This document shows, piece after piece, positions 1 through 64,000 of a stretch of 64,000 nucleotides of DNA (position 1 is the stretch's first letter; each line of letters opens with the position of its first letter). The notes beneath the pieces were generated by a model. It ran no database searches. It saw nothing but the letters and a program-made list of their open reading frames with translations, and had not been told where the DNA came from. Position numbers and translations under genes: made by a program. The DNA comes from Bradyrhizobium sp. B124. Lineage in GTDB: Bacteria; Pseudomonadota; Alphaproteobacteria; Rhizobiales; Xanthobacteraceae. The stretch is taken from assembly GCF_038967635.1 (NCBI RefSeq), contig NZ_CP152413.1:4902001-4966000 (forward strand), written 5' to 3'.

Positions 1-1870
1 CGGCGATGACGAGATCGAGCGCGCAGACGGCAGCGGCGGTGTCGGCGAAATCGCCCAGCGTCGGCGCGAGGTCGACAATATCGGCACCAAGACGCCGCAG
101 CATCGGCGCATCGTCCGGCCGCGGTTCCTTCTGCAGGCTGTAGAGCTGGACGCCAGGCGTGACCAGCCGCGGCAGCACGGCATCGGCCGGCAGCGAGCGC
201 TGGCGGTCGCCCTTGTGCCTGGCATTGCCGGCCCAGACCACACCGACCTTCAGCGCGGACACACCGGCGAGCGCCTCGCGCCAGCGTGCGAGCTTGGTGG
301 CGTTCGCCTGCAGATAGGACACGGCGGCGGGAATGGTCTCGACGGTGGTGCGGAAGATCCGCGGCAGGCTCAGCAGCGGCAGTTGCAGGTCGAATGGCGG
401 CAAGGGCTCGCCGCGCGCGAACATCGCGACATCGGGCAGCATCGGCCGCAGCAGCGAGACCAGCGCCGGCTGCACCTGCAGAATGATCCGGCCGCCGCTG
501 CCCGCCAGCATCGGCACATAGCGGACGAAATTGATGGCATCGCCGAGCCCGTATTCGGCAAACAGCAGCAGCGTGCGTTCCGCCAGCGGCTCACCCTGCC
601 ATTCCGGCTCGTCGAACACCGGATCGCCTTCGCTCAGCATCTTGGTCTTGCGGCGCCACTGATACTCCTCAAAGCCCTCCTCGAACTCGCCGTTCATCAG
701 AAGGAAATGCGCGTGGTTGTAATGCGCCAGCGGCTGTTCGGGATCGAGCGCGATGGCCCGGCGCGAGGCCACCAGCGCCGCATCGATCTCGCCGGCATTG
801 CGCAGCGCGACCGCAAGATTGGCGTGGCCCTTGGCGTAACTGGGTTCGAGCTCGATGGCCCGCCGATGCGCGGCGACCGCCGCCTCGACCAGGTTCTGCG
901 CCTCGAAGATGATTCCAAGATTGGTGTGCGCGGCCGCGTAGTCCGGCTTGAGCGCCAGCGCCAGCTCGGCGCAGGCGATGGCGTCGTCGACCTGTCCGAG
1001 CTCGAACAGGCAGGCGCCGAGATTGTTGAGGATGACGTGATCGGACGGATCGCGGGCCGAGACCTGCCGATAGATGCGGACCGCCTCCTCGCGCTCGCCC
1101 AGTTCGTGCAGCACCATGGCGAGCAGGCGCCGCGGCGCGAAATTGTCGGGCTCGAGCGCGATCGCGCGGCGATAGTGCAGAACTGAGTCCTCCAGCCGGC
1201 CCAGCCGGTAGAGCGCCGCTCCGAGGCCGCTATGCAGGCCGGGATGATCGGGATCCGCGCCGAGCCCGCGGCGATAGGCGGTGGCGGCGGCGTCGTGCTT
1301 CTTCTGATCGGTCAACGCATTGCCGAGGTTGAGCCAAACCCCGCGATAGGCCGGATCGCGCGCGATCACCTCGCGATAGGCCTGTTCCGCCTCGACCGGC
1401 CGCTGCTGTCCGGCCAGCGCAACCGCGAGATTGAACCGCGCCCGCGTCAGGCCGCCATCGAGTGCGATCGCGCGGCGAAACGCCGCCTCGGCCTCGTCGA
1501 AGCGCGACAGCTCGCACAGCGCAACGCCGAGCTTGATGTGCAGGCCGGCATCCTTCGGCCGCAATGTGACGCCGCGCTGGAACGCCGCCACCGCGCCCTC
1601 GTGCTCGCCCTTCACGGCGAGCGCATCGCCGAGCGTGGCGAACGCCGGTCCGTGATGCGGATCGAGGCTGAACACCCGGTTCAGCAGCACCGCGCCTTCC
1701 GCGGCGCGATCGGTCACAAAGGCGATGACGGCAGACAGATGCAGCGCCGGAACATGGTCGGGATCGGCGGTGAGAATATCGCCGCACAGCGTGCCGGCCT
1801 CCATCGCGCGGCCCGCACCATAATGCGCCACCGCATCCAGCAACATCCGATCAACAGCCACACTGCCCAC
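1..1870 (-). CDS. TPR-repeat protein with C-terminal glycosyltransferase-like domain (3' end outside window)
   Basis: Reading the minus strand from about 1870 gives an uninterrupted frame to the window edge, so the C-terminus is missing. The N-terminal ~450 residues are tandem 34-residue TPR units with the usual A/G-L-x-P-x pattern (for example ALDPEQPLAHY near 740). A block typical of TPR-linked GT9/GT41-like domains follows, with FAEYGLGDAINFVRY near 560 and VGVVWAGN near 230. Such proteins are common in Bradyrhizobium and are usually annotated only as TPR proteins, so the glycosyltransferase activity is inferred. The start is uncertain: GTG at 1870 (GAGGAG upstream) or in-frame ATG at 1846. 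Confidence 0.8.
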   Translation of the reverse strand, partial: MGSVAVDRMLLDAVAHYGAGRAMEAGTLCGDILTADPDHVPALHLSAVIAFVTDRAAEGAVLLNRVFSLDPHHGPAFATLGDALAVKGEHEGAVAAFQRGVTLRPKDAGLHIKLGVALCELSRFDEAEAAFRRAIALDGGLTRARFNLAVALAGQQRPVEAEQAYREVIARDPAYRGVWLNLGNALTDQKKHDAAATAYRRGLGADPDHPGLHSGLGAALYRLGRLEDSVLHYRRAIALEPDNFAPRRLLAMVLHELGEREEAVRIYRQVSARDPSDHVILNNLGACLFELGQVDDAIACAELALALKPDYAAAHTNLGIIFEAQNLVEAAVAAHRRAIELEPSYAKGHANLAVALRNAGEIDAALVASRRAIALDPEQPLAHYNHAHFLLMNGEFEEGFEEYQWRRKTKMLSEGDPVFDEPEWQGEPLAERTLLLFAEYGLGDAINFVRYVPMLAGSGGRIILQVQPALVSLLRPMLPDVAMFARGEPLPPFDLQLPLLSLPRIFRTTVETIPAAVSYLQANATKLARWREALAGVSALKVGVVWAGNARHKGDRQRSLPADAVLPRLVTPGVQLYSLQKEPRPDDAPMLRRLGADIVDLAPTLGDFADTAAAVCALDLVIA

Positions 1871-1956
1871 GATACCGCCCCCGCTCCTCAAGACCCCGAT
1901 GGGGATTAAACGGTCGGCGTCGCCAAATCCGGCACGCGAATCCGGATTGCTCCCTT

Positions 1957-2083
1957 ACCTCCCCTTGAAAAGGGGAGGTCGCTTTTCTCGGTAGAGCAAA
2001 GCGGGTGGGGATCAGCTCTCTCCGCGAACAGCGGTGCCTGTGGCTGCCCCCCCATCCCGACCTTCCCCCTTTCAGGGGGAAGG
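1957..2083. repeat. Intergenic palindromic repeat pair
   Basis: Two short perfect hairpins lie in the gap. One has 10-bp arms ACCTCCCCTT/AAGGGGAGGT (1957-1966 and 1970-1979). The other has 10-bp arms CCTTCCCCCT/AGGGGGAAGG (2061-2070 and 2074-2083). Between them the sequence also has complementary GGGTGGGGAT and ATCCC-type stretches, so the whole unit may fold together. I see no coding potential. Confidence 0.65.
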
Positions 2084-2121
2084 AGAAGAGATCAGGGCCT
2101 GCACCTCTTGACGCTCACCCC

Positions 2122-2148
2122 ATCATGTAACATATCAAGTTACATGAT
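2122..2148. promoter_or_regulatory. Perfect 27-bp palindromic operator at the Rrf2 start
   Basis: Perfect 10-bp inverted arms ATCATGTAAC (2122-2131) and GTTACATGAT (2139-2148) are separated by 7 bp. The right arm contains the chosen ATG of the Rrf2 gene. Position and symmetry suggest autoregulation by the homodimeric Rrf2 protein; binding itself is inferred. Confidence 0.7.
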
Positions 2149-2608
2149 ACGCGACAGCCGTCTATCTGGTGTCCTGCACGGCCTGCTCCACATGATCGGA
2201 GCGGGCGAACCGGTCACGTCGGTGCAACTTGCACAGGCGATGGCCACCAACCCGGTGGTCGTGCGCCGCGTGATGGCCGGCTTGCGCGAGCAAGGCCTGG
2301 TCCGTTCCGAGAAGGGCCATGGCGGCGGCTGGACGCTCGCGCGCGATCCCGCCGACATCACGCTCGCCGACATCTATCGCGCGGTCGGTGCGCCCACGAT
2401 CGTCGCGATGGGCCATCGTTCGGAAAATCCCGGCTGCCTGGTCGAACAGGCCGTCAACGACGCGCTGTCAGGCACGTTTCGCGAGGTCGAGGCGATCTTC
2501 CTGAAGCGGCTCGGCGCGGTGACGCTCGACGCGCTCGCGAAGGATTTCAAGCGCCGGCTCGCCAAACACAAACAAAGTCTCGAGGACCAGATTCATGCAG
2601 CAAAGTGA
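2144..2608 (+). CDS. Rrf2 family transcriptional regulator
   Basis: This 154-residue winged-helix repressor has the Rrf2 pattern: helix-turn-helix around residues 20-50 (TSVQLAQAMATNPVVVRRVM) and the wing GHGGGWTLARDP. The family uses three cysteines to bind an Fe-S cluster. Only one Cys is visible here (NPGC), so this is probably a cluster-free paralog of the YwnA type. ATG 2144 starts at the recognisable family N-terminus; an upstream TTG at 2108 would add 12 unlikely residues across the operator. The 3' end overlaps the methyltransferase gene by 14 nt, indicating co-translation. Confidence 0.87.
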   Translation: MIRDSRLSGVLHGLLHMIGAGEPVTSVQLAQAMATNPVVVRRVMAGLREQGLVRSEKGHGGGWTLARDPADITLADIYRAVGAPTIVAMGHRSENPGCLVEQAVNDALSGTFREVEAIFLKRLGAVTLDALAKDFKRRLAKHKQSLEDQIHAAK

Positions 2609-3413
2609 ACAGGCGAGCCGCCTTCCGTTCAACGATCCCGCGCACTGGGACAAGATGGTCGCGACCTACGAGGCACAGTCGCAGCCGTTCACGACACACT
2701 TCGCCGAGGCCGCGGTCGCGATGCTCCCGATCGGCCCGTCATCGAAGGTGCTCGACGTCGCCACCGGTACCGGGGCCGCGGCGCTTGCGGCCGCGCGCAG
2801 GGGCGCCGACGTCACCGCGATCGACTTCTCGGCCGGCATGGTGGCACGGGTCCGCGCACATGATGTGGCGAATATCGCGGCACGGCAGATGGACGGCCAG
2901 GCGCTCGACTTGCCGAATGCGGCGTTCGATGCGGCGGTGTCCGTATTCGGCGTGATGCTGTTTCCGGATTGGCGCGCCGGACTGCGCGAGATGGCGCGGG
3001 TGACGCGGCCGGGCGGATCGGCGGCGATTGCGGTCTGGAAGAGCGCCGACGGCGCCGCCGTGTATCTGCTGCTCTCGCAGATCATCCGGCGGCTCTACCC
3101 CGATAACGTCACGCCGATGCCGTGCACGGGCCTCGCCGAACTCGCCGATCCCGGTCGCCTCGCTGCGGCGGTCGTCGCGGCCGGCTTCTGCGATCCTGTC
3201 GTCGCCGAGATCACCCACGACTTCAAGCTCGATGTCGCCAATCCTGCCGACGTCGACAAACTGTTCGAGTTCATGCCGCATTGGAGCGGGCTCGATGCAG
3301 AGCAGAGCGCCACGGTTGCGCGCGCTTTCCGGAGCGAGATTGAGCGCGGCCGGGTCGGAGACACCTTCGCGATTCCATCGACCGCACTGATCGCGACGGC
3401 GCGGCGGCCGTAG
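2595..3413 (+). CDS. SAM-dependent methyltransferase
   Basis: This 272-residue class I methyltransferase has motif I VLDVATGTGAAALAAARRG (about residues 53-71) for SAM binding, the acidic TAIDFS post-motif, and the UbiE/Methyltransf_11-like VSVFGVMLFPDW segment. The substrate cannot be read from sequence. It overlaps the Rrf2 gene by 14 nt and is followed by a strong intrinsic terminator, so the two genes form a closed operon, probably repressed by the Rrf2 protein. Confidence 0.87.
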   Translation: MQQSEQASRLPFNDPAHWDKMVATYEAQSQPFTTHFAEAAVAMLPIGPSSKVLDVATGTGAAALAAARRGADVTAIDFSAGMVARVRAHDVANIAARQMDGQALDLPNAAFDAAVSVFGVMLFPDWRAGLREMARVTRPGGSAAIAVWKSADGAAVYLLLSQIIRRLYPDNVTPMPCTGLAELADPGRLAAAVVAAGFCDPVVAEITHDFKLDVANPADVDKLFEFMPHWSGLDAEQSATVARAFRSEIERGRVGDTFAIPSTALIATARRP

Positions 3414-3445
3414 CCGCAGCGATCCGGCAATAATCACGACGCTCG

Positions 3446-3486
3446 ACCGGCGATCGACGCGCAGGCGTTATCGATCGCCGGTTTTT
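3446..3486 (+). terminator. Rho-independent terminator after the methyltransferase gene
   Basis: A perfect 12-bp stem, ACCGGCGATCGA (3446-3457) with TCGATCGCCGGT (3471-3482), has a 13-nt loop and runs directly into a T tract ending at 3486. It closes the Rrf2-methyltransferase operon. Confidence 0.9.
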
Positions 3487-3801
3487 CATGCGCTGAATGA
3501 GAATGATCCGCCGCGGGATCGCCTGACCGCGGCAATCCCTCGCGCTATTTCCTTCTCAGATTGTGCAATGGCGTAGCGGCCCGGCAACGGCGCGTCACAA
3601 AAGCAGATGCGCGCGGAGATTCCGCGGCGTGCGCCGCGAGCCGCGTACTACAATAAACCCGTATTATTTGGGATGTGCGCCTCCTGCTGCAGGCCGGCGC
3701 GACGGGGGTTACCTTTGTTGCCGATTGCAAACCTTGCGCGGACTCGTTTCCGCTACGCCACCTCGCGTCTTGCATCCGAGCTGCGCAACAGACTGCCATC
3801 G
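3487..3801. other. Leader region upstream of the autotransporter gene
   Basis: About 315 bp between the terminator and the chosen autotransporter start. The autotransporter frame stays open back to ATG 3607, and a TTG at 3722 is preceded by GGGGG, so the true N-terminus could extend into this stretch. The encoded residues are Arg- and Cys-rich and do not look like a signal peptide. I see no clear promoter. Confidence 0.4.
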
Positions 3802-5853
3802 ATGGCGATCGCGCGCCGCGCCGGATGCGGCCTCGTCCTGATCGCCGCCGCGCTGTTCGGCTCGGTCGGCGCGGCCAGCGCGCAGGCACCGGCGGTGGCC
3901 TCGATCTCCCCGACATCAGGTCCCGCCGCGGGCGGCACCACGGTCATCATCTCGGGCGGCAGTTTCAGCACTGCCACCGCGGTGCGTTTCGGCGCCGTCA
4001 ACGCAACGAGCTTTGTCGTCAATTCGAGCGAGCGGATCACCGCAGTCGCGCCGGCAGGGACCGGCACGGTCGATGTCACCGTGACCAACCCGTCCGGGAC
4101 ATCATCTTCGTCTCCCGTGGATAAGTTCACCTATACGGCGTCCGCGCCGACGGTGACATCGATCTCGCCGGCCGCAGGCCCGACCAGCGGTGGGACGACG
4201 GTCATCATAACAGGCACAGCTTTCACCGCCGCGACGGCCGTGACGTTCGGCGCAACCCCTGCAACCGGCTTCACCGTCAATTCCAGCACCCAGATCACAG
4301 CGACCTCGCCGGCCGGAACGGGAACGGTGGATATCACGGTGACGACCGCAGTTGGGACATCAGCAACGTCAGCGGCGGACCGCTTCACCTTTGCAGCCGC
4401 AACGACGACCCAGACCGCGCTGACCTCGTCGCAGAATCCGAGCAGTTTTGGCCAATCGGTGACCTTCACGGCGAACGTCACCGCCTCAGCCGGCACGCCG
4501 ACCGGCACAGTGACCTTCAGCGACAATGGATCGCCGATCGGCACCGTGACGCTCGCCGCAGGCACCGCGAGCGTCGCGATCTCGACCCTCAAGATCGGCA
4601 GCCACACCATCACGGCGAGCTATGCCGGCAGCGGCGCGTTCAACGCCAGCACCTCGCCGGCGCTGGCGCAGAGCGTGAACGTCCCGGCCGACAGCGTGAA
4701 GCTGCGTGCATTGCAGATCGACATCACCAAGCTGGTGGCACAGAACTCCGGCCAGGCGATCTCGGGCGCGATCGACAACGCGATCTCGGAAGGGTTCAGC
4801 GAAGGCGGCAGCTTCATGACGCCGAGCGGCGCCGGCATGCGCTTCAACTTCGCGGCCGATCCGTCAGACGGCGTGGCGCAGACGGACACGGAGAATCGTG
4901 GTGCCTACGCCTCGGATCGCAATTCGGGCGCACGCAGCGGCGGCAATTCGCGAATCGACAATGCCTTTGCGGCGATCGATCGGCAGATGCCGACCAAGGC
5001 GGCGCTCAAAACCCAGACGACGATCAATCGTGAACCGCACGACTGGCTGTTCTGGATCGATGTCAGGGGCACAGGCATCGACCGCTGGTCGTCGCCGACC
5101 TCGCCGGGCGTCGGGACAACAGGTTCATCGATCTACGGCAACCAGCTCAATGCCCTGATGGGACTGACCTACCGGGCAATGCCGAACCTCCTGGTCGGCG
5201 CGGTCGCCGGCTATGAGACGTTCAACTACACGGCCCAGGAGATCAACGGAAAGCTCACCGGCGACGGCTGGACCGCAGGCAGCTATCTCGGCTGGATGAT
5301 CACGCCGACGCTGCGCTACGACGCCGCCGTGACCTTCTCGCAGATCGGCTACAACGGCGTGGCCGGAACGGCGCAGGGCAATTTCAACGGCGACCGCTGG
5401 ATGTTCGCGACCGGTCTGACCGGCAGCTACAAGATGAGCAACCTGCTGATCGAGCCGTCCGCGCGCCTCTACACGCTGTGGGAGCATGAGAACGCCTATG
5501 TCGATACGCTCGGCACGCTGCAGACGGCGCGTGACTTCGTCACCGGCCGCGCATCCGGCGGCGTCAAGCTGAGCTATCCGCTGGCAACGACCGACGCCGC
5601 GGTGGTCTCGCCCTATCTCGGCGTCTATGGCGACTACTATTTCAGCAGGGACGATGCCGCGGCACTTTCCGTGAGCGGCATCCCGGTCAACCCGACGCTG
5701 GTGCTGGAGGGCTGGTCGGCCCGCGTCACCGGTGGGCTGAACGCCAGGCTCGCGGGCGGCATGATGCTCGGCCTCGGCGCGGAGTATGGCGGGCTCGGCG
5801 GCACGGCCCGGCTCTGGACGTTCTCGGCCAGGGCGCGCGTACCGTTCAACTGA
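3802..5853 (+). CDS. Autotransporter with two TIG/IPT domains and an Ig-like domain
   Basis: From ATG 3802 the 683-residue product starts with a signal peptide ending VGAASAQA. Two near-duplicate TIG/IPT domains follow (about 30-113 and 115-198; both contain GGTTVII and PAGTGTVD). Next is a bacterial Ig-like domain (about 200-292, with PTGTVTFSDNGSPIG), a Ser/Asn-rich linker, and a C-terminal autotransporter beta-barrel (about 365-683) with alternating aromatic and glycine strands. It is probably a surface-displayed adhesin or binding protein, and no protease or lipase motif is visible. It ends RVPFN rather than in a terminal Phe. The gene stands alone after a terminator, and the start is uncertain. 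Confidence 0.82.
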   Translation: MAIARRAGCGLVLIAAALFGSVGAASAQAPAVASISPTSGPAAGGTTVIISGGSFSTATAVRFGAVNATSFVVNSSERITAVAPAGTGTVDVTVTNPSGTSSSSPVDKFTYTASAPTVTSISPAAGPTSGGTTVIITGTAFTAATAVTFGATPATGFTVNSSTQITATSPAGTGTVDITVTTAVGTSATSAADRFTFAAATTTQTALTSSQNPSSFGQSVTFTANVTASAGTPTGTVTFSDNGSPIGTVTLAAGTASVAISTLKIGSHTITASYAGSGAFNASTSPALAQSVNVPADSVKLRALQIDITKLVAQNSGQAISGAIDNAISEGFSEGGSFMTPSGAGMRFNFAADPSDGVAQTDTENRGAYASDRNSGARSGGNSRIDNAFAAIDRQMPTKAALKTQTTINREPHDWLFWIDVRGTGIDRWSSPTSPGVGTTGSSIYGNQLNALMGLTYRAMPNLLVGAVAGYETFNYTAQEINGKLTGDGWTAGSYLGWMITPTLRYDAAVTFSQIGYNGVAGTAQGNFNGDRWMFATGLTGSYKMSNLLIEPSARLYTLWEHENAYVDTLGTLQTARDFVTGRASGGVKLSYPLATTDAAVVSPYLGVYGDYYFSRDDAAALSVSGIPVNPTLVLEGWSARVTGGLNARLAGGMMLGLGAEYGGLGGTARLWTFSARARVPFN

Positions 5854-5910
5854 TTGAAGACGGCGCCACCGGCTCGCATCCTCGGCGATGCAGGTCCATC
5901 GGCGGCACGC

Positions 5911-6087
5911 TTACTTGCGCTGGCGCTTGTCGTCGGCTTGCTTTTCTCCATCACTCGGCGGCTGCAGGCCGGGGCTGTTGGCCCAGCGGTCGAGGTCCTC
6001 GATGACCCGCCGGTGGCTCGGCCGCAGCGACGGCGGACCGCCGGGCTCTTGCGACAATTTTCGGGGCAGCTTGACCTGTTCTGGCAT
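5911..6087 (-). CDS. Small hypothetical basic protein
   Basis: A 58-residue hydrophilic protein starting MPEQVKLPRKLSQEPGG and ending in Lys/Arg. ATG 6087 is preceded by GGAG at good spacing (7 nt). A longer version of the frame, starting at 6243, would overlap the neighbouring upstream gene and lacks such a site. No domain is recognised; it has no signal or membrane segment. It is convergent with the autotransporter gene. Confidence 0.55.
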   Translation of the reverse strand: MPEQVKLPRKLSQEPGGPPSLRPSHRRVIEDLDRWANSPGLQPPSDGEKQADDKRQRK

Positions 6088-6179
6088 GGCGAGGCTCCAG
6101 AGCTGGGCGGTGTGCGGGCCATTCGCGGCGACCGTTACGCAAATGCGCGGATCGCCGGCCGCAACGAAGGCGCGAAGAT

Positions 6180-6464
6180 TTATTTGTGGTCTGCCGGATT
6201 CGCCGGTGCTGTGACCGGCTGCGCGGGAGCGGCCTGCTCCCACGGCGCCGGCAGGATGACCCGCGCCGGCGGCAGGTTCTGCGCGGCGCGCTGCACGGTG
6301 GCATTCGCGTTCGCCGGCCGCGGCTCCTCGCCCGCGCTATCGGCGCGTGCGATGGCGGTCGTGATGCCGAGCGCCAATGCCGCGAGGCCGAGTCCCGCGC
6401 CGATCGAGGCGGCAACGACGCCGGTCCGCGGTCTGTTCATGGTGGCAAGATGAGATGGGGTCAT
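6180..6464 (-). CDS. Small hypothetical exported or membrane-anchored protein
   Basis: A 94-residue protein with a basic N-terminus (MNRPRTG), one hydrophobic stretch around residues 16-38 (ASIGAGLGLAALALGITTAI) and an Ala/Pro-rich tail. The pattern fits a signal anchor with a small periplasmic tail. No family is recognised. The start may be ATG 6464 or Met9 (6440). Confidence 0.55.
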   Translation of the reverse strand: MTPSHLATMNRPRTGVVAASIGAGLGLAALALGITTAIARADSAGEEPRPANANATVQRAAQNLPPARVILPAPWEQAAPAQPVTAPANPADHK

Positions 6465-6512
6465 CGCAACTGCTCCTCACGCAATACACATGGTTCGGAG
6501 CCGTGCGCGACG

Positions 6513-6619
6513 CTAAAGCGCGATGTCGCGCTTTAGCCCTTTGCTTGAGCATGATCTCCGCGCAAACGCTACGCGTTTGTCGCGAGGGAAAACCGCTTCG
6601 CACTTTTCCGGATCATGCT
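6513..6619. repeat. Bradyrhizobium-type intergenic palindromic repeat
   Basis: The first hairpin is CTAAAGCGCGA/TCGCGCTTTAG (6513-6523 and 6526-6536, perfect 11 bp). An outer pair AGCATGATC/GATCATGCT (6548-6556 and 6611-6619) encloses an inner CAAACGC/GCGTTTG hairpin and the GGAAAACCGCTTCGCACTTTTCC core. I recognise this as a repeat found between many genes in Bradyrhizobium chromosomes (recall, not a search). It is non-coding. Confidence 0.75.
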
Positions 6620-6648
6620 TAGCGCCGCGCACGACTCAAGGCGAATGA

Positions 6649-7077
6649 TCAGGTCTTGATATCGGCCGGCAGCTTGCCGCCATTGGCGGCGAGCTTGGCC
6701 ATCACCTGCTGATGCAGCCAGACGTTCATGGTGGCGGTGTTGTTGGTATCGCCGGTGTAGTGCAGCTCCTTGGCGAGCTCCTTGCGCGCAGCAAGGCTGC
6801 TGTCGAGCCCGAGCGCCTTCATCAGGTCGACGATCGAGGTGCGCCAGTCGAGCTTCTCGCCGGTGGCAGCCGCCGCCTTGTCGACGATCGCCGCGACGTC
6901 GACCGTCTGCGCCGCGGATGTGCCGGGTGCCGGCGATGCAGATGCAGACGTTGACGTCGATGCCGGTGCGGCGCCGGGTGCTGCCGTCGCTGTCGTCTCA
7001 GCGGTTTTGCCGTCAGGTGTCTTGGCCTGGGCGCCGTGGCCGAAGATTGCACCCATGATGCTTCCAAAAATGCTCAT
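6649..7077 (-). CDS. DUF3597 domain-containing protein
   Basis: This 142-residue protein starts with a short glycine-rich N-terminus (MSIFGSIMGAIFG), then an Ala/Ser/Thr-rich low-complexity linker, then a conserved C-terminal domain of about 80 residues (AAIVDKAAAATGEKLDWRTS onward, with HYTGDTNNTATMN) matching DUF3597. The domain is helical and LysM-independent; its function is unknown. It is monocistronic, with the repeat element downstream and about 275 bp of non-coding DNA upstream. Confidence 0.83.
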   Translation of the reverse strand: MSIFGSIMGAIFGHGAQAKTPDGKTAETTATAAPGAAPASTSTSASASPAPGTSAAQTVDVAAIVDKAAAATGEKLDWRTSIVDLMKALGLDSSLAARKELAKELHYTGDTNNTATMNVWLHQQVMAKLAANGGKLPADIKT

Positions 7078-7353
7078 GATCTCTCACTCCGTGCGCCCGG
7101 GACACCGTTGGTCCCGTGACTGGTTCCAGTGACGAGTGGACGATAGGCAGGCCATTGGCCGAGCGGAAGATGACCATCGTCACTATCGGAGTGTGGGACG
7201 GCGTGGTGCAGTTGGAGAGAGAATCGTGCGGTTCTGCACCGTACGTCGAGCGCGTTTCATCGTACGCCCCACGTGCGATGAAGTCAGCCGTCCCGGCCCG
7301 ATTCGCCAGCCCCGAGAAGTCGGGGCGGCTGACACAAACGTGTGCGGAGTGAA

Positions 7354-7854
7354 CTAGAGCTGACGGCGGCGGATGGTCTGGGCCAGCTCGACAAAGCTTT
7401 CGGCGATGCCGACGCCGGTCTTGGCGCTGACCGGTTTGACACTCGACTTGGCGAGCTCGGCAATCGCGCCGGCGCTGCCGGCAGCCTCCGGCAGGTCGAT
7501 CTTGTTGAGCAGCGCCCGGTAGGGCCGGCCCGGGAAGCGCTCCTCGAAACCGCGGACCAGCTCGACCATGCGGGTCACGGTCTGCGGCCGCGTGACATCG
7601 GACACGATGATGGCAGCGGATGCACCGGTGACATAGACGGTGTCGAAAATCTGCGTACCGAAATCGCCGTCGGTGTCCCACAGCACGAGGCGCATCGGGT
7701 CGCTGCCATCCGCCGGCACCACGTCATGGCTCAGGATCTCGACGCCCAGCGTCGATTTGTACTGACCCTCGAACCGGTTGTAGATCAGCCGATAGAGGAT
7801 CGACGTCTTGCCGACCCCCATATCGCCGAGCAGCATGACTTTTGCGGTGAGCAT
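7354..7854 (-). CDS. Rab/Ras-like small GTPase with altered G3 motif
   Basis: A 166-residue single-domain GTPase. Visible motifs: G1 GDMGVGKTS, G2 Thr in YKSTLGVE (very Rab-like), G3 WDTDGD, G4 NKID and G5 SAK. In Ras and Rab proteins G3 is DTAGQ and its Gln positions the attacking water; here that position is Asp, so intrinsic hydrolysis may be weak. There is no prenylation Cys tail and no transmembrane segment. The gene overlaps the stop of the OmpA-domain gene by 1 nt, so the two are translationally coupled. The likely role is a nucleotide switch acting with that envelope protein; the partner is inferred from context. Confidence 0.85.
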   Translation of the reverse strand: MLTAKVMLLGDMGVGKTSILYRLIYNRFEGQYKSTLGVEILSHDVVPADGSDPMRLVLWDTDGDFGTQIFDTVYVTGASAAIIVSDVTRPQTVTRMVELVRGFEERFPGRPYRALLNKIDLPEAAGSAGAIAELAKSSVKPVSAKTGVGIAESFVELAQTIRRRQL

Positions 7855-9605
7855 CAGCGGGCCACTTCGCCTCGGTAGACCGTCTCGAACGCCACGCGGC
7901 GGTTGCCGCCGGCGGTGGCGTCGAGCCGGTCGGTGATCGGCATCGTCGCGGCGCGCGACACCAAAATCAGCCGCGACGGGTCGACCCCGAGCGCGGTCAG
8001 CTTGCGCTGCACCTGCTCCGCCCGCTTGCGTCCCAGCGTCTTGTTGGTGCCTTCGGTGCCGCTCTGATCGGCGTAGCCGACGATCCGCAGCCTGAGATCA
8101 TTGTTCGTCAGCAGCCCGGCGAGCTCGCGCAGTTGCTGCTCGGCCTGGTCGTTGTCGAGGAATTCGTCTGAATTGTTGACGAAGAAGATCGCGGTCGTGG
8201 CGATGAAGCGGTCAAGCCGCGCCGCCGGACCGTCGGCCACGGATTGCAGCTTCGCATATTGCTCGCTCAACTTCGCGTACTGCTCGCCGAGCTTGTCATA
8301 TTGCGCGGTCAGCGCGGCATATTTCTGGTCGCCCGACTTCGCCTGCGCGCCCATCGCCTCGCGCATCTGGTCGAGGTTCGCCTGCAGGCGCGTCAGGCTC
8401 TGCTGCAGGCCTGCAATGCCGGCCTGCGATGCCGCCGCCTGCTCCGGCGTGGACACCAGTCCGATGCGGTCGACCACCTTGTACGGCGCTGCGGCCGCAG
8501 CGAGCGCGTCGATCAACGGCGCGGTTTGCAGCTGGCTCGGCTCGATGCCAGAGACGGCCACGCTTCGGCTGCCGTGATCGAAGTCGAGCCGCAGCGGGAA
8601 GGTGGCCAGCAACGGCTGCTCCGCGGCAAGCTCCTCCAGCGCGGCATGGGTTCGCCGCTCCAAGAGAGCGCGCGTCACCGTGGTCGCGGCAAAATAAAGC
8701 AACAGTGCGGCCACAGCGGCGAGCACGGCAAACAGGATCACCTTGCCGCGCCGGCTTGCGATCCGCCGCGGCGTGTCGTCGGTCTCGATCGCGGTTGCGA
8801 GCGAGGCGAGCATCGGCGCATCGCAATCCGCGCCGCGATCGATCCGCTCGATCGCATCGAAGAACAGCGAATTGATCCTGGCATTGTCGGCGGGGCGCAG
8901 CGGCCCCAGGCACTCCGCCGCCAGGATGAAGCGGGGCGAGGCGCGCAGCGCGAGCTGCCGTCCGCCGAAATCGAGCGTTTGCAGATTGCCTTCGCCGGCC
9001 AGCGCCTGCACGGAGAATTCGAGGATCGCCGCAACCATGGCGCTGAGCAGGTCGGCGCGCTCGTCGACGGTCGCCTCGCGCTTCCAGTCGGCGACCAGGC
9101 GGCCATTGCCGCGTTCGATGATCAGGAGCCGGTTGATCTGCGGCGGACTGTCGGCGAGCACGAACTCGCTGATCGGTCGTCCCGTCACCAGCGACTTGAC
9201 CCGCCCGCCCCACAATTGCGCCGAGGTCAGCGCATTGATGCGCTGCTCGAGCGAGGCAACCAGTTCCCGGAACGCGTTCGCGACCGCGGCGCTGACCAGC
9301 CGGCCGACGATCGGATAGAGCGCCTCGATCATCTGCTCGCGCGAATTCTTGATCTCGCTGCGGATCGCCGAGACCACGACCGGCGCAATCGCGGTGGCGA
9401 GCTCGCGCGGCCGGTTGACCTCGGCGCGCTCCAGCGCCTCGACCAGAATGCCGGCGGTGGCCGTCTCCAGGCGATCGGCGTTGCCGACATAGCGCTGCAG
9501 CGAGTCGAGATCGGCCTCCAGCGACGTCAGACGCGTCGCCTCGGGCTGAAACAGCAATGTCTTGAGCTGCTCGATCTCGCGATTCTGGCCGGCAGCAGCT
9601 GCCAT
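7854..9605 (-). CDS. Membrane protein with longin/roadblock-like N-terminal region, coiled coil and C-terminal OmpA domain
   Basis: From ATG 9605 (583 residues). Residues ~1-130 are helical (LLFQPEATRL, then ALYPIVGRLVSAAV). Residues ~150-260 have an alpha/beta pattern (INRLLIIERGNGRLVADW ... LDFGGRQLALRAS) that resembles roadblock/longin modules; this is my inference. One TM segment (VILFAVLAAVAALLLYFA, about 291-308) follows, then a periplasmic BON-like stretch, a coiled coil with YDKLGEQYAKLSEQYAKL repeats, and an OmpA peptidoglycan-binding domain at the end (VGYADQSGTEGTNKTLGRKR). The in-frame upstream ATG at 9677 lies inside the preceding gene and is less likely. It is transcribed between a coiled-coil gene and the GTPase gene. 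Confidence 0.8.
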   Translation of the reverse strand: MAAAAGQNREIEQLKTLLFQPEATRLTSLEADLDSLQRYVGNADRLETATAGILVEALERAEVNRPRELATAIAPVVVSAIRSEIKNSREQMIEALYPIVGRLVSAAVANAFRELVASLEQRINALTSAQLWGGRVKSLVTGRPISEFVLADSPPQINRLLIIERGNGRLVADWKREATVDERADLLSAMVAAILEFSVQALAGEGNLQTLDFGGRQLALRASPRFILAAECLGPLRPADNARINSLFFDAIERIDRGADCDAPMLASLATAIETDDTPRRIASRRGKVILFAVLAAVAALLLYFAATTVTRALLERRTHAALEELAAEQPLLATFPLRLDFDHGSRSVAVSGIEPSQLQTAPLIDALAAAAAPYKVVDRIGLVSTPEQAAASQAGIAGLQQSLTRLQANLDQMREAMGAQAKSGDQKYAALTAQYDKLGEQYAKLSEQYAKLQSVADGPAARLDRFIATTAIFFVNNSDEFLDNDQAEQQLRELAGLLTNNDLRLRIVGYADQSGTEGTNKTLGRKRAEQVQRKLTALGVDPSRLILVSRAATMPITDRLDATAGGNRRVAFETVYRGEVAR

Positions 9606-9606
9606 G

Positions 9607-9969
9607 CTATTTGCCCGTGCGGCCGGATCCCAATCCGCTGATCGCAGCGCCGAGCTGGGTGATGGCCGCACCGACATCCTTCAGCGAGTCGAGGCGCTTC
9701 TGCTCGGTATCGCGTTCGAGGTCGGAGAGCCGCGCCTGCAGCGCGGTGAGCTCGTTGTTGAAGTCCGCCTGCATCTGCTTCAGCGATGCCTGCATCTCCT
9801 CCCGCAGACCCGAGAGGTTGGTCTCAATCGAGCGTTGCGCGCCGCCGAACAGGAGATCGCGGACCTGATCGATCGCCGCCATGCCATGCGCCGCGGCATC
9901 CGCGCCATTGCCGGCCGCCGCGTTTGCCAGTCCATCCGTATCCTTGGTCTGGCGCTCGATACCCTTCAT
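9607..9969 (-). CDS. Small coiled-coil protein of the GTPase operon
   Basis: A 120-residue soluble protein with a long heptad-rich helix (about 35-100). The motif LLFGGAQRSIETNLSGLREE resembles the N-terminal LLFQPEATRLTSLEADLDSL of the next protein, suggesting a shared oligomerisation or docking helix. ATG 9969 has AGGGA at good spacing; ATG 9975 and the 10026 start are worse. Its stop lies 1 nt from the next ATG. No known family is recognised. Confidence 0.68.
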   Translation of the reverse strand: MKGIERQTKDTDGLANAAAGNGADAAAHGMAAIDQVRDLLFGGAQRSIETNLSGLREEMQASLKQMQADFNNELTALQARLSDLERDTEQKRLDSLKDVGAAITQLGAAISGLGSGRTGK

Positions 9970-10128
9970 GGTCATTCCCTGTTTAGTCAAAGCCGCGCAA
10001 TCCGGACCTGCCGTGTCAAAAAGCAAATCCGAAACAATCCTATAGCCAATTTTGTGGGCGCGGCCCAGAGAAAGGCGAGCAATCTCAGCCGGATCAACCG
10101 CGTGGTGTGCGATTGGGGGCAGTTATTT

Positions 10129-10785
10129 CTAGTAAGTTATTGCCTTTATTGCCAGTTCCGTACGGTTCTTGACCTGGCATTTCTCCAGGATGGTGCTGAC
10201 ATAGTTCTTCACCGTGCCCTCGGCCAAATGCAGCCGCTCGCCGATCTCGGTGTTGCTCTTGCCCTCGACGATCAGCGTGAGAATTTCATTCTCCCGCGCC
10301 GTCAGCCCGTCGCGAACCGGCAGCTTCGCCGAGACGCGCGGGCCGCGCAGCCGCTTGAACTCGTCGAGGATGCGCGCGGCAACGCTCGGCGACAGCCCGG
10401 ACTGGCCGTTGATCACCGCGCGGATGGTCGATGCGATCTCCTCCATCCTGGCGTCCTTGAGCAGATACGCCTTGGCGCCGGCGCTGACAGCCTCGAAGAT
10501 CAGGTCGTTGGTCTCGAATGTCGTCAGCACGACGATATGGGTCTGCGGCAGCTCGCGCAGGATCCGCTGGGTCGCCGCGATGCCATCGACACGCGGCATC
10601 TGCAGGTCCATCAGGATGACGTCCGGCCGATAGCGCCGCGCGAATTCGATGGCCTGCTCGCCGTCGGACGCACCGGGAAGGATCTCGAAATCGTCGTTCT
10701 GCTGGGCAAGCAGTGTGGCGATACCTTCCCTGATCAGGGTCTGATCCTCGGCGATCAGCACCCGCACCTTCTCAATTCTGCTCAC
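10129..10785 (-). CDS. NarL/FixJ-family response regulator
   Basis: This 218-residue regulator has a receiver domain (about 7-120) with the acidic pocket in AEDQ, phospho-acceptor Asp60 (VILMDLQMP), Thr88 and Lys110, and a C-terminal LuxR-type HTH (about 155-212, LTARENEILTLIVEGKSNTE). It lies 46 bp downstream of a HisKA_3 sensor kinase on the same strand, its evident partner. The paired 12-bp sites at 11968-12001 upstream of that kinase are candidate targets. Confidence 0.92.
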   Translation of the reverse strand: MSRIEKVRVLIAEDQTLIREGIATLLAQQNDDFEILPGASDGEQAIEFARRYRPDVILMDLQMPRVDGIAATQRILRELPQTHIVVLTTFETNDLIFEAVSAGAKAYLLKDARMEEIASTIRAVINGQSGLSPSVAARILDEFKRLRGPRVSAKLPVRDGLTARENEILTLIVEGKSNTEIGERLHLAEGTVKNYVSTILEKCQVKNRTELAIKAITY

Positions 10786-10831
10786 GGGCTTCAGTCATCC
10801 TCTCGAAGGTCTTGAATGCGCGGCAACGACA

Positions 10832-11902
10832 TCAATCGGCCAGCAGGCCGGCAGATGCTGCCGGCGGCACCGCCACGGGGAGCGATATCCGGACCAGCGT
10901 TCCCTGTCCGGGCGCGCTCTCCACCGCGCAGCTTCCGCCGACGAGTTCAGCAAATTCGGTCATCCCGATCAATCCGAAATGTCCGGGAGTGGGCACCGCG
11001 AGATCGAAGCCGCGGCCGTCGTCGCGGATCTCGACAACGAGCTTGCGACCGACCGCAGCCGGCGCTTCGAAGGCGTGAAAGGAGACACGGCGTGCCTTCG
11101 CATGTGCCTGAACGTTGCGCAATGCCTCGCTGAGGATGCGTTGAACCGTCAAGCCGCAATCGCGCAAGCCGGGACGCGCCTCTTCGTCGATCTGGATCGA
11201 CACCCTGACGCCGCTGCGCGCGGCGAAGTCGCTGAGCAGTCCCTCGACATCGGGATCAAGCTTCAAATCGTCGGGCGTGCGCAGGCGATCGATGGCCTCG
11301 CGGGCGCGCGAGAGGCCGCTCGCTGCGGCGTCTTCGGCGGTCGCAAGGCTGTCCGCCACGCGCGCCGGGTCGGCCGACAGATAATGCCTGATCAGCCGGA
11401 TCTGGGTCAGCAGCGCCACGATCGAATGCACCAGCGTATCGTGCAGATCGCGCGCCAGCCGCAGCCGCGTCCGCGCCAGCGAGGCAAAGCGCACTTCCGC
11501 GCTTGCCGCCTCGAGCTGCTGCTCCATCAGGCGGCGGGCCCGGCGCTCGCTGCCGAGCAGCGTTTCGACCTGACGTCCCGCGAAGTCCGGCATGGCGATG
11601 ACGAAGTAATGCGCCTGCGCGCCGTTCCACAGCACGACCGCCGTCATCGGCTGCGCGATGTCAGGCGAGGCACCGCGGACACCGGCCAGCGCGATCATAT
11701 CCCGCTGGCCTCCGGCAAGCGCCGCGAGCTCGGCCTCCATGCCGACCAGCAGCATGCATTCGCAACAATCGACGCCGATCGCGGGAAGCCATTCGACCAG
11801 CCGCCCGATCTTCCGCTGCATGCTTCGGTCGGCACCGATGACGGCGAGACCGATGACGTCGGCTCCTGCGGCCGCAAGCAAATCCGCGCTCAAATCGATC
11901 AT
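10832..11902 (-). CDS. Sensor histidine kinase (HisKA_3 type)
   Basis: This 356-residue kinase has a coiled segment, the HisKA_3 phospho-acceptor box RDLHDTLVHS (His154), and a C-terminal HATPase_c domain with the G1 motif RDDGRGFD and GHFGLIGM. The N-terminal ~120 residues form a cytoplasmic sensor of no obvious family, with a C-C-E-C cluster (DCCECMLL, about 45-52) and no transmembrane helix. A soluble, possibly thiol- or metal-sensing kinase is therefore plausible (inference). It precedes its response regulator gene. Confidence 0.88.
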   Translation of the reverse strand: MIDLSADLLAAAGADVIGLAVIGADRSMQRKIGRLVEWLPAIGVDCCECMLLVGMEAELAALAGGQRDMIALAGVRGASPDIAQPMTAVVLWNGAQAHYFVIAMPDFAGRQVETLLGSERRARRLMEQQLEAASAEVRFASLARTRLRLARDLHDTLVHSIVALLTQIRLIRHYLSADPARVADSLATAEDAAASGLSRAREAIDRLRTPDDLKLDPDVEGLLSDFAARSGVRVSIQIDEEARPGLRDCGLTVQRILSEALRNVQAHAKARRVSFHAFEAPAAVGRKLVVEIRDDGRGFDLAVPTPGHFGLIGMTEFAELVGGSCAVESAPGQGTLVRISLPVAVPPAASAGLLAD

Positions 11903-11966
11903 GCGTTGCCCATCAACTCAGCGAGCAGCCCACTCTGGCGTAAGCCGGCAGCGGCCGCAAACGAAT

Positions 11967-12001
11967 ATGACTTTCGTCATAACTGATCCTGACTTTCGTC
12001 A
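11967..12001. promoter_or_regulatory. Duplicated 12-bp inverted-repeat site (candidate response-regulator operator)
   Basis: The identical sequence TGACTTTCGTCA occurs at 11968-11979 and 11990-12001. The start-to-start distance of 22 bp is about two helical turns, so both sites face the same side. Each is itself TGAC-N4-GTCA symmetric. They lie 65-99 bp upstream of the kinase start and also upstream of the divergent small gene. This layout fits tandem dimers of a NarL-type regulator. Confidence 0.6.
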
Positions 12002-12150
12002 GATGCCACTGCTGCTCGAAATGCGGTTCTGTCTTACGAATGAGCAACAGCGCAAGCCATGATGTGCCACATGCCGGCGTCCATGGCGATGCCGGCCGGG
12101 CGCCGCGCCTCGCGGAAGGTCGCGCCAGTCGGCCGGAGTGTGAGCTGACA

Positions 12151-12450
12151 ATGAAGGCCGCGCCACGGAAATCGTTGGGTACCGAGCTCATGTTGGCGGA
12201 AGCGGAAAAGCCTGCGCGGCGCCGGCGCCTGAGCGCGACCCAGAAGCTGGCGTTGCAGGAAGCGCTCGCCGGCCGCCTGCAGCTCTACCCTCGCGGATAT
12301 GCCGCGAGCAAGACCGGGCCGTTCCACTCGCGCCGCGCCATCCTCGGACTGGTGCGCGCCGGCCTGATGAGCCTCAGCGCGACCGCGCGCTATGCGGCCG
12401 TGACCCGGCGCGCACGGGACATGTATGCGGCACCGGCGACCAGCGAGTAG
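12151..12450 (+). CDS. Small basic hypothetical protein
   Basis: A 99-residue Arg/Ala-rich cytoplasmic protein beginning MKAAPRKSLGTELM. It contains a helical basic segment (ARRRRLSATQKLALQEALAG), a GFHS-like PFHSRRAILGLVRAGLM stretch and an alanine-rich end. An upstream GTG/ATG extension (12040) is possible but has poor composition. Divergent from the two-component genes, it may be their target. No family is recognised. Confidence 0.5.
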   Translation: MKAAPRKSLGTELMLAEAEKPARRRRLSATQKLALQEALAGRLQLYPRGYAASKTGPFHSRRAILGLVRAGLMSLSATARYAAVTRRARDMYAAPATSE

Positions 12451-12506
12451 CCGCGACTATAGGTGCCAGCAGCGGCTCCGGTGCAGTCCGGCTTATACAC
12501 GCTGGA

Positions 12507-13868
12507 CTAATGTATTTCGGCCAGGCCCTGAATCTGAATAATCGAATCGTGAAGCTGCGCACCCGCTCCGAGGCGGATATATGCCCGTGACGGGATGTCC
12601 TGAATATCCGGCCCGACGATGGCGTGATGACCTGTGGCAGTGGGAAAGAAAAAGCCGACCGGTGCGCCCTTGTTCATGGAGATCATTGCTCCCCCGGTCC
12701 AAACCAGCCCGTCCTCATCGCTGCGCACGCCGGCCTCCGATGCACCGTCGACCTCGCAATTGGTGAACTGCACCTTGCCTCGTGTCCAGAATTCGTAGCG
12801 TGGTTGGCCCCATGCATGCACGTTCGCATAGAAATTGTGAGCAGAGCCGGTATCGCGCACGTTGGCGACCGAGGCATGAGCAACGACCATGTCGCTGAAA
12901 TGGCTGTCGCCTGCCGAGTTGAGGATGCCGAACAGCGGCGCGCCATGCCGCATGATCGACGTCGTGTCCGCCGTGATCGTGCTGTGGTCGGCCATGAACT
13001 CCCAGACATTTGTGTACCAGCTTTTCGGGTTGGTCAGCGTGCCGTCCGGGTTGACGGCGATGGTCCCGAGATGCAGGCCCGCGATCCGGCTGTCGTTGTA
13101 ATAGAGGTTGGCGTGATGGCCGGCATGACCGCCCTGGATGTCTGCGCCAAAGTCCGCTAGGCCGGAACCATCGATACCGAAGTCGAACAAGTTAGCCTGG
13201 TTGTGCTCACCGGCCGGTTCCTCTATCACCGCGCGCATCGGCGCCAATGCCACGAGCCACGATACGCCGCGGCCACCGCCACGCAGCGTGACCTGCTCCA
13301 TGCCGAACGTGCCCCTCTCGCGGCCGCCCGGCAACGCGATGGTCGCGCCGACGCCACATACGCCGTGCGGCAGGCGCAGCTCACCGAGGTCCCATTGCGG
13401 GATCGAAGCGCCCGAGAAGATCGCATTGATCGCCGGTGCGTCGTCCGTGCCATAGGCAGCATAGCCGTCATGCGCATCAACCTCCGCTTGCGCCGGACGA
13501 GAGAGCTCGATCTGCGATTTGGATTCGACCTGCGCGATGCTGGCGGCCAGATTGGCGCCGCCCGCACCCGCACCGGCAACAACGATCAGCTTGCCAACAT
13601 CGCCCGGCGCGAACCACGCATCAGGCACTGTCAACCGGGTGGAACCCGCGGCAATCGACATGCGATGCCATCTCAGCACCACCGTGTCACAGACCGCGCC
13701 GTAGTCGAGCACACTCGGCACGTCATGCAGCTTGTCACCGAGCCGACGCGCGGTCCGCGCGTTCTTGATGGTTACCGTATCGCCGGAGACGTCGGGCGCG
13801 GCGGCGAATGCAGGGAAAAGGGCGATCAAGGTGAGAGACAGCGTGAGAAGCCGAACAAGGCGCGCCAT
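12507..13868 (-). CDS. Secreted pectate-lyase/parallel beta-helix-like protein
   Basis: This 453-residue protein has an N-terminal signal peptide (LLTLSLTLIALFPAFAAAP). The opening PSVLDYGAVCDTVV resembles the start of pectate-lyase-3/GH28-type beta-helix proteins, which typically begin with a DYGA motif. The middle is rich in short Asn/Gly turns (LRGGGRG, FDFGIDGSG). Catalytic residues cannot be assigned. It is the last of three co-directional genes for exported carbohydrate-active proteins. Confidence 0.65.
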   Translation of the reverse strand: MARLVRLLTLSLTLIALFPAFAAAPDVSGDTVTIKNARTARRLGDKLHDVPSVLDYGAVCDTVVLRWHRMSIAAGSTRLTVPDAWFAPGDVGKLIVVAGAGAGGANLAASIAQVESKSQIELSRPAQAEVDAHDGYAAYGTDDAPAINAIFSGASIPQWDLGELRLPHGVCGVGATIALPGGRERGTFGMEQVTLRGGGRGVSWLVALAPMRAVIEEPAGEHNQANLFDFGIDGSGLADFGADIQGGHAGHHANLYYNDSRIAGLHLGTIAVNPDGTLTNPKSWYTNVWEFMADHSTITADTTSIMRHGAPLFGILNSAGDSHFSDMVVAHASVANVRDTGSAHNFYANVHAWGQPRYEFWTRGKVQFTNCEVDGASEAGVRSDEDGLVWTGGAMISMNKGAPVGFFFPTATGHHAIVGPDIQDIPSRAYIRLGAGAQLHDSIIQIQGLAEIH

Positions 13869-13901
13869 GGTCTGAATGCTCCGTGAGCTTGTTGGAGGCC
13901 G

Positions 13902-15059
13902 TCAGTGCAGCAAGCGGGCGTCGGTCGCCGATCGCCCGGCTTTCGTGAGGCCGCCGCAGCGCCATATGCTGCTGGCCGGCACGGAGCCGGCTCCGGGAGT
14001 GCTGTTCCACGCAAAATAGAGCAGACCGGCAACACTGCCTGCGCGGGCATAGGGGCGGAAATCGCCCATGATCTCCTCGACAAGCTGCGCGCTTTGGTCG
14101 TCATCGATCGGGCAACTCGTGGCCTTGTTGTCGATTCCCCATTCGGTGATCCAGCATGGCTTTCCATCGCGACTTCCCGGGGGGCGGCAATCGGTCAGAT
14201 CGTATTTGGCGATGCGCTGTTCCCTCACCGCCGGTGCATTGACGATCGCATGCGTCGTGTCGGGATAGATGTGAACGGCATAGGCATCGACCAGACTGTC
14301 GAGGCCGTGCGCACGCAGATAGCTCAAGGTGGTATGGATGCCGACGATGTCGCCCTTTGCCCAACCCGGCAGGAAGCCATCATCCTGGTCATAGGTTCCG
14401 AGCCCCGCCGTCGTGATTGGGGTGCTGCGATTCAGCTTCGAATGGTCGCGGAGCTCCTTCAAGACACCGAGCATCTTCAGATACTGGCGAAATCCGCGCG
14501 CAACGCGCCGACCTTGCGGGTCCTTGTCGAGGTCCAGCAGGCTGAGCTGGCGCGCCCGGCCCGCAGGCTTGGCGAATTCCGGATTGGTCCCCGACAGGTT
14601 GATCTCGTTGCCGAGTTCGAAGGCTGCCAGCACAACTCCCTTTGCCTCCAGCCGATCAAGGATCGGCTGGAGTGTGGCGCGGAAACGTGCCGGGTCGGCG
14701 GCGGAAAGCGGCGTCGTCCCGAATGAATCGTAACCGCCGAAATGATAGATCAGCCACTCGATCCTGATGCCGCGTTGCCAGGCGCGCTCGGCGTAGTCGA
14801 AGCCCTTGTCGTCAAGGGTGATCGACGCGCGGATCGTCGACACGCCGGCTGCGTGGATGGCATCCAGCATCGCATCCTGATCCGCCACGCTGAGGACGTA
14901 GGGATTGATCACATTGACGCCGGCAACGACACCTGCTGCCTGAGCGGACAGGATTGGCGAGAGAAAGCCGAAGCTAGCGATACTCATCGTCCCACAGCGT
15001 CGAACGCGTCTTGCGACGAGCGACGCCCACACGCGCATCGGGAAACGATAGAAGCGCAT
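13902..15059 (-). CDS. Secreted clan GH-A glycoside-hydrolase-like protein
   Basis: A 385-residue product with an N-terminal signal sequence ending SAQAAG. A (beta/alpha)8 pattern is visible with both catalytic glutamates of clan GH-A: acid/base Glu152 in FELGNEIN and nucleophile Glu306 in CWITEWGID. The closest type by eye is a GH39/GH5-like enzyme such as PslG; the exact family and substrate are unknown. ATG 15059 has GGAG 8 nt upstream. It sits between an AlgL-like and a beta-helix gene, suggesting exopolysaccharide trimming or turnover. Confidence 0.75.
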   Translation of the reverse strand: MRFYRFPMRVWASLVARRVRRCGTMSIASFGFLSPILSAQAAGVVAGVNVINPYVLSVADQDAMLDAIHAAGVSTIRASITLDDKGFDYAERAWQRGIRIEWLIYHFGGYDSFGTTPLSAADPARFRATLQPILDRLEAKGVVLAAFELGNEINLSGTNPEFAKPAGRARQLSLLDLDKDPQGRRVARGFRQYLKMLGVLKELRDHSKLNRSTPITTAGLGTYDQDDGFLPGWAKGDIVGIHTTLSYLRAHGLDSLVDAYAVHIYPDTTHAIVNAPAVREQRIAKYDLTDCRPPGSRDGKPCWITEWGIDNKATSCPIDDDQSAQLVEEIMGDFRPYARAGSVAGLLYFAWNSTPGAGSVPASSIWRCGGLTKAGRSATDARLLH

Positions 15060-15114
15060 CCTAAATGCTCCAGCAATTGGCGATCGATCGATAGCTCTCG
15101 CCGGTTTCGGCCAT

Positions 15115-16068
15115 CTAGTTTGGCAAACCAGCACTCCACGCGGCCGTCACGTTGCCGCCAAGCCTCGGATTATTCAAAGGCCTTCTGGAGCTGAGAATTG
15201 TCGGCAAGCGCGGATCGTGAAACCGGGCGTAATACGGCTCCATCCAGGCTAGGTCTCCCTGAAACGTCCAGGGGAAAAGCTGCTGCGGAACGTTGGTGAG
15301 AGCGCCGAAGCTGCGCTCGTCCTGCACCGCGCGAACGATCAGGTCGGCGAGCCGACGGATCGCTCCATTGTTCTCCGCGTAGAGGTCGACCTTCCGGCGG
15401 CTGGCGAGTTCGGCGCAGAACACCAGCGGGATCAGCGCAAAGTTGTGGTAGTGCAGCGCGCGCTCGCCACGCTTCAACTCGCGCTCCAATTCGCCGTGGG
15501 CGCCGATGTCCCTGATGCCCTGGCGCGCCCGGGAAATGCCGGCATCGACCAGATCACCGCGATCCGTCAGGGTGCCGATCGACATCAGATCGAGCCCGGC
15601 CCAATAGACCAGATTGTTGTCGAGGTGATTGATGCGATCGGCATCGCGGGTTTCCTCGGCGATCCGGATCAGCCACGGCTTGACCTGCGGGAATCGATGA
15701 TCGGCCTCGATGGACGCGTTGGGGAAGCGCAGCAACGCCAGCGCGAAATCGGTCCCGGCCCAGGAGCGTTCGAAATCGCCCTGATAATTCGCGCCTGTTG
15801 TCAGCAGCGCACTTCCGCTGGCCCAGCCTGCGAGCAAGTCCATGACGCAATCCAGATCGCGTTCATCGGCGGCCTTGTTGACCTGCGCAATGAATGCATG
15901 CAGCGGCTTGATCGCTTCCGCGTAACCGCCTGCATCCCGGTAGAAGCCGGGCGGATCGACCGATGTCAGCGCCGGTGGCGCCTCGCAGGTCCGGGCCGCT
16001 GCCGGCTGCGCGAGGCAAGCAAGGACGATCGATACGCCGATCGCCGTGAAACGAACATCAAGCTTCAT
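15115..16068 (-). CDS. Alginate-lyase (AlgL/PL5)-like exported protein
   Basis: A 317-residue protein with signal peptide (IGVSIVLACLAQPAAA) and an all-alpha toroid pattern typical of AlgL. Visible family blocks are PPGFYRDAGG, NNLVYWAGLD (151-160) and ALHYHNFALIPL (about 204-215). In alginate lyases the first block normally reads NNHxYW with a catalytic His; here that His is Leu. The protein may therefore bind or act on another polymer. ATG 16068 has GGAG at 9 nt. First gene of the three-gene cluster, divergent from marR. Confidence 0.7.
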   Translation of the reverse strand: MKLDVRFTAIGVSIVLACLAQPAAARTCEAPPALTSVDPPGFYRDAGGYAEAIKPLHAFIAQVNKAADERDLDCVMDLLAGWASGSALLTTGANYQGDFERSWAGTDFALALLRFPNASIEADHRFPQVKPWLIRIAEETRDADRINHLDNNLVYWAGLDLMSIGTLTDRGDLVDAGISRARQGIRDIGAHGELERELKRGERALHYHNFALIPLVFCAELASRRKVDLYAENNGAIRRLADLIVRAVQDERSFGALTNVPQQLFPWTFQGDLAWMEPYYARFHDPRLPTILSSRRPLNNPRLGGNVTAAWSAGLPN

Positions 16069-16271
16069 TCCAAACAACTCCGCGAGCCACCGCGGGGACG
16101 ACACGCCACGTCGTGGGCGCAGCGCAGTCATCGACAAACGCGCGCAACATGACAACCAAATCTAATGTGATGCGCACCAGAACCGAGTTCAGCTGCGGTT
16201 CAGATTTTGAAGCATCGACCAACAATGCTGTGTCGCGCGCTGACGATCACGGGAATATGAAGGTAATCTGC

Positions 16272-16297
16272 GAAGACAATCTTTACAGTTTATCTTC
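16272..16297. promoter_or_regulatory. Imperfect inverted repeat upstream of marR (candidate operator)
   Basis: GAAGACAA (16272-16279) pairs with TTATCTTC (16290-16297) with one mismatch and a 10-bp centre. A wider perfect pair, ATATGAAG/CTTCATAT (16255-16262 and 16294-16301), overlaps it. It lies 20-65 bp before the MarR ATG in an AT-rich stretch between divergent genes. Confidence 0.45.
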
Positions 16298-16318
16298 ATA
16301 TATGCCAGGGTGATCGGC

Positions 16319-16771
16319 ATGAACAATTCAGCGGCCCGTACCGGATCAGCGCGCACATCGGCGCTCGCCGAGGATCTTCGTTTGTTGATCGGAACGCTGA
16401 AGCGCCGGCTGCGCGAGCAGGGCCAGCGTGAGGATCTTCCGCCGTCCCAGGTCGCGGTGCTGCTGCGCCTCGAAAAGAACGGTCCCGCGACCGTGTCCAG
16501 CCTGGCGCGGTCCGAAGGCATGCGTCCGCAGTCGATGAGCTCGGCGATATCGGCGCTCGAGGCCGCGGGCCTGGTCCGCGGCGCGCCCGATCCGGACGAC
16601 GGCCGGCAAACCATCATGTCGCTCACCGATACCTGCCGCGAGCGGCTGCGCACCGGCCGCGCCGCGCGGCAGGACTGGCTGTCGCGCACCATCGCCGCGC
16701 GGTTGTCGGCACGGGAGCAGGACGAACTCGCCGCCGCCGTCGGCCTGCTGAAACGGCTGGTCGCGGATTGA
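16319..16771 (+). CDS. MarR family transcriptional regulator
   Basis: A 150-residue winged helix protein: DLPPSQVAVLLRLEKNGPAT, recognition helix RPQSMSSAISALEAAGLV and wing DPDDGRQTIMSLT are standard MarR features. ATG 16319 with AGGG 8 nt upstream is preferred over GTG 16310. It heads a likely operon with the isochorismatase-like gene (42 bp downstream), a small membrane protein and an MFS exporter, so it probably controls export or detoxification of an aromatic compound (inference). Confidence 0.88.
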   Translation: MNNSAARTGSARTSALAEDLRLLIGTLKRRLREQGQREDLPPSQVAVLLRLEKNGPATVSSLARSEGMRPQSMSSAISALEAAGLVRGAPDPDDGRQTIMSLTDTCRERLRTGRAARQDWLSRTIAARLSAREQDELAAAVGLLKRLVAD

Positions 16772-16812
16772 TGCCGGCCGCGCCGCGCCAATTGTGAGAA
16801 CAGGAAGCGATC

Positions 16813-17388
16813 ATGGCTCTGACGACGCTCGATCCGATCACCGCCCTTATTGTCGTCGATCTGCAATCAGGGCTCGTCGGCGCACCGTTCGTGCATCCGT
16901 TCGCAGACGTCGTGGTTCGCGCCTGCGCCCTCATCAGCGCGTTTCGACGACGTGGATTGCCGATCGTGCTGGTCAATGTCGACGGCACGGCACCCGGACG
17001 AACCGAACGGCCGCGCCACAGCGGACAGTTTCGCGACGGCTGGACCGACTTGATTCCGGAGCTCAATCGGCAACCGGGCGACATCGTCGTGACCAAGCGG
17101 ACATGGGGCGCGTTCGCCAGCACCGATCTCGAGAAGCAGTTGCGCGCCCGCGGCGTCACGCAGGTCGTGGTCGCCGGCGTTGCGACCGGCACCGGCGTCG
17201 AATCCACGGCGCGGCAGGCCTATGAGGCCGGCTTCAACGTCACGCTTGCGATCGACGCCATGACCGATGCGCGGCCGAACGCACATGACTACAGCATCGA
17301 ACAGGTGTTCCCGCGGCTCGGCGAAACCGGCTCGACGCAGGCGATCATCGATCTGCTTGAAAGGACCAACGCGCATGAATTGGCTTGA
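16813..17388 (+). CDS. Isochorismatase-fold hydrolase lacking the catalytic cysteine
   Basis: This 191-residue protein has the family layout: Asp16 in IVVDLQ, Lys95 in VTKRTWGAF, and the cis-peptide loop GVATGTGVEST. In nicotinamidase and cysteine-hydrolase members the last loop carries a nucleophilic Cys (GVATxxC); here position 128 is Gly. True isochorismatases such as EntB and PhzD also lack Cys and cleave a vinyl ether with the Asp alone, so a non-amide substrate is likely. It overlaps the next gene by 14 nt. Confidence 0.85.
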   Translation: MALTTLDPITALIVVDLQSGLVGAPFVHPFADVVVRACALISAFRRRGLPIVLVNVDGTAPGRTERPRHSGQFRDGWTDLIPELNRQPGDIVVTKRTWGAFASTDLEKQLRARGVTQVVVAGVATGTGVESTARQAYEAGFNVTLAIDAMTDARPNAHDYSIEQVFPRLGETGSTQAIIDLLERTNAHELA

Positions 17389-17704
17389 CCTCGTCGCCTA
17401 TTTCTTCGGCGGCGCCTTCCTCACCAACGCGATTCCGCACGTCGTCGCCGGCATGATGGGCGAGCCGTTCCAGAGCCCGTTCGCAAAGCCGCCCGGCGAG
17501 GGTCTGTCGTCGTCGACCGTCAACATCGTGTGGGGCTTCTTCAACCTCGCGGTCGGATATCTGCTGGTTTGCCGCGTCGGCGACTTCGGCTTGAGAACGA
17601 CAAGCGACGTTGCAGCGCTCGGTCTCGGCGGCCTCCTGATCGGTCTGATCCTGGCGCGGCGATTCGGACGGTTTCACGGCGGGAATGAACCGCAGAGAAC
17701 ATGA
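17375..17704 (+). CDS. Small integral membrane protein
   Basis: A 109-residue protein with three hydrophobic helices (AYFFGGAFLTNAIPHVVAGM; IVWGFFNLAVGYLLV; ALGLGGLLIGLILA). No family name can be given with confidence. ATG 17375 has AAAGGA upstream and overlaps the isochorismatase gene end by 14 nt; its stop overlaps the MFS start (ATGA). The tight coupling suggests a shared function. Confidence 0.75.
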   Translation: MNWLDLVAYFFGGAFLTNAIPHVVAGMMGEPFQSPFAKPPGEGLSSSTVNIVWGFFNLAVGYLLVCRVGDFGLRTTSDVAALGLGGLLIGLILARRFGRFHGGNEPQRT

Positions 17705-18936
17705 GACGCGTCTTTCGATCACTCGCAAGCTTCAACTACCGGGTCTGGGCGGCCGGCGCGCTGGTGTCCAACATCGGCACCTGGATGCAGCGGGCCGCCC
17801 AGGACTGGCTGGTTCTCACCCAGCTCACACAACATAGCGCATCCGCCGTCGGCATCGTGATGGCGCTGCAATTCGGCCCGCAGCTGCTACTGATGCCGTG
17901 GAGCGGCTTTGCCGCCGATCATTTCAACCAGCGCAAGCTGCTGATAGCGACCCAGGCGACGATGGGCGTGCTCGCGCTGGTCCTCGGGATTCTCACCGTC
18001 ACCGGACTGGTGCAACTCTGGCATGTCTATGTATTCGCGTTCCTGTTCGGCTGCGCGGCAGCGCTCGACGCGCCGGTGCGCCAGACCTTCGTGGCCGAGC
18101 TGGTCAGCGACACCAACCTGTCGAACGCGATCGCGCTGAATTCGACCTCGTTCAATGCCGCGCGCATGATCGGCCCCGCCGTCGCCGGCCTGATCATCGC
18201 CTCCGTCGGCACCGGCTGGGCGTTCCTGTTCAACGGCGCATCGTTCCTGGCGGTGCTGACCTCGCTGACCCTGCTGCGCACCTCCGAGTTGCGCCCGAAC
18301 GCGCGGGCGCATCCCACCAAGGGCAGCGTCATGCAGGGTTTTCACTATGTGTGGTCCCGCCCCGATCTCCGGGCGACGCTGATCATGCTGTTCCTGATCG
18401 GCACCTTCGGGCTGAACTTTCCGATCTTCATCTCCACCATGGCGGTTGGCGTGTTCCACACCGATGCGCGCGGCTTCGGCCTGCTGTCCTCGGTGATGGC
18501 GCTCGGCACGATGTCGGGCGCGCTGCTCGCCGCGAGCCGCGACCAGCCGCGGTTCTCCTCGCTGATGCTGGGCTCGGCGATCTTTGGCCTCGGCTGCACG
18601 CTCGCCGCCCTGGCGCCGAGCTATTGGCTGTTCGCCGCCGCGCTGGTCGTGATCGGCGTCGCCGCGCTGACCGTCGCCAACACCTCGAACGCGCTGATGC
18701 AGCTCGCGACCGAGCCCGCGATGCGCGGCCGCGTGATGGCGCTGCGGCTCGGCGTGGCGCTGGGCGGCACGCCGATCGGCGCACCGATCGTCGGCTGGGT
18801 CGCCGATCACCTCGGCCCGCGCTGGGCACTCGGGGTCGGCGCCGCCGCCGGCTTTGCCGCCGCACTCGTTGCCCTCGGCATGCTGTCGCGGACAACCGCC
18901 GAAGCCGGCCATGGCAGTCTGCCCCCGGCGGAGTGA
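17701..18936 (+). CDS. MFS transporter (EntS/MFS_3 type)
   Basis: This 411-residue polytopic protein has the MFS_3 signature: FNYRVWAAGALVSNIGTWMQ at the N-terminus, the loop motif FAADHFNQRKLL between TM2 and TM3, and DAPVRQTFVAELV. The family includes the enterobactin exporter EntS. The gene starts with an ATGA overlap on the small membrane protein, and with an isochorismatase-fold neighbour a role in small aromatic export is plausible but not shown. Confidence 0.88.
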   Translation: MRRVFRSLASFNYRVWAAGALVSNIGTWMQRAAQDWLVLTQLTQHSASAVGIVMALQFGPQLLLMPWSGFAADHFNQRKLLIATQATMGVLALVLGILTVTGLVQLWHVYVFAFLFGCAAALDAPVRQTFVAELVSDTNLSNAIALNSTSFNAARMIGPAVAGLIIASVGTGWAFLFNGASFLAVLTSLTLLRTSELRPNARAHPTKGSVMQGFHYVWSRPDLRATLIMLFLIGTFGLNFPIFISTMAVGVFHTDARGFGLLSSVMALGTMSGALLAASRDQPRFSSLMLGSAIFGLGCTLAALAPSYWLFAAALVVIGVAALTVANTSNALMQLATEPAMRGRVMALRLGVALGGTPIGAPIVGWVADHLGPRWALGVGAAAGFAAALVALGMLSRTTAEAGHGSLPPAE

Positions 18937-18972
18937 GCCAGGTCTCCTTCGACGGCGTGACTGCGCCGCGCC

Positions 18973-20190
18973 TCAGACGAAGGCGCTCAGTCCCGTGATC
19001 GACTTGCCGACGATCAGGGTGTTCATCTCGCGGGTGCCCTCGTAGGAATAGATCGCCTCGGCATCGGCCACGAAGCGGCCGATATGATTCTCGAGCAGGA
19101 TGCCGTTGCCGCCGAGCAGCTCGCGCGCATAGCCGACGGTCTCACGGCATTTGACGGTACAGAACGCCTTCGCCAGCGAGGCGTGCTCGTCCAGCATCAC
19201 GCCTTCGTCCTGCATCTGTCCGAGCCGCAGCATCATCGCCTGCGTCGCGGTGACATTGCCGAGCATCCGGACCAGGAGATCCTGCACCAGCTGGAAGCCG
19301 CCGATCGGCCTGCCGAACTGCTGCCGCTCGGTTGCATAACGCAGCGCATGCTCATAGGCGCCCATCGCGCAGCCGACGGCAAACCACGCCACGCCGGTGC
19401 GGGTCATGCGCAGCACCTTGGCGGTGTCCTTGAAGGAGTTGGCGTTCTGCAGCCGGTCCGCCTCGGGCACGCGGCAGTCCTTCAGCGTGATCAGGCCGTT
19501 CTGCACCACGCGCAGCGCCATCTTGGTCTTGATCTTCTCGACCGAGAAACCGGGATTGTCCTTGGCCACGACAAAGCCCTTGACCTGGTTCGAGCCTTCC
19601 TCGCGCGCCCAGATCACGTTGATGTCCGCGAAGGTGGCGTTGCCGATCCACTTCTTCTGGCCGTTGAGAATCCAGACGTCACCCTCGCGCCGGCAGGTGG
19701 TCAGCATCCCGCCCGACGTCGCGGAGCCGACCAGCGGCTCCGTGAGACCAAACGAGCCGATCTTCTCGAAGCGCATCATCGCAGGCAGCCAGCGTTGCTT
19801 CTGGGTCTCGTCGCCGCACAGATAGATCGAGCCCGCCGAAAGTCCGGTGTGCACGCCCCAGAAGGTCGCGACCGAGGAATCGACCCGCGCCAGCTCCATC
19901 GCGACAAAGCCGTTCAGCAGCCAGCTGCCGCCGGCCGCGCCATAGCCCTGGTAGCCGACGCCGCCGATGCCGATCTCGGCCATGTCAGGGATGATCGCGA
20001 ACGGAAATTCGTCGCGGCTCCAGAACTCCTCGATGATCGGCGCGACCACACCCTCGGTGAATGCGCGCACACGCCGCACCAGAGCGCGCTCCGTGTCGTT
20101 GAGGACGGTGGCAATGCCGTAGAAGTCGCCGTTGATCGGCGGCGGCGCGTAATCCGGCTTGGCTGACCGTGTCGCCTGCGCGTTAGCCAT
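18973..20190 (-). CDS. Acyl-CoA dehydrogenase (glutaryl-CoA dehydrogenase-like)
   Basis: A 405-residue flavoenzyme with FAD/substrate-binding GSFGLTEPLVGSATSGG, ILNGQKKWIGN, and the C-terminal catalytic base Glu in YSYEGTREMNTLIVGKSITG. The position of this Glu and the ending resemble glutaryl-CoA dehydrogenases. It oxidises an acyl-CoA and passes electrons to ETF. It is the downstream gene of a PHA/acyl-CoA cluster, 90 bp from the phasin gene, and may feed crotonyl-type intermediates to the MaoC hydratase. Confidence 0.9.
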   Translation of the reverse strand: MANAQATRSAKPDYAPPPINGDFYGIATVLNDTERALVRRVRAFTEGVVAPIIEEFWSRDEFPFAIIPDMAEIGIGGVGYQGYGAAGGSWLLNGFVAMELARVDSSVATFWGVHTGLSAGSIYLCGDETQKQRWLPAMMRFEKIGSFGLTEPLVGSATSGGMLTTCRREGDVWILNGQKKWIGNATFADINVIWAREEGSNQVKGFVVAKDNPGFSVEKIKTKMALRVVQNGLITLKDCRVPEADRLQNANSFKDTAKVLRMTRTGVAWFAVGCAMGAYEHALRYATERQQFGRPIGGFQLVQDLLVRMLGNVTATQAMMLRLGQMQDEGVMLDEHASLAKAFCTVKCRETVGYARELLGGNGILLENHIGRFVADAEAIYSYEGTREMNTLIVGKSITGLSAFV

Positions 20191-20280
20191 GGTGTCCTCC
20201 CTGATGCATGGCGATGCTTCGCCTTTGTCTCGCGCTCCCGACAGGACCGACGCCCTGCCGGGATTCGTCTCATCGTGACG

Positions 20281-20709
20281 TCAGGTTGGCTTGTTCGGGC
20301 GGACGCTGGCGCGGAACTCCTCAAAATTCTCCTTCATCCGGTCCTGGATGATCTTCACCGCTTCCGTGGTCGACTGCCGCGCCGTCGACGCGCTGTCCTG
20401 CGCGCCCTTGACCGCGATGTCGAATACCTTCCGCGCGAATTCGGTTTGCAGAGCGAGGTTCTCATGAATCTTGCCGAGCGGCTTGTACTCGCGCGCCAAG
20501 GTCGAGGCCTCGCGCAAGCCCGCCTCAATCACCTCGCGCTGCTTCTGCGCCACCGATTGCGCGCCCTGGGCCGCAACCTTCGCGCTCTGGCCGAGCGCCT
20601 CGAGGTTCTTCTTCTGGGCTTGCAGCAATTCGTCGACGTTCAGCTTCGGCAGACCGAGATCACTGCCGAACTTGCGCAGCATATCGATGTAAGAGGTATT
20701 GTCGGTCAC
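20281..20709 (-). CDS. Phasin family protein
   Basis: A 142-residue amphipathic helical protein (LLQAQKKNLEALGQSAKVAA, QSVAQKQREVIEAGLREAST) matching the phasin_2 pattern. Such proteins coat polyhydroxyalkanoate granules. The context of PhaC and PhaZ directly upstream supports this. Confidence 0.87.
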   Translation of the reverse strand: MTDNTSYIDMLRKFGSDLGLPKLNVDELLQAQKKNLEALGQSAKVAAQGAQSVAQKQREVIEAGLREASTLAREYKPLGKIHENLALQTEFARKVFDIAVKGAQDSASTARQSTTEAVKIIQDRMKENFEEFRASVRPNKPT

Positions 20710-20732
20710 GATATCCTCCCTGGTTGCTGTGT

Positions 20733-21683
20733 TTAGGGCTTCTGCTGTCCGCCTCCGGACGTTGGAACGAGATCCCTGAAGTAACTCGTCGTGCGCGAGA
20801 GCAGGGATGACGACGCGGCCTGACGGCTCTCGTCAGCCAGAAACGCTTCGATCAAGTCGGCGGTTTCCTTTGGCCGCGTCACCATGAACAGATGTCCGTC
20901 GTCGATCAGGCGCAGCTCGGCGTTCGGGATCAGGCTCGCCATGATCTGACCGTTGACCGGAGGGACCAGCGGATCGTCGCTGCCCATCAGGATCAGCGTC
21001 GGCTGCGGCAGCGACCAGAGCCAGGGCAGGCTAGTCCAGCCGGTCATCGCGAGCAGCTGATAGAGGTAACCCATGCTGCGCGCGCCGTGCATCGCGGCGG
21101 CATGCCGGCCGATCAAGGACGGATCGTCGCGAAACGCCCCGCCATAGATGTCGGCGGCGATCGCTTTCATGTAGCCCTTGTCGGTGTAGCGGCGCGGCGT
21201 CGCCATTTTCCACAGCACCGACGGGCTTGCCGGCACCATGGTGAAACCAGGCGCGGTCGCGGCAAGCACCAGGCGGCGGCAGCGCTTTGGAAACTGATGC
21301 GCGAATTGCTGCGCGATGCCACCGCCCCAGGACACGCCGGCGACATCGACCTCGGCGCAGCCCAGCTCCGCAACGAGCCCGGCGGCGAGCCGCGCCAGGG
21401 TCGACGGACGATACGGCCATGCCGGCCTTGGCGATCCGCCGACCCCGGGCACGTCGAAGATGATGGCGGTGGTGCCGGTCAGCGCGTCGAGGAACGGCTT
21501 CGCCAGCTCCCAATTAGCGCCGATGCCATTGAACAGCAGTAATGGCGGCCGGCTGCCGCCGCCATGCCGGATCGCGACCTGAAGCAACTGGCCGTCGATC
21601 GTGATTTGCCGCGTCTCGATGGTGCCGGGCTGCGTTACCGCCGCCGGCCGAGCCTCGTCAGCGCTGGTGAGATCGTCAGTCAA
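20733..21683 (-). CDS. phaZ: Poly(3-hydroxyalkanoate) depolymerase (intracellular, TTG start)
   Basis: A 316-residue alpha/beta hydrolase with nucleophile Ser118 in GVSWGGG, acid Asp in MGSDDPLVPP and His in DDGHLFMV, matching intracellular medium-chain PHA depolymerases. No ATG fits: TTG 21683 places the start so that TTGACTGA overlaps the phaC stop by 8 nt, a coupling typical of operons. The longer frame back to 21839 lies inside phaC. It mobilises stored PHA made by the upstream synthase. Confidence 0.85.
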   Translation of the reverse strand: MTDDLTSADEARPAAVTQPGTIETRQITIDGQLLQVAIRHGGGSRPPLLLFNGIGANWELAKPFLDALTGTTAIIFDVPGVGGSPRPAWPYRPSTLARLAAGLVAELGCAEVDVAGVSWGGGIAQQFAHQFPKRCRRLVLAATAPGFTMVPASPSVLWKMATPRRYTDKGYMKAIAADIYGGAFRDDPSLIGRHAAAMHGARSMGYLYQLLAMTGWTSLPWLWSLPQPTLILMGSDDPLVPPVNGQIMASLIPNAELRLIDDGHLFMVTRPKETADLIEAFLADESRQAASSSLLSRTTSYFRDLVPTSGGGQQKP

Positions 21684-23379
21684 AGACGTAGGTCCCCGGT
21701 GCCGCGCCAAGGGATGGATAGCGCGCGCTGCCGAGCGAGGCCGGCGCCGCCACCTCGTCGCCCGAACGCGCCTGCAGCCAGTCGCGCCAGTCGAGCCACC
21801 AGCTGCCCTTGCGCTTTTCGGCCGAGGCCATGAACGCATCGGGCTTGTCCGTGGAGATCGGCCCGATCATGAAAGACGCCTTCGGATTGCTCGGCGGATT
21901 GAGCAGGCTCTGCAGGTGCCCGCTGTTCGACAGCACGAAGGTGGTGCCCTCGCCCATGATCTGCGCGGTCTTGTAGACGCCCTTCCACGGCGTGATGTGG
22001 TCGGTCACCCCTGCGACGACGTAGCTATCGGCCTTGACCTTGCTCATGTCGATGGTCTTGTCGTTCAGCGTCAGCTTGCCGGCGTTGACGAACGGGTTGG
22101 AGAAATAGAGATCGAGATAGTCGCCGTGCAGCGCCGCCGGCAGGCGGGTCGTGTCGGCGTTCCAATAGAGAATGTCGAAGGCCGGTGGCTGATTGCCGAG
22201 CAGGTAGTTGTTGACCCAGTAGTTCCAGATCAGGTCGTTGGGCCGCATCCAGGCGAACATCCGCGCCAGGTCGTGGCCATCGACAATGCCGCGCAACTGC
22301 GACGTCGCCTTGGCCGCGCGCATGGTCTCCGGCGTCATCAGGCAGCCGAACGTGCTCTCCTCGGCCGAGTTCGGATCGAGCAGGCAGACCGCCAGCACCA
22401 GGTTCTTGATCTTCTTCTCAGTGGCGCTGCCGAGCGTGGCAAAATAGGCCGTCGAGGTGATGCCGCCGGAGCAGGATCCCATCATCGAGATGTCCGCGCT
22501 GCCGGAGATCTCGCGCGCCGCGTCGACCGCCTCGTCGAGCGCCGCGACATAGGTGTCGAGCCCCCAGTCGCGGTACGCCGCGGTCGGGTTGCGCCAGCTC
22601 ACGGCAAAGACCTGGAAGCCGCTCTCGAGCAGGAAGCGGACCATGCTCTTGTCCGGCGACAGGTCGAGCGCGTAGTACTTGTTGATCTGCGGCGGCGTGA
22701 TCAGCAGCGGCCGCTTCCTGACCGTCGGCGTCGTCGGGGTGTACTGGATCAACTCCAGCAGCTCGTTGCGGAAGATGACTGCGCCCGGCGTGATCGCAAG
22801 GTTCTCGCCGACTTTGAACGCGCTCATGTCGACCATCGACGGCATGCCGCGATTCTGCGTCAGATCGCCGATGTAGTTCTTCAGGCCGCTCCACAGGCTC
22901 TGCCCGCCGGTGTCGATGAACTTGCGGACTGCCGCCGGGTTGGTGAGCATCGTGTTGGTCGGCGCGACCGCATCGATCAGGATATCCGTGATCAGATGCG
23001 CGCGCTGCTTGTCGATGTCGCTGAGGCTGGTCTTATCGACCAGCCCGTTGACCGCCTCGCCCCACGCCAGATAGGCCTTGAGCAGGCCGGAGTGCAGCGA
23101 GCTCTCCTTCCAGGTCGGATCGGCAAACCGCTTGTCGCCTGCCTTCGGCGCGCGCTCGGACTTGCCGGCGGCGATCGAGCCGAGCTCGCCGACGAAAGAC
23201 AGCCACTGCTCGGTCGCGACCTTCGGCTCGTTGATGACCGCCTTGAACAGGATGCCGGCGCCCTCGACCAGGTCCTGGCCCTGGATGCCGACCAGCGGAT
23301 TGAGCGCCAGCGTGTTGCGCGACGCCGCCTCGGACATGTCAGACGCCGAGGACTCCGGGCTGCGATTTTCCGTGCTCAT
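21676..23379 (-). CDS. phaC: PHA synthase, class II-like
   Basis: This 567-residue polymerase has the lipase-like box GSCSGG with nucleophile Cys303, Asp460 in GVTDHITPW and His488 in SNSGHLQ, i.e. the complete Cys-Asp-His triad. Length and sequence character suggest class II (medium-chain). The ATG overlaps the MaoC stop (ATGA). The upstream-extended reading to 24201 is out of frame with the MaoC and ligase genes and is rejected. Confidence 0.92.
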   Translation of the reverse strand: MSTENRSPESSASDMSEAASRNTLALNPLVGIQGQDLVEGAGILFKAVINEPKVATEQWLSFVGELGSIAAGKSERAPKAGDKRFADPTWKESSLHSGLLKAYLAWGEAVNGLVDKTSLSDIDKQRAHLITDILIDAVAPTNTMLTNPAAVRKFIDTGGQSLWSGLKNYIGDLTQNRGMPSMVDMSAFKVGENLAITPGAVIFRNELLELIQYTPTTPTVRKRPLLITPPQINKYYALDLSPDKSMVRFLLESGFQVFAVSWRNPTAAYRDWGLDTYVAALDEAVDAAREISGSADISMMGSCSGGITSTAYFATLGSATEKKIKNLVLAVCLLDPNSAEESTFGCLMTPETMRAAKATSQLRGIVDGHDLARMFAWMRPNDLIWNYWVNNYLLGNQPPAFDILYWNADTTRLPAALHGDYLDLYFSNPFVNAGKLTLNDKTIDMSKVKADSYVVAGVTDHITPWKGVYKTAQIMGEGTTFVLSNSGHLQSLLNPPSNPKASFMIGPISTDKPDAFMASAEKRKGSWWLDWRDWLQARSGDEVAAPASLGSARYPSLGAAPGTYVFD

Positions 23380-23852
23380 TGCTTTGCTCCCGCCGCGGGG
23401 ATCAGAAGGGCCAGCGTTTCGGCGATCAGCGCCGGCTTCTCGGAGCCTTCGACCTCCAGCGTGTTCAGGGTTTTCATGATCACCTGGCCACTGTCCCGCG
23501 GCTCGATGCCGGACAGCACGACCCGCAGCCGCACCCGCGCACCTGATGGCACCGGCGCCAGGAAGCGCACCTTGTCGACGCCGTAGTTCAGCCCGGCGGC
23601 CGCATCGCGCGGGATGATGCCGACCTGCATCGCCAGCGGCGCCACCATCGCGAGCGTCAGATAGCCATGCGCGATCGGACCGCGGAACGGGCTCTCCCGT
23701 TTCGCGCGTTCGACATCGACGTGAATCCATTGATGGTCGCCGGTGCAGGCCGCAAAATTGTCGATACGCTGCTGATCGATCGCGACCCAGTCGGAAAGTC
23801 CGAGCTCCTTGCCAACGTGCTCGCCGAGGCCGGCAAGTGTGAGGTTGCTCAT
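23376..23852 (-). CDS. MaoC family dehydratase / (R)-specific enoyl-CoA hydratase
   Basis: A 158-residue hot-dog-fold protein with the catalytic Asp39 and His44 in TGDHQWIHVD and the conserved PIAHGYLTL. The family hydrates enoyl-CoA to (R)-3-hydroxyacyl-CoA, the monomer used by PHA synthase, which its neighbour encodes. ATG 23852 has GGAGG 8 nt upstream. Confidence 0.9.
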   Translation of the reverse strand: MSNLTLAGLGEHVGKELGLSDWVAIDQQRIDNFAACTGDHQWIHVDVERAKRESPFRGPIAHGYLTLAMVAPLAMQVGIIPRDAAAGLNYGVDKVRFLAPVPSGARVRLRVVLSGIEPRDSGQVIMKTLNTLEVEGSEKPALIAETLALLIPAAGAKQ

Positions 23853-23894
23853 GACATCGTCCTCCACGATCTTTTCTCGACTGCACCCGACCCG

Positions 23895-25547
23895 TCACAT
23901 GTCGCCGTACAGCTCGCGCAGCTCCTTCTTGTTGATCTTGCCGACGCTGGTCTTGGGAATGCTGTCGATGAACAGGATCTTGCCGGGGATGCCGTATTTC
24001 GAGATCACGCCCTTGTCGGCGAACAGCTTGAGATGGTCCTTGATGGCCTCGTCGCTGAGGCCGTCGGCACCGGACGGTTTCTTGACCACCAGCGCGAGCG
24101 GCCGCTCGCCCCATTTCTCGTCCTTGACGCCGATCACCGCGGCCTCGGCCACGCCGGCGCATTGCGAGATCAGATCCTCGATCTGCAGCGAGGAGACCCA
24201 TTCGCCGCCGGTCTTGATCACATCCTTGATTCGGTCGGTGATCTGGACGTAGCCGCCCGGGCTGACCACGGCGATATCGCTGGTGTGCAGATAGCCGCCC
24301 TCCCAGAGCTGCTCCGAGCCTTCAGGATTGTTGAAGTAGCCCTGGGTGAGCCAGGGCGCCCGCAGCACGATCTCGCCGGGCGACTTGCCGTCATGCGGCA
24401 CGTCCTTCATGTCGGGATCGACGATGCGGAGGTCGACCAGCGGGCCGGCCATGCCGGCGCGGGTGCGGAATTCGACCTCGCCGTCAGGATCGCCGCTGAG
24501 ATCCCTGGATTGGACATGGGAGACCGCGGCAAGCGGGCCGGTCTCCGACATGCCGTAACCCGCGAAGATGTCGATGCCGGCCTCCATCGCCTGCTTGGCG
24601 AGCGCCTTCGGTAACGCAGAGCCGCCGATCACCATCTTGAGGCCCTTGAGATCGACCTTGGCCGCAGCGGCGGCGTTGAGCAGCATCTGCAGGATGGTCG
24701 GCACGCCGTGAGTGAAGGTGACGCCTTCGCTCTTGATCAGCTTGACCAGCATCGCCGGCTCGTAGCGGCCGGGATAGACCTGCTTGGTGCCGGCCAGCGT
24801 CGCCGACCATGGAAAGCCCCAGGCGTGAACGTGGAACATCGGTGTGATCGGCATGTAGACGTCGTCGCGCGAGAAGCGCCCCTGCGACCCGGCCATGCCG
24901 AACAGCGCAAGCCCGGCGATCGTGTGCAGCACGAGCTGGCGATGGCTGTAATAGACCCCCTTCGGCAGACCGGTCGTCCCTGTCGTGTAGAAGGTGGTGG
25001 CCTGGGTGTTCTCGTCGAAATCGGGAAAGTCGTAGTCCGGCGAGGCCGCCGCAAGCAGGCCCTCATACTCGCCGATGAAGGACAGGCTGCCGGTCTGCGG
25101 CGACGGCTTGTCCGACATTACGATCATCCGCTTGACATTGGGCAGCTGCGCCTTGATGCCTTCCAGCAATCCGACGAACTCTTCATTGACGAGCAGCGTC
25201 GATGCGCCGGCGTGATCGATCGTGTAGGCGATCTGCTCCGGCGACAGGCGGACGTTCACCGTCTGCAGCACAGCGCCCATCATCGGGATCGCGAAGAAGG
25301 CTTCGAGGAAGCGATGGCTGTCCCATTCGAGCACGCCGACGGTGTCGCCGGGCTCGACGCCGGCCTTGCTGAGCGCCGAGGCGAGACGGCCGATCCGCTC
25401 TCGGGTCTGTCGATAGGTCTGGCGCTTGAGATCGCGATAGACGATCTCCTGGTCCGGCGCCTGGACGCTCGGCGTGTGCCAAAGCTGCTTGAAGATGAGC
25501 GGATAGTGATAGGCGGATTGGGCAGTCTGAATCAGCCTTCCAACCAT
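23895..25547 (-). CDS. Fatty-acid--CoA ligase
   Basis: A 550-residue ANL-superfamily enzyme with the AMP-binding loop YTTGTTGLPKGVYYSHRQ, the GYGMSETGP motif, the hinge ITDRIKDVIKTGGEW and catalytic Lys in KTSVGKINKKEL. It activates a fatty acid as acyl-adenylate then acyl-CoA. First gene of the PHA cluster (43 bp before MaoC), it likely supplies the pathway with CoA esters. Confidence 0.9.
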   Translation of the reverse strand: MVGRLIQTAQSAYHYPLIFKQLWHTPSVQAPDQEIVYRDLKRQTYRQTRERIGRLASALSKAGVEPGDTVGVLEWDSHRFLEAFFAIPMMGAVLQTVNVRLSPEQIAYTIDHAGASTLLVNEEFVGLLEGIKAQLPNVKRMIVMSDKPSPQTGSLSFIGEYEGLLAAASPDYDFPDFDENTQATTFYTTGTTGLPKGVYYSHRQLVLHTIAGLALFGMAGSQGRFSRDDVYMPITPMFHVHAWGFPWSATLAGTKQVYPGRYEPAMLVKLIKSEGVTFTHGVPTILQMLLNAAAAAKVDLKGLKMVIGGSALPKALAKQAMEAGIDIFAGYGMSETGPLAAVSHVQSRDLSGDPDGEVEFRTRAGMAGPLVDLRIVDPDMKDVPHDGKSPGEIVLRAPWLTQGYFNNPEGSEQLWEGGYLHTSDIAVVSPGGYVQITDRIKDVIKTGGEWVSSLQIEDLISQCAGVAEAAVIGVKDEKWGERPLALVVKKPSGADGLSDEAIKDHLKLFADKGVISKYGIPGKILFIDSIPKTSVGKINKKELRELYGDM

Positions 25548-25787
25548 GGAAGCCTCCCTCGACCTGGCATGTCCTCCGACCGTTGCGTCCGCAGTTCTAA
25601 GCGAGCGGATCGTGTGGTCTGCCGTGCTGCATCACGACGGTCTGACCGTGTGACATTAGGACGAAGCCTCGCGTGACGCCCGAGATTTGTGAAGGTCCGA
25701 AACGGACATCGGCGGGGTCTCAACCGGACAAGGTGCTCTCAATCAATGGCGGCGGTCTTGCTGCTTCGCAACAAGGGAGGCCCATTG
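25548..25787. other. Divergent intergenic region between ligase and AraC genes
   Basis: This 240-bp stretch must contain the promoters of the acyl-CoA ligase operon and the araC-type gene. The short hairpin GTCCG-AAA-CGGAC near 25695 is visible, but no convincing -35/-10 pair. A small frame preceded by GGGAGG starts at 25788. Confidence 0.35.
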
Positions 25788-25985
25788 ATGAGTCTTGGGT
25801 TTTGGCGCGAACCGGCTATGTTCCAAGGGCTCGCGAACGGAAATCCACTCGGGCCAGGTTTGCGGCGCACTGCTTTCCGACCGAAGGAAAGGCTGGTTCA
25901 CTTTGCAACCAACCACGCGACTGAAGAGGCCTGTGGGCTCCCGCAACGATATCCTGACCGTCGGCACCGGCGACAAGGTCTATGA
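25788..25985 (+). CDS. Possible small upstream ORF overlapping the AraC gene
   Basis: A 65-residue frame beginning MSLGFWREPAMFQG with a strong GGGAGG site 7 nt before its ATG. It overlaps the AraC start in another frame. The amino-acid composition (Arg/Pro-rich) is not persuasive, so it may be a leader peptide or a coincidence. The alternative, a frameshifted N-terminus of the AraC gene, cannot be excluded. Confidence 0.25.
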   Translation: MSLGFWREPAMFQGLANGNPLGPGLRRTAFRPKERLVHFATNHATEEACGLPQRYPDRRHRRQGL

Positions 25986-26973
25986 GACGACCAAGCTTGG
26001 CGCTGTCTTCGACATGCTGGCCGGCGCCGGCGTCCCGGCCGACGCCATCCTGCGCGACACCCGCATTCCGCTGGCCGATGTCCACTCACCGCAGGCGCGG
26101 ATCTCGCTGACGCAGCTGATGACGGTTTGTCAAAACGCGTTGCGCCTGTCGACCGACCGTCACCTGCCCTATCGCATCGGCGCATCGGTCCACATCTCGA
26201 CCTACGGAATGTACGGCTATGCTTTGCTGTGTTGCCCGGACTTTCGCAAGGCAATGGAATTTGCGATGCGCTACCACGCGCTCGCCGCACCGCTGGCGAC
26301 GATCGAATTCAGCGAGGACAAGGCCCATGCGAGATGGACCATCGAGCCCAATCTGCACGCACTTGCCGATTCCGCGCTGTACCGGTTCGTCGCCGAGATG
26401 CAGATCGGCATCCACATTTCGCTGATGCGCGACATCATGGGACCAAGCTTCGCTCCCTTTGAAATCACGCTCGCCTATCCGCAAGCACAGGACTTCGAGC
26501 TTCCGCTCGATCACGTCGGATGCCCGGTGCGTTTCGATCAGCCGGCCAACCAGATCGTCTTCAAGGCGCAGTTGCTGGACCGGAGAGCCGATCTCGGCAA
26601 CAAGACGACGTACCCGACCATCGTCGCGCTCTGCGACGACTTGCTCGGAGACTTGAGATTGCGGACCGGCATTGCCGGAAAAATCCGCGCCATCCTGCTT
26701 CGCGACATCGCAAACCCGCCGACCTTCGAGGCGATCGCCAAGCTGCTCGGCGTGAACGACCGGTCGTTGCGGCGCCAGCTTCGCCAGCAGGGCTTTTCCT
26801 TCCGGGGGCTGCACGACGAGTTGCGGACCCAGATTGCGCTGAAATATCTCCGCAGCACGACGCTTGCCAATGACGACATCGCACTGGCACTCGGCTTCAG
26901 CGATGCGGCAAACTTCAGGCGTGCGTTCCACCGCTGGACCAAGAAGGCCCCGAGCGACATCCGCGGCGAATGA
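25933..26973 (+). CDS. AraC family transcriptional regulator
   Basis: From GTG 25933 (GAAGAGG just upstream) the protein is 346 residues. It has an N-terminal Arabinose_bd-type ligand domain (PF12625-like; IGASVHISTYGMYGYALLCC) and a C-terminal double HTH (KLLGVNDRSLRRQLRQQGFS, ALGFSDAANFRRAFHRWTKK). The family often governs nearby fatty-acid or aromatic catabolism; the divergent acyl-CoA ligase/PHA operon is the likely target. Confidence 0.85.
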   Translation: MGSRNDILTVGTGDKVYETTKLGAVFDMLAGAGVPADAILRDTRIPLADVHSPQARISLTQLMTVCQNALRLSTDRHLPYRIGASVHISTYGMYGYALLCCPDFRKAMEFAMRYHALAAPLATIEFSEDKAHARWTIEPNLHALADSALYRFVAEMQIGIHISLMRDIMGPSFAPFEITLAYPQAQDFELPLDHVGCPVRFDQPANQIVFKAQLLDRRADLGNKTTYPTIVALCDDLLGDLRLRTGIAGKIRAILLRDIANPPTFEAIAKLLGVNDRSLRRQLRQQGFSFRGLHDELRTQIALKYLRSTTLANDDIALALGFSDAANFRRAFHRWTKKAPSDIRGE

Positions 26974-27019
26974 TTGCGGACCGCGACCGTTGACCGCCTC
27001 GCTTGCGCGGACGCCCGCG

Positions 27020-27211
27020 CTAATACGCGTAGGACGTCTTGCCCGGCTGCACGGTCAGCCGAAAGGCGACGTCGGTCGAACCGTCCATCAGCTCGATCAA
27101 CTGGTCACACACCAGGCATCGAAACTCGCCGGCGATGCCGCCCTTCGACGTCAATTCGATCCGGCGATAGCCGGCCTGGCAATGAGGGCACGTCACGTCA
27201 GATTTTCGCAT
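27020..27211 (-). CDS. Small zinc-ribbon protein
   Basis: A 63-residue protein with paired CPHC (residues 8-11) and CLVC knuckles spaced about 20 residues apart, a likely zinc ribbon. No DNA- or protein-binding partner is evident. Short conserved proteins of this kind occur in Bradyrhizobium; the function is unknown. Confidence 0.7.
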   Translation of the reverse strand: MRKSDVTCPHCQAGYRRIELTSKGGIAGEFRCLVCDQLIELMDGSTDVAFRLTVQPGKTSYAY

Positions 27212-27311
27212 GGAATCAGCAAACCGTTGCTCTCTCTATTTTCCATATGCCCATCGTCAGAAATGTGACGGCGTCACGATCTGTGCGAAACAGACGGTGT
27301 CTTCGCTGACG

Positions 27312-27728
27312 TTATCGATGACTGTAGACGGGTGCTGGCGGGCGATACGGAAACGCCGAGACCCCGAAGTTGCGGCCATATTGCTGCTGCACCGCCGGGA
27401 TGTTGACCACGCCCACCTTGAGATCCTGCGATTTCGCGTCGATCGGCGGCGTGTTCGTCACGGGCGGGTTGACCTGATCGACCTGCTTCTTGAGCCGCTC
27501 GTTGATACAGCCAAGCGAGGCCGCATCGCCGCAGCGCTCGGCGGGCGCGCCGCCGCTGCCTCTTGCCGCAGCCCGGCCGGTGCCACCACTGGTGTCGCGG
27601 TTAAGGTTGAGCGCCGGCGGCGGTGTGCCGACGACAATTTCCGGCAGCGGCGTGTGTTGCTGCGTCTGCGCCTGCGCCTGCATCGCCGACAATCCGGCAA
27701 CGGCGACCGCCAACATGATCACTTTCAT
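27312..27728 (-). CDS. Exported hypothetical protein
   Basis: 138 residues starting MKVIMLAVAVAGLSAMQAQA, a clear signal peptide. AAGGAG lies 8 nt before ATG 27728; the longer frame (27791) lacks support. The mature part is Gly/Ala/Pro-rich with two Cys (AERCGDAASLGCINERL) that could form a disulfide. It is the last gene on this strand after the lytic transglycosylase gene and may belong to the same envelope locus. Confidence 0.65.
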   Translation of the reverse strand: MKVIMLAVAVAGLSAMQAQAQTQQHTPLPEIVVGTPPPALNLNRDTSGGTGRAAARGSGGAPAERCGDAASLGCINERLKKQVDQVNPPVTNTPPIDAKSQDLKVGVVNIPAVQQQYGRNFGVSAFPYRPPAPVYSHR

Positions 27729-27833
27729 CGGTGCTGCTCCTTGCAGAACCACAACTGTTTCAAACGATAGGAAGCCAAGGGCAGATATCAAGCGAGGGTG
27801 GGCAACGAGATGAATTCGGGCGGCGCGGGCTTG

Positions 27834-28763
27834 CTATTTCCCTCCCCGGGCCTGGGTCACAAGCGCGTTGAGCCGCGTGTTGAGTGCGACGAGATCGACG
27901 CGGCCGATGCGTCCGCCGCCGCCGAGGCATTTGCGGCCACATCCGCCGCCACCGCCACCGGCACGGCCCGGTTCGCCGAAGGTCGCGACCGGTACGGTGC
28001 CGGTCACCCGAAAGCCGCGGGCAAACAGCCGGGCGCGCACCGCCACGCAATAATTCACCGACAGATAGGAGAAGCGGGTCTCGCCATGACCTGCGCGGTA
28101 CTTCATGACCGCGGTGCACAGGTCGCCGCCGGCAAGGCGCCATGCCTGCGCAAGATACATGACGCCGAAGTGAATGTTGTTCTCGGGAATCGCGAGTTCG
28201 GCAAGCGAGCCGGAAAAGCCGAGCATGCGCGCGGTCGACGGCAGCAGCTGCATCAGACCGATTTCACCGACGCCGCCGATCACGTCGGGATTGTAGCCGC
28301 TCTCCACGCCCATCACCGCCTCGGCGATCTCGGGCGCGAGCCCGCTTCCCGCCGCCTCCTTCTCGATCAGCGCGCGATAGCGCATGCGCGCGTCCGATAC
28401 CGCGGGCTGGCCCACGGGCAGAGGCGGGAGCGTTTTCCCGCCGGCGTCCTTCGCCGCATCTTTGGCCGGTACGGCCGGCTTCGCCGTCGCCTCGGCCGGC
28501 GGCTTTTCCGTGGCGTCGGCTGAAGGGTCTGCCGACTCGACGGCGGCAAAGCGCGTGCTGAATGACGACGCCGGCCTCTCTCCCTCGGCATGGGCGGGCT
28601 GGACAAGACAAAGCGCGAGCACAAGACCGCCGGCTGCGATGCGGCTGCCCCGGTGACGAGCAGGATCAAGCAGCTTCCGCCATCGGCTGAAGCTGCCCGC
28701 CTTCGTCGCTGAGGCACCGTCATTCATCGGTCGCTTACGGCCCTGATCGTCGCGTGTCCGCAT
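27834..28763 (-). CDS. Lytic transglycosylase (SLT domain)
   Basis: A 309-residue exported protein: signal anchor (about 42-59), Ala/Lys/Pro linker, then an SLT domain (about 125-240) with catalytic Glu154 in VMGVESGYNP, GLMQLLPSTA and the NIHFGVMYLA block. It cleaves peptidoglycan glycan strands, which a trans-envelope machine needs. The C-terminus is unusual: a Gly-rich, two-Cys segment (GGGGGGCGRKCLGGGGRIGR) then a short helix. The start may be Met1 (28763) or Met13 (28727); neither has a strong ribosome site. Confidence 0.83.
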   Translation of the reverse strand: MRTRDDQGRKRPMNDGASATKAGSFSRWRKLLDPARHRGSRIAAGGLVLALCLVQPAHAEGERPASSFSTRFAAVESADPSADATEKPPAEATAKPAVPAKDAAKDAGGKTLPPLPVGQPAVSDARMRYRALIEKEAAGSGLAPEIAEAVMGVESGYNPDVIGGVGEIGLMQLLPSTARMLGFSGSLAELAIPENNIHFGVMYLAQAWRLAGGDLCTAVMKYRAGHGETRFSYLSVNYCVAVRARLFARGFRVTGTVPVATFGEPGRAGGGGGGCGRKCLGGGGRIGRVDLVALNTRLNALVTQARGGK

Positions 28764-28766
28764 GAT

Positions 28767-29297
28767 TTACTGGATCGTCGGAACTGCCCCCGCTTCCGCG
28801 GCGTGCTCATGGGACGGCTGCGGGGCCGGCGCACTTGGCTGCGGGACAGCCGCCGCGCCATTGCGGGCGACGATCTTCGGCAGCTCCTCGCGCAGATAGG
28901 CGATCAGCTCCTGAACCAGCCGGTCCCAGACCTCGATCTGCGCCCGCATAAAGTTCGGCGCCACGCCGCCGGCCACGGAGACATCGAGGCAGAACATCAG
29001 GAACGGCTGGCTGAACTGCAGCCGCCCGAACCGCCGCGTCGTGTTCCAGCGATTGACGAGGTCGAGCGGCAGCTCGCCCTGCACCTGAAGCGTGGTGACC
29101 AGCATGGCGTCGACAAAGCTCTGCTCCTCGCCGACGAGCTGGTTTCCCGGCCGGATCTCGAAGCCGAGCCCCGCCGTCGCCGAGCGCAGATAGGTCGTGT
29201 TGGCGACCGGATCGGTCAGCGTTTCGACGCGATAGCCGACATTCTGGAAGCTGTCGCGCAACCCGTCGATGGTGAGCTTGGTGATGATCTCGGACAT
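28767..29297 (-). CDS. YbjN domain-containing protein
   Basis: A 176-residue protein with a YbjN-type core (about 1-135; NVGYRVETLTDPVANTTYLRS, PLDLVNRWNTTRRFGRLQFS), a fold related to type III secretion chaperones. ATG 29297 has GGAG 6 nt upstream. The C-terminal ~40 residues are Pro/Ala-rich. YbjN proteins are soluble and often linked to stress or surface phenotypes; within this locus a chaperone-like role is plausible (inference). Confidence 0.8.
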   Translation of the reverse strand: MSEIITKLTIDGLRDSFQNVGYRVETLTDPVANTTYLRSATAGLGFEIRPGNQLVGEEQSFVDAMLVTTLQVQGELPLDLVNRWNTTRRFGRLQFSQPFLMFCLDVSVAGGVAPNFMRAQIEVWDRLVQELIAYLREELPKIVARNGAAAVPQPSAPAPQPSHEHAAEAGAVPTIQ

Positions 29298-29310
29298 GTT
29301 GGTCTCCGTA

Positions 29311-30366
29311 TTACTTTTTCGACGCGTCGAGCAGGCTCGACAGGGCAAGCTCGTTGAGAACGGGCGGATGTTGCTTCAGCAGTTCGGCAAGATAGGCCCG
29401 CCGCATCATGTTCGACCGCTCGGAGCGGATCTGCAGCACCAGCTGGTCGCGCACTTCCGGCAAGGTGCGGGTATAGGACGCCTTGGTGTCGAGCAGCTTG
29501 ATGATGTGCCAGCCGTCGTCGAGCTTGATCGGCTCGGACACGCTGTTCTTGGCGAGCCCCATCACCTGGTTGCGGATCTCCGGGCGGATCTGGCTTTCGG
29601 CAACCCAGCCGAGGTCGCCGGCATCCTTGGCGGCGTTGTTGTCGCCGCGCGCGATCGCCGCGAAGTCGGCTCCCGGCGCTTTCAGCTTGCGCTGCACGTC
29701 GTCGAGCTCCTGCTTCGCCTTGTCCTCGGCGGCCTTGTCGCCCTCCTTCGGGGCGGCGACGAAGATCTGCGCGAGCTGGAATTGCCGCGGCATCAGGAAT
29801 GCGGCGCGATTGGCCTCATAGACCTTCTGCAAATCGTCCTCGCTCGGGAAATTGGCCGGCGGCGTCGACACCGATTGCAGGTAGAGCTCGACCACCGCGC
29901 CCTCGCGCGCCCGGTCGAGCTGCGCGGCGACGGCGGGTTGCTGATCCCACTTCTTCGCCACCGCCTCCTGCAGCACGAGGCGGTTGGCAAGCAGCAGCCG
30001 GACCGTCTGGCTGAGCATGGCCGGATCCTTGGCCAGCGCAGCCTGCTCGCGCGGCGCGAGGGCTGCGACATAGCTGCGGAGATCATCGGCCGAGATATTG
30101 GTCTCGCCGACCCGCGCGATGACGTTCTCGGGCGCGGTGGGCTTCGGCGCGACCGCGACCGGAGCCGGCGCGGGCGTGGCGGCGGCTTGCGCCTGAGCCG
30201 CGGGCTGTGGCTGCGGCTTCCTGACCGGAGCCTGCACGGCGCGCGGCGCGGGAGCCTGCGTCTGCGCCGAGGCATCGAGCGGCGCAACGAAAGCCGCCAA
30301 GGCGACGGCGATTCCGGCGGCGAGACCGATCGACCGAAGCGGCTTCACGATAGTGGCGGTCGTCAT
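29311..30366 (-). CDS. Periplasmic peptidyl-prolyl isomerase (PpiC/SurA-like)
   Basis: A 351-residue protein with signal peptide (IAVALAAFVAPLDASAQ), a Pro/Gln/Ala-rich linker, a SurA-N-like helical region, and a parvulin domain (about 195-300; QLAQIFVAAPKEGDK, GDLGWVAESQIRPEI, DGWHIIKLLD). Parvulins fold outer-membrane proteins; here it neighbours TpsB and porin genes. Its ATG overlaps the previous stop (ATGA). Confidence 0.88.
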   Translation of the reverse strand: MTTATIVKPLRSIGLAAGIAVALAAFVAPLDASAQTQAPAPRAVQAPVRKPQPQPAAQAQAAATPAPAPVAVAPKPTAPENVIARVGETNISADDLRSYVAALAPREQAALAKDPAMLSQTVRLLLANRLVLQEAVAKKWDQQPAVAAQLDRAREGAVVELYLQSVSTPPANFPSEDDLQKVYEANRAAFLMPRQFQLAQIFVAAPKEGDKAAEDKAKQELDDVQRKLKAPGADFAAIARGDNNAAKDAGDLGWVAESQIRPEIRNQVMGLAKNSVSEPIKLDDGWHIIKLLDTKASYTRTLPEVRDQLVLQIRSERSNMMRRAYLAELLKQHPPVLNELALSSLLDASKK

Positions 30367-30956
30367 GGATTCACCTTCTGATCGAGGAATTTGTCCTGGC
30401 TTTCCTGCAGCTGATTCTGGATTTCGACCCGGCGCTGCTGAATCATCGGCTCGCGCGAGACCACGATCTCGCCGATAGTCAGGTCCTTGTAGCGCTGCAC
30501 CATCTCCTTGCCGGCCTTGATCAGCTGGGTGTTCTTGGCAACGCAGCTCTTGGTGCTGGCCTTGTAGGCGGTGGCCTCGCCTTCGAACTTGGCTCGCTCG
30601 GCGTCCTTGGTGCGAGCAACGGTAGCCGCCTCCTCATACGCCGACTTCCACTTCTCCAGCGTCTCGTCGCGTTCGGCGAGCCGCTGATTGAACTCGTCAA
30701 CGGCGTCGCGATGCTCCTTGTCGGCCTTCTTCAGCTGCGCCTTGAGGTCGTCGACCTCCTTCTTGGCCGCCGCCTTTTCGCGATCGGCGTCGGCGACCTT
30801 GGCCTGCAACGCCGTGCGCTGGTCTTCCAGCGCACGGGTCTGCGCCGTCGCGCTGCGCAGGGCGTCGCGCAGGCGGTCGGTCTCGGACTGGGCGAATGCG
30901 GTGCCAGAGCTCAATGCTCCGAACACCATCATCAGGACGAAGAGTGCGATGCGCAT
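30363..30956 (-). CDS. Periplasmic coiled-coil protein
   Basis: A 197-residue protein with signal peptide (MRIALFVLMMVFGALSSGTAFAQ split at about residue 23) followed by ~100 residues of heptads (ALEDQRTALQAKVADADREK, KKEVDDLKAQLKKADKEHRD). One Cys (KSCVAKN) is visible. It resembles Skp/YbgF-like helper proteins in layout only. It is translationally coupled to the isomerase gene. Confidence 0.72.
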   Translation of the reverse strand: MRIALFVLMMVFGALSSGTAFAQSETDRLRDALRSATAQTRALEDQRTALQAKVADADREKAAAKKEVDDLKAQLKKADKEHRDAVDEFNQRLAERDETLEKWKSAYEEAATVARTKDAERAKFEGEATAYKASTKSCVAKNTQLIKAGKEMVQRYKDLTIGEIVVSREPMIQQRRVEIQNQLQESQDKFLDQKVNP

Positions 30957-30958
30957 GG

Positions 30959-32857
30959 TCAGAACTTCGCGTTGAGGTCGACTTGCAGGACGTCGACGGC
31001 ATAGGGGCTGCCGGCGATGCTGTTGGCGCTCATCCAGCGCAAGGTCGCCCAGACATTCTCGCCGAGACCGATATTGCCGCCGACGAAATAGCCCTTGAGG
31101 TTGGTGCCGCCGAGGCCGAAGTCGGAGTCGGCGAACGCATCGATGGTGGCGTCGGATTCGAGGTATTTGTAGCCAGCGTGGACGTTCCAATCCCAGAGAT
31201 GCTTGATCTCCCTGTTGCCGACGGTGACACGGCCGAGCCAGCCCTGATTGCCGCCGTTGAACGCGCCAGGCGTGGTGCCGCCATCCGGGCTCGGCCCGCG
31301 ATTGTTCATCAGCACGCCGTAGGTTGCCGCAGCCGCGTTCATGAAGGAGCGGCTGAACGCGGTGTTGTAGACATACTCGCCGTCGAGCACGATGTGGGTC
31401 GGATGGAATTGTCCGAGATCGAGCTGTCCGCTGACAACGACTGGCCGATATTGGCTGACCAAGCCGAAATATTCGAACTGGTTGATCGTGCCGCCATTGT
31501 TACCGGTGCCCGGAGGATCGGCGATGATGTTACGCAGCGGGAAATAGGTATTGCCCTTCTGCGCGAAGGACGGCCGGGTCAGGTCGGTGTCGCAGACGTC
31601 GGATGCGGACGTGACCCTGCAGGGGCTCGAGAACTGGCCCTGAACATTGTCGAAGTCGTAGAAGGCAACGCCGAACCGGAATGAGTATTCCGGGCTGAAC
31701 CGGGCATTGAAGCCGACCTGGCCTCCGAACAGCCACTTGTCGTGGCTGGCAAATTTGCTGGGCGGCGAGTTCAGGTTGCTCGGATCGGCCGGTAGATTGC
31801 TGCCGGCATTGAAATCGGTGTTGTAGATCGGGAACGCACCGCCCACCGCAAACGGCGTGAAGCCTTCCCAAACCTCGTGCTTGGCCTGAACGGCAAAACC
31901 ATCGAAGCCGAGCTCCTTGTACCAGACCAGATCGGTCGGCGACCAGAATGGATTGTCGATGCGACCCGCGGAGATCCTCAGATCGTCGCCCCAGGTCTGC
32001 CAGTTGATGTAGCCGCGATCGAGCCAGACGCCATACTTCGAGAAGTTGCCGCCACCGCCGCCAAGGGTCTGGTTGGTCGACACCGGCGAGTTGTTCTCGC
32101 CGGTCGCAATGCGCAGGCCGGCAGTGAACCCGTACAGCAGGTCGGCTTCCATGCCGAGCCGGCCGCGGAAGCGGAACTGGTTGCGATCCTGCGTGGCATC
32201 GTAGGTCGGACCAAACGCAGTGCTCGAAATGTCATACGGCGATCCGGTATTGATCGCATTGAAGTTGGCGGCGCCGGCCTGGTCGTTGCCGGTCGGGAAA
32301 TAGGCACCCTGATAGCGCACGCGTGCATCGCCGTAGAAGCGGATGCGTTGCGCCCATTCCGGGTAGGTTCCGGGCGACGCCCAGTTTTCTTTCTGCGCCT
32401 TGGCCATCACCTCCTGCTTAATCTCTTCCCGTAACTGTCGTTTGACGACTTCGGGAACGTAGGTGACGTGCCGGGTGCCCGGCGGCTGCGCCGCCGCGGC
32501 GGCAGCCGTTGCGGCCTTGGTGGCGTCGTCGGCCTTGGTCGTGGCGTCCTTGGCGGCCTGGCGGGAGACATAGGCCTCGTCCTCGGCCTGCTTGATCAGC
32601 GCCTGGGCCTGCTCTTCCTTGAGGACACCCTGCTGCACCAAGAGATTGACGAGATTGACGGTGGCATTCGACGATGTCGGCTTGGTGCTCGATACCTTCG
32701 GCTTCTTCGCGTCGGTCCGCTTCGCCGCGGCGGCGGGACCCTGCTCGGCAGCCTGGTCCGCGGTCTGGCCCACGGCCGGCGTTGCGCAGGCGAGCGCGCT
32801 CAGCGACACCGCAAGCGGCAACGCGCGCCATTCTGCGTGAGCTCGTTTCTTAAACAT
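30959..32857 (-). CDS. Putative outer-membrane porin
   Basis: A 632-residue protein with signal peptide ending ATPAVGQ. An N-terminal helical/coiled region follows (VLKEEQAQALIKQAEDEAYV), then a long beta-barrel (about 165-632) with RIRFYGDARVRYQGAYF and the C-terminal Phe typical of BAM substrates (QVDLNAKF). It fits the putative-porin family (PF16930-like). ATG 32857 is preceded by GGGGGA. Substrate unknown. In this locus it could be the channel served by the TonB/ExbBD genes or an anchor for the secreted cargo. Confidence 0.83.
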   Translation of the reverse strand: MFKKRAHAEWRALPLAVSLSALACATPAVGQTADQAAEQGPAAAAKRTDAKKPKVSSTKPTSSNATVNLVNLLVQQGVLKEEQAQALIKQAEDEAYVSRQAAKDATTKADDATKAATAAAAAAQPPGTRHVTYVPEVVKRQLREEIKQEVMAKAQKENWASPGTYPEWAQRIRFYGDARVRYQGAYFPTGNDQAGAANFNAINTGSPYDISSTAFGPTYDATQDRNQFRFRGRLGMEADLLYGFTAGLRIATGENNSPVSTNQTLGGGGGNFSKYGVWLDRGYINWQTWGDDLRISAGRIDNPFWSPTDLVWYKELGFDGFAVQAKHEVWEGFTPFAVGGAFPIYNTDFNAGSNLPADPSNLNSPPSKFASHDKWLFGGQVGFNARFSPEYSFRFGVAFYDFDNVQGQFSSPCRVTSASDVCDTDLTRPSFAQKGNTYFPLRNIIADPPGTGNNGGTINQFEYFGLVSQYRPVVVSGQLDLGQFHPTHIVLDGEYVYNTAFSRSFMNAAAATYGVLMNNRGPSPDGGTTPGAFNGGNQGWLGRVTVGNREIKHLWDWNVHAGYKYLESDATIDAFADSDFGLGGTNLKGYFVGGNIGLGENVWATLRWMSANSIAGSPYAVDVLQVDLNAKF

Positions 32858-32920
32858 CAGTCCCCCAGTTCTCACTCGCACATTGAATCTCGAAGGTTGG
32901 TCGTTCGTCAGTCGGTCTCG

Positions 32921-33730
32921 TCAGCTCGGCCGTCGCGCGGTGACGCGCGTGACCACCGGCATCGGCATGTCCTTGGGTGGCGGTTCGCGCAGCGTCAGAC
33001 TGCCGATCACCTCGTTGCGAAGCGCCGCATCGATCTCCGGATTGCCGGAGGACGGCGTCAGGACGACGCGGGTGACGTGGCCGGAGCCATCCACCCACAG
33101 CCGCACCTGGATTTGCGTCGCCATGTTGCGGGTCTTCGGATTGGCGCGGATCGCCGCCTCGACCTGCGAGGTGATGATCGTGGTGTACCAACCCCAGCGA
33201 CTGCCACCGCCGCCGCCTCCGCCATACGGGTTGCCGCCGGGCTTGCCGCCGAGATTGAACAGATCGCCGGGTCCCGTCGGCTTGGCATCGAGCGACAGCG
33301 GACCGGGCGGCTCGTCGTTCTTGGCGTCCTTGGCCGGCTCGTCCTTCGGCTTGTCGACCGGCTTCTCTTCCTTGAACTCGGGCTCCGCCATCTTGGGCTG
33401 CTCGATCATCTTCTGCTCGGGCTGCGGCTGTGGCGGCGGAGGCGGAGGTGGCGGCGGCAGCGTCACATTGACAATGGTGAGATCGCGCACCTGACGCGGC
33501 GGCGGCAGATCGTCGTGACCGAGAAAGAAGTAGACGATGCCGCCAAGGAACAGCGCGACCACCGCCACCACTGCGCCGTAGCGCAGCAGCGCACTGCGTT
33601 CGCCCTTCCGGGCGGCCGTGTTGCGGGCAGCCGACGGCGGCGCCGCGGCTGTTGCGGGCGCGACGGCAACATCGTGATCGTCGGCTGACGGCGCGGCGCG
33701 CGCGTTCTGGTCCCGCATCGGCGCGTTCAT
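32921..33730 (-). CDS. TonB family energy-transducer protein
   Basis: A 269-residue protein with a cytoplasmic Ala-rich start, one TM helix (YGAVVAVVALFLGGIVYFFL), a polyproline stretch (PPPPPPPPPQPQPEQK), a Lys/Glu/Pro-rich rigid spacer, a Gly-rich insert (GGKPGGNPYGGGGGGGS) and a C-terminal TonB-C domain (QVRLWVDGSGHVTRVVL). It would transmit ExbB/ExbD-driven force to an outer-membrane partner. It overlaps the upstream gene by 4 nt. Confidence 0.85.
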   Translation of the reverse strand: MNAPMRDQNARAAPSADDHDVAVAPATAAAPPSAARNTAARKGERSALLRYGAVVAVVALFLGGIVYFFLGHDDLPPPRQVRDLTIVNVTLPPPPPPPPPQPQPEQKMIEQPKMAEPEFKEEKPVDKPKDEPAKDAKNDEPPGPLSLDAKPTGPGDLFNLGGKPGGNPYGGGGGGGSRWGWYTTIITSQVEAAIRANPKTRNMATQIQVRLWVDGSGHVTRVVLTPSSGNPEIDAALRNEVIGSLTLREPPPKDMPMPVVTRVTARRPS

Positions 33731-34284
33731 GGCGCGGCCTCCACCGCGGCGCGGTCGAGCAGCCTGTCATTGACGTATTGCATGACGAAGCTGGCAAGCG
33801 CGTCGAAGTCCGTGGTCTTCAGGATGACCTTGGTATCGGGGCCTGCTTCGATCGCTGCGTGAAAGGTCTCAACCTCGCTCAGATAGTCGACATAGGCCGT
33901 CGCGTCGATCGACAGGCGGGCCCACGGGCATCGCGAGATTGTCAGCCGCAGCGGGTTGTCGGCGGGCTCGCGGCCTGCGACGTGCCGGCGCAGCACATCC
34001 GCGAGCTTGACCAGCAGGGCCTCGCCATGAACGGGAAATGCCACCACCTCGCCGCGCTGCTCTTCGCGCACGTCCGCGGCGATCGGTATCACACCGAGTT
34101 CCGCGCCAATACCGGCGCGGATCGGCACCTGCGAAACGGGCTCGGCGCGCGTGACGTCCGCGGCACCGCAGCCGTGATCGAATGATCGCATCATGCCGCT
34201 CAGCCACGACCGTAGCGTCCTGCGCTCGGTCAGCGGGAAAGGTGATGGCTGCGTGATCATGGCGTCGCTTCCCGACTGGCTCAC
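33727..34284 (-). CDS. Cytoplasmic protein of unknown function in the exb operon
   Basis: A 185-residue protein without signal or TM segment. A mixed alpha/beta pattern is visible (GEVVAFPVHGEALLVKLADV; NPLRLTISRCPWARLSIDAT; TKVILKTTDFDALASFV). GTG 34284 gives a GTGA overlap with exbD; an ATG at 34260 with GGGA upstream is an alternative. Its insertion between exbD and tonB suggests a regulatory or assembly role; no family is recognised. Confidence 0.65.
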   Translation of the reverse strand: MSQSGSDAMITQPSPFPLTERRTLRSWLSGMMRSFDHGCGAADVTRAEPVSQVPIRAGIGAELGVIPIAADVREEQRGEVVAFPVHGEALLVKLADVLRRHVAGREPADNPLRLTISRCPWARLSIDATAYVDYLSEVETFHAAIEAGPDTKVILKTTDFDALASFVMQYVNDRLLDRAAVEAAP

Positions 34285-34685
34285 TTCACGAGCGGCTTGG
34301 TGGCGAGCCCGACCTGGCTCAGGCCGATACGGCTGAGCAGATCGAACACATCCATCACGCTCTGGTACTGCGCCTGCGCATCGCCGCGCAGCACCACGGG
34401 AAATTCCGGCGTCAGCGCCTTCTGCTGGATCAGCCGCTGCTCGAGCTCGGCCAAGGTCACCGGTATAGTGTCGAGGAAGATCTTGCCGTCATTGGCGACC
34501 GTGATTGCCTTGGTGGTCTGGGTCGCAAGGCTCGGCGCCGCCGAGGCCTTCGGCAGATTGACCTTCTGGCCCTGCACGGTCGCCGTCGTCATGATGATGA
34601 AGATCACCAGCAGCACGTAGGCGAGGTCCAGCATCGGCGTGATGTTGATGTCGTCATAGGGCTTGGAGTCGGCCTGGATCTGCAT
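34281..34685 (-). CDS. exbD: ExbD/TolR family protein
   Basis: A 134-residue protein with an N-terminal TM carrying the essential Asp (TPMLDLAYVLLVIFIIM) and a periplasmic ExbD domain (KAITVANDGKIFLDTIPVTL, VVLRGDAQAQYQSVMDV). It pairs with the ExbB domain encoded just upstream (5-nt gap) to form the proton channel that powers TonB. Confidence 0.92.
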   Translation of the reverse strand: MQIQADSKPYDDINITPMLDLAYVLLVIFIIMTTATVQGQKVNLPKASAAPSLATQTTKAITVANDGKIFLDTIPVTLAELEQRLIQQKALTPEFPVVLRGDAQAQYQSVMDVFDLLSRIGLSQVGLATKPLVK

Positions 34686-34690
34686 GGCCG

Positions 34691-36730
34691 TTACTCCGCA
34701 GCGATACGGTGTTCGATCGGGTCCGGCCGGTCGGCGGAATAGAATTCCGCCATCTTGGTCACGAACTCGTCGACGAAGACCTGAATGTCGTTGGTCAGGT
34801 CCTTGATCCGGGAGATCAGGTAGTTGTAGCCGAACAGCGCCGGGATCGCGACGCCGAGACCGGCGACGGTTGCGACCAGCGCCGCGGCGATGCCGGGCGC
34901 GATCGCGTTGACGTTGACGTCGCCGCTCGCCGCGATCGCCGCGAAGGTGATCATGACGCCGACCACGGTGCCGAGCAGGCCGAGGAACGGTCCGCCGGAG
35001 ATCGCGATGGTCAGCACCACCATCAGGCGGTTGAGGCGCTGCATCTCCTTGACGACGCCGCTATCGAGCGCCGCGCGGATCGCCGCGATCGAGACCGCCG
35101 ACAGCACCGGAGCGCGCTGCGAGTTGCTGAAGCGGTGACGGATTTCCGCGGCGCCGATGTGGTAGATGCGGTAGAGCGAGGACGAGCGCATCATCTTGGC
35201 GTCGGCCTCGGTGAGGCGTCCGCCCAGCGTCGAGATGTCGTCGGCATCGCCGCGATCCAGCATGGTGAGATCGGCCGCGATCTCGCGGAACCCCTTCATG
35301 AACTGGGCATTCGCCCTGGCCTGCTTGCTGAGATACGAGGCTCTGTCGAACATCACCACCCAGCTGACCGCGGCCATGATCAGCAGAATGCCGATCACCA
35401 CCCAGCCGTCGAGCGTCACCGACTTCAGGATCACCGCGAAGTAGCCGGACAGCCAGCTTGCAGTCTCCTCGTCGACGCTGAATGCCATCAGCTTGGCCTG
35501 GTCGGGCCCCTGCCCGATCGCCATCACCTTGATCAGTCCGGCGGGGCGCGCGACCTTGCTGATCTGCAGCTCGTCGATGTCGCCGACGAAGCCGGCCATC
35601 GCTACGGCAGCAGGCGCAGGTGCCGGTGTTGCCGCCGCATCCGGCGTCGCCGCGGGCGCGGCGCCACCGTCCGCAGCCGGCGCATCAGGGGGCACTGATG
35701 GTGTTGCTGCGGACGGGGCCGTCGCAGGCGCGATCGGAGAGGCACTGGAGGTCGACGAGTCTCCTCCGATCAGGCCAACGGTATTGAGGGCGGGCAGGCT
35801 CGCGCTGAGCGCGGCGTAGGATACGCCGTCGAGATAGAGCGTGACCTGACCGTTTCCGGCAACGACGGCGACATGATGCCAGCTACCGGCCGCGACCGGC
35901 GCTCCGGCGCTCGAGCGCTGCACGGAGCCCGCGTTGGTGACTTCGACAAACGGACTGCCATTGTCGACCCCGACCACCAGTGCGTTGGCGCCGTCACGCC
36001 GGCTGAACAGCGCGGCGTTGGGCTGCAAGGCAGCCGGCTTGATCCAGGCCGACCAGGTCAGCGCGGCACCATCCGGCGACGCGAGCGACGGCGAGGCCGG
36101 CACCGTGACCGGTGTGCGGCCGTCGAGCCGCAAGCCGGTCCCGATCAGCGAACCGTCCGCCGGCTGGCCGACACTTTGGGCGTTATTGGCCCACACCGAG
36201 GAATCGATTGCCGGCGTGCCGCGCTCGTTGAAGTGATAGACCGTCAACGTATCCGGATCGTAAGTGCCCTTCGGATCGCTGGTCGCGAGCGCTTTCTTGT
36301 TGCCGTAATAGAGCCAGATATCGGTCCGCGCGCCCGGCGCGATGTTCGGCACCGCGACCCAGACCAGGCCTTCGCCGAGCAGCGAATCGAACTTCTCGAT
36401 ATGATGCTTCAACGGCGTCTTGTCGTCACCGGCGACGAACCGCAGATCGCTGCCGTCGTCCTTCGCCGAGCTGAAGCGGAAGTTGCCGACATGCAGGCGC
36501 ACCAGCACCGGCACCCCGCCGATCGGATCGGTGACGTTGGCGCCCGACGCGCTGACGTCGACCGTGATCTTCTTGCGCAGCGACCATTCGTCGTTCCACC
36601 ACGCATTGGCCGGCGCGAGCGACGCCACCAGGGCGACGAGCCCGAACAACAACGCCGTCGCGACGTTCGCAACGCCTCGGCGCAGCGCCGGCCGGCGCGT
36701 GCGTCGCTCGAGAGTAAGACCCATGCCCAT
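34691..36730 (-). CDS. DUF2341-LamG-ExbB/MotA fusion protein
   Basis: A 679-residue fusion. Signal sequence (about 22-43); DUF2341 (about 44-145, WWNDEWSLRKKI, DIWLYYGN); LamG/concanavalin-like domain (about 160-400, ALTWSAWIKP, GSWHHVAVV, VTLYLDGV) with an Ala/Pro-rich insert at about 326-376; TM1 (about 442-461); a cytoplasmic helical domain; and a MotA/TolQ/ExbB channel (about 565-640, ISGGPFLGLLGTVVGVMITF and GIAAALVATVAGLGVAIPAL). Ordinary ExbB has no such large periplasmic lectin-like head. The ATG overlaps the tpsB stop (TAATG). Confidence 0.88.
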   Translation of the reverse strand: MGMGLTLERRTRRPALRRGVANVATALLFGLVALVASLAPANAWWNDEWSLRKKITVDVSASGANVTDPIGGVPVLVRLHVGNFRFSSAKDDGSDLRFVAGDDKTPLKHHIEKFDSLLGEGLVWVAVPNIAPGARTDIWLYYGNKKALATSDPKGTYDPDTLTVYHFNERGTPAIDSSVWANNAQSVGQPADGSLIGTGLRLDGRTPVTVPASPSLASPDGAALTWSAWIKPAALQPNAALFSRRDGANALVVGVDNGSPFVEVTNAGSVQRSSAGAPVAAGSWHHVAVVAGNGQVTLYLDGVSYAALSASLPALNTVGLIGGDSSTSSASPIAPATAPSAATPSVPPDAPAADGGAAPAATPDAAATPAPAPAAVAMAGFVGDIDELQISKVARPAGLIKVMAIGQGPDQAKLMAFSVDEETASWLSGYFAVILKSVTLDGWVVIGILLIMAAVSWVVMFDRASYLSKQARANAQFMKGFREIAADLTMLDRGDADDISTLGGRLTEADAKMMRSSSLYRIYHIGAAEIRHRFSNSQRAPVLSAVSIAAIRAALDSGVVKEMQRLNRLMVVLTIAISGGPFLGLLGTVVGVMITFAAIAASGDVNVNAIAPGIAAALVATVAGLGVAIPALFGYNYLISRIKDLTNDIQVFVDEFVTKMAEFYSADRPDPIEHRIAAE

Positions 36731-38484
36731 TAGAATTCACCCCAGATTCGGAAGTTCACGCGCGGACTGTTTGCGTGCGTGTATTGTTGAGCGACCCCTG
36801 GCACCGAAAGCGCGACCATGCCGTTGAAATATTCGAAGGTCTTGAATCGCGTGCCGAGGCCGTAGCTCCATGCGACGAATGACGATTGCTGATCAGGCAG
36901 CGGCTGCTGGATCGACGCGTAGCCGGCATCGAAGAACGTGAAGAAGCGCCAATCGTTGAAGGTGATGAAGCGCGGCTTGCCGTCGCCGGTTTCGCTCTTG
37001 AGCTCGCCTTGCAGCATGCTGCCGACATTGGGCGTGCGCAGCTCGAAATTGGCGACCGCGCCGTTGTCGCCGAGCACCTCGGATTCGAGGTAGCCGCGAA
37101 CGGTATCGAGACCGCCGAGGCTGAACTGCTCGCTCGAGACCAGCGGGCCGTCGGCAATCTGGCCCTGCACCTTGCCGTAGAGCTGGAAGCCTTCCGGCAG
37201 CTCCTGGGTATGCGAGACGTCGAGGTTGAGGTGGGTGAAGCTCGGCGAAGCCTTGAAGCGCTTCGCGTCGAACTCGTCCCACGGGCTGCTCAGCGTCCGG
37301 ATGTTGTAGGTCACGCCGGCATTGAACTGCGTCGTGAACTTCTCTTCCTGGAACGTCGCCCCATAAGTCGCGACGACGGGATAGTAAGTGACAGGTGACG
37401 AGAACCCGTCGGTGCCGAGCTTCACGGTCTGGTCGAAATGCTTGTAGTCCATGCCGACCGACAGCGTGTGGAACAGGCCCTCGCGCGTCGGCAGCGTGAT
37501 CACGGCGCGCTCGCCGATGATCGTGCCGGGACCGACCACATTGGTGCCGCCGATCGTCGCGACATTGCTGTTCGACTTCACGCTGTAGAACAGCAGATTG
37601 AGCCAATCGGCATTCGGCACGCGCGCCATATACGAGCCGGAGAACACCTCGGCATCACTCGGGCGCTCCGGCGCAACCTGATAGGTGAAGCTCAGCGAAT
37701 GCCCGAGCTGCCACAGATTGTCGTAGTGCACGGTGGCGGAGACGCGGCTCGCCGTAGTGGACGGCGATTGCCGGTTGTTGGCTTCGAGGCTGGCGTGGAA
37801 CGGCGCCTTGTCCTCGACATTGAGATCGACGTCGACGGTGCCCGGCGCAACGCCGGCGCGCAGCGCCGGAGTCACGCGGCGATCCGGCCATTGGTTGAGC
37901 GACACAATGTCCTTGGTGACGTCACCGAAATTGGGAACGGTGCCCTCCTTCAGCGAAGGCGCGCTGTCCTTGATCCGGTCGAGATCGAAATAGCGCGAAT
38001 TCTTCACCCGCAGGCGCCCGACCTTCAACTCGGTCACCTTGAGGGTGACCACACCGCCGGTCACGTTCTGCTGCGGGACCGCAACGCTGACGGTCTGGAA
38101 GCCCTTGTCGTGATACGCCTTCTCCAGCGCGGCCCGCGCCTTCTCGACGTCCTCCGAGGTCTTGCCCGGACCGAGGAAGGGATAGATCGCCTCCTCGATC
38201 TCGACCTGCGGCAGCCTATCGGCGCCCTGTACGGCGAAGTCGTCGATGTCGAAGCGCTGCAGCGGCGCTGACGGCTTTTGCGCCGGTGCATTCGCCTGCG
38301 CCGGCTGCTTGCCCGCCGCCGGCGCTGCGGCCGCAGCCGCATCCTTCGCTGCTTCCTTCGCCGCGCGCGCCGGAACGATGGCTGCCACGGAGCCAACCAC
38401 GGTGAGTGCCGCAGCCGACACACGCAACCCGATCCGACATCGCTGACGATGCCCGAAAATCCGATGATCTCTTCGACTACGCAC
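36730..38484 (-). CDS. ShlB/FhaC/HecB-family two-partner secretion transporter (TpsB)
   Basis: A 584-residue Omp85-superfamily protein: signal sequence (VSAAALTVVGSVAAIVPARA), Ala/Pro linker, POTRA_2 (about 78-150, FDIDDFAVQGADRLPQVEIE), a second POTRA-like part (LRVKNSRYFDLDRIKDSAPS), and a 16-strand barrel with the conserved VRGYLESEV loop motif and C-terminal Phe (FRIWGEF). It should export a large TpsA exoprotein, yet none is adjacent. GTG 38484 with GGGA upstream matches the signal sequence; the longer frame to 38577 is unlikely. Confidence 0.87.
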   Translation of the reverse strand: MRSRRDHRIFGHRQRCRIGLRVSAAALTVVGSVAAIVPARAAKEAAKDAAAAAAPAAGKQPAQANAPAQKPSAPLQRFDIDDFAVQGADRLPQVEIEEAIYPFLGPGKTSEDVEKARAALEKAYHDKGFQTVSVAVPQQNVTGGVVTLKVTELKVGRLRVKNSRYFDLDRIKDSAPSLKEGTVPNFGDVTKDIVSLNQWPDRRVTPALRAGVAPGTVDVDLNVEDKAPFHASLEANNRQSPSTTASRVSATVHYDNLWQLGHSLSFTYQVAPERPSDAEVFSGSYMARVPNADWLNLLFYSVKSNSNVATIGGTNVVGPGTIIGERAVITLPTREGLFHTLSVGMDYKHFDQTVKLGTDGFSSPVTYYPVVATYGATFQEEKFTTQFNAGVTYNIRTLSSPWDEFDAKRFKASPSFTHLNLDVSHTQELPEGFQLYGKVQGQIADGPLVSSEQFSLGGLDTVRGYLESEVLGDNGAVANFELRTPNVGSMLQGELKSETGDGKPRFITFNDWRFFTFFDAGYASIQQPLPDQQSSFVAWSYGLGTRFKTFEYFNGMVALSVPGVAQQYTHANSPRVNFRIWGEF

Positions 38485-38657
38485 AGACGTCCCACTTACT
38501 TCGCGCAGACGCGCGCCATCGCGACAGGAAGGCCGCGATGACGACGCCTTACTCAGAAGACGACTGGGCGAACGCAAACCCGCAAAAGAATCTGCGGCGG
38601 CGCAAAAGAAATTTTTGGTTTGTTAGGAAATCGAGCGTGCGGCGCCGATTCGTTCGG

Positions 38658-38695
38658 CTTTAGCCCCGTTCCGATTGCAGCGGACGGGGCTAAAG
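38658..38695. repeat. Perfect 12-bp hairpin between fecR-like and tpsB genes
   Basis: CTTTAGCCCCGT (38658-38669) and ACGGGGCTAAAG (38684-38695) pair perfectly around a 14-nt loop. There is no T run on the minus strand, so it is either a weak transcription barrier between the regulator and structural operons or a short repeat. Confidence 0.55.
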
Positions 38696-38777
38696 ACTTT
38701 TGACGCGTTTTCTTCACGCGAACCGATATCCATCCCGCATCAAGTGCGCGACAGGCTTCGCTCGAAAACGCTCCAGG

Positions 38778-39761
38778 TCAACTCATCAGCACCACACCGC
38801 CGGGCAGCGATGTGATCCGTGCGCCGAACAGTTGCTCGACCTGGGCGACGAAATTGTCGAGCTTGTCGACCTGGAATGTGCCGTTGACGAGCCGGCGTTT
38901 CAGTTCCGCGTTGGTAATGATGATCTTTCCGGCGCGGTACCGGTTCACTTCGTCGACGACGCTCGCCAGCGGCCGGTCGCGGAAGATCAACAATCCGGTC
39001 TGCCAGGCCGCGACCTGCTTGGCGTCGACCGGAAGCGATGCCTGTAGGCCCGCGCGCGAATAGGTGACCTGTTCTGCCTTGCGAAGCTGCACGGAACGGC
39101 CGTCCTGCTCGACAGTGACGATACCGTCGAGGCACGTCACCGAAACCACGCCATCGAGGCAGCGCGCATTGAAATCGGCCTGCAGCGCGCTGATGCGTCC
39201 GTCGCGCGCCAGCATCACCAACGGCGTCGACGACGATCTTCTTGCGACCACCGAGGCCTCGCCCGAGATCAACTCTACCCGAGTCTCGTTCGGCGCAGGC
39301 CGCAGCGCCAGGCTGGTCTGGGTGTTCAATTCAACCGAAATGTCGGGCGCCAGCATCACCTTGCGCTGTTCGCCCTTTCCGGTCCGGTAGTCGGCCGAGA
39401 GCTCTTCGATCGACGGCCACATGTCGAGTGGCGGGCGAATCATCACATAGCCGGCTGCGGCTGCGATCGCACCGCCGAGCACGATGCGGCGCGTCAAGAA
39501 GCGTGATGGCCGGGGCGGCAACGCCACCACGGGGGCCGCCGCGGCCTGCTCATCGGCGAGTTCCTTCGCCGCGGCGCTGGCGCTGCGGAGCAGCCGGGCA
39601 GCCGCCCTGAAAGCATCCTCGTGGTCTGGACTTTGCGCGCGCCAGCGTTGCAACGCGTCGACGTCGGCGCGGGTCGGCACGCCGGCTTTCAGCCGAACTA
39701 CCCAGTCAAGCGCCTCATCCAGCAACGGATCGGGCCCGGAAGTGCGGGTCGGCTCGGTCAC
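38778..39761 (-). CDS. FecR-family anti-sigma regulator
   Basis: From GTG 39761 the product is 327 residues, a normal FecR length. It contains an N-terminal DUF4880 helical domain (LLDEALDWVVRLKAGV, HEDAFRAAARLL), one TM (IVLGGAIAAAAGYVMI), a FecR domain (YRTGKGEQRKVMLAPDISVE, VELISGEASVV) and a C-terminal STN-like/DUF4974 part (RPLASVVDEVNRYRAGKIII). It would hold and signal to the ECF sigma factor encoded upstream. The frame is open to 40028 but that extension is Cys/Arg-rich and unlikely. Confidence 0.83.
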   Translation of the reverse strand: MTEPTRTSGPDPLLDEALDWVVRLKAGVPTRADVDALQRWRAQSPDHEDAFRAAARLLRSASAAAKELADEQAAAAPVVALPPRPSRFLTRRIVLGGAIAAAAGYVMIRPPLDMWPSIEELSADYRTGKGEQRKVMLAPDISVELNTQTSLALRPAPNETRVELISGEASVVARRSSSTPLVMLARDGRISALQADFNARCLDGVVSVTCLDGIVTVEQDGRSVQLRKAEQVTYSRAGLQASLPVDAKQVAAWQTGLLIFRDRPLASVVDEVNRYRAGKIIITNAELKRRLVNGTFQVDKLDNFVAQVEQLFGARITSLPGGVVLMS

Positions 39762-40223
39762 GACGGATCGCTCATCACCCTGCTCGCCAAACCTCAACCT
39801 CCCAATCGCGTCGAGCACATAGCGAAGTTCGCTATATAGACGATTCCGACGGCAGCAGGGCACCGCAATCGGCCGTTGCGCACAACGCAGGCAGAAACAT
39901 CCGGCAATCGCGGCTTGCTCCGGGTCGCGCGCCGGGAGGCCGCGCGGCGATCGCATGCCGGGCCGATCAGGTCTGCACGTGTTTTCAAGCGGCGCAACAC
40001 TTCCGGCGAACCTTTCCCAGGCACCCAACGGTCCTTGTGAGATCGCTCTCTACCCTATAGACGACGGAAAGCCCGCTATCCCGCAGAACAGAGGTTGAGA
40101 ATCCTGCAGCTTGTGCCCCCTGATTTCAGGTCAAGCGCCTGCAGTTGTTGGAAATAGTTCCGGCAACAAATTTCGACGGCCGGCTCCGCGCGACGGCGCG
40201 CGTCGCGGCCGCGGCGAATGCGA
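39762..40223. other. Long non-coding gap between ECF sigma and fecR-like genes
   Basis: 462 bp separate the sigma stop from the chosen fecR start, unusually long for a fecI-fecR pair. A perfect 17-bp palindrome, ATAGCGAA-G-TTCGCTAT (39819-39835), lies 58 bp before the fecR start, with a TATATA stretch beside it. No protein is recognised in the gap. The region could hold a separate fecR promoter. Confidence 0.5.
39819..39835. promoter_or_regulatory. Perfect 17-bp palindrome upstream of the fecR-like gene
   Basis: Arms ATAGCGAA and TTCGCTAT around a single G, with a flanking TATATA. A candidate dimeric operator for an unidentified regulator; no family consensus is recognised. Confidence 0.45.
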
Positions 40224-40766
40224 TCACGTACGGGGACGAGGACCGCCGAGACGACGGATCAGAGTATAATCGAGGCAATCGGCACAATGGCTCAGGGCCA
40301 ACTTCAAATCGCTTTCCACCGTTCGCACGCTGACACCGAGGCGGGTTGCCACATCGCTCGGCGTCCGTCCCTCGATCGTAATACCATAAAGCACATCGCG
40401 CGGCCGCTCCGGCAATTCGGCCAACGCCCGCTTGAAGGCATCAATATCGGAGCGCGCCTCGACGATTCGCGCCGGGCTCGGTCCGTCGTCGCTGACGTCG
40501 AGCAATGAATCGATTTCGGCCGCACTGACGCGGAGATTCTGCGCCTTCTGGCGATCCCTGGCGATGTTGATCGCGATACGGAAGATATAGTCGGCGGGGC
40601 TGCGGATCGGCACCGCGTCAGTGACCCGCTCCAGCCGCAGGAACGTCTCGTGCAGGGCTTCGTACGCGAAGTCCGACGATCCCAGACGGCGGGTCAATTT
40701 CTTGACCAGGCCGTCGTAGTTATCTGCAAGCTGGCCCCGCAGCCGCATTCGATTGATTTCAGCCAC
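40224..40766 (-). CDS. ECF (FecI-like) RNA polymerase sigma factor
   Basis: A 180-residue sigma-70 family protein with region 2 (SPADYIFRIAINIARDRQK) and region 4 (ELPERPRDVLYGITIEGRTP, VSVRTVESDLKLALSHC). GTG 40766 has GGAGG 9 nt upstream. The FecI-like ordering with a FecR protein downstream suggests cell-surface signalling control of the secretion locus. Confidence 0.88.
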   Translation of the reverse strand: MAEINRMRLRGQLADNYDGLVKKLTRRLGSSDFAYEALHETFLRLERVTDAVPIRSPADYIFRIAINIARDRQKAQNLRVSAAEIDSLLDVSDDGPSPARIVEARSDIDAFKRALAELPERPRDVLYGITIEGRTPSDVATRLGVSVRTVESDLKLALSHCADCLDYTLIRRLGGPRPRT

Positions 40767-40967
40767 GTTCCGCGGCCTCCCAGACACCAGCCCGATATCC
40801 AGATTGAATTGTTCTTGAAGCTGCCCATCTCGTAACGGCCGCGCACAACACATTTATGACGGCAACAAGTCGACACCGAACGACACGCAGGCTGGTGCAT
40901 CGCGGTCACATCCAACCAATGAACTGCCGCTCGCGCTCGCGAAGCCGAACGCGACCGCGCAATTGGA

Positions 40968-41696
40968 TCAGGCCGGGTCGAAGACCAAAGTGATCTGAAT
41001 ATTGAGCCGGTCGGGCAGCGCCGACGGGATCAACGGCAGCGGCTGCGCCCGCCGGATCGCGTCGACCGCAGCCTTGTCGAGCACGGCCTGTCCGGAACTG
41101 GTCTTGACCCAGACCTCGAGCAGGGTGCCGTCCCGCTGCATGGAGAACAGCGTCTCGACCGCCCCGTGCAGCCGACCGAGCCGCGCCGCGTTCGGATAGC
41201 GCTGGTAGCGTGCCACGTGACGAAGCAGCGCCTGCTGAAATTTCACGGCGACAGTGTTGGGCGGCGCATCGGCGGGCGACGGCGTCGGACGCAAGCTCGG
41301 CACGGTTGGCTCCGCCGGCATCGGCTCCCGCGCCGGGGCCGCGGTCAGATTGTCGAGCGGCGGGTCAGAGCTCTCCAGCGACACCTCGGTCCGGCTCGCG
41401 AGGGTCGCGGTTTGCGGCTGCGACACGGGCGCAACCGGAATCGGCGCAGGCGACGGGCTCGGCAGCAACCGAACCTGGACGATCGAGCTCTGCTCCCGGC
41501 TTGCCGATCCAGCCGGCGGCTGCAACCGGATCCAGTAAATTCCCCCGACGAACAACAGGGCCGCGATGGCCGGCACCAGGAGCAGACGCAGCACCTCGCC
41601 CGAGGTCCACGCGCTCGGATCCTCGGGATGAAACAGCAGCGTCATCGGCCTCAAGCCGCGCACGCCATCCGCTCCGCTGGCGTCGTTGTCAATCAT
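40968..41696 (-). CDS. TonB-like energy transducer of the sigma locus
   Basis: A 242-residue protein with a single TM (LLLVPAIAALLFVGGIYWI), Pro/Ser-rich spacer and C-terminal TonB-C domain (YQRYPNAARLGRLHGAVETL, DGTLLEVWVKTSSGQAVLDK). It is the second TonB in the locus and is coupled (ATGA) to the STN protein gene, suggesting that it contacts that protein rather than an outer-membrane receptor. Confidence 0.83.
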   Translation of the reverse strand: MIDNDASGADGVRGLRPMTLLFHPEDPSAWTSGEVLRLLLVPAIAALLFVGGIYWIRLQPPAGSASREQSSIVQVRLLPSPSPAPIPVAPVSQPQTATLASRTEVSLESSDPPLDNLTAAPAREPMPAEPTVPSLRPTPSPADAPPNTVAVKFQQALLRHVARYQRYPNAARLGRLHGAVETLFSMQRDGTLLEVWVKTSSGQAVLDKAAVDAIRRAQPLPLIPSALPDRLNIQITLVFDPA

Positions 41697-42463
41697 TGGA
41701 ACGATTTCACCCGGATTGCGATCCGCACCGGCTGCGACGCATTCGCAGGCGTCGTCCGGCTGACGGTCAATCCTTGCAGCGCCGCCGTCACGGCGGCATC
41801 ACGGTTCTGATCGCCGGTCGATCGCAACAGCTGGGTTCGCTGGATCGTGCGCGAGGGATCGATCCACAGATCGACAACGAGCTGATAGCTGCCGCCGCGA
41901 GACCCGATATTCTTCTGCAACGCTTTCTGAAGGTCGAACTGCAGGCTTTCGCTGTAGTCGCGCAGCGCGCCGGTATCGTTGCCGTCACTGCTCGCCCGCA
42001 CCTGCAGCGTGCCGAGCGACAGATCCGCGGTCGCAAGCGGGCTCAACGGCGGATGGTCGGCCCGCGCGGCGCGCGAAGCAAGCGTGATGGCATCCGGACG
42101 AATGTACTGGACCTTCAGATCGGTTCCCGCCAGCAGCACATTCAATGCATCCTCGGGCGTGAGGCTGCCTTCGACCGATGTCGACTTCCGGCCCGTCGCA
42201 GAATTGCTCTCATAGAGCACCTGAACGCCGGTTCGTTCGCCATAAGCCTGCAGCGCACTCGCAAGCTGCTGGGCCGGGATGTTGAATTCGATCGCTGCGG
42301 ATGCCGTGACGGTGTCGCGCTGCTGCGCGGCAACCGCGCAGATGCTGCCAATCAGCAGCGCAGCACAAATCCCGAACAGATACCGCGACGTTGCGGAGGC
42401 TCCCGGAGCGTGAGCGCCGATCGCAGCGCCCGCGCGTGCACCATATGATCCAACTGCCGTCAT
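41693..42463 (-). CDS. Free STN-domain (secretin/TonB N-terminal) protein
   Basis: A 256-residue protein with an N-terminal TM/signal segment (YLFGICAALLIGSICAVAA), an STN domain (about 58-130: FNIPAQQLASALQAYGERTG, SVEGSLTPEDALNVLLAGTD) and a C-terminal region resembling TonB-C (SYQLVVDLWIDPSRTIQRTQ, DAAVTAALQGLTVSR). In FecA-type systems the STN domain is the N-terminal part of a receptor; here the barrel is absent and a TonB-C-like domain is present instead. It probably supplies the periplasmic signal to FecR. Confidence 0.8.
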   Translation of the reverse strand: MTAVGSYGARAGAAIGAHAPGASATSRYLFGICAALLIGSICAVAAQQRDTVTASAAIEFNIPAQQLASALQAYGERTGVQVLYESNSATGRKSTSVEGSLTPEDALNVLLAGTDLKVQYIRPDAITLASRAARADHPPLSPLATADLSLGTLQVRASSDGNDTGALRDYSESLQFDLQKALQKNIGSRGGSYQLVVDLWIDPSRTIQRTQLLRSTGDQNRDAAVTAALQGLTVSRTTPANASQPVRIAIRVKSFQ

Positions 42464-42840
42464 AACCTTGCTTCGGCCCAAAGTGACCGTGGGTGAAATT
42501 CGGCCAGCATGTCTGTGCGGGTTGACCTTACGGCCAGCGAGCCTGCGTTCTTTATATCTGGAATGTGACGGCCGTCTAACCGGCAACATGATCGGCGGGA
42601 GTGCCGGGAATTTGTGCTGACCTTTCAGCGCGAAAAGTTCCCGAACAGCGCCGGAGCGGCGCCGCGCTCAAGGCAAGCGACGCGGCGCGGGCCAAAAAAC
42701 GAGCGAGCGCTCTCTCAGAAAAATTGATCATCCCCCTTTTCCGAACGGCAGTTCGTGGGCTAGGAATTAAGCAAGGGCGCAAAGCCCGGCCCGGATCGGC
42801 AACCAAATGAATGGTCCGGGGACATAGCCAGGGAGGCAAC
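42464..42840. other. Divergent intergenic region before the TetR/ABC locus
   Basis: 377 bp separate the STN gene (minus) from tetR (plus). No gene is recognised. Weak dyads such as GAGCGCTC near 42705 are seen, and the strand-switch position makes this the promoter region for both operons. The tetR GTG has GGGAGG upstream (42830-42835). Confidence 0.4.
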
Positions 42841-43590
42841 GTGGGTCTCGCGCGTCAGCGGCCGGGGACGAATGCGTTCGCGATGGACGTGCTTTGCGCA
42901 CGCATTCTCGAACGTCATCGGGATTCCATCCGGGTCCAGAAGCCGCATCTCGCCGTTCCGAACCTCACGCGCATCATCGGCGCCACACTCACGCTGTCCA
43001 ACAAGCACGGCTTTCACGCCACCACGCTGCGCCAGCTCGCGGAGGCGTCCGGCCTCAGCATGGGCGGCCTCTATACCTATTTCGACAGCAAGCCGACGCT
43101 GCTGTCGATGATCCTCGGCGAGGTCGCCGAGACGGCCGCCGAGGTCCTCACCGCACCGCCCGCCAGCGTGAAGCAGGATGCGCGCAAGCATCTGCACTGG
43201 ATCATCGCCACCCATGTTCGCATGAGCGAGGCGATGCAACCCTGGTTCGTGTTCTCCTTCATGGAAGCGAAGTCGTTTCCGCCCGCCGAACGCCAGCGCG
43301 CCATCGAGATGGAGGTGATGACCGAGAAGATCATCGCCGACGTCCTCAAACAAGGTGTCGCCAGCGGGATGTTCGCCATCGACCAGGTCACGCTGACGGC
43401 CTCGCTGATCAAGCCGCTGCTGCAGGACTGGTACGTCAAGCGCGCGAAGTACCGCAGACGCGGCACCTCGATCGAGGCCTACATCAACGCCGTCGGCGCC
43501 TTCGTCGACGCCGCGGTCGCCGGCCGGGCGCGGCCCGGCCGCGTCGCGACCGGCTCGCGCACGAGATCCAGGCCGACGGCGCAGCCATAG
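42841..43590 (+). CDS. TetR family transcriptional regulator
   Basis: A 249-residue regulator with the N-terminal HTH (GFHATTLRQLAEASGLSMGG, LYTYFDSKPTLL) of TetR proteins and a helical ligand domain. GTG 42841 is chosen because GGGAGG lies 5 nt upstream. It precedes the ABC importer and probably represses it; the ligand is unknown. The C-terminal tail is Arg-rich. Confidence 0.87.
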   Translation: MGLARQRPGTNAFAMDVLCARILERHRDSIRVQKPHLAVPNLTRIIGATLTLSNKHGFHATTLRQLAEASGLSMGGLYTYFDSKPTLLSMILGEVAETAAEVLTAPPASVKQDARKHLHWIIATHVRMSEAMQPWFVFSFMEAKSFPPAERQRAIEMEVMTEKIIADVLKQGVASGMFAIDQVTLTASLIKPLLQDWYVKRAKYRRRGTSIEAYINAVGAFVDAAVAGRARPGRVATGSRTRSRPTAQP

Positions 43591-43608
43591 CAGCAGGAAG
43601 GACGAGGA

Positions 43609-44580
43609 ATGAAGCGATTGCGGTTCAATCAACAGGAGATCGTCTTCGCCGTATTCGCCGTGCTCTTCCTGGCGTTCTCGATTTTCCTGCGCGGCTTTCT
43701 GACACCGGAGAACATGCTGACCCTGCTGCAGAACGTGGCGGTGCTCGGCATCCTCGGGCTTGCCATGGCGCTGGTCGTGATCGGGCGCGGCATCGACATC
43801 TCGCTGATCGCAGCGCTCGCGGTGCCTCCGGGGCTCGTGCTGCAGATGGTGCAAAACGGCCACTCGCTGCCGGCCTCGCTGCTCACGGCCGTGCTGCTCA
43901 CGATCGCCTTCGGCCTGGTCAACGGCTGGCTGATTGCCTACGCCGAGGTCCCTTCGCTGTTTGCGACGCTGGCGACCGGCCTGCTGCTCGCCGGCCTCGG
44001 ACAGGCCGCGCTGTTTCAGCTCGACGTCGTGCAGTGGAGCGACGGCATGCAGGGCTTCGAGCGGCTCGGACAAGGCACCATCCTCGGTATCCCGACCTCG
44101 ATCGTGATGTTTGCGATCGCCTGCGTGGTGGTCGCCTTCCTGCTGCGCCAGACGCGCTGGGGCGCCTATATCTACGCGATCGGCGACAATCCCTATGCGG
44201 CCCGCGTCACCGGCATCCCCTCGCGGCCGATCATCGTGCTGCAATATGTCGTCGCGGCCCTGATCGGCTGCTTTGCAGGCCTGGTGATGGCGGCGTCGGT
44301 CAACTCGATGCCGACCCGCGTCTTCAATTCGACCCTGATCTACGACGTCATTCTCGTCGTCGTGCTCGGCGGCATCGGCCTGTCGGGCGGCCGCGGCGGC
44401 GTGCTCAACGTCATCATCGGAACGCTGCTGATCGGCACCATGCTGAACGGCATGACCATCATGGACATCTCCTACGCCGGACAGAACCTCGTCAAGGGCG
44501 TCGTGCTGCTGCTCGCCGTCATCACCGATTCATTCCTGAATCCGCGCAACGAAGAAACGGCACAGCAGGGCGACATCTGA
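43609..44580 (+). CDS. Ribose-type (RbsC-like) ABC transporter permease
   Basis: A 323-residue permease of the RbsC/XylH family with about nine helices, GLAMALVVIGRGIDISLIAA and VVLGGIGLSGGRGGVLNVII. The family normally has GGIDLSVGS here; this has RGIDISLIA. First of two permeases, with a short gap after tetR and an SBP gene downstream. Confidence 0.9.
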   Translation: MKRLRFNQQEIVFAVFAVLFLAFSIFLRGFLTPENMLTLLQNVAVLGILGLAMALVVIGRGIDISLIAALAVPPGLVLQMVQNGHSLPASLLTAVLLTIAFGLVNGWLIAYAEVPSLFATLATGLLLAGLGQAALFQLDVVQWSDGMQGFERLGQGTILGIPTSIVMFAIACVVVAFLLRQTRWGAYIYAIGDNPYAARVTGIPSRPIIVLQYVVAALIGCFAGLVMAASVNSMPTRVFNSTLIYDVILVVVLGGIGLSGGRGGVLNVIIGTLLIGTMLNGMTIMDISYAGQNLVKGVVLLLAVITDSFLNPRNEETAQQGDI

Positions 44581-44621
44581 ACCAGGCTACAAAAAGATCA
44601 ATCACGACCAAGGAGGAAGCA

Positions 44622-45638
44622 ATGAAATACGCTGTCAGGACTGCCAAGGTGATCGCCGCAGCGCTCGGGCTCGCGGCCATCGCCGCCCCGGCTCTGGCCC
44701 AGCAGGGCCTCGACGAGCCGTTCCAGAAGCCGTTCAAGGAGGCCCTTGCCGGCAAGACGGTGGCCTACGTTCCGGTCGCCATGAACTTCGACCTCACCGA
44801 AGGCTGGTATGCCGGCATGAAGAAGGAGCTCGAGCCGCTCGGCGTCAAGTTCGAGATCCGCGATCCCAACTGGAACACCAATGCCGGCGCGCAGGCGGTG
44901 ACCTCACTGATCTCGGAGAAGCCGGCCGTGATGGTGATCCACAATCCGGACGTACAGACCTACGCCAAGCTGCTGCAGCGCGCCGAGAACGAAGGCATCT
45001 ACGTCATCCAGATCAACATGGGATCGGCCTATCGCTCTTCGGCCTTTGTCGGCGCCAACTGGATCGAGATCGGCGAGAAGGACGCTGAAGCCGTGGTCAA
45101 GGCGTGCCAGGGCAAGTCGAACAAGATCGCCATCGTGCAGGGCGCGCTCTCGGCCGCCGCCAGCGCCTACACGCTCAAGGGCGTCGAGAACGTGCTCGCC
45201 AAGCATCCGGAGATCAAGGTGGTCTCGAGCCAGGCCGCGGACTGGGATGCGGCAAAGGCCAAGGCGATCACCCAGACAGTGCTGAAGCAGAATCCCGATC
45301 TCTGCGGCATCGTCGGCTTCTGGGACGGCATGGACATCGGCACCGCGGCCGCGGTGAAGGAAGCCGGCCTGACCGGCAAGGTGTTCGTCGCCACCTCCGG
45401 CGGCGGTGAGCGCAAGGGCGCCTGCGAGCTCGTGAAGTCCGGCGCCTTCGATCTCAACCTGAGCTACGACGTGCCGACCCAGGCCGCGCAGATGGCAGGC
45501 ACCATCAAATGGCTGCTGTCGTCCGGCGCCAAGGCCGGCTCGATCAAGGGTTCGGAATACACGACCCTGATTCCGATCACCAAGGAGAACGCCGACAGCC
45601 AGACCGCGTGCTGGAATCTCAGTGACCTGAAGAAATAG
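44622..45638 (+). CDS. Periplasmic sugar-binding protein (RbsB-like)
   Basis: A 338-residue protein: signal peptide (IAAALGLAAIAAPALAQ) then a peripl_BP_4 fold (KTVAYVPVAMNFDLTEGWYA, IVQGALSAAASAYTLKGVEN, GIVGFWDGMDIGTAAAVKEA). ATG 44622 has AGGAGG at ideal spacing. It should capture a small sugar or polyol-like compound; the ligand is unknown. Confidence 0.9.
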   Translation: MKYAVRTAKVIAAALGLAAIAAPALAQQGLDEPFQKPFKEALAGKTVAYVPVAMNFDLTEGWYAGMKKELEPLGVKFEIRDPNWNTNAGAQAVTSLISEKPAVMVIHNPDVQTYAKLLQRAENEGIYVIQINMGSAYRSSAFVGANWIEIGEKDAEAVVKACQGKSNKIAIVQGALSAAASAYTLKGVENVLAKHPEIKVVSSQAADWDAAKAKAITQTVLKQNPDLCGIVGFWDGMDIGTAAAVKEAGLTGKVFVATSGGGERKGACELVKSGAFDLNLSYDVPTQAAQMAGTIKWLLSSGAKAGSIKGSEYTTLIPITKENADSQTACWNLSDLKK

Positions 45639-45716
45639 CCCGGCCACGTCCGCTTGACGTCCCGGGTGCACCCCGCCCCGGGACGTCGATCTCCCGAAAT
45701 CCAACGCCCTGCTGGA

Positions 45717-47840
45717 ATGCCGATGCGCGATACCCTGACGAGCCTGCGTTACCGCTATTGGCCGGATCATCTCCTCGGCGAGATCCTGTCCAAGCGTTGG
45801 ACCGAGACCGCTATTCCGGTGATCCTGCTCTTGATCGTCGGCTTCGCGCTCAGCCGCTCCATCGATCACTTCCTCTCGCCGGCGAGCCTTGCCGACACCG
45901 CGCGGCAGGCCGGCGAGATCGGCTTCATCGGGCTCGGCATGGCGCTGGTCGTCATCGTCGGCGGCATCGATCTGTCGGTCGGCTCGATCTTCGCGCTGAC
46001 GGATTTCTGCGCGCTCTATCTGCTCGACGTGCTGAACTGGCCGGTGCCTGCGGTGGTGGTCGCCACCCTCGCCTGCGGTGCGCTTCTCGGCGCCGTCAAC
46101 GGCGTGCTGATCGGCTACTTGAGGCTGCGCGCCTTCATCACCACGCTGATCACCTTGATCATTTACCGGTCGGCGTTCGACCTCCTGATCCAGCGCTACT
46201 CCAATTCAATCGCCGCGGCCTTCCCCGACATCCCGTCCTGGAATTTCATCGGCGGCGGCGACGTGTTCGGCATTCCGAGCGTCGCTTTGGTCTACATCGC
46301 GATCGCGATCTTCGGCCATATCTTCATGACGCGGCTGCGCCCGGGCTGGCACATCACCGCGATCGGCGGCTCGCGCCGTTCGGCCTACAATTCCGGCATT
46401 CCGGTTCGCCGCACCATCGCGCTGTGCTATGTCGCGAGCGGCGTGCTGACCAGCATCGCTGCGCTGTTCTTCGCAGCCAGGCTCGGCACCGTCGGCGGCG
46501 ACATCGGCGTCGGCCTCGAGGTGATCGTGCTGACCGCGACCGTGCTCGGCGGCATCACGCTTGGCGGCGGCAAGGGCTCGGTCGCCAAATCGCTGGTCGG
46601 CGTGCTGATCGTGCTCTTGATCACCAACGGCCTGACCACGCTCAATGCGCGCGGCGGCATCAACCGCATGGCGCTCGCAGGCATCCTGCTGGTCGCCGCG
46701 ATGGTCGACATCCGCTGGCAGAAGAACCGCACCCGCATCATCAGCAAGGTCTATGTCGCGCCGACCTATCACGCGTTGCCGCCGCCCCCGGCCACCGAGA
46801 TCGGCCAGGGCGGCCCGTTCGAGCAGAACGACAAGCTGCGCGATGTGGAACTGATCGGTCTCGGCCGCATCGAGGCGCCGGAGGACGTGATCCTCGATCG
46901 CAACAACAACCTCTACGCCGGCTCGCGCCATGGCGACATCATGCGCTTCTTCGCGCCCGACTATCAGCGCATGGAAGTGTTCGCCCATATCGGCGGCCAG
47001 CCGCTCGGCATGGCGTTCGACCGGCAGGACAATCTCTATGTCTGCATCGGCGGCATGGGCCTGTACCGGATCACGCCCGACGGCACCGTGGAAAAGGCGA
47101 CCGACGAGACCAACCGCAGCATGCATTCGGTGAACGACGACAGCCGGCTGCGGCTCGCCGACGACCTCGACATCACCGATGACGGCCTGATCTTCTTCTC
47201 GGAAGCCACCGTGCGCTACGAGATGGACGAATGGCCGATCGACGGCCTCGAGGCCCGCGGCAACGGCCGCATCATCTGCTACGACACCAAGACCGGCGCG
47301 ACGCATACGGCGCTGCGCGGCCTCAAATTCCCCAACGGCATCTGTGTCGCCAGCGATGGCCAGTCGATCCTGTTCGCTGAAACCTTCGGCTGCTCGATCA
47401 AGCGGCTGTGGTTCGCGGGGCCGAAGAAGGGCCAGGTCGAGGTGGTGATGGACAATCTGCCGGGCTACCCCGACAACATCAACCTCGCCTCCGACGGCAA
47501 TTACTGGCTGGCGCTGGTCGGCATGCGTAGCCCCTCGCTCGACCTCGCCTGGAAGATGCCGGGCTTCCGCCGCCGCATGGCCAAACGCGTCCCGGTCGAC
47601 GAATGGCTGTTCCCGAACATCAACACCGGCTGCGTCGTCAAATTCAACGAGCAGGGCAAGATCCTCGAATCGTTCTGGGACCTGCGTGGCGAGAACCACC
47701 CGATGATCACCTCGATGCGCGAGCATCGCGGCTATCTCTATCTCGGCGGCATCATGAACAACCGGATCGGCCGCTACAAGCTCGACAATGCCGACCCGAA
47801 CTATGTGCAGTATGACAAGCGCTGGGGGAAGCTGTCGTGA
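45717..47840 (+). CDS. ABC permease fused to an SMP-30/strictosidine-synthase-like propeller
   Basis: A 707-residue fusion. Residues ~1-345 are a RbsC-type permease (GLGMALVVIVGGIDLSVGSI; TVLGGITLGGGKGSVAKSLV). From ~375 onward lies a six-bladed propeller (GRIEAPEDVILDRNNNLYAG, GLKFPNGICVASDGQSILFA, NLPGYPDNINLASDGNYWLA) of the SMP-30/strictosidine synthase type. The frame is continuous with no stop or internal ribosome site. The start may also be ATG 45723. The propeller follows the last TM and could lie on the cytoplasmic face, where it may act on the substrate just imported. Confidence 0.87.
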   Translation: MPMRDTLTSLRYRYWPDHLLGEILSKRWTETAIPVILLLIVGFALSRSIDHFLSPASLADTARQAGEIGFIGLGMALVVIVGGIDLSVGSIFALTDFCALYLLDVLNWPVPAVVVATLACGALLGAVNGVLIGYLRLRAFITTLITLIIYRSAFDLLIQRYSNSIAAAFPDIPSWNFIGGGDVFGIPSVALVYIAIAIFGHIFMTRLRPGWHITAIGGSRRSAYNSGIPVRRTIALCYVASGVLTSIAALFFAARLGTVGGDIGVGLEVIVLTATVLGGITLGGGKGSVAKSLVGVLIVLLITNGLTTLNARGGINRMALAGILLVAAMVDIRWQKNRTRIISKVYVAPTYHALPPPPATEIGQGGPFEQNDKLRDVELIGLGRIEAPEDVILDRNNNLYAGSRHGDIMRFFAPDYQRMEVFAHIGGQPLGMAFDRQDNLYVCIGGMGLYRITPDGTVEKATDETNRSMHSVNDDSRLRLADDLDITDDGLIFFSEATVRYEMDEWPIDGLEARGNGRIICYDTKTGATHTALRGLKFPNGICVASDGQSILFAETFGCSIKRLWFAGPKKGQVEVVMDNLPGYPDNINLASDGNYWLALVGMRSPSLDLAWKMPGFRRRMAKRVPVDEWLFPNINTGCVVKFNEQGKILESFWDLRGENHPMITSMREHRGYLYLGGIMNNRIGRYKLDNADPNYVQYDKRWGKLS

Positions 47841-48934
47841 TTGCGGCCGTCAGGGAATTCGCCAACCGCTTCCTCGGCCGCGGCGAGGCCACCATCACCG
47901 TGCCGTCGTTCGACGGCGCGCTCAAGCCGAACCAGAAACTGGAGGCGGCGACCACCTTGCTGGAATGCGAGGCGCCCGAGGATCTCGCAACCGACGGCCG
48001 CAACCTTTATGTCGCCGACGGCCGCCGCCTGCTGCGCCTCGACGGCAGCGCCGCGACCGAGCTGCGCAGCTTCGAGCAGCCGATTTCCGCACTCTGTATG
48101 CTCGCCGACGGCGGCATCGCGGTCGCGCTCGGCGGCCGCGAGGTGCGCCTCTACGCCAATCCCTCATCGGGGGAGCCGAGCGTGACGTTCAGCGACGCCG
48201 CCTTCAATGCGATCAATGCGCTGACGCTGGCGGACGACGGAGCCTTGATCGCGACCGACGGCTCGACAACTTGCGGCGTCGACGATTGGGCGCGCGACCT
48301 GATGGAGATCAACCGGAGCGGCCGCGTGTTCCGGCTCGATCCCAGGAACCGATCGGTGAAGCCGCTGGCCTCGAAGCTCGGCTACGCTTTCGGCGCCTGT
48401 GCGCGCGGCGATGGCGTGCTGGTCAGCGAGAGCTGGCGGCATCGTCTCGTGCTTGTTGCGGATGGCAGGCCGCCGCAGATCGTGCTCGGCCACCTGCCGG
48501 TCTATCCGTCGCGGCTGTCGAAGGCTGCCGGCGGCGGCTATTGGCTCACGGCGTTCACCGCACGCACCCAGCTGATCGAATTCGTGCTGCGCGAGCCGGG
48601 CTACCGGCGCCGCATGATGGCCGAGATCGAGCCGGCCTATTGGGTGGCGCCGCGGCTGCGCTCGGGCTTCTCGTTCAAGGAGCCGATGCAGGGCGCGCAC
48701 ATCAAGACGATGGGCGTCATCAAGCCGTGGGCGCCGCCGCGCTCCTACGGCCTCGTGATCCGGCTGGGCGAAGACGGCAAGCCGCTCTATTCGCTGCATA
48801 GCCGGGTCGACGGCATCAATCACGGCGTCGTCGCGGCACTCGAGCTGGGCAGCGACCTTGTGCTGATCGCCAAGGGACCGGGCCGCGTGCTGAAACTGCC
48901 CCTCGCCGGGCTTGCCGAGGAGGTCGGCTCATGA
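47837..48934 (+). CDS. SMP-30/strictosidine-synthase-like protein
   Basis: A 365-residue propeller homologous to the fusion's C-terminus: CEAPEDLATDGRNLYVADGR parallels its APEDVILDRNNNLYAG, and EPGYRRRMMAEIEPAYW parallels its GFRRRMAKRVPVDEW. GTG start overlaps the fusion's stop (GTGA) and its end overlaps the ATPase gene. There is no signal peptide, so it is likely cytoplasmic. Predicted lactonase or hydrolase; metal ligands were not assigned. Confidence 0.8.
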   Translation: MIAAVREFANRFLGRGEATITVPSFDGALKPNQKLEAATTLLECEAPEDLATDGRNLYVADGRRLLRLDGSAATELRSFEQPISALCMLADGGIAVALGGREVRLYANPSSGEPSVTFSDAAFNAINALTLADDGALIATDGSTTCGVDDWARDLMEINRSGRVFRLDPRNRSVKPLASKLGYAFGACARGDGVLVSESWRHRLVLVADGRPPQIVLGHLPVYPSRLSKAAGGGYWLTAFTARTQLIEFVLREPGYRRRMMAEIEPAYWVAPRLRSGFSFKEPMQGAHIKTMGVIKPWAPPRSYGLVIRLGEDGKPLYSLHSRVDGINHGVVAALELGSDLVLIAKGPGRVLKLPLAGLAEEVGS

Positions 48935-50427
48935 GCGACACCGTGCTGTCCCTGCGCAAGGCCACCAAGCTCTACGCCGGCGTGCCCGCCATCGAGGGCG
49001 TCGACTTCGAGCTTCGCCGCGGCGAGATCCACGCACTGGTCGGCGAGAACGGCGCCGGCAAGTCGACCCTGACCAAGGTGATGGCCGGCGTCGTGACATT
49101 GACCTCGGGCAGCATGACGGTCGACGGCTCTGACGTCGCGCCGCGCACGCCGCTCGAGGCCCGTAATCTCGGGATCGCCATGGTGTTCCAGGAGAACAGC
49201 CTGGTGCCGACCATGACCGTGGCGCAGAACCTGTTTCTCGGGCAGGAGAAGTTCTACAACCGGCTGCGCGGCATCTACATCGCCGCCCAGCAATTCTTGC
49301 AGTCGCTGAATTTCGACGTGACGCCGACCGCGACCGTGAGCGGACTCGGCGCGGCCAAGAAGCAGATGGTGGAGATCGCGCGTGCGGTCTTGCACAAGGC
49401 CAAGGTCATCATCTTCGACGAGCCGACCGCGTCGCTGACGCCGGAAGAGAAGAAGTATTTCTTCGACCTCGTCCGTGACCTCAAGAAACGCGGCGTCTCG
49501 ATCATCTTCATCTCGCACGCGCTGGAAGAAGCCTTGCTGCTCGCCGACCGGATCACCGTGCTGCGCGACGGCAAGCATGTCATAACCGACGATGCGGCGA
49601 AATTCGATCGCGCCGCGATCGTGCAGGCGATGGTCGGACGCGACCTCTCCAACACGCTGTATGGCGCCAGGAAGGCCAGCGTGCGACCTGCCGGGGCGCG
49701 CGTGCTCACGGTGCAGAACCTCAAGATGGCGCCGATGGTGAAGAACAATTCGCTGTCGGTGTTCGCCGGGCAGATCACCGGCGTGTTCGGCCTGGTCGGC
49801 GCGGGCCGCACCGAAACCTTCAAGATCGTATCCGGCGTGTTGAAGCGCGACTTCTTCCATGGCGGCGAGATCCTGCTGCATGACAAGCCGGTGCGCTATC
49901 GCGTCCCGGCACCGGCAGTGAAGGCCGGCATCGCCTATGTGACCGAGGATCGCAAGGTCGAGGGCTTCTTCGAGACCGCCTCGATCGCCCGCAACATCTA
50001 TCTCGGTCTGCTCTCGAAATTCCCCGCGGGCCGAATGATGCTGTCGCGGCGCGAGACCAACACGGTGGGCAAGACCTGGACCCAGCGGCTGAAGGTCCGC
50101 GCCATTGGCGACGAGGCCAAGGTGGTCGAGCTTTCAGGCGGCAACCAGCAGAAAGTGGTGATCGCCAAGTCGCTGGTGCAGGAGCCCGAGCTGATCATCT
50201 TCGACGAGCCGACCCGCGGCGTCGACGTCGGCGCCATTGTCGAGATCCACGAGCTGATCAACCAGCTCGCTGACGAAGGCAAGGCGGTGGTGGTGATCTC
50301 ATCCTATTTGCCCGAGATCATGGCCCTCTCCGACCGCATCCTGGTCTCGCGCCAGGGCAAGGTGGTCGAGGAATTCTCCGCGGTCGAGGCCACCGAGGAG
50401 AAGATCATGTATGCGGCGATCCATTGA
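48931..50427 (+). CDS. Sugar ABC transporter ATP-binding protein (RbsA-like)
   Basis: A 498-residue protein with two ABC domains: Walker A GENGAGKST and Walker B VIIFDEPTAS in the first; LSGGNQQK signature and LIIFDEPTRG in the second. The first signature is VSGLGAAKKQ, the degenerate form usual in this family, and the second P-loop is GLVGAGRTET, also usual. ATGA overlap with the preceding gene. It powers the two permeases. Confidence 0.92.
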   Translation: MSDTVLSLRKATKLYAGVPAIEGVDFELRRGEIHALVGENGAGKSTLTKVMAGVVTLTSGSMTVDGSDVAPRTPLEARNLGIAMVFQENSLVPTMTVAQNLFLGQEKFYNRLRGIYIAAQQFLQSLNFDVTPTATVSGLGAAKKQMVEIARAVLHKAKVIIFDEPTASLTPEEKKYFFDLVRDLKKRGVSIIFISHALEEALLLADRITVLRDGKHVITDDAAKFDRAAIVQAMVGRDLSNTLYGARKASVRPAGARVLTVQNLKMAPMVKNNSLSVFAGQITGVFGLVGAGRTETFKIVSGVLKRDFFHGGEILLHDKPVRYRVPAPAVKAGIAYVTEDRKVEGFFETASIARNIYLGLLSKFPAGRMMLSRRETNTVGKTWTQRLKVRAIGDEAKVVELSGGNQQKVVIAKSLVQEPELIIFDEPTRGVDVGAIVEIHELINQLADEGKAVVVISSYLPEIMALSDRILVSRQGKVVEEFSAVEATEEKIMYAAIH

Positions 50428-50445
50428 CGCCGCTTTGCGCATGCG

Positions 50446-50577
50446 TCACGGCCGGCTCGCCACGCCATGCCGGAACACGATCGCACGGCCAAACATGATC
50501 ATCGGGCGCTCGACCAGCCGGTAGACCAGCCAGGATACCAGCAAGGTGAGGATGCGGATAAACGCGCCGGAGGCTGC
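50446..50577 (-). pseudogene. C-terminal remnant of an acyltransferase-3 (OafA-like) gene
   Basis: The last ~45 codons before a stop at 50446 encode a hydrophobic helix with YRLVERP, the characteristic C-terminal motif of membrane acyltransferase-3 proteins (LVSWLVYRLVERPMIMFGRA). The full family is about 350-400 residues; the rest is missing and the frame runs into a terminator hairpin upstream. It is best read as a decayed fragment. Confidence 0.6.
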
Positions 50578-50593
50578 CGTTGCCTCACATATG

Positions 50594-50620
50594 AAAAAGC
50601 CCGCGACGTTGTCGCGGGCC
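50594..50620 (-). terminator. Rho-independent terminator on the minus strand
   Basis: Perfect 9-bp stem GCCCGCGAC/GTCGCGGGC (50599-50607 and 50611-50619) with a GTT loop, followed in minus-strand direction by a run of five T. It terminates the small gene at 50647-50913. Confidence 0.85.
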
Positions 50621-50646
50621 TTCCGGAGTTGGACCACCTATGCCGG

Positions 50647-50913
50647 TCAGTGCAACGCGCGGTCCGTCCGGACAGAAGCGCGCGCGGTCGTGATCTTGCT
50701 TCGCGGTGTCAGAACATTGAGCTGATGCGGGGTGGCCGACGTCGCGGCTACCGGCGCCTGCTCGTGGACATTGGCGGCGCCAAGCACACCAGCCTGCACC
50801 GGCGAGATCGGCAGGCCCGCGGCTTCGAAAGTCGGACGCTCCGCAGCGGATGCGACCGTCGCGCTCGCGATTGCGAGGGTGGCGGCTACGACGGACAGAG
50901 AAATCTTGGTCAC
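50647..50913 (-). CDS. Small exported hypothetical protein
   Basis: An 88-residue protein with a signal peptide (MTKISLSVVAATLAIASATV then ASAAERP). GTG 50913 has GAGGAG at good spacing. The mature part has no Cys and no known domain (Ala/Val/Thr-rich). A terminator follows, so the gene is monocistronic. Confidence 0.68.
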   Translation of the reverse strand: MTKISLSVVAATLAIASATVASAAERPTFEAAGLPISPVQAGVLGAANVHEQAPVAATSATPHQLNVLTPRSKITTARASVRTDRALH

Positions 50914-51106
50914 TTGGTGGCTCCTCGATGGGACTCGAGCAGCACAGGTAGACGCATTTTGTTGCAATGCAATAAAATCATACTGCGTCGCACAAGTATT
51001 TGATCATCGCGACAAGCCCGGCGCCGGCGGTCAACGGCGTCGCTCTCGCTCCGGCCATGAGCGAGCGCGGCAAGCGACGCGAAACTTCAATGAAAACAAA
51101 GGCAAA

Positions 51107-51183
51107 TGGCGCGCCCGGAACGATTCGAACGTCCGACCCTCAGATTCGTAGTCTGATGCTCTATCCAGCTGAGCTACGGGCGC
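51107..51183 (-). tRNA. tRNA-Arg (anticodon ACG)
   Basis: On the minus strand a complete cloverleaf: acceptor GCGCCCG (51183-51177) with CGGGCGC, D-arm AGCTCAGCTGGATAGAGC, anticodon stem TCAGA/TCTGA with loop CTACGAA (anticodon ACG), T-arm GGACG-TTCGAAT-CGTTC, discriminator G and encoded CCA. ACG arginine tRNAs usually have A34 deaminated to inosine by TadA. Confidence 0.95.
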
Positions 51184-51335
51184 ATTTTCGCAGGTGGGCT
51201 TAAGCCCGCACGGCCCCGGGAGCCCCGGAGCGTCGCGAAAGAGCGCTCTAGCTACAGGCTCCCGGTCCGGTTGGCAAGGTCTGGAAGCGCCAATTTCGGC
51301 CGAGGTTTTAGCCGCGCTGGGTTACCGGAATGGCC

Positions 51336-52814
51336 TCAGGCCCTCGCCCGCTCACTGCGGACCGACAGCAGTTCCACCGGGCGATCCGGGATCGATATCT
51401 GGAACGTGGCGCCGATGGTGCCCTCGACCAGATGGATATGGCCGCCATGGGCGCGGATCAGCTCGGCGGCAATCGCAAGGCCCAGCCCGCTGCCGCCGGG
51501 GCGGCCGGAGGTCTGGAACGCCTCGAACAGATGCTCGCGCGCCTTGGCCGGAACACCGGGGCCGGTGTCGGAGACCTCCAGGATCGCAACCGTACCCTCA
51601 CGGCGGCCGGTGATTCGGATCTGCTGGGCACCGCCATCGCTGTCCTGCCGGCTTTCCAGCGCCTGGGCCGCGTTACGCACCAGGTTGAGCAGCACGCGGA
51701 ACAACTGATCCGGATCGGCGTCGATGGTGAGGCCGCGCTCGATTGCACTGATCCAGGTGATCGAGACATCGGTCGCAAGCCCGGCAGACTCGCGCACCTC
51801 GGCCACCGCAGGCTCCACCATGATGACGCGGCGGTCGGGCGCCGCCTCCTGCGCGCGGCCATAGGACAAGGTCGACTGGCAGAAGGCGATGGCGCGCTCC
51901 AGCGAGCGCAGCAGTTTCGGCGCGAAGCGCTGCACCCGCGGATCGGGCACGCTGGCGAGCTGGTCCGATAGCAGTTGCGAGGACGCCAGCAGGTTGCGCA
52001 GGTCGTGATTGATCTTGGAGACGGCGAGCCCGAGCGCGGCAAGCCGGCTCTTCTGATGCAGCATCGAGACGAGGTCGCGCTGCATGTCCGACAGCTCGCG
52101 CTCGGCAACGCCGATCTCGTCGCCGCGCTGGCTGGGCACGATGATTCGTGCCGAACTCTCCGGATTCTCGTGGAAGCCGACCAGGCTCGCGGTCAGCCGC
52201 CGCATCGGGCGGACGAACAGATAATGCAGTGCCAGATAGACCAGGCCGGCGGTCAGGCCGGCGATCAGGAGCGCGACCACCAGAACGTTGCGCGAGAAGC
52301 GGTACATCGCCTGCCGCAGCGGTTTCTCGTCGATCACGACCTCGATGAATTGCGCCTGGCCCGGCGCGGGTCCGACCACGCGGATGGTCTGGTCACCGTG
52401 CTCGAGCATGATCTCGAAGGCATCGACGATCGCCGACCACACCGTCATGGCCCGCATGTCGACATCGTGGTCGATCGAGGCCGGCAGGTCGGCGCTGGCG
52501 AGCAGGCGGCGCTGCTGCCCGAGCTTGATGGCGACGGCGCGAGCGCCGATGCTGGTCAGTATCTGCCGGGCCAACGAATCCGGCACCAGGCCGGAGGGGG
52601 CGGCATCGAGCACCAGCGCCGCGGTGTTGGCGGCGGCCAGGCGGTCATTGAGCCGGTTCATCCGGAAGTTGGCGATGGCGGGCACGTAGATCAGGAGCCC
52701 GGCGATCATCACCAGCGGAATCGTCAGCAGCAAAAGCTTGCCCGACAGCCCGAGCCGATGGGACGGCTTGGGCCGCTGCTTCTGCGCGGTCGCCTGATCG
52801 TCAGTTAGAGCCAC
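51336..52814 (-). CDS. HAMP-domain sensor histidine kinase
   Basis: A 492-residue kinase with TM1 (about 25-45), a periplasmic sensor of ~130 residues, TM2 (about 175-198), HAMP, then a dimerisation box with His270 in SKINHDLRNLL and HATPase_c (LNLVRNAAQALES, DTGPGVPAKA, GSGLGLAIAAELIRAHGG). The sequence around the His (INHDLRN) is less common than HELRTP. No response regulator gene is adjacent, so it is an orphan here. Confidence 0.88.
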   Translation of the reverse strand: MALTDDQATAQKQRPKPSHRLGLSGKLLLLTIPLVMIAGLLIYVPAIANFRMNRLNDRLAAANTAALVLDAAPSGLVPDSLARQILTSIGARAVAIKLGQQRRLLASADLPASIDHDVDMRAMTVWSAIVDAFEIMLEHGDQTIRVVGPAPGQAQFIEVVIDEKPLRQAMYRFSRNVLVVALLIAGLTAGLVYLALHYLFVRPMRRLTASLVGFHENPESSARIIVPSQRGDEIGVAERELSDMQRDLVSMLHQKSRLAALGLAVSKINHDLRNLLASSQLLSDQLASVPDPRVQRFAPKLLRSLERAIAFCQSTLSYGRAQEAAPDRRVIMVEPAVAEVRESAGLATDVSITWISAIERGLTIDADPDQLFRVLLNLVRNAAQALESRQDSDGGAQQIRITGRREGTVAILEVSDTGPGVPAKAREHLFEAFQTSGRPGGSGLGLAIAAELIRAHGGHIHLVEGTIGATFQISIPDRPVELLSVRSERARA

Positions 52815-53008
52815 AAGATAAGGCCTTGTTGGGCTTAGGGGTCGGAGGATGCGGCCCGGCCCCCAAGCCGGTCAAATTACGGATCGCTAATGTCGGCGGT
52901 TCCCCGAACGCCCCAAAGCGCTCCTCACCGTCAAAAACCCCGCGAAAACAGTTATATTCGCCGCAATTGCGACGTTTCAAAGAAGCCTCTTTGCGACGCC
53001 CTGTGACA

Positions 53009-53037
53009 TTGACGAAAACAGGGCGCTCCCTTATAAG
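53009..53037 (+). promoter_or_regulatory. Sigma-70-type promoter upstream of rpmH
   Basis: TTGACG (53009-53014) and TATAAG (53032-53037) are separated by exactly 17 bp, close to the vegetative consensus. It lies about 140 bp before the rpmH start, leaving a leader. The rest of the 52815-53178 gap shows no gene. Confidence 0.75.
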
Positions 53038-53178
53038 CCGCGCCAACTGTCCGCGATGGCCCGGTTCTTGACCGGGGGCGGCTCATTTGGGGCCGTAATC
53101 GGCTCGCTTGGGCCTGCCAGCATCATCGGACTCCATCTCAATACAACGGCAAATTGCCCGGTCAGCGGAGAATTACCC

Positions 53179-53313
53179 GTGAAGCGGACTTATCAACCCA
53201 GCAAACTGGTGCGCAAGCGCCGTCACGGCTTCCGCGCCCGTCTCGCCACGGCCGGCGGCCGCAAGGTCCTCGCTGCGCGCCGTGCGCGCGGCCGCAAGCG
53301 CCTGAGCGCCTGA
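53179..53313 (+). CDS. rpmH: 50S ribosomal protein L34
   Basis: 44 residues, [18 protein letters not shown] to [11 protein letters not shown], the standard L34 sequence. GTG start 53179 with GGAG 8 nt upstream. First gene of the rpmH-rnpA-yidC operon. Confidence 0.97.
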
Positions 53314-53345
53314 GCCCGGACGTCTCCTCTCCGGAGATACCCATT

Positions 53346-53741
53346 ATGGATCGGCTGAGGCAGCGGGCGGATTTCCTCGCCGTTGCCAATGGCGCACGGG
53401 CGAATACCGCGGCTTTTGTGCTGCAGGGCCGCCGTCGCGACGATCAGGGCCCGATCCGCGTCGGCTATACCGTCACCAAGAAGAACGGCACCGCGACCGA
53501 GCGGAACCGCATCCGCCGCCGGCTTCGCGAAGTGATAAGACGGGTCGATGCCGTATTCATGCGGCCGCACCATGATTATGTGCTAGTCGGCCGTCGTGAC
53601 GCGCTGACCCGCGACTTTGCGACCATGATTGACGACCTGCGGTCGGCGCTGCGCCGCCTCGACCGGCCTGCGCCCAAGACTGGTACCAACAAGGCGGGTA
53701 ACAAGAGCGCGCCCAATCCGAATGGAATGACGAGACCCTAA
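53346..53741 (+). CDS. rnpA: Ribonuclease P protein component
   Basis: 131 residues with the RNR motif TERNRIRRRLREVIR (about residues 53-67) that binds the catalytic RNA, and LVGRRDALTRDF. It matures tRNA 5' ends with the RNase P RNA. It follows rpmH by 32 bp. The C-terminal tail is extended (Pro/Asn/Lys-rich). Confidence 0.96.
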   Translation: MDRLRQRADFLAVANGARANTAAFVLQGRRRDDQGPIRVGYTVTKKNGTATERNRIRRRLREVIRRVDAVFMRPHHDYVLVGRRDALTRDFATMIDDLRSALRRLDRPAPKTGTNKAGNKSAPNPNGMTRP

Positions 53742-53744
53742 GAG

Positions 53745-55616
53745 ATGTCCGACAACCGCAACACGATCATCGCCGTCATTCTGTCGGGCCTCGTCCTGAT
53801 CGCCTGGCAATATTTCTATAACGTGCCGCAGATGGAGAAGCAGCGCGAGGCGCAGAAGCAGGCCGAGCTGCTGAAGCCGACGCCGCAGGCGACCCCGGGT
53901 GCCGCTGCTGGCGCCGCTCCGGGAAGCGCAACGACGCCGTCACCGACGGCCGCCGCGCCCGCTGCCGACGCGCCGGTGGCGAGCCGAGAGACCGTGCTCG
54001 CGGCCGGCCCGCGCATCAAGATCGAGAGCCCGCGCATCATCGGCAGCATCGCGCTGAAGGGCGCCCGGATCGACGATCTGGCGCTGGTCCAGTTCCGTGA
54101 GACCGTCGACCCCACATCGCCGGCCGTCGTGCTGCTTTCGCCGTCGGGCACCGCCGAGCCGTATTATGCCGAGTTCCTGTGGCTGACCGCCAGCGGCTCG
54201 TCGGTGAAGACGCCGAACGCCGACACCGTCTGGCAGCAGGAAGGTTCGAACAGCCTGTCGCCGAGCACCCCGGTGACGCTGAAATACGACAACGGCCAGG
54301 GCCTGACCTTCCGCCGCACCCTCTCGATCGACGATCGCTACCTCTTCAGCATCAAGGACGAGGTCGTCAATCAAGGCAGCGCGCCGGTGACGTTGTATCC
54401 GTTCGGCCTGATCTCGCGCGGCGGCAAGCCGCCGGTCTCCGGCTACGCGATCCTGCACGAAGGCCCGATCGGCTATCTCGGCGAACAGGGCCTGCAGGAA
54501 TTCACCTACAAGAACCTCGACGAGGCCAAGACCCCGACCGGTGGAAACTCGCGCGGCATCGTGTTCTCGAAGATCACCGACGGCTGGCTCGGCATCACCG
54601 ACAAATACTGGGCCACCGCGCTGCTGCCGGATACCAATGCGACGCTGGACACCGCCCGCTTCACCACCGGCGACAAGCGCTACCAGGCCGACTACATGCT
54701 GGGCGCGCAGACCATTCCGATCGGCGGCACCGGCGTTGCCAATGGGCGGCTGTTCGCCGGCGCGAAGGAAGCCGCCACAGTCGGCCTCAACTTCCCGCTG
54801 GTCGGCTTCGGCGGCTACAACAAGCAGCTCGGCCTCAACCATTTCGATCTGCTGATCGACTGGGGCCATTTCTACTTCATCACCAAGCCGATGTTCCTGG
54901 CGCTCGACTGGTTCTATCGCCTGGTCGGCAATTTCGGCATCGCGATCCTGTTGGTGACCGTGATCGTGAAGCTCTTGTTCTTCCCGCTCGCCAACAAGTC
55001 CTACGCCTCGATGGCGAAGATGAAGTCGGTGCAGCCGCAGCTGGCCGCGCTGAAGGAGCGCTATCCTGACGACCGCGTGAAGCAGCAGCAGGAGATGATG
55101 GAGATCTACAAGAAGGAGAAGATCAACCCGATCGCCGGTTGTCTTCCCGTCGCCTTGCAGATCCCGGTGTTCTTCTCGCTCTACAAGGTGCTGTTCATCA
55201 CCATCGAAATGCGGCACGCGCCGTTCTTCGGCTGGATCAAGGACCTCTCCGCGCCCGATCCGACCAATCTGTTCACGCTGTTCGGGCTGATTCCGTTCGA
55301 CCCGATCGCGCTGCTCGGACCGCATTTCGGCGCCTATCTGGTGATGGGCATCTGGCCGATCATCATGGGCATCACGATGTGGGTCCAGATGAAGCTCAAC
55401 CCGGCGCCGCCGGATCCGACCCAGAAGATGATCTTCGACTGGATGCCGCTGATCTTCACCTTCATGCTGGCCGGCTTCCCGGCGGGTCTCGTGATCTACT
55501 GGGCCTGGAACAACACGCTCTCGGTGCTGCAGCAGAGCTTCATCATGCGCAAGAACGGCGTCAAGGTGGAGTTATTCGACAATCTGAAGTCGACCTTCGC
55601 CAAGAAGCCGACATAG
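53745..55616 (+). CDS. yidC: Membrane protein insertase YidC
   Basis: A 623-residue insertase: N-terminal TM (TIIAVILSGLVLIAWQYFY), Ala/Pro/Thr-rich linker, large periplasmic beta-sandwich (about 85-355), then the conserved C-terminal membrane core (MKSVQPQLAALKERYPDDRV, NPIAGCLPVALQIPVFFSLY, PAGLVIYWAWNNTLSVLQQ). It inserts and folds inner-membrane proteins with or without SecYEG. Three nt after rnpA. Confidence 0.97.
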   Translation: MSDNRNTIIAVILSGLVLIAWQYFYNVPQMEKQREAQKQAELLKPTPQATPGAAAGAAPGSATTPSPTAAAPAADAPVASRETVLAAGPRIKIESPRIIGSIALKGARIDDLALVQFRETVDPTSPAVVLLSPSGTAEPYYAEFLWLTASGSSVKTPNADTVWQQEGSNSLSPSTPVTLKYDNGQGLTFRRTLSIDDRYLFSIKDEVVNQGSAPVTLYPFGLISRGGKPPVSGYAILHEGPIGYLGEQGLQEFTYKNLDEAKTPTGGNSRGIVFSKITDGWLGITDKYWATALLPDTNATLDTARFTTGDKRYQADYMLGAQTIPIGGTGVANGRLFAGAKEAATVGLNFPLVGFGGYNKQLGLNHFDLLIDWGHFYFITKPMFLALDWFYRLVGNFGIAILLVTVIVKLLFFPLANKSYASMAKMKSVQPQLAALKERYPDDRVKQQQEMMEIYKKEKINPIAGCLPVALQIPVFFSLYKVLFITIEMRHAPFFGWIKDLSAPDPTNLFTLFGLIPFDPIALLGPHFGAYLVMGIWPIIMGITMWVQMKLNPAPPDPTQKMIFDWMPLIFTFMLAGFPAGLVIYWAWNNTLSVLQQSFIMRKNGVKVELFDNLKSTFAKKPT

Positions 55617-55640
55617 CCTCCTGCGCCCGCTCTATCACTG

Positions 55641-55760
55641 CGTCATGCCCGGCCTCGTGCCGGGCATCGACATATTTGGCGGCCAGCAAAACGTTGACGC
55701 GGATGGCCGGGTCGTCTTACGCCAAAGCTGCGCCTCGGGCTTTCGCCCGGCCACGATGAA
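55641..55760. repeat. Intergenic inverted repeat (GCCCGGC family)
   Basis: A 9-bp hairpin ATGCCCGGC/GCCGGGCAT (55645-55653 and 55659-55667) is followed at about 55735-55755 by the related GGGCTTTCGCCCGG hairpin, both in the gap between yidC and engB. The unit resembles Bradyrhizobium intergenic repeats with short G/C-rich palindromes. Confidence 0.55.
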
Positions 55761-55774
55761 ATGGGATACTTCGC

Positions 55775-56428
55775 ATGACCGCCGAATCTGATGCGGAGCT
55801 GATCGAGCAGGGGCGAAAGCTGTTCGCCGGCGACTGGCGCTTCATCTGGGCCTCGCCCTCGATCGAGACCCTGCCGCCGATGGCCGGCCTCGAGGTCGCC
55901 TTTGCCGGCCGCTCCAATGTCGGCAAGTCGAGCCTGATCAACGCGCTGACCGGCCGCAATGCGCTAGCTCGCACCTCGCATACGCCGGGCCGCACCCAGG
56001 AACTGATCTTCTTCGAGGGCCCGGAAAACGCTGACATTCGTCTCGTCGACATGCCCGGTTACGGCTACGCCTCGGCGCCGAAGACCAAGGTGGCGTCATG
56101 GACGGCGCTGATCCACAAATTCCTGCTCGGGCGCGCGACGCTGGCGCGGGTCTATGTGCTGATCGACGCCCGCCACGGCATCAAGGACGTCGATCAAGAC
56201 GTGCTGAAGACGCTGGACAAGTCGGCGGTCAGCTACCAGGTCGTGCTGACCAAGGCCGACCAGGTCAAGGCCGGCGAACTCAAGACCGTCACCGCCGAAA
56301 CCATCGCGACGCTGGCAAAACATCCCGCCGCGTTCCCCGAAGTGCTAGTGACCTCGTCGCGCACCGGCGACGGCATGCCGGAGCTGCGTGCCGCCATGGT
56401 GCGCCTGATCGATGAGCGGCGTCGATGA
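55775..56428 (+). CDS. engB: Ribosome biogenesis GTP-binding protein EngB
   Basis: A 217-residue TrmE-Era-EngA-type GTPase with G1 GRSNVGKSSL, G2 TPGRT, G3 DMPGYG, G4 TKAD and G5 near TSSRTGDG. It assists 50S subunit maturation and is usually essential. It sits after yidC as expected for Rhizobiales. Also called YsxC or YihA. Confidence 0.96.
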   Translation: MTAESDAELIEQGRKLFAGDWRFIWASPSIETLPPMAGLEVAFAGRSNVGKSSLINALTGRNALARTSHTPGRTQELIFFEGPENADIRLVDMPGYGYASAPKTKVASWTALIHKFLLGRATLARVYVLIDARHGIKDVDQDVLKTLDKSAVSYQVVLTKADQVKAGELKTVTAETIATLAKHPAAFPEVLVTSSRTGDGMPELRAAMVRLIDERRR

Positions 56429-56793
56429 ACGGCGCATCCCGCCTCCTGATCGGCGTTGCCGCCATCATGGGCGCCTGCGGCGTGATATTGGCGGCGGCCG
56501 CGGCCCATCTGCCGGACGCCACGCGGCTGGCGGCAGCGTCCTCGATGCTGCTGTTCCATGCCACCGCCGCCATCGCAACCATTGCGGTTGCGGAGCGCTC
56601 GATCATCCATCTGAAGCTCGGTGTCGTGGCGGCGGCCGGCTTCGTCATCGCGGCGTCATTGTTCGCGGGCGACCTGGTGCTGCGCCAATATGGCGGCCAT
56701 GGCCTGTTTCCGATGGCGGCTCCATCAGGCGGAACGCTGCTGATCCTGAGCTGGCTGGTGCTGGCGGTTTCGGCCATGTGGCCGAGGCGCTGA
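56425..56793 (+). CDS. DUF423 family membrane protein
   Basis: 122 residues with four hydrophobic helices (LLIGVAAIMGACGVILAAAA; LLFHATAAIATIAVA; LGVVAAAGFVIAASLFAGDL; GGTLLILSWLVLAVSAM) matching DUF423. Function unknown. Its ATG overlaps the engB stop (ATGA). Confidence 0.85.
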   Translation: MNGASRLLIGVAAIMGACGVILAAAAAHLPDATRLAAASSMLLFHATAAIATIAVAERSIIHLKLGVVAAAGFVIAASLFAGDLVLRQYGGHGLFPMAAPSGGTLLILSWLVLAVSAMWPRR

Positions 56794-56803
56794 ACGGTAG
56801 CCC

Positions 56804-56920
56804 GTAGCCCGGATGCAGCGAAGCGAAATCCGAGAATCGTGCCGCGGGTGCAAGCCCCGGATTGCGCGGAGCCTGTCATGGGCGCGCATTCGCGCGACCC
56901 GTTGGCTCCATCCGGGCTAC
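56804..56920. repeat. Intergenic inverted repeat (GTAGCCCGGATG family)
   Basis: Perfect 12-bp outer arms GTAGCCCGGATG (56804-56815) and CATCCGGGCTAC (56909-56920) enclose about 93 bp that contains further complementary blocks. This arm sequence is a widespread intergenic element in proteobacteria. It lies between DUF423 and argB. Confidence 0.75.
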
Positions 56921-57001
56921 GAATCGCGATCCCCACTTTGCGCCCTGCCCGGCAATCAGATAGAAACGCGCCCGTCCCTCCGCTGACGTGAGACCAGCCC
57001 C

Positions 57002-57895
57002 ATGACCGACCAGCACATCAGCCCGCTCGATCAGGCCCGCATCCTGTCCGAGGCACTGCCGCACATGCAGGAATATGACGAGGAAACCATCGTCATTAAA
57101 TATGGCGGCCATGCCATGGGCGCCGAGGACACCGCCAAGGCGTTCGCGCGCGACATCGTGCTGCTCGAGCAGACCGCGATCAATCCGGTGGTCGTGCATG
57201 GCGGCGGGCCGCAGATCGCGACCATGCTGAAGCGCCTCGGCATCCAGTCGGAATTCGCCGCCGGCCTGCGCATCACCGATGCCGCGACCATCGAGATCGT
57301 CGAGATGGTGCTGGCGGGCTCGGTCAACAAGCAGATCGTCGGCTACATCAACGAAGCCGGCGGCAAGGCCGTGGGCCTCTCCGGCAAGGACGGCAACATG
57401 GTGAAGGCGTCGAAGACGACGCGCACCATGGTCGATCCCGATTCCAACATCGAGAAGGCGGTCGATCTCGGCTTCGTCGGCGACCCCGAAAAGGTCGATC
57501 TCACGCTGCTCAATCAGCTGATCGGCTATGAGCTGATCCCGGTGCTAGCGCCGCTGGCGACCTCGCAGGACGGCCTGACGCTGAACGTCAACGCCGATAC
57601 CTTTGCCGGTGCGATCGCTGGCGCGCTGAAAGCCAAGCGCCTGCTGCTGCTGACCGACGTGCCCGGCGTGCTCGACAAGTCCAAGAAGCTGATTCCGGAT
57701 CTGTCGATCAAGGAGGCCCGCAAGCTGATCGCCGACGGCACGATCTCCGGCGGCATGATCCCGAAGGTCGAGACCTGCATCTACGCGCTCGAACAGGGCG
57801 TACAGGGCGTCGTCATCATCGACGGCAAGACCCAGCACGCCGTGCTGCTCGAGCTCTTCACCAACCAGGGCACCGGCACGCTGATCCACAAGTAA
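57002..57895 (+). CDS. argB: Acetylglutamate kinase
   Basis: A 297-residue amino-acid kinase: [10 protein letters not shown] (phosphate/substrate-binding Lys), VVHGGGPQI, the [17 protein letters not shown] block and [12 protein letters not shown]. It phosphorylates N-acetyl-L-glutamate, the second step of arginine synthesis. It precedes a DUF1036 protein gene with a TAATG overlap. Confidence 0.96.
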
Positions 57896-58953
57896 TGGCA
57901 GACGAGGTCGTCATCGCGGGACGCGCGGCGAGGATACCTCGCCGGTCGCCGCCGGCGCGGCTCGCGATGTCGCTGCCGGCCGCGCTGGTGTCGTTTCTGT
58001 TCTCGGCGGCGCCGGCGCATGCCGATCTCAAGCTCTGCAACCGCATGAGCTACGTGATCGAGGCCGCGATCGGCATCGACGACAAGGCCGCGACGGCGAC
58101 ACGCGGCTGGTTCCGGATCGATCCCGCGACCTGCCGGGTCGTGGTGCAGGGCGCGCTCACCGCGGACCGCGTGCTGCTCAATGCGCGCGCGCTCGGCGTC
58201 TACGGCGCGTCACCGATCCCGCAGAGCGGCACCGACACGCTGTGCGTCGCGCCGGACAATTTCGTGATCGCCGCCGCGCGCCAATGCCGCTCCGGCCAGA
58301 CACCGGCGCAATTCACCCAGATCACGCCGACGCAGAGCGATGACGGCAATCTCGTCGCCTATCTCGCCGAGGACAGCGAGTATGACGACGAGCAGGCGCG
58401 GCTCGCCGGCATCCAGCGCCTCCTGGTGATCGCAGGCTACGACGCGGCGCCGATCGACGGCGTCGACGGGCCGAAGACCCAGAGCGCGCTCTCCGCATTC
58501 CTCAAGAGCCGCGGGCTTGCCAGCGACATCGTGCAGTCGCCGAACTTCTTCACCACCATGGTCGATGCCGTGCAGAAGCCCTCGCCGTCGGGACTGACCT
58601 GGTGCAACGACACGCCGCACAAGGTGATGGCCGCGGTTGCGACCGACGACGGCAAGATGGTGACCAGCCGCGGCTGGTATCGGATCGACCCCGGCAAATG
58701 CCTGCATCCCGACGTGTCGGGCGCGCCGAAGCAGATCTATTCTTTCGCCGAGGCGGTCGACGGCGACAACCGCGCCATCCGCATCAAGGACAAGCCGCTG
58801 AACTGGGGCGGCGCGGTGCAGCTCTGCACCCGCGAAAGCAAGTTCGAGGTCAACGAGCAGGGCGACTGCGCCACCCGCGGCCTCACCGCGCTCGGCTTCA
58901 CCACCGTCGACATGACCAGCGGCGGCAAGACGCTGCGCTTTGCGATGCCGTGA
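57895..58953 (+). CDS. Exported protein with two DUF1036 domains and a central PG-binding-like region
   Basis: A 352-residue protein: basic N-region and signal peptide (SLPAALVSFLFSAAPAHA), DUF1036 (about 42-135, LKLCNRMSYVIEAAIG), a PG_binding_1-like helical segment (about 170-210, LLVIAGYDAAPIDGVDGPKT) and a second DUF1036 (about 225-330, LTWCNDTPHKVMAAVATDDG). Both DUF1036 copies have paired Cys. ATG 57967 (Met25) gives a cleaner signal peptide than 57895. Function unknown. Confidence 0.78.
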   Translation: MADEVVIAGRAARIPRRSPPARLAMSLPAALVSFLFSAAPAHADLKLCNRMSYVIEAAIGIDDKAATATRGWFRIDPATCRVVVQGALTADRVLLNARALGVYGASPIPQSGTDTLCVAPDNFVIAAARQCRSGQTPAQFTQITPTQSDDGNLVAYLAEDSEYDDEQARLAGIQRLLVIAGYDAAPIDGVDGPKTQSALSAFLKSRGLASDIVQSPNFFTTMVDAVQKPSPSGLTWCNDTPHKVMAAVATDDGKMVTSRGWYRIDPGKCLHPDVSGAPKQIYSFAEAVDGDNRAIRIKDKPLNWGGAVQLCTRESKFEVNEQGDCATRGLTALGFTTVDMTSGGKTLRFAMP

Positions 58954-58980
58954 TGAAGACAGTGGCGCCACATGGATCAC

Positions 58981-59125
58981 CGTCGTCCTGGCGAAAGCCA
59001 GGACCCATTACCACAGGCAATCATTTGGCGAAGACAGGTAGTGACCGGCCGTTGCGCGGTATTGGCGCACCGCGCTTCATTTGATGGATCACGCGGTATG
59101 GGTCCTGGCCTTCGCCAGGACGACG
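58981..59125. repeat. Intergenic inverted repeat (CGTCGTCCTGGCGAAAGCC family)
   Basis: 27-bp arms (58981-59007 and 59099-59125) match as reverse complements at 26 of 27 positions, spaced by 91 bp. The arms themselves contain the small palindrome CCTGGCGAAAGCCAGG. It fills most of the gap between the DUF1036 and HAD genes and is non-coding. Confidence 0.8.
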
Positions 59126-59138
59126 ACGGAAAGATAAC

Positions 59139-59828
59139 ATGAAAACTCCCCGCAGCTTCGGCCATGTCGAGACCTGGGTGTTCGACCTCGACAACACGTT
59201 GTACCCGCATCACGTCAACCTGTGGCAGCAGGTCGATGCGCGGATCGGCGAGTTCGTCGGTAACTCGCTGAAGATCTCGCCCGAGGAGGCACGGCGGCTG
59301 CAGAAGGACTATTACCTGCGCTACGGCACCACGATGCGCGGCATGATGACCGAGCACGGCGTGCAGGCCGACGACTATCTCGCCTATGTGCACAAGATCG
59401 ACCATTCGCCGCTACAGCCGAATCCGGCGATGGGCGCTGCGATCGCAAAACTGCCGGGACGCAAGCTGATCCTGACCAACGGCTCGGTCGACCATGTCGA
59501 TGCGGTGCTGGGCCGGCTCGGCATCTCCAACCATTTCGACGGCGTGTTCGACATCATCGCCGCCGATCTCGAGCCGAAGCCGGCGCCGCAGACCTACCAG
59601 AAGTTCCTCAGGCTTCACGACGTCGATCCGTCGAAGGCTGCGATGTTCGAGGACCTCGCGCGCAATCTGGTCGTGCCGCATGAGCTCGGCATGACCACCG
59701 TGCTGGTGGTGCCCGACGGCAGCCAGGAAGTGGTGCGCGAAACCTGGGAGCTCGAAGGCCGCGACGCCGCTCATGTCGACCACGTCACGGACGATCTCAC
59801 GGGTTTCTTGCAGCGGCTGAAGCCCTGA
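59139..59828 (+). CDS. Pyrimidine 5'-nucleotidase-like HAD hydrolase
   Basis: A 229-residue HAD protein: catalytic DLDNT in WVFDLDNTLYPH, LTNGS (motif II), and KPAPQTYQKF plus FEDLARNL (motif IV). The HVNLWQQVDARIGEFV cap matches the pyrimidine 5'-nucleotidase family of HAD subfamily IA. It dephosphorylates nucleoside monophosphates; specificity is not visible. Confidence 0.88.
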   Translation: MKTPRSFGHVETWVFDLDNTLYPHHVNLWQQVDARIGEFVGNSLKISPEEARRLQKDYYLRYGTTMRGMMTEHGVQADDYLAYVHKIDHSPLQPNPAMGAAIAKLPGRKLILTNGSVDHVDAVLGRLGISNHFDGVFDIIAADLEPKPAPQTYQKFLRLHDVDPSKAAMFEDLARNLVVPHELGMTTVLVVPDGSQEVVRETWELEGRDAAHVDHVTDDLTGFLQRLKP

Positions 59829-59957
59829 TCTCTCCCCACCTCGACCCGCCGTAGGCCGGGACGACGGTGGGGGTTTGCCTTGACTCCATGGCCCCAAATT
59901 CCGAAAAAGCCCTGCAAAACTCCCCTCATATCCCCGATACGCCCAAGGATTGTCCCG

Positions 59958-60803
<846 letters not shown>

Positions 60804-60830
60804 TCGGTCTTCCGCCGCAACAATCTATCA

Positions 60831-60937
60831 CCGTCACCCTGAGGTGGCCGCTTCTTCAGCGGCCCTCGAAGGGTCGACGGCCCTACTGTGGCCGTTCACC
60901 CTTCGAGGCTCGCTCTGCTTGCACCTCAGGGTGACGG
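60831..60937. repeat. Intergenic inverted repeat (CCGTCACCCTGAGGTG family)
   Basis: Perfect 16-bp outer arms (60831-60846 and 60922-60937) and inner arms around CCTCGAAGGGT that match over most of 19 positions, giving a near-continuous ~107-bp hairpin. A type I recall as common in Bradyrhizobium intergenic space. It lies just after dapD and may protect or terminate its message. Confidence 0.85.
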
Positions 60938-60972
60938 GTCACAATTCGAACCAAGCCCACCTCCAAAACGAC

Positions 60973-61015
60973 AAAACTCCGGGCCGCGAAACATTGCCGC
61001 TGCCCGGAGTTTTTT
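60973..61015 (+). terminator. Terminator-like hairpin overlapping the DUF805 ribosome-binding site
   Basis: Perfect 12-bp stem AAAACTCCGGGC (60973-60984) with GCCCGGAGTTTT (61002-61013), 17-nt loop, then a T tract to 61015. The right arm contains GGAG, which is also the only good ribosome site for ATG 61017. It could therefore end dapD transcription, hide the DUF805 start, or both. Confidence 0.7.
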
Positions 61016-61016
61016 C

Positions 61017-61604
61017 ATGGACTGGGCCAATTACCTGTTCGGCTTCAAGGGCCGCGTCAACCGGGCCAAATTCTGGCTCGCAGCACTGATCATCGTGTGC
61101 TGGATGATGTTCCTGGCCGCGCTGGTGATCCTGGCCGGCCTCGGCGGCAAACATGCGTCGTTTGGCTTCAATGTCGACGACATCTTCCGGGCGTTCGACC
61201 CTGACAGCTACAGATCGCTGACCCTTGCCGGTTTGCCCGCGCTGCTGGTCAAGGCCAGCGGGACGGCGTTGTTCGTCTGGGTCTATGTCGCGGTCTCGAT
61301 CAAGCGCCTGCACGACCGCGACAGGAGCGGCTGGTGGATGGTCCCGTTCTTCGCGATCCCCGGGCTCATGAGCCAATTCGCGGACCGGCTTCCCGATGAG
61401 TCCTATTGGGTGATGGCGGCGGGCGCGATCGTCTCCGTGCTCTATATCTGGGGCTTCATCGAGCTGGCGTTTCTGCGCGGCACCTCTTACCCCAATCGCT
61501 ATGGTCCCAATCCGCTTGGGAAAATCCACGCGCGACAACGCGGCGACCGCGGCAACGGGTCGCGCTCCAGGCAGGGCTGGGATCAGCAGAGCGAGCTCGA
61601 ATGA
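61017..61604 (+). CDS. DUF805 family membrane protein
   Basis: A 195-residue protein with three or four TM helices and the family start WANYLFGFKGRVNRAKFWLA, plus VSIKRLHDRDRSGWWMVPF. GGAG lies 7 nt before ATG 61017 inside a hairpin. The hydrophilic C-terminal tail (about 30 residues, Arg/Gly/Gln-rich) is longer than usual. Function unknown. Confidence 0.85.
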   Translation: MDWANYLFGFKGRVNRAKFWLAALIIVCWMMFLAALVILAGLGGKHASFGFNVDDIFRAFDPDSYRSLTLAGLPALLVKASGTALFVWVYVAVSIKRLHDRDRSGWWMVPFFAIPGLMSQFADRLPDESYWVMAAGAIVSVLYIWGFIELAFLRGTSYPNRYGPNPLGKIHARQRGDRGNGSRSRQGWDQQSELE

Positions 61605-61653
61605 TGCCGCACAAAGCTGGTCCACCCGCGGTGTGACGTGTTAAGCGAGGCGC

Positions 61654-62820
61654 ATGAGTGATGCTGTCTCGATTACCCGCGATCTGGTTCGCTGCCCCTC
61701 CGTCACCCCGGCCGACGCCGGCGCCCTTGGCGTTCTTGAAAATTTGCTGAAAAGCGCAGGCTTCGACGTCCACCGCGTGACGTTCTCCGAGCCCGGCACC
61801 GCCGACATCGACAATCTCTATGCCCGCATCGGCAGCGCGGCGCCGCATATCACCTTTGCCGGCCACACCGACGTGGTGCCGCCCGGCGATGAGGCGGCGT
61901 GGACGCTCGGCGCGTTCTCCGGCAAGGTCAAGGACGGCTATCTCTACGGCCGCGGCGCCGTCGACATGAAGGGCGGCATCGCCTGCAGCGTCGCCGCCGT
62001 GCTGCAATATCTCGGCGACCATGGCGGCAAGCCGCGAGAAGACGGCAACGGCTCGATCTCCTTCCTGATCACCGGCGATGAGGAAGACGTCTCGATCAAC
62101 GGCACCGTCAAGCTGTTGAAATGGTGCGCCGAGCGCGGCGAGAAATTCGACCATTGCGTGCTCGGCGAGCCGTCGAATGTCGAGGTGCTCGGCGACATGA
62201 TCAAGATCGGCCGGCGCGGCTCGCAGTCCGGCACGCTCGTCGTCGATGGCGTGCAGGGCCACGTCGCCTATCCGCACCGCGCCTCGAACCCGGTGCCCGA
62301 TATCTCGCGGCTGATCGTCGCGCTGAGCGACGAGCCGCTCGATCACGGCAGCGCGCAATTCCAGGCCAGCAACCTCGAATTCACCACGGTCGATGTCGGC
62401 AACACCGCGAGCAATGTGATCCCGGGCCAGGCGCGGGCGAAGTTCAACATCCGCTACAACGACAACCACACCCAGGAAAGCCTGCGGCAGCTGGTCGACG
62501 AGCGGCTGGCGAAGGCCTGCGGCAACCGCATCCGTGCTCACATCGACTGGCAGCCGTCGAACTCCAACGTGTTCGTGACCCAGCCCGGGCCGTTCACCGA
62601 TCTCGCGGTCGCCGCGATCGAGGAGGTCACCGGCCGCAAGCCGGAGCTGTCCACCTCCGGCGGCACCTCGGACGCGCGCTTCATCTCGAGCTATTGCCCG
62701 GTGATCGAATTCGGCCTGGTCGGCCAGACCATGCACCAGATCGACGAGCGCACGCCGGTGGCCGATCTGGAGAAGTTGACGCGGATCTATCGGGGCGTGT
62801 TGGACAGGTATTTTGCGTAG
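61654..62820 (+). CDS. dapE: Succinyl-diaminopimelate desuccinylase
   Basis: A 388-residue M20 metallopeptidase with zinc-ligand motifs [32 protein letters not shown] and the terminal QTMHQIDER. It removes succinate from N-succinyl-LL-DAP in lysine synthesis, two steps after DapD. Separated from dapD only by a repeat and the DUF805 gene. Confidence 0.96.
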
Positions 62821-62921
62821 TCCGGCCGCTCGGCTGGACAAAAATATCGAAAACAACCCCATGCACAGTAGGGATTGGGGCCGTTCGTCATCCACCCGCA
62901 CCAGATGCAGCGTGCTAATCC

Positions 62922-63005
62922 GTAGGATGGGTAGAGCGCAGCGAAACCCATCATCTCACCGCGCAGATACAAGTGATGGGTTTCGCTTCGCTCTACCCAT
63001 CCTAC
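62922..63005. repeat. Intergenic inverted repeat (GTAGGATGGGTAGAGCG family)
   Basis: 32-bp arms (62922-62953 and 62974-63005) pair at 31 of 32 positions around a 20-nt loop. It lies between the convergent dapE and truA genes, and a transcript from either side would fold into this strong hairpin. Confidence 0.85.
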
Positions 63006-63022
63006 CAGATCATTCACACCGC

Positions 63023-63760
63023 CTAATAATCCACCCGCATCAGATAGAGCCCGTCCGGCGGCGCCACGGGGCCGCAGGCGGCGCGGTTGCGGGCGGCGAG
63101 TGCACCAAAGAGATCGTCCGCACTCCAGCGGCCCTCGCCGACCCAGACCAGCGATCCCACCATCGAACGCACCTGACTGTGCAGGAACGAGCGCGCCGAC
63201 GTCACGATGTTGATGGCGTCGCCCTCGCGCGTGACGTCGAGCTGATCGAGCGTCTTCTCCGGCGACCTGGCCTGGCACTCGGTGTCGCGGAAGGTGGTAA
63301 AATCGTGCTTGCCGAGGAGGCGCCGCGCGGCGGCGTGCATCGCGTCGGCATCGAGCGCACGCGGCACGCGCCAGACGCGACTGACGTCCAGCGCGAGGTT
63401 CGCGCGGGTGTTGGTGATGCGATAGAGATAGTGCCGCTTGATCGCCGAGAACCGTGCCTCGAAATCGTCGGGCACGACGTCAGCCGCGAGCACGCCGATC
63501 GGATTGGGCCGCAGATGCGCGTTCAGCCCGTCGCGGAAGCGGCCGGGCGGAAAATGCTTGGCGATGTCGCAATGCGCGACCTGGCCGCGCGCATGCACGC
63601 CGGCGTCGGTACGTCCTGCGCCATGGACGCGCACGTCCTCGCCGCAGATCGCCTTGACCGCCGTCTCCAGCGCGCCCTGCACGGTCGGCGCGGTGTCCTG
63701 GATCTGCCAGCCGGAGAACGGCGTGCCGTCATATTCGATGGTGAGCTTGTAGCGGGGCAT
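63023..63760 (-). CDS. truA: tRNA pseudouridine(38-40) synthase
   Basis: A 245-residue Tru[11 protein letters not shown], catalytic Asp52 in [11 protein letters not shown], and [19 protein letters not shown]. It modifies U38-40 of the tRNA anticodon arm. It is followed downstream of the repeat by fmt on the same strand in reading order fmt-truA, as in Bradyrhizobium. Confidence 0.95.
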
Positions 63761-63779
63761 CGTTCAATCTGGTTTGGCC

Positions 63780-63866
63780 GTCATTGCCGGGCTTGACCCG
63801 GCAATCCATCCTCTTCAGGACAAGCTTCTTTTCGAGATGGATGCGCGGGTCAAGCCCGCGCATGAC
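63780..63866. repeat. Intergenic inverted repeat (GTCATTGCCGGG family)
   Basis: 31-bp arms (63780-63810 and 63836-63866) are reverse complements except at compensated positions: one arm reads TGCCGGGCTTGACCCGGCA, the other GCGCGGGTCAAGCCCGCGC. Each arm is itself a hairpin. It lies between fmt and truA. Confidence 0.8.
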
Positions 63867-63870
63867 AATC

Positions 63871-64000
63871 TCAGGACACCTTCGCCCCCGGCTTCAGCGG
63901 CGTGCCGCGCAAAAAGTCCGCCGCCTTCATCGGCGCCTTGCCGGCGCGCTGCAGTTCGAGAATCCGGACCGCGCCATCGCCGCAGGCGATCGCAAAGGTA
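63871..64000 (-). CDS. fmt: Methionyl-tRNA formyltransferase, C-terminal end (5' end outside window)
   Basis: The minus-strand frame from the window edge ends with FAIACGDGAVRILELQRAG, KAPMKAADFLRGTPLKPG and a TGA at 63871. This is the typical C-terminus of Fmt, and its position beside truA matches the expected gene order. About 43 residues are visible; the catalytic domain is out of view. Confidence 0.85.
   Translation of the reverse strand, partial: TFAIACGDGAVRILELQRAGKAPMKAADFLRGTPLKPGAKVS

Follow-up and report, generated by a model that had tools for sequence, protein, structure and literature searches.

Gene content and organization of the locus

The locus consists of 15 genes, all on the minus strand of the window, the 64,000-nucleotide stretch of Bradyrhizobium sp. 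B124 DNA that was analyzed (Table 1). All of the gene types listed in the earlier note are present, and 12 of the 15 genes match a Pfam family above the cut-off, the exceptions being those for the 185-aa protein, the coiled-coil protein, and the last small protein. Both of the TonB proteins reported previously were found, though the TonB-fold total is three because the STN protein also carries a TonB_2 domain (residues 211-281, 24.3 bits against a cut-off of 22). This vreA-like product of 298 aa has no barrel domain by Pfam and thus is not an outer-membrane TonB-dependent receptor with an STN domain. It also lacks the cysteine pair that the alignment reveals in most tpsA-linked VreA copies. 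The ExbB channel, ExbD, and TonB are encoded together, so the gene set of a TonB energy-transduction system is present. Pfam assigns one POTRA_2 domain and a ShlB domain to TpsB; a second POTRA domain and an FhaC-like barrel are indicated by the AF2 model (pLDDT 80.6) and its CdiB/FhaC matches, the best PDB match being CdiB (6wim).

Table 1. Genes of the locus, with window coordinates and the basis of each assignment
Feature	Coordinates	Strand	Basis and remarks
vreA-like (STN + TonB-like C-terminal domain)	41693..42589	-	Pfam STN 2.8e-10, TonB_2 3.4e-05
TonB protein (TonB2)	40968..41696	-	Pfam TonB_C 4.9e-13; 4-base overlap with vreA
ECF sigma factor (vreI-like)	40224..40853	-	Pfam Sigma70_r4_2 3e-11
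FecR anti-sigma/sensor (vreR-like)	38778..39956	-	Pfam FecR 5.3e-13, DUF4880 3.4e-12
tpsB, FhaC/CdiB-type transporter	36730..38577	-	Pfam POTRA_2 1.9e-15, ShlB 8.7e-21
ExbB fusion: signal region, DUF2341, laminin-G-like domain, MotA/TolQ/ExbB channel	34691..36730	-	Pfam, homologues
exbD	34281..34685	-	Pfam ExbD 6.6e-29
185-aa protein	33727..34284	-	No Pfam family; recognized in some hubs only
tonB of hub motor (TonB1)	32921..33730	-	Pfam TonB_2 2.3e-05
Porin_5 outer-membrane porin	30959..32881	-	Pfam 3.6e-214; likely start 32857
Coiled-coil protein	30363..30956	-	ORF; no Pfam family above cut-off; family conserved in hubs
PpiC/SurA-like prolyl isomerase	29311..30366	-	Pfam Rotamase_2 3e-18
YbjN-family protein	28767..29297	-	Pfam 1.5e-05
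SLT lytic transglycosylase	27834..28763	-	Pfam 6e-19
Small protein	27312..27728	-	No Pfam family; recurs near hubs

The genes are not joined mostly by overlaps, as had been claimed. Four-base overlaps are found at four of the 14 junctions (STN/TonB, exbD/185-aa gene, 185-aa gene/tonB, and coiled coil/ppiC), and tpsB and exbB overlap by one base. The other nine junctions are gaps that range from 2 bases to approximately 200-360, the widest preceding fecR and tpsB and varying with the start assigned. With several gaps and few overlaps, more than one transcript across the locus is likely. Alternative starts are possible for fecR (40028) and for tpsB, whose start is uncertain (38484 or 38421); the STN gene begins at 42589 or at 42463, the latter being the choice of the earlier note. 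By eye, the start of the coiled-coil protein is signal-peptide-like.

The arrangement was previously taken to be undescribed, but it is of a known type, that of Pseudomonas PUMA3 (vreAIR, pdtB-exbB2D2-tonB4), described in PMC2729926, PMC7035377, and PMC4971064. In P. aeruginosa, these sources list vreA-vreI-vreR, pdtA, and phdA-pdtB-exbB2-exbD2-tonB4-PA0696 to PA0701; R. palustris was reported in 2009 to have three tpsA clusters and one tpsB-exbBD-PA0696 cluster (PMC2729926). Both systems place a barrel-less VreA with STN and TonB-like domains beside ECF and FecR genes, and both feature tpsB, then exbB, exbD, tonB, porin, PA0697, YbjN, and PpiC genes (P. aeruginosa order as published). The Bradyrhizobium locus differs in that its tpsA is unlinked and in three copies, an extra TonB gene lies between vreA and ecf, vreAIR directly precedes tpsB, and PpiC comes before YbjN, followed by the SLT gene. 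Also in contrast to PUMA3, the genes scanned include no hxc type II genes. Of 1734 homologues, 120 were listed, and none of these is named PdtA.

A conserved hub and its probable distant TpsA partners

The locus itself encodes no TpsA, as the earlier note stated, but the genome does: a genome-wide check for TPS domains identifies three open frames, all outside the locus, of 4123, 4112, and 4504 codons. The suggestion that the large exoprotein is encoded elsewhere is thus supported, and the three genes are unlinked. Two of them, tpsA1 and tpsA2, each adjoin their own vreA-ecf-fecR genes, whose ECF and FecR products share 39-44% and 41-44% identity, respectively, with those of the locus. The locus TpsB is the sole POTRA_2 match in the 9.17 Mb genome. 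The locus is the genome's single TpsB export hub, comprising TpsB, a dedicated ExbB-ExbD-TonB motor, Porin_5, and periplasmic helpers, and it very probably exports all three giants.

Independent movement of the exb/tonB genes and tpsB, which would have spoken against a functional link, is not observed. DUF2341 occurs in 12 of 100 family genomes, and all 12 encode a POTRA_2 TpsB directly upstream on the same strand, which indicates that the association of tpsB with DUF2341-ExbB is non-random. The tpsB, exbB, exbD, tonB, porin, and coiled-coil genes are kept in every one of these 12 hubs. In a second set of 13 genomes, the exb fusion adjoins tpsB in 11, directly or with one tpsA between them (G118 and G454); of the two exceptions, G363 has the fusion and TpsB on separate contigs, and in G379 no TpsB was found and the fusion sits where a contig ends. 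A contig scan (234 confirmed) provided 80 named loci, which include other Pseudomonas and lack P. aeruginosa. Here, a tps gene lies at most 1.5 kb upstream of exbB in 72 loci and within the surrounding stretch in 78. According to record titles, the module ranges over Alpha-, Beta-, and Gammaproteobacteria, Verrucomicrobiota, and one Nitrospirae MAG. For the earlier note, a separately regulated tpsA beside the locus in close relatives would have counted against its reading. Such a situation exists in part: a giant tpsA adjoins the hub in several, some with their own vreAIR. Such neighbors refute a permanently orphaned tpsB and leave the motor-TPS link unaffected.

The locus could still be a plain PUMA3/pdt member, that is, an energy-free TPS exporter whose ExbB, ExbD, and TonB are co-regulated only and serve uptake via Porin_5 or TonB receptors. 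PUMA3 loci are known, their exbB2-exbD2-tonB4 genes are called uncharacterized (PMC7035377), and type V transport has been reconstituted in vitro with no external energy (PMC5422565). We nonetheless consider this explanation unlikely, given that DUF2341-ExbB adjoins tpsB in all of the family genomes that have it and nearly always elsewhere, and that a Pfam scan of the 15 genes and two flanking regulators reveals no TonB-dependent receptor.

The shared tail motif of hub TpsAs

New in this analysis are the short C-terminal tails of the hub TpsAs, which bear two motifs, box 1 and box 2. The 76 hub TpsAs comprise 33 family giants, 19 phylum giants, and 24 proteins from the 80 named loci that had a hit and whose end is complete; named locus L224 duplicates a phylum genome, and the G004 giant on C341, truncated by the contig end, was left out of the counts. 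The 30 classical controls combine 19 proteins chosen by hand out of 43 non-hub TPS proteins (from hub genomes and from the longest) with every one of the 11 non-giant TPS proteins in the second set; four of the 30 have no complete end, leaving 26 for the box test. The TpsA of G072, a genome in which two stretches show only a weak tpsB, was excluded from the controls as too long for one stretch.

In hub TpsAs, a DUF3739 domain is followed by the tail with box 1 (VEVLGYG). A DUF3739-like domain is found in 52 of 52 hub giants and in none of the 30 classical proteins, using a profile built from the same 52. The box-1 consensus is present in 65 of 76 hub TpsAs versus 0 of 26 classical TpsAs, and elsewhere within the 76 it matches only 2 of 1988 windows. 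The strict form occurs in 32 of the 76, and the 11 proteins missed by the looser form are mostly near-variants by eye (L148 is very weak); both patterns were composed after viewing the sequences. The corresponding DNA pattern has exactly three matches in the 9.17 Mb, all at TpsA ends, and its reversed control has none.

The tail after the β-helix is predicted to be disordered. Bordetella FhaB/FhaC likewise has a TPS domain, an FhaC-fold transporter, and a large β-helical exoprotein, and the C-terminal third of FhaB remains periplasmic (PMC8263021). However, the last 98 residues of FhaB restrain protease processing, and the excerpt of that paper mentions no motor, whereas the hub TpsA tail follows DUF3739 and bears short boxes apparently tied to the TonB hub and VreA/FecR.

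For 35 giants from 9 genomes, box 1 is homogenized within genomes (within/between ratio 0.37, p 0.0005), unlike DUF3739 (0.99), the TPS domain (0.97), and box 2 (0.99). A box that is homogeneous per genome in otherwise divergent TpsAs is expected of one shared reader, and this uniformity is a further point against the plain PUMA3/pdt member. Judging from these sequences, box 1 is quite likely read by a hub component; if so, we lean slightly toward TonB1 as that component. Over 42 genomes (TpsB left out), box 1 correlates with TonB1 (r 0.63) and equally well with Porin_5 (r 0.65), which is recognized in 73 of the 80 named loci (tonB in 74). These values would also suit a tag that anchors the TpsA C-terminus in the outer membrane by docking it to Porin_5, TpsB, or the coiled-coil protein, with the motor acting on one of these rather than on TpsA. 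Such anchoring appears improbable, as box 2, which by eye often resembles box 1, tracks a TonB-like domain (see below); this favors box 1 also being read by a TonB fold.

Viewed by eye, box 1 resembles a TonB box (one SusC TonB box is VDEVVV; PMC7782687), and boxes 1 and 2 are often both near [EQR][VI][LIV]GxG. A TonB box on TpsB itself was considered and rejected: the stretch before POTRA1 is Ala/Pro-rich, unconserved in the hub TpsB alignment (84 open frames chosen, those of 480-950 codons aligned), and disordered in the AF2 model. The model predicts no N-terminal plug helix, but its pLDDT is below 50 in that stretch.

The private motif and its candidate readers

Box 2 is present in all 36 TpsAs with adjacent vreAIR; with a leave-one-genome-out profile, these score at least 15, and the 28 without score at most 6. 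No vreAIR is seen adjacent to 12 of the 48 box-2 TpsAs, some of which lie on stretches too short to show it. A two-domain VreA match exists in all 23 genome entries (22 distinct) with box-2 TpsAs, compared with 3 of 26 entries without them, where all three copies are beside the hub. In the tree-based comparison of box 2 with vreA linkage, four of four independent contrasts on supported branches agree (p 0.125; few contrasts).

Within genomes, the box-2 tail correlates with FecR (r 0.59, p 0.0005) and with the TonB-like half of VreA (r 0.41, p 0.0005), and non-significantly with STN (p 0.16), its own DUF3739 (p 0.058), and the TPS domain (p 0.11). Box 2 varies in step with FecR and with VreA's TonB-like half much more closely than with the remainder of TpsA, and it is likely that FecR or VreA reads the box. 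The periplasmic part of FecR might do so directly, with VreA accessory or vestigial. FecR has the strongest correlation with the tail, and under low phosphate a P. aeruginosa strain without vreA keeps wild-type levels of the regulon (PMC4971064), which means that the active reader in that species may not be VreA. Yet the signal is even along the whole of FecR (windows at p 0.001-0.029), as for a passenger in the same operon, whereas in VreA it is confined to one domain and peaks at residues 216-285; moreover, every box-2 genome entry keeps the two-domain VreA. We judge direct reading by FecR with a dispensable VreA rather unlikely.

It is also conceivable, though quite improbable, that box 2 and vreAIR were co-inherited by descent without contact, the correlation reflecting the shared history of tails and operons. 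The small number of contrasts leaves room for this, and DUF3739 correlates weakly within genomes with the VreA C-terminal half, FecR, and ECF (r 0.24-0.32, p 0.05-0.07). Against it, the rest of the same TpsAs is largely devoid of such history: over all pairs, the tail gives r -0.09 with DUF3739 and 0.06 with the TPS domain, even though the TPS end is the one adjoining vreAIR. Some of the signal is nonetheless present in the rest of TpsA: the tail versus the TPS domain given DUF3739 yields 0.23 (p 0.007), and the first 70 TpsA columns yield r 0.40 over all pairs, with no p value.

The best overall explanation, to which we assign a probability of roughly 55%, is a periplasmic tail in which TonB1 reads box 1, and VreA and/or FecR reads box 2. 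TpsB would export the β-helix and leave the tail in the periplasm, where the C-terminal domain of TonB1 would pair with box 1 through β-augmentation, as with a TonB box. TonB boxes function as β-strands, and the FpvA STN sheet pairs with its own TonB-box strand (PMC11658791). ExbB/ExbD and the proton gradient would then act on the exoprotein itself rather than TpsB, in a late step of holding, pulling, or releasing it. Through box 2, the TonB-like half of VreA and/or FecR would inform FecR and the ECF factor whether the matching exoprotein is present or finished, tuning its own gene. The tags look like handles, a shared one for the motor and, in many giants, a private one for the protein's own regulator. 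The signal-coupled, motor-assisted reading of the earlier note gains support from these tails. Compared with TonB-ExbB-ExbD systems that include FecA/FpvA-FecR, the hub has in common ExbB, ExbD, TonB, an STN domain, FecR, an ECF factor, and, putatively, short β-strand peptides read by TonB. It departs from them in its barrel-less STN protein, in having its candidate boxes C-terminal on a secreted protein instead of N-terminal on a receptor, and in the large DUF2341-laminin-G part of ExbB.

In its fullest form, which we advance tentatively, the system would be TonB-dependent two-partner secretion, with a public tag for one proton-driven hub and a private tag for a TonB-like sensor that signals to a sigma factor. 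If this is true, one hub serves 1 to 9 giants (12 family genomes sampled), and large adhesin-like proteins are coupled to the proton gradient via the cargo itself, each cargo being sensed one-to-one. A literature search found no comparable cargo-tagged, proton-gradient-wired export with one-to-one sensing. What drives TpsA across the outer membrane, and the role of pdt exbB2-exbD2-tonB4, are now testable via a 14-residue box. We note that the TpsAs of G086 and G034 (L068 and L069; 5.8-6.1 thousand residues), in whose surroundings no hub genes were recognized, have a box-2-like end, which reads GPIEVIGEGPAVN in L069; these two proteins were set aside.

The locus and its remote cargo genes

The window locus is of a known kind, the PUMA3/pdt arrangement of Pseudomonas aeruginosa (vreAIR with pdtB-exbB2-exbD2-tonB4). 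Read on the minus strand from 42589, it encodes an STN+TonB_2 protein (VreA), a TonB (TonB2), an ECF sigma factor, FecR, TpsB, a DUF2341-laminin G-ExbB fusion and ExbD, followed by a 185-aa protein, the motor TonB (TonB1), Porin_5, a coiled-coil protein, a PpiC isomerase, YbjN, an SLT transglycosylase and a small protein. All genes listed in the earlier note are confirmed; it had overlooked a third TonB-fold domain, within the STN protein. In the genome scan, the window's ExbB has its closest named relative in Bradyrhizobium altum (99%). By eye, ORFs downstream of the flanking TetR gene resemble a sugar ABC transporter.

Features of the locus and its surroundings (window numbering)
Feature	Position	Strand	Basis or location
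15-gene locus	42589 down to 27312	minus	ORFs and Pfam scan
AraC-type regulator	25795-26973	opposite to locus	locus flank
TetR-type regulator	42811-43590	opposite to locus	other locus flank
tRNA-Arg (acg)	51107-51183	minus	

The source genome is a single contig of 9.17 Mb, of which the window covers 4902001-4966000, and a TPS-domain search of its whole length yields three open frames of 4123, 4112 and 4504 codons, each far from the window, bearing out the earlier proposal that the exoprotein is encoded elsewhere. The only POTRA_2 match in the genome is the window's TpsB; because no other exporter was found, we infer that this one serves all three giants. Both tpsA1 and tpsA2 have their own vreA-ecf-fecR set directly upstream, with 32%, 39-44% and 41-44% identity to the respective window copies; tpsA3 has no such set directly upstream. 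At least three DUF4880 FecR matches are present among the 150 of 350 candidates scored, namely the window's and the two linked to tpsA1 and tpsA2, the last below the cut-off. Upstream of the tpsA2 set, on the same strand, an ORF (4484-6814 of stretch L007) resembles a TonB-dependent receptor by eye.

Conservation of the export hub

Among 100 genomes of the family, 48 contain TpsB, 42 TPS-domain proteins and 12 DUF2341. The DUF2341 gene adjoins a tpsB in all 12, and each of these hubs includes tpsB, exbB, exbD, tonB, porin and coiled-coil genes. The same 12 genomes encode 34 giant TpsAs of the hub class, 1 to 9 apiece (one cut by a contig end). In an extreme case, G053 (L030-L038), a single ExbB-fusion hub faces nine giants, each with its own vreA-ecf-fecR, so that many cargoes under separate regulation share one exporter.

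The fusion occurs in 14 of 398 phylum genomes. The 13 besides our own all encode a TpsA frame no shorter than 3295 codons. TpsB and the fusion are neighbours, or have one tpsA between them, in 11; the two are on separate contigs in G363, and G379, where the fusion sits at a contig end, yielded no TpsB. In 72 of the 80 named loci the 1.5 kb upstream of exbB contain a tps gene, and six more have one elsewhere in the retrieved stretch; none was found within the stretches of L232 and L258. In many methylotroph and nitrifier loci it is tpsA that precedes exbB. A pair of tandem exbD genes follows the fusion in L179, L236, L240, L250 and L258. The tpsB-fusion pair is also seen in loci with Verrucomicrobiota titles (L189, L191-L193, L196, L199, L200, L206, L211, L214 and L216; Chthoniobacterales, Spartobacteria, Opitutaceae, Verrucomicrobiaceae and Akkermansiaceae), which suggests horizontal spread or great age.

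Two elements in the TpsA tail

In tpsA1, Pfam places DUF3739 at residues 3705-3814 of 3911. A profile of this region matches 52/52 hub giants, from which it was made, versus 0/30 classical (non-hub) TpsAs. DUF3739 is followed by a variable linker and a short element, box 1, typically PSVIIVEVLGYGG; the chain stops one residue later in seven proteins (L150, L243, L245, L246, L251, L253 and L256). The box-1 consensus, composed after the sequences had been inspected, is present in 65 of 76 hub TpsAs (33/33 family, 15/19 phylum and 17/24 named) and in 0/26 classical TpsAs with complete ends; of 1988 windows from other parts of the 76 hub proteins, 2 match. At the DNA level, its matches in our genome are the three TpsA ends and nothing else. 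The predicted structure of one box-bearing C-terminus is a confident β-helix followed by a disordered tail (mean pLDDT 72.8).

Box 1 is uniform within genomes, with a within/between distance ratio of 0.37 (p 0.0005; 35 giants, nine multi-giant genomes) or 0.66 in family genomes alone (p 0.001); the same 35 giants show no such homogeneity for DUF3739, the TPS domain or box 2. Uniformity would follow from one reader per genome, for which the hub is the obvious single-copy candidate. Gene conversion acting on such a small segment would be a less likely cause.

By eye, 48 of the 76 tails continue into a second element, box 2 (Y-D-P-N-S-x-x-Q-V-L-G-x-G..., with a short stretch after it that often resembles LTxxERxxL). 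Among family giants, vreA-ecf-fecR lies directly upstream of 27/27 with box 2 and 0/6 without. The 19 phylum giants comprise nine with both, five with box 2 and no adjacent vreAIR, five with neither and none with vreAIR alone. A leave-one-genome-out profile trained solely on vre-adjacent tails gives scores of at least 15 for the 36 such tails, at most 6 for the 28 lacking box 2 and at least 14 for the other 12 box-2 tails. Across 49 hub genome entries, two-domain VreA is matched in 23/23 with box-2 TpsAs (one genome apparently entered twice) and, among the matches listed, in 3/26 without, all three beside the hub, the remainder giving STN-only or TonB-only matches; VreA coverage was assessed for all but the weakest matches, among which are the sole ones of G118, G363, G505, G513 and G514 (best E no stronger than 5.9e-16; G505 1.5e-16). 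On the DUF3739-region tree, box 2 and vreA linkage each change six times, jointly in 4/4 supported independent contrasts (p 0.125). In the VreA alignment, a cysteine pair is present in 16 rows and absent, by eye, from five (the window, L177, L182, L238 and L255); a TonB2 gene is present in all five of these loci.

Co-variation was measured for 36 giants and their adjacent regulators. Over all pairs, tail distances correlate with those of the VreA C-terminal half (0.52), STN half (0.44), ECF (0.47) and FecR (0.57), and not with DUF3739 (-0.09) or the TPS domain (0.06) of the same protein. The within-genome test (68 pairs, shuffled within genomes) controls for genome and not for the paralogue tree; it yields 0.41 for the VreA C-terminal half, 0.34 for ECF and 0.59 for FecR (p 0.0005 each), and 0.23 for the STN half (p 0.16), 0.13 for DUF3739 (p 0.058) and 0.28 for the TPS domain (p 0.11). 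DUF3739 itself gives r of 0.32, 0.24 and 0.31 with the VreA C-terminal half, FecR and ECF (p 0.05-0.07). For the first 70 TpsA columns, r with the tail is 0.40 across all pairs and 0.20 in the within-genome set. In 70-column windows, the VreA signal peaks at residues 216-285, the TonB_2 domain (p 0.001); the window that overlaps it, 159-250, gives p 0.016, and the three preceding ones 0.09-0.44. All eight FecR windows reach p ≤0.029. A run with 34 giants leaves the main picture unchanged, with a tail-TPS domain partial correlation of 0.23 (p 0.007).

Putative handles for TonB1 and VreA

PMC11658791 describes TonB boxes that bind TonB through β-augmentation, BtuB box activity that depends on local structure more than side chains, and an FpvA STN sheet that pairs with the TonB-box strand. 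VreA combines STN with a TolA/TonB-like domain (PMC2729926); for R. palustris that paper already gives three clusters with tpsA and a single tpsB-exbBD-PA0696 cluster. The C-terminal third of FhaB remains periplasmic (PMC8263021). Since one strand tracks a TonB-like domain and the other behaves like the target of one reader within the hub, the two similar short strands are most simply explained as putative handles, with box 1 gripped by TonB1 and box 2 by VreA. On this view the motor would engage the cargo at a late step of export, to hold, pull or release it, and VreA, FecR and ECF would inform each cargo's gene of how that cargo stands.

Several points count against this mechanism. VreA is dispensable in P. 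aeruginosa low-phosphate tests (PMC4971064) and type V systems are reconstituted energy-free (PMC5422565). The TonB-box likeness of the tails was judged by eye. Porin_5 fits box 1 as well as TonB1 does, and the FecR signal is strong.

PMC7035377 terms exbB2-exbD2-tonB4 uncharacterised, and the literature searched for TonB-TPS links, DUF3739 and the locus genes (titles and abstract openings, with few subscription papers) mentions neither a TPS role for the motor nor such tails. The TpsA tails and their two-way matching, to hub and to regulator, appear new; they are moderately supported and cheap to test.

A separate class of TpsAs of 5.8-6.1 thousand residues, with their own tpsB close by, occurs at L068 and L069 (G086 and G034). 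No ExbB/TonB hub genes were recognised around them. Their ends carry RPVEAIGSGPAVN- or GPIEVIGEGPAVN-like sequence that resembles box 2, and may be relatives of this tag.
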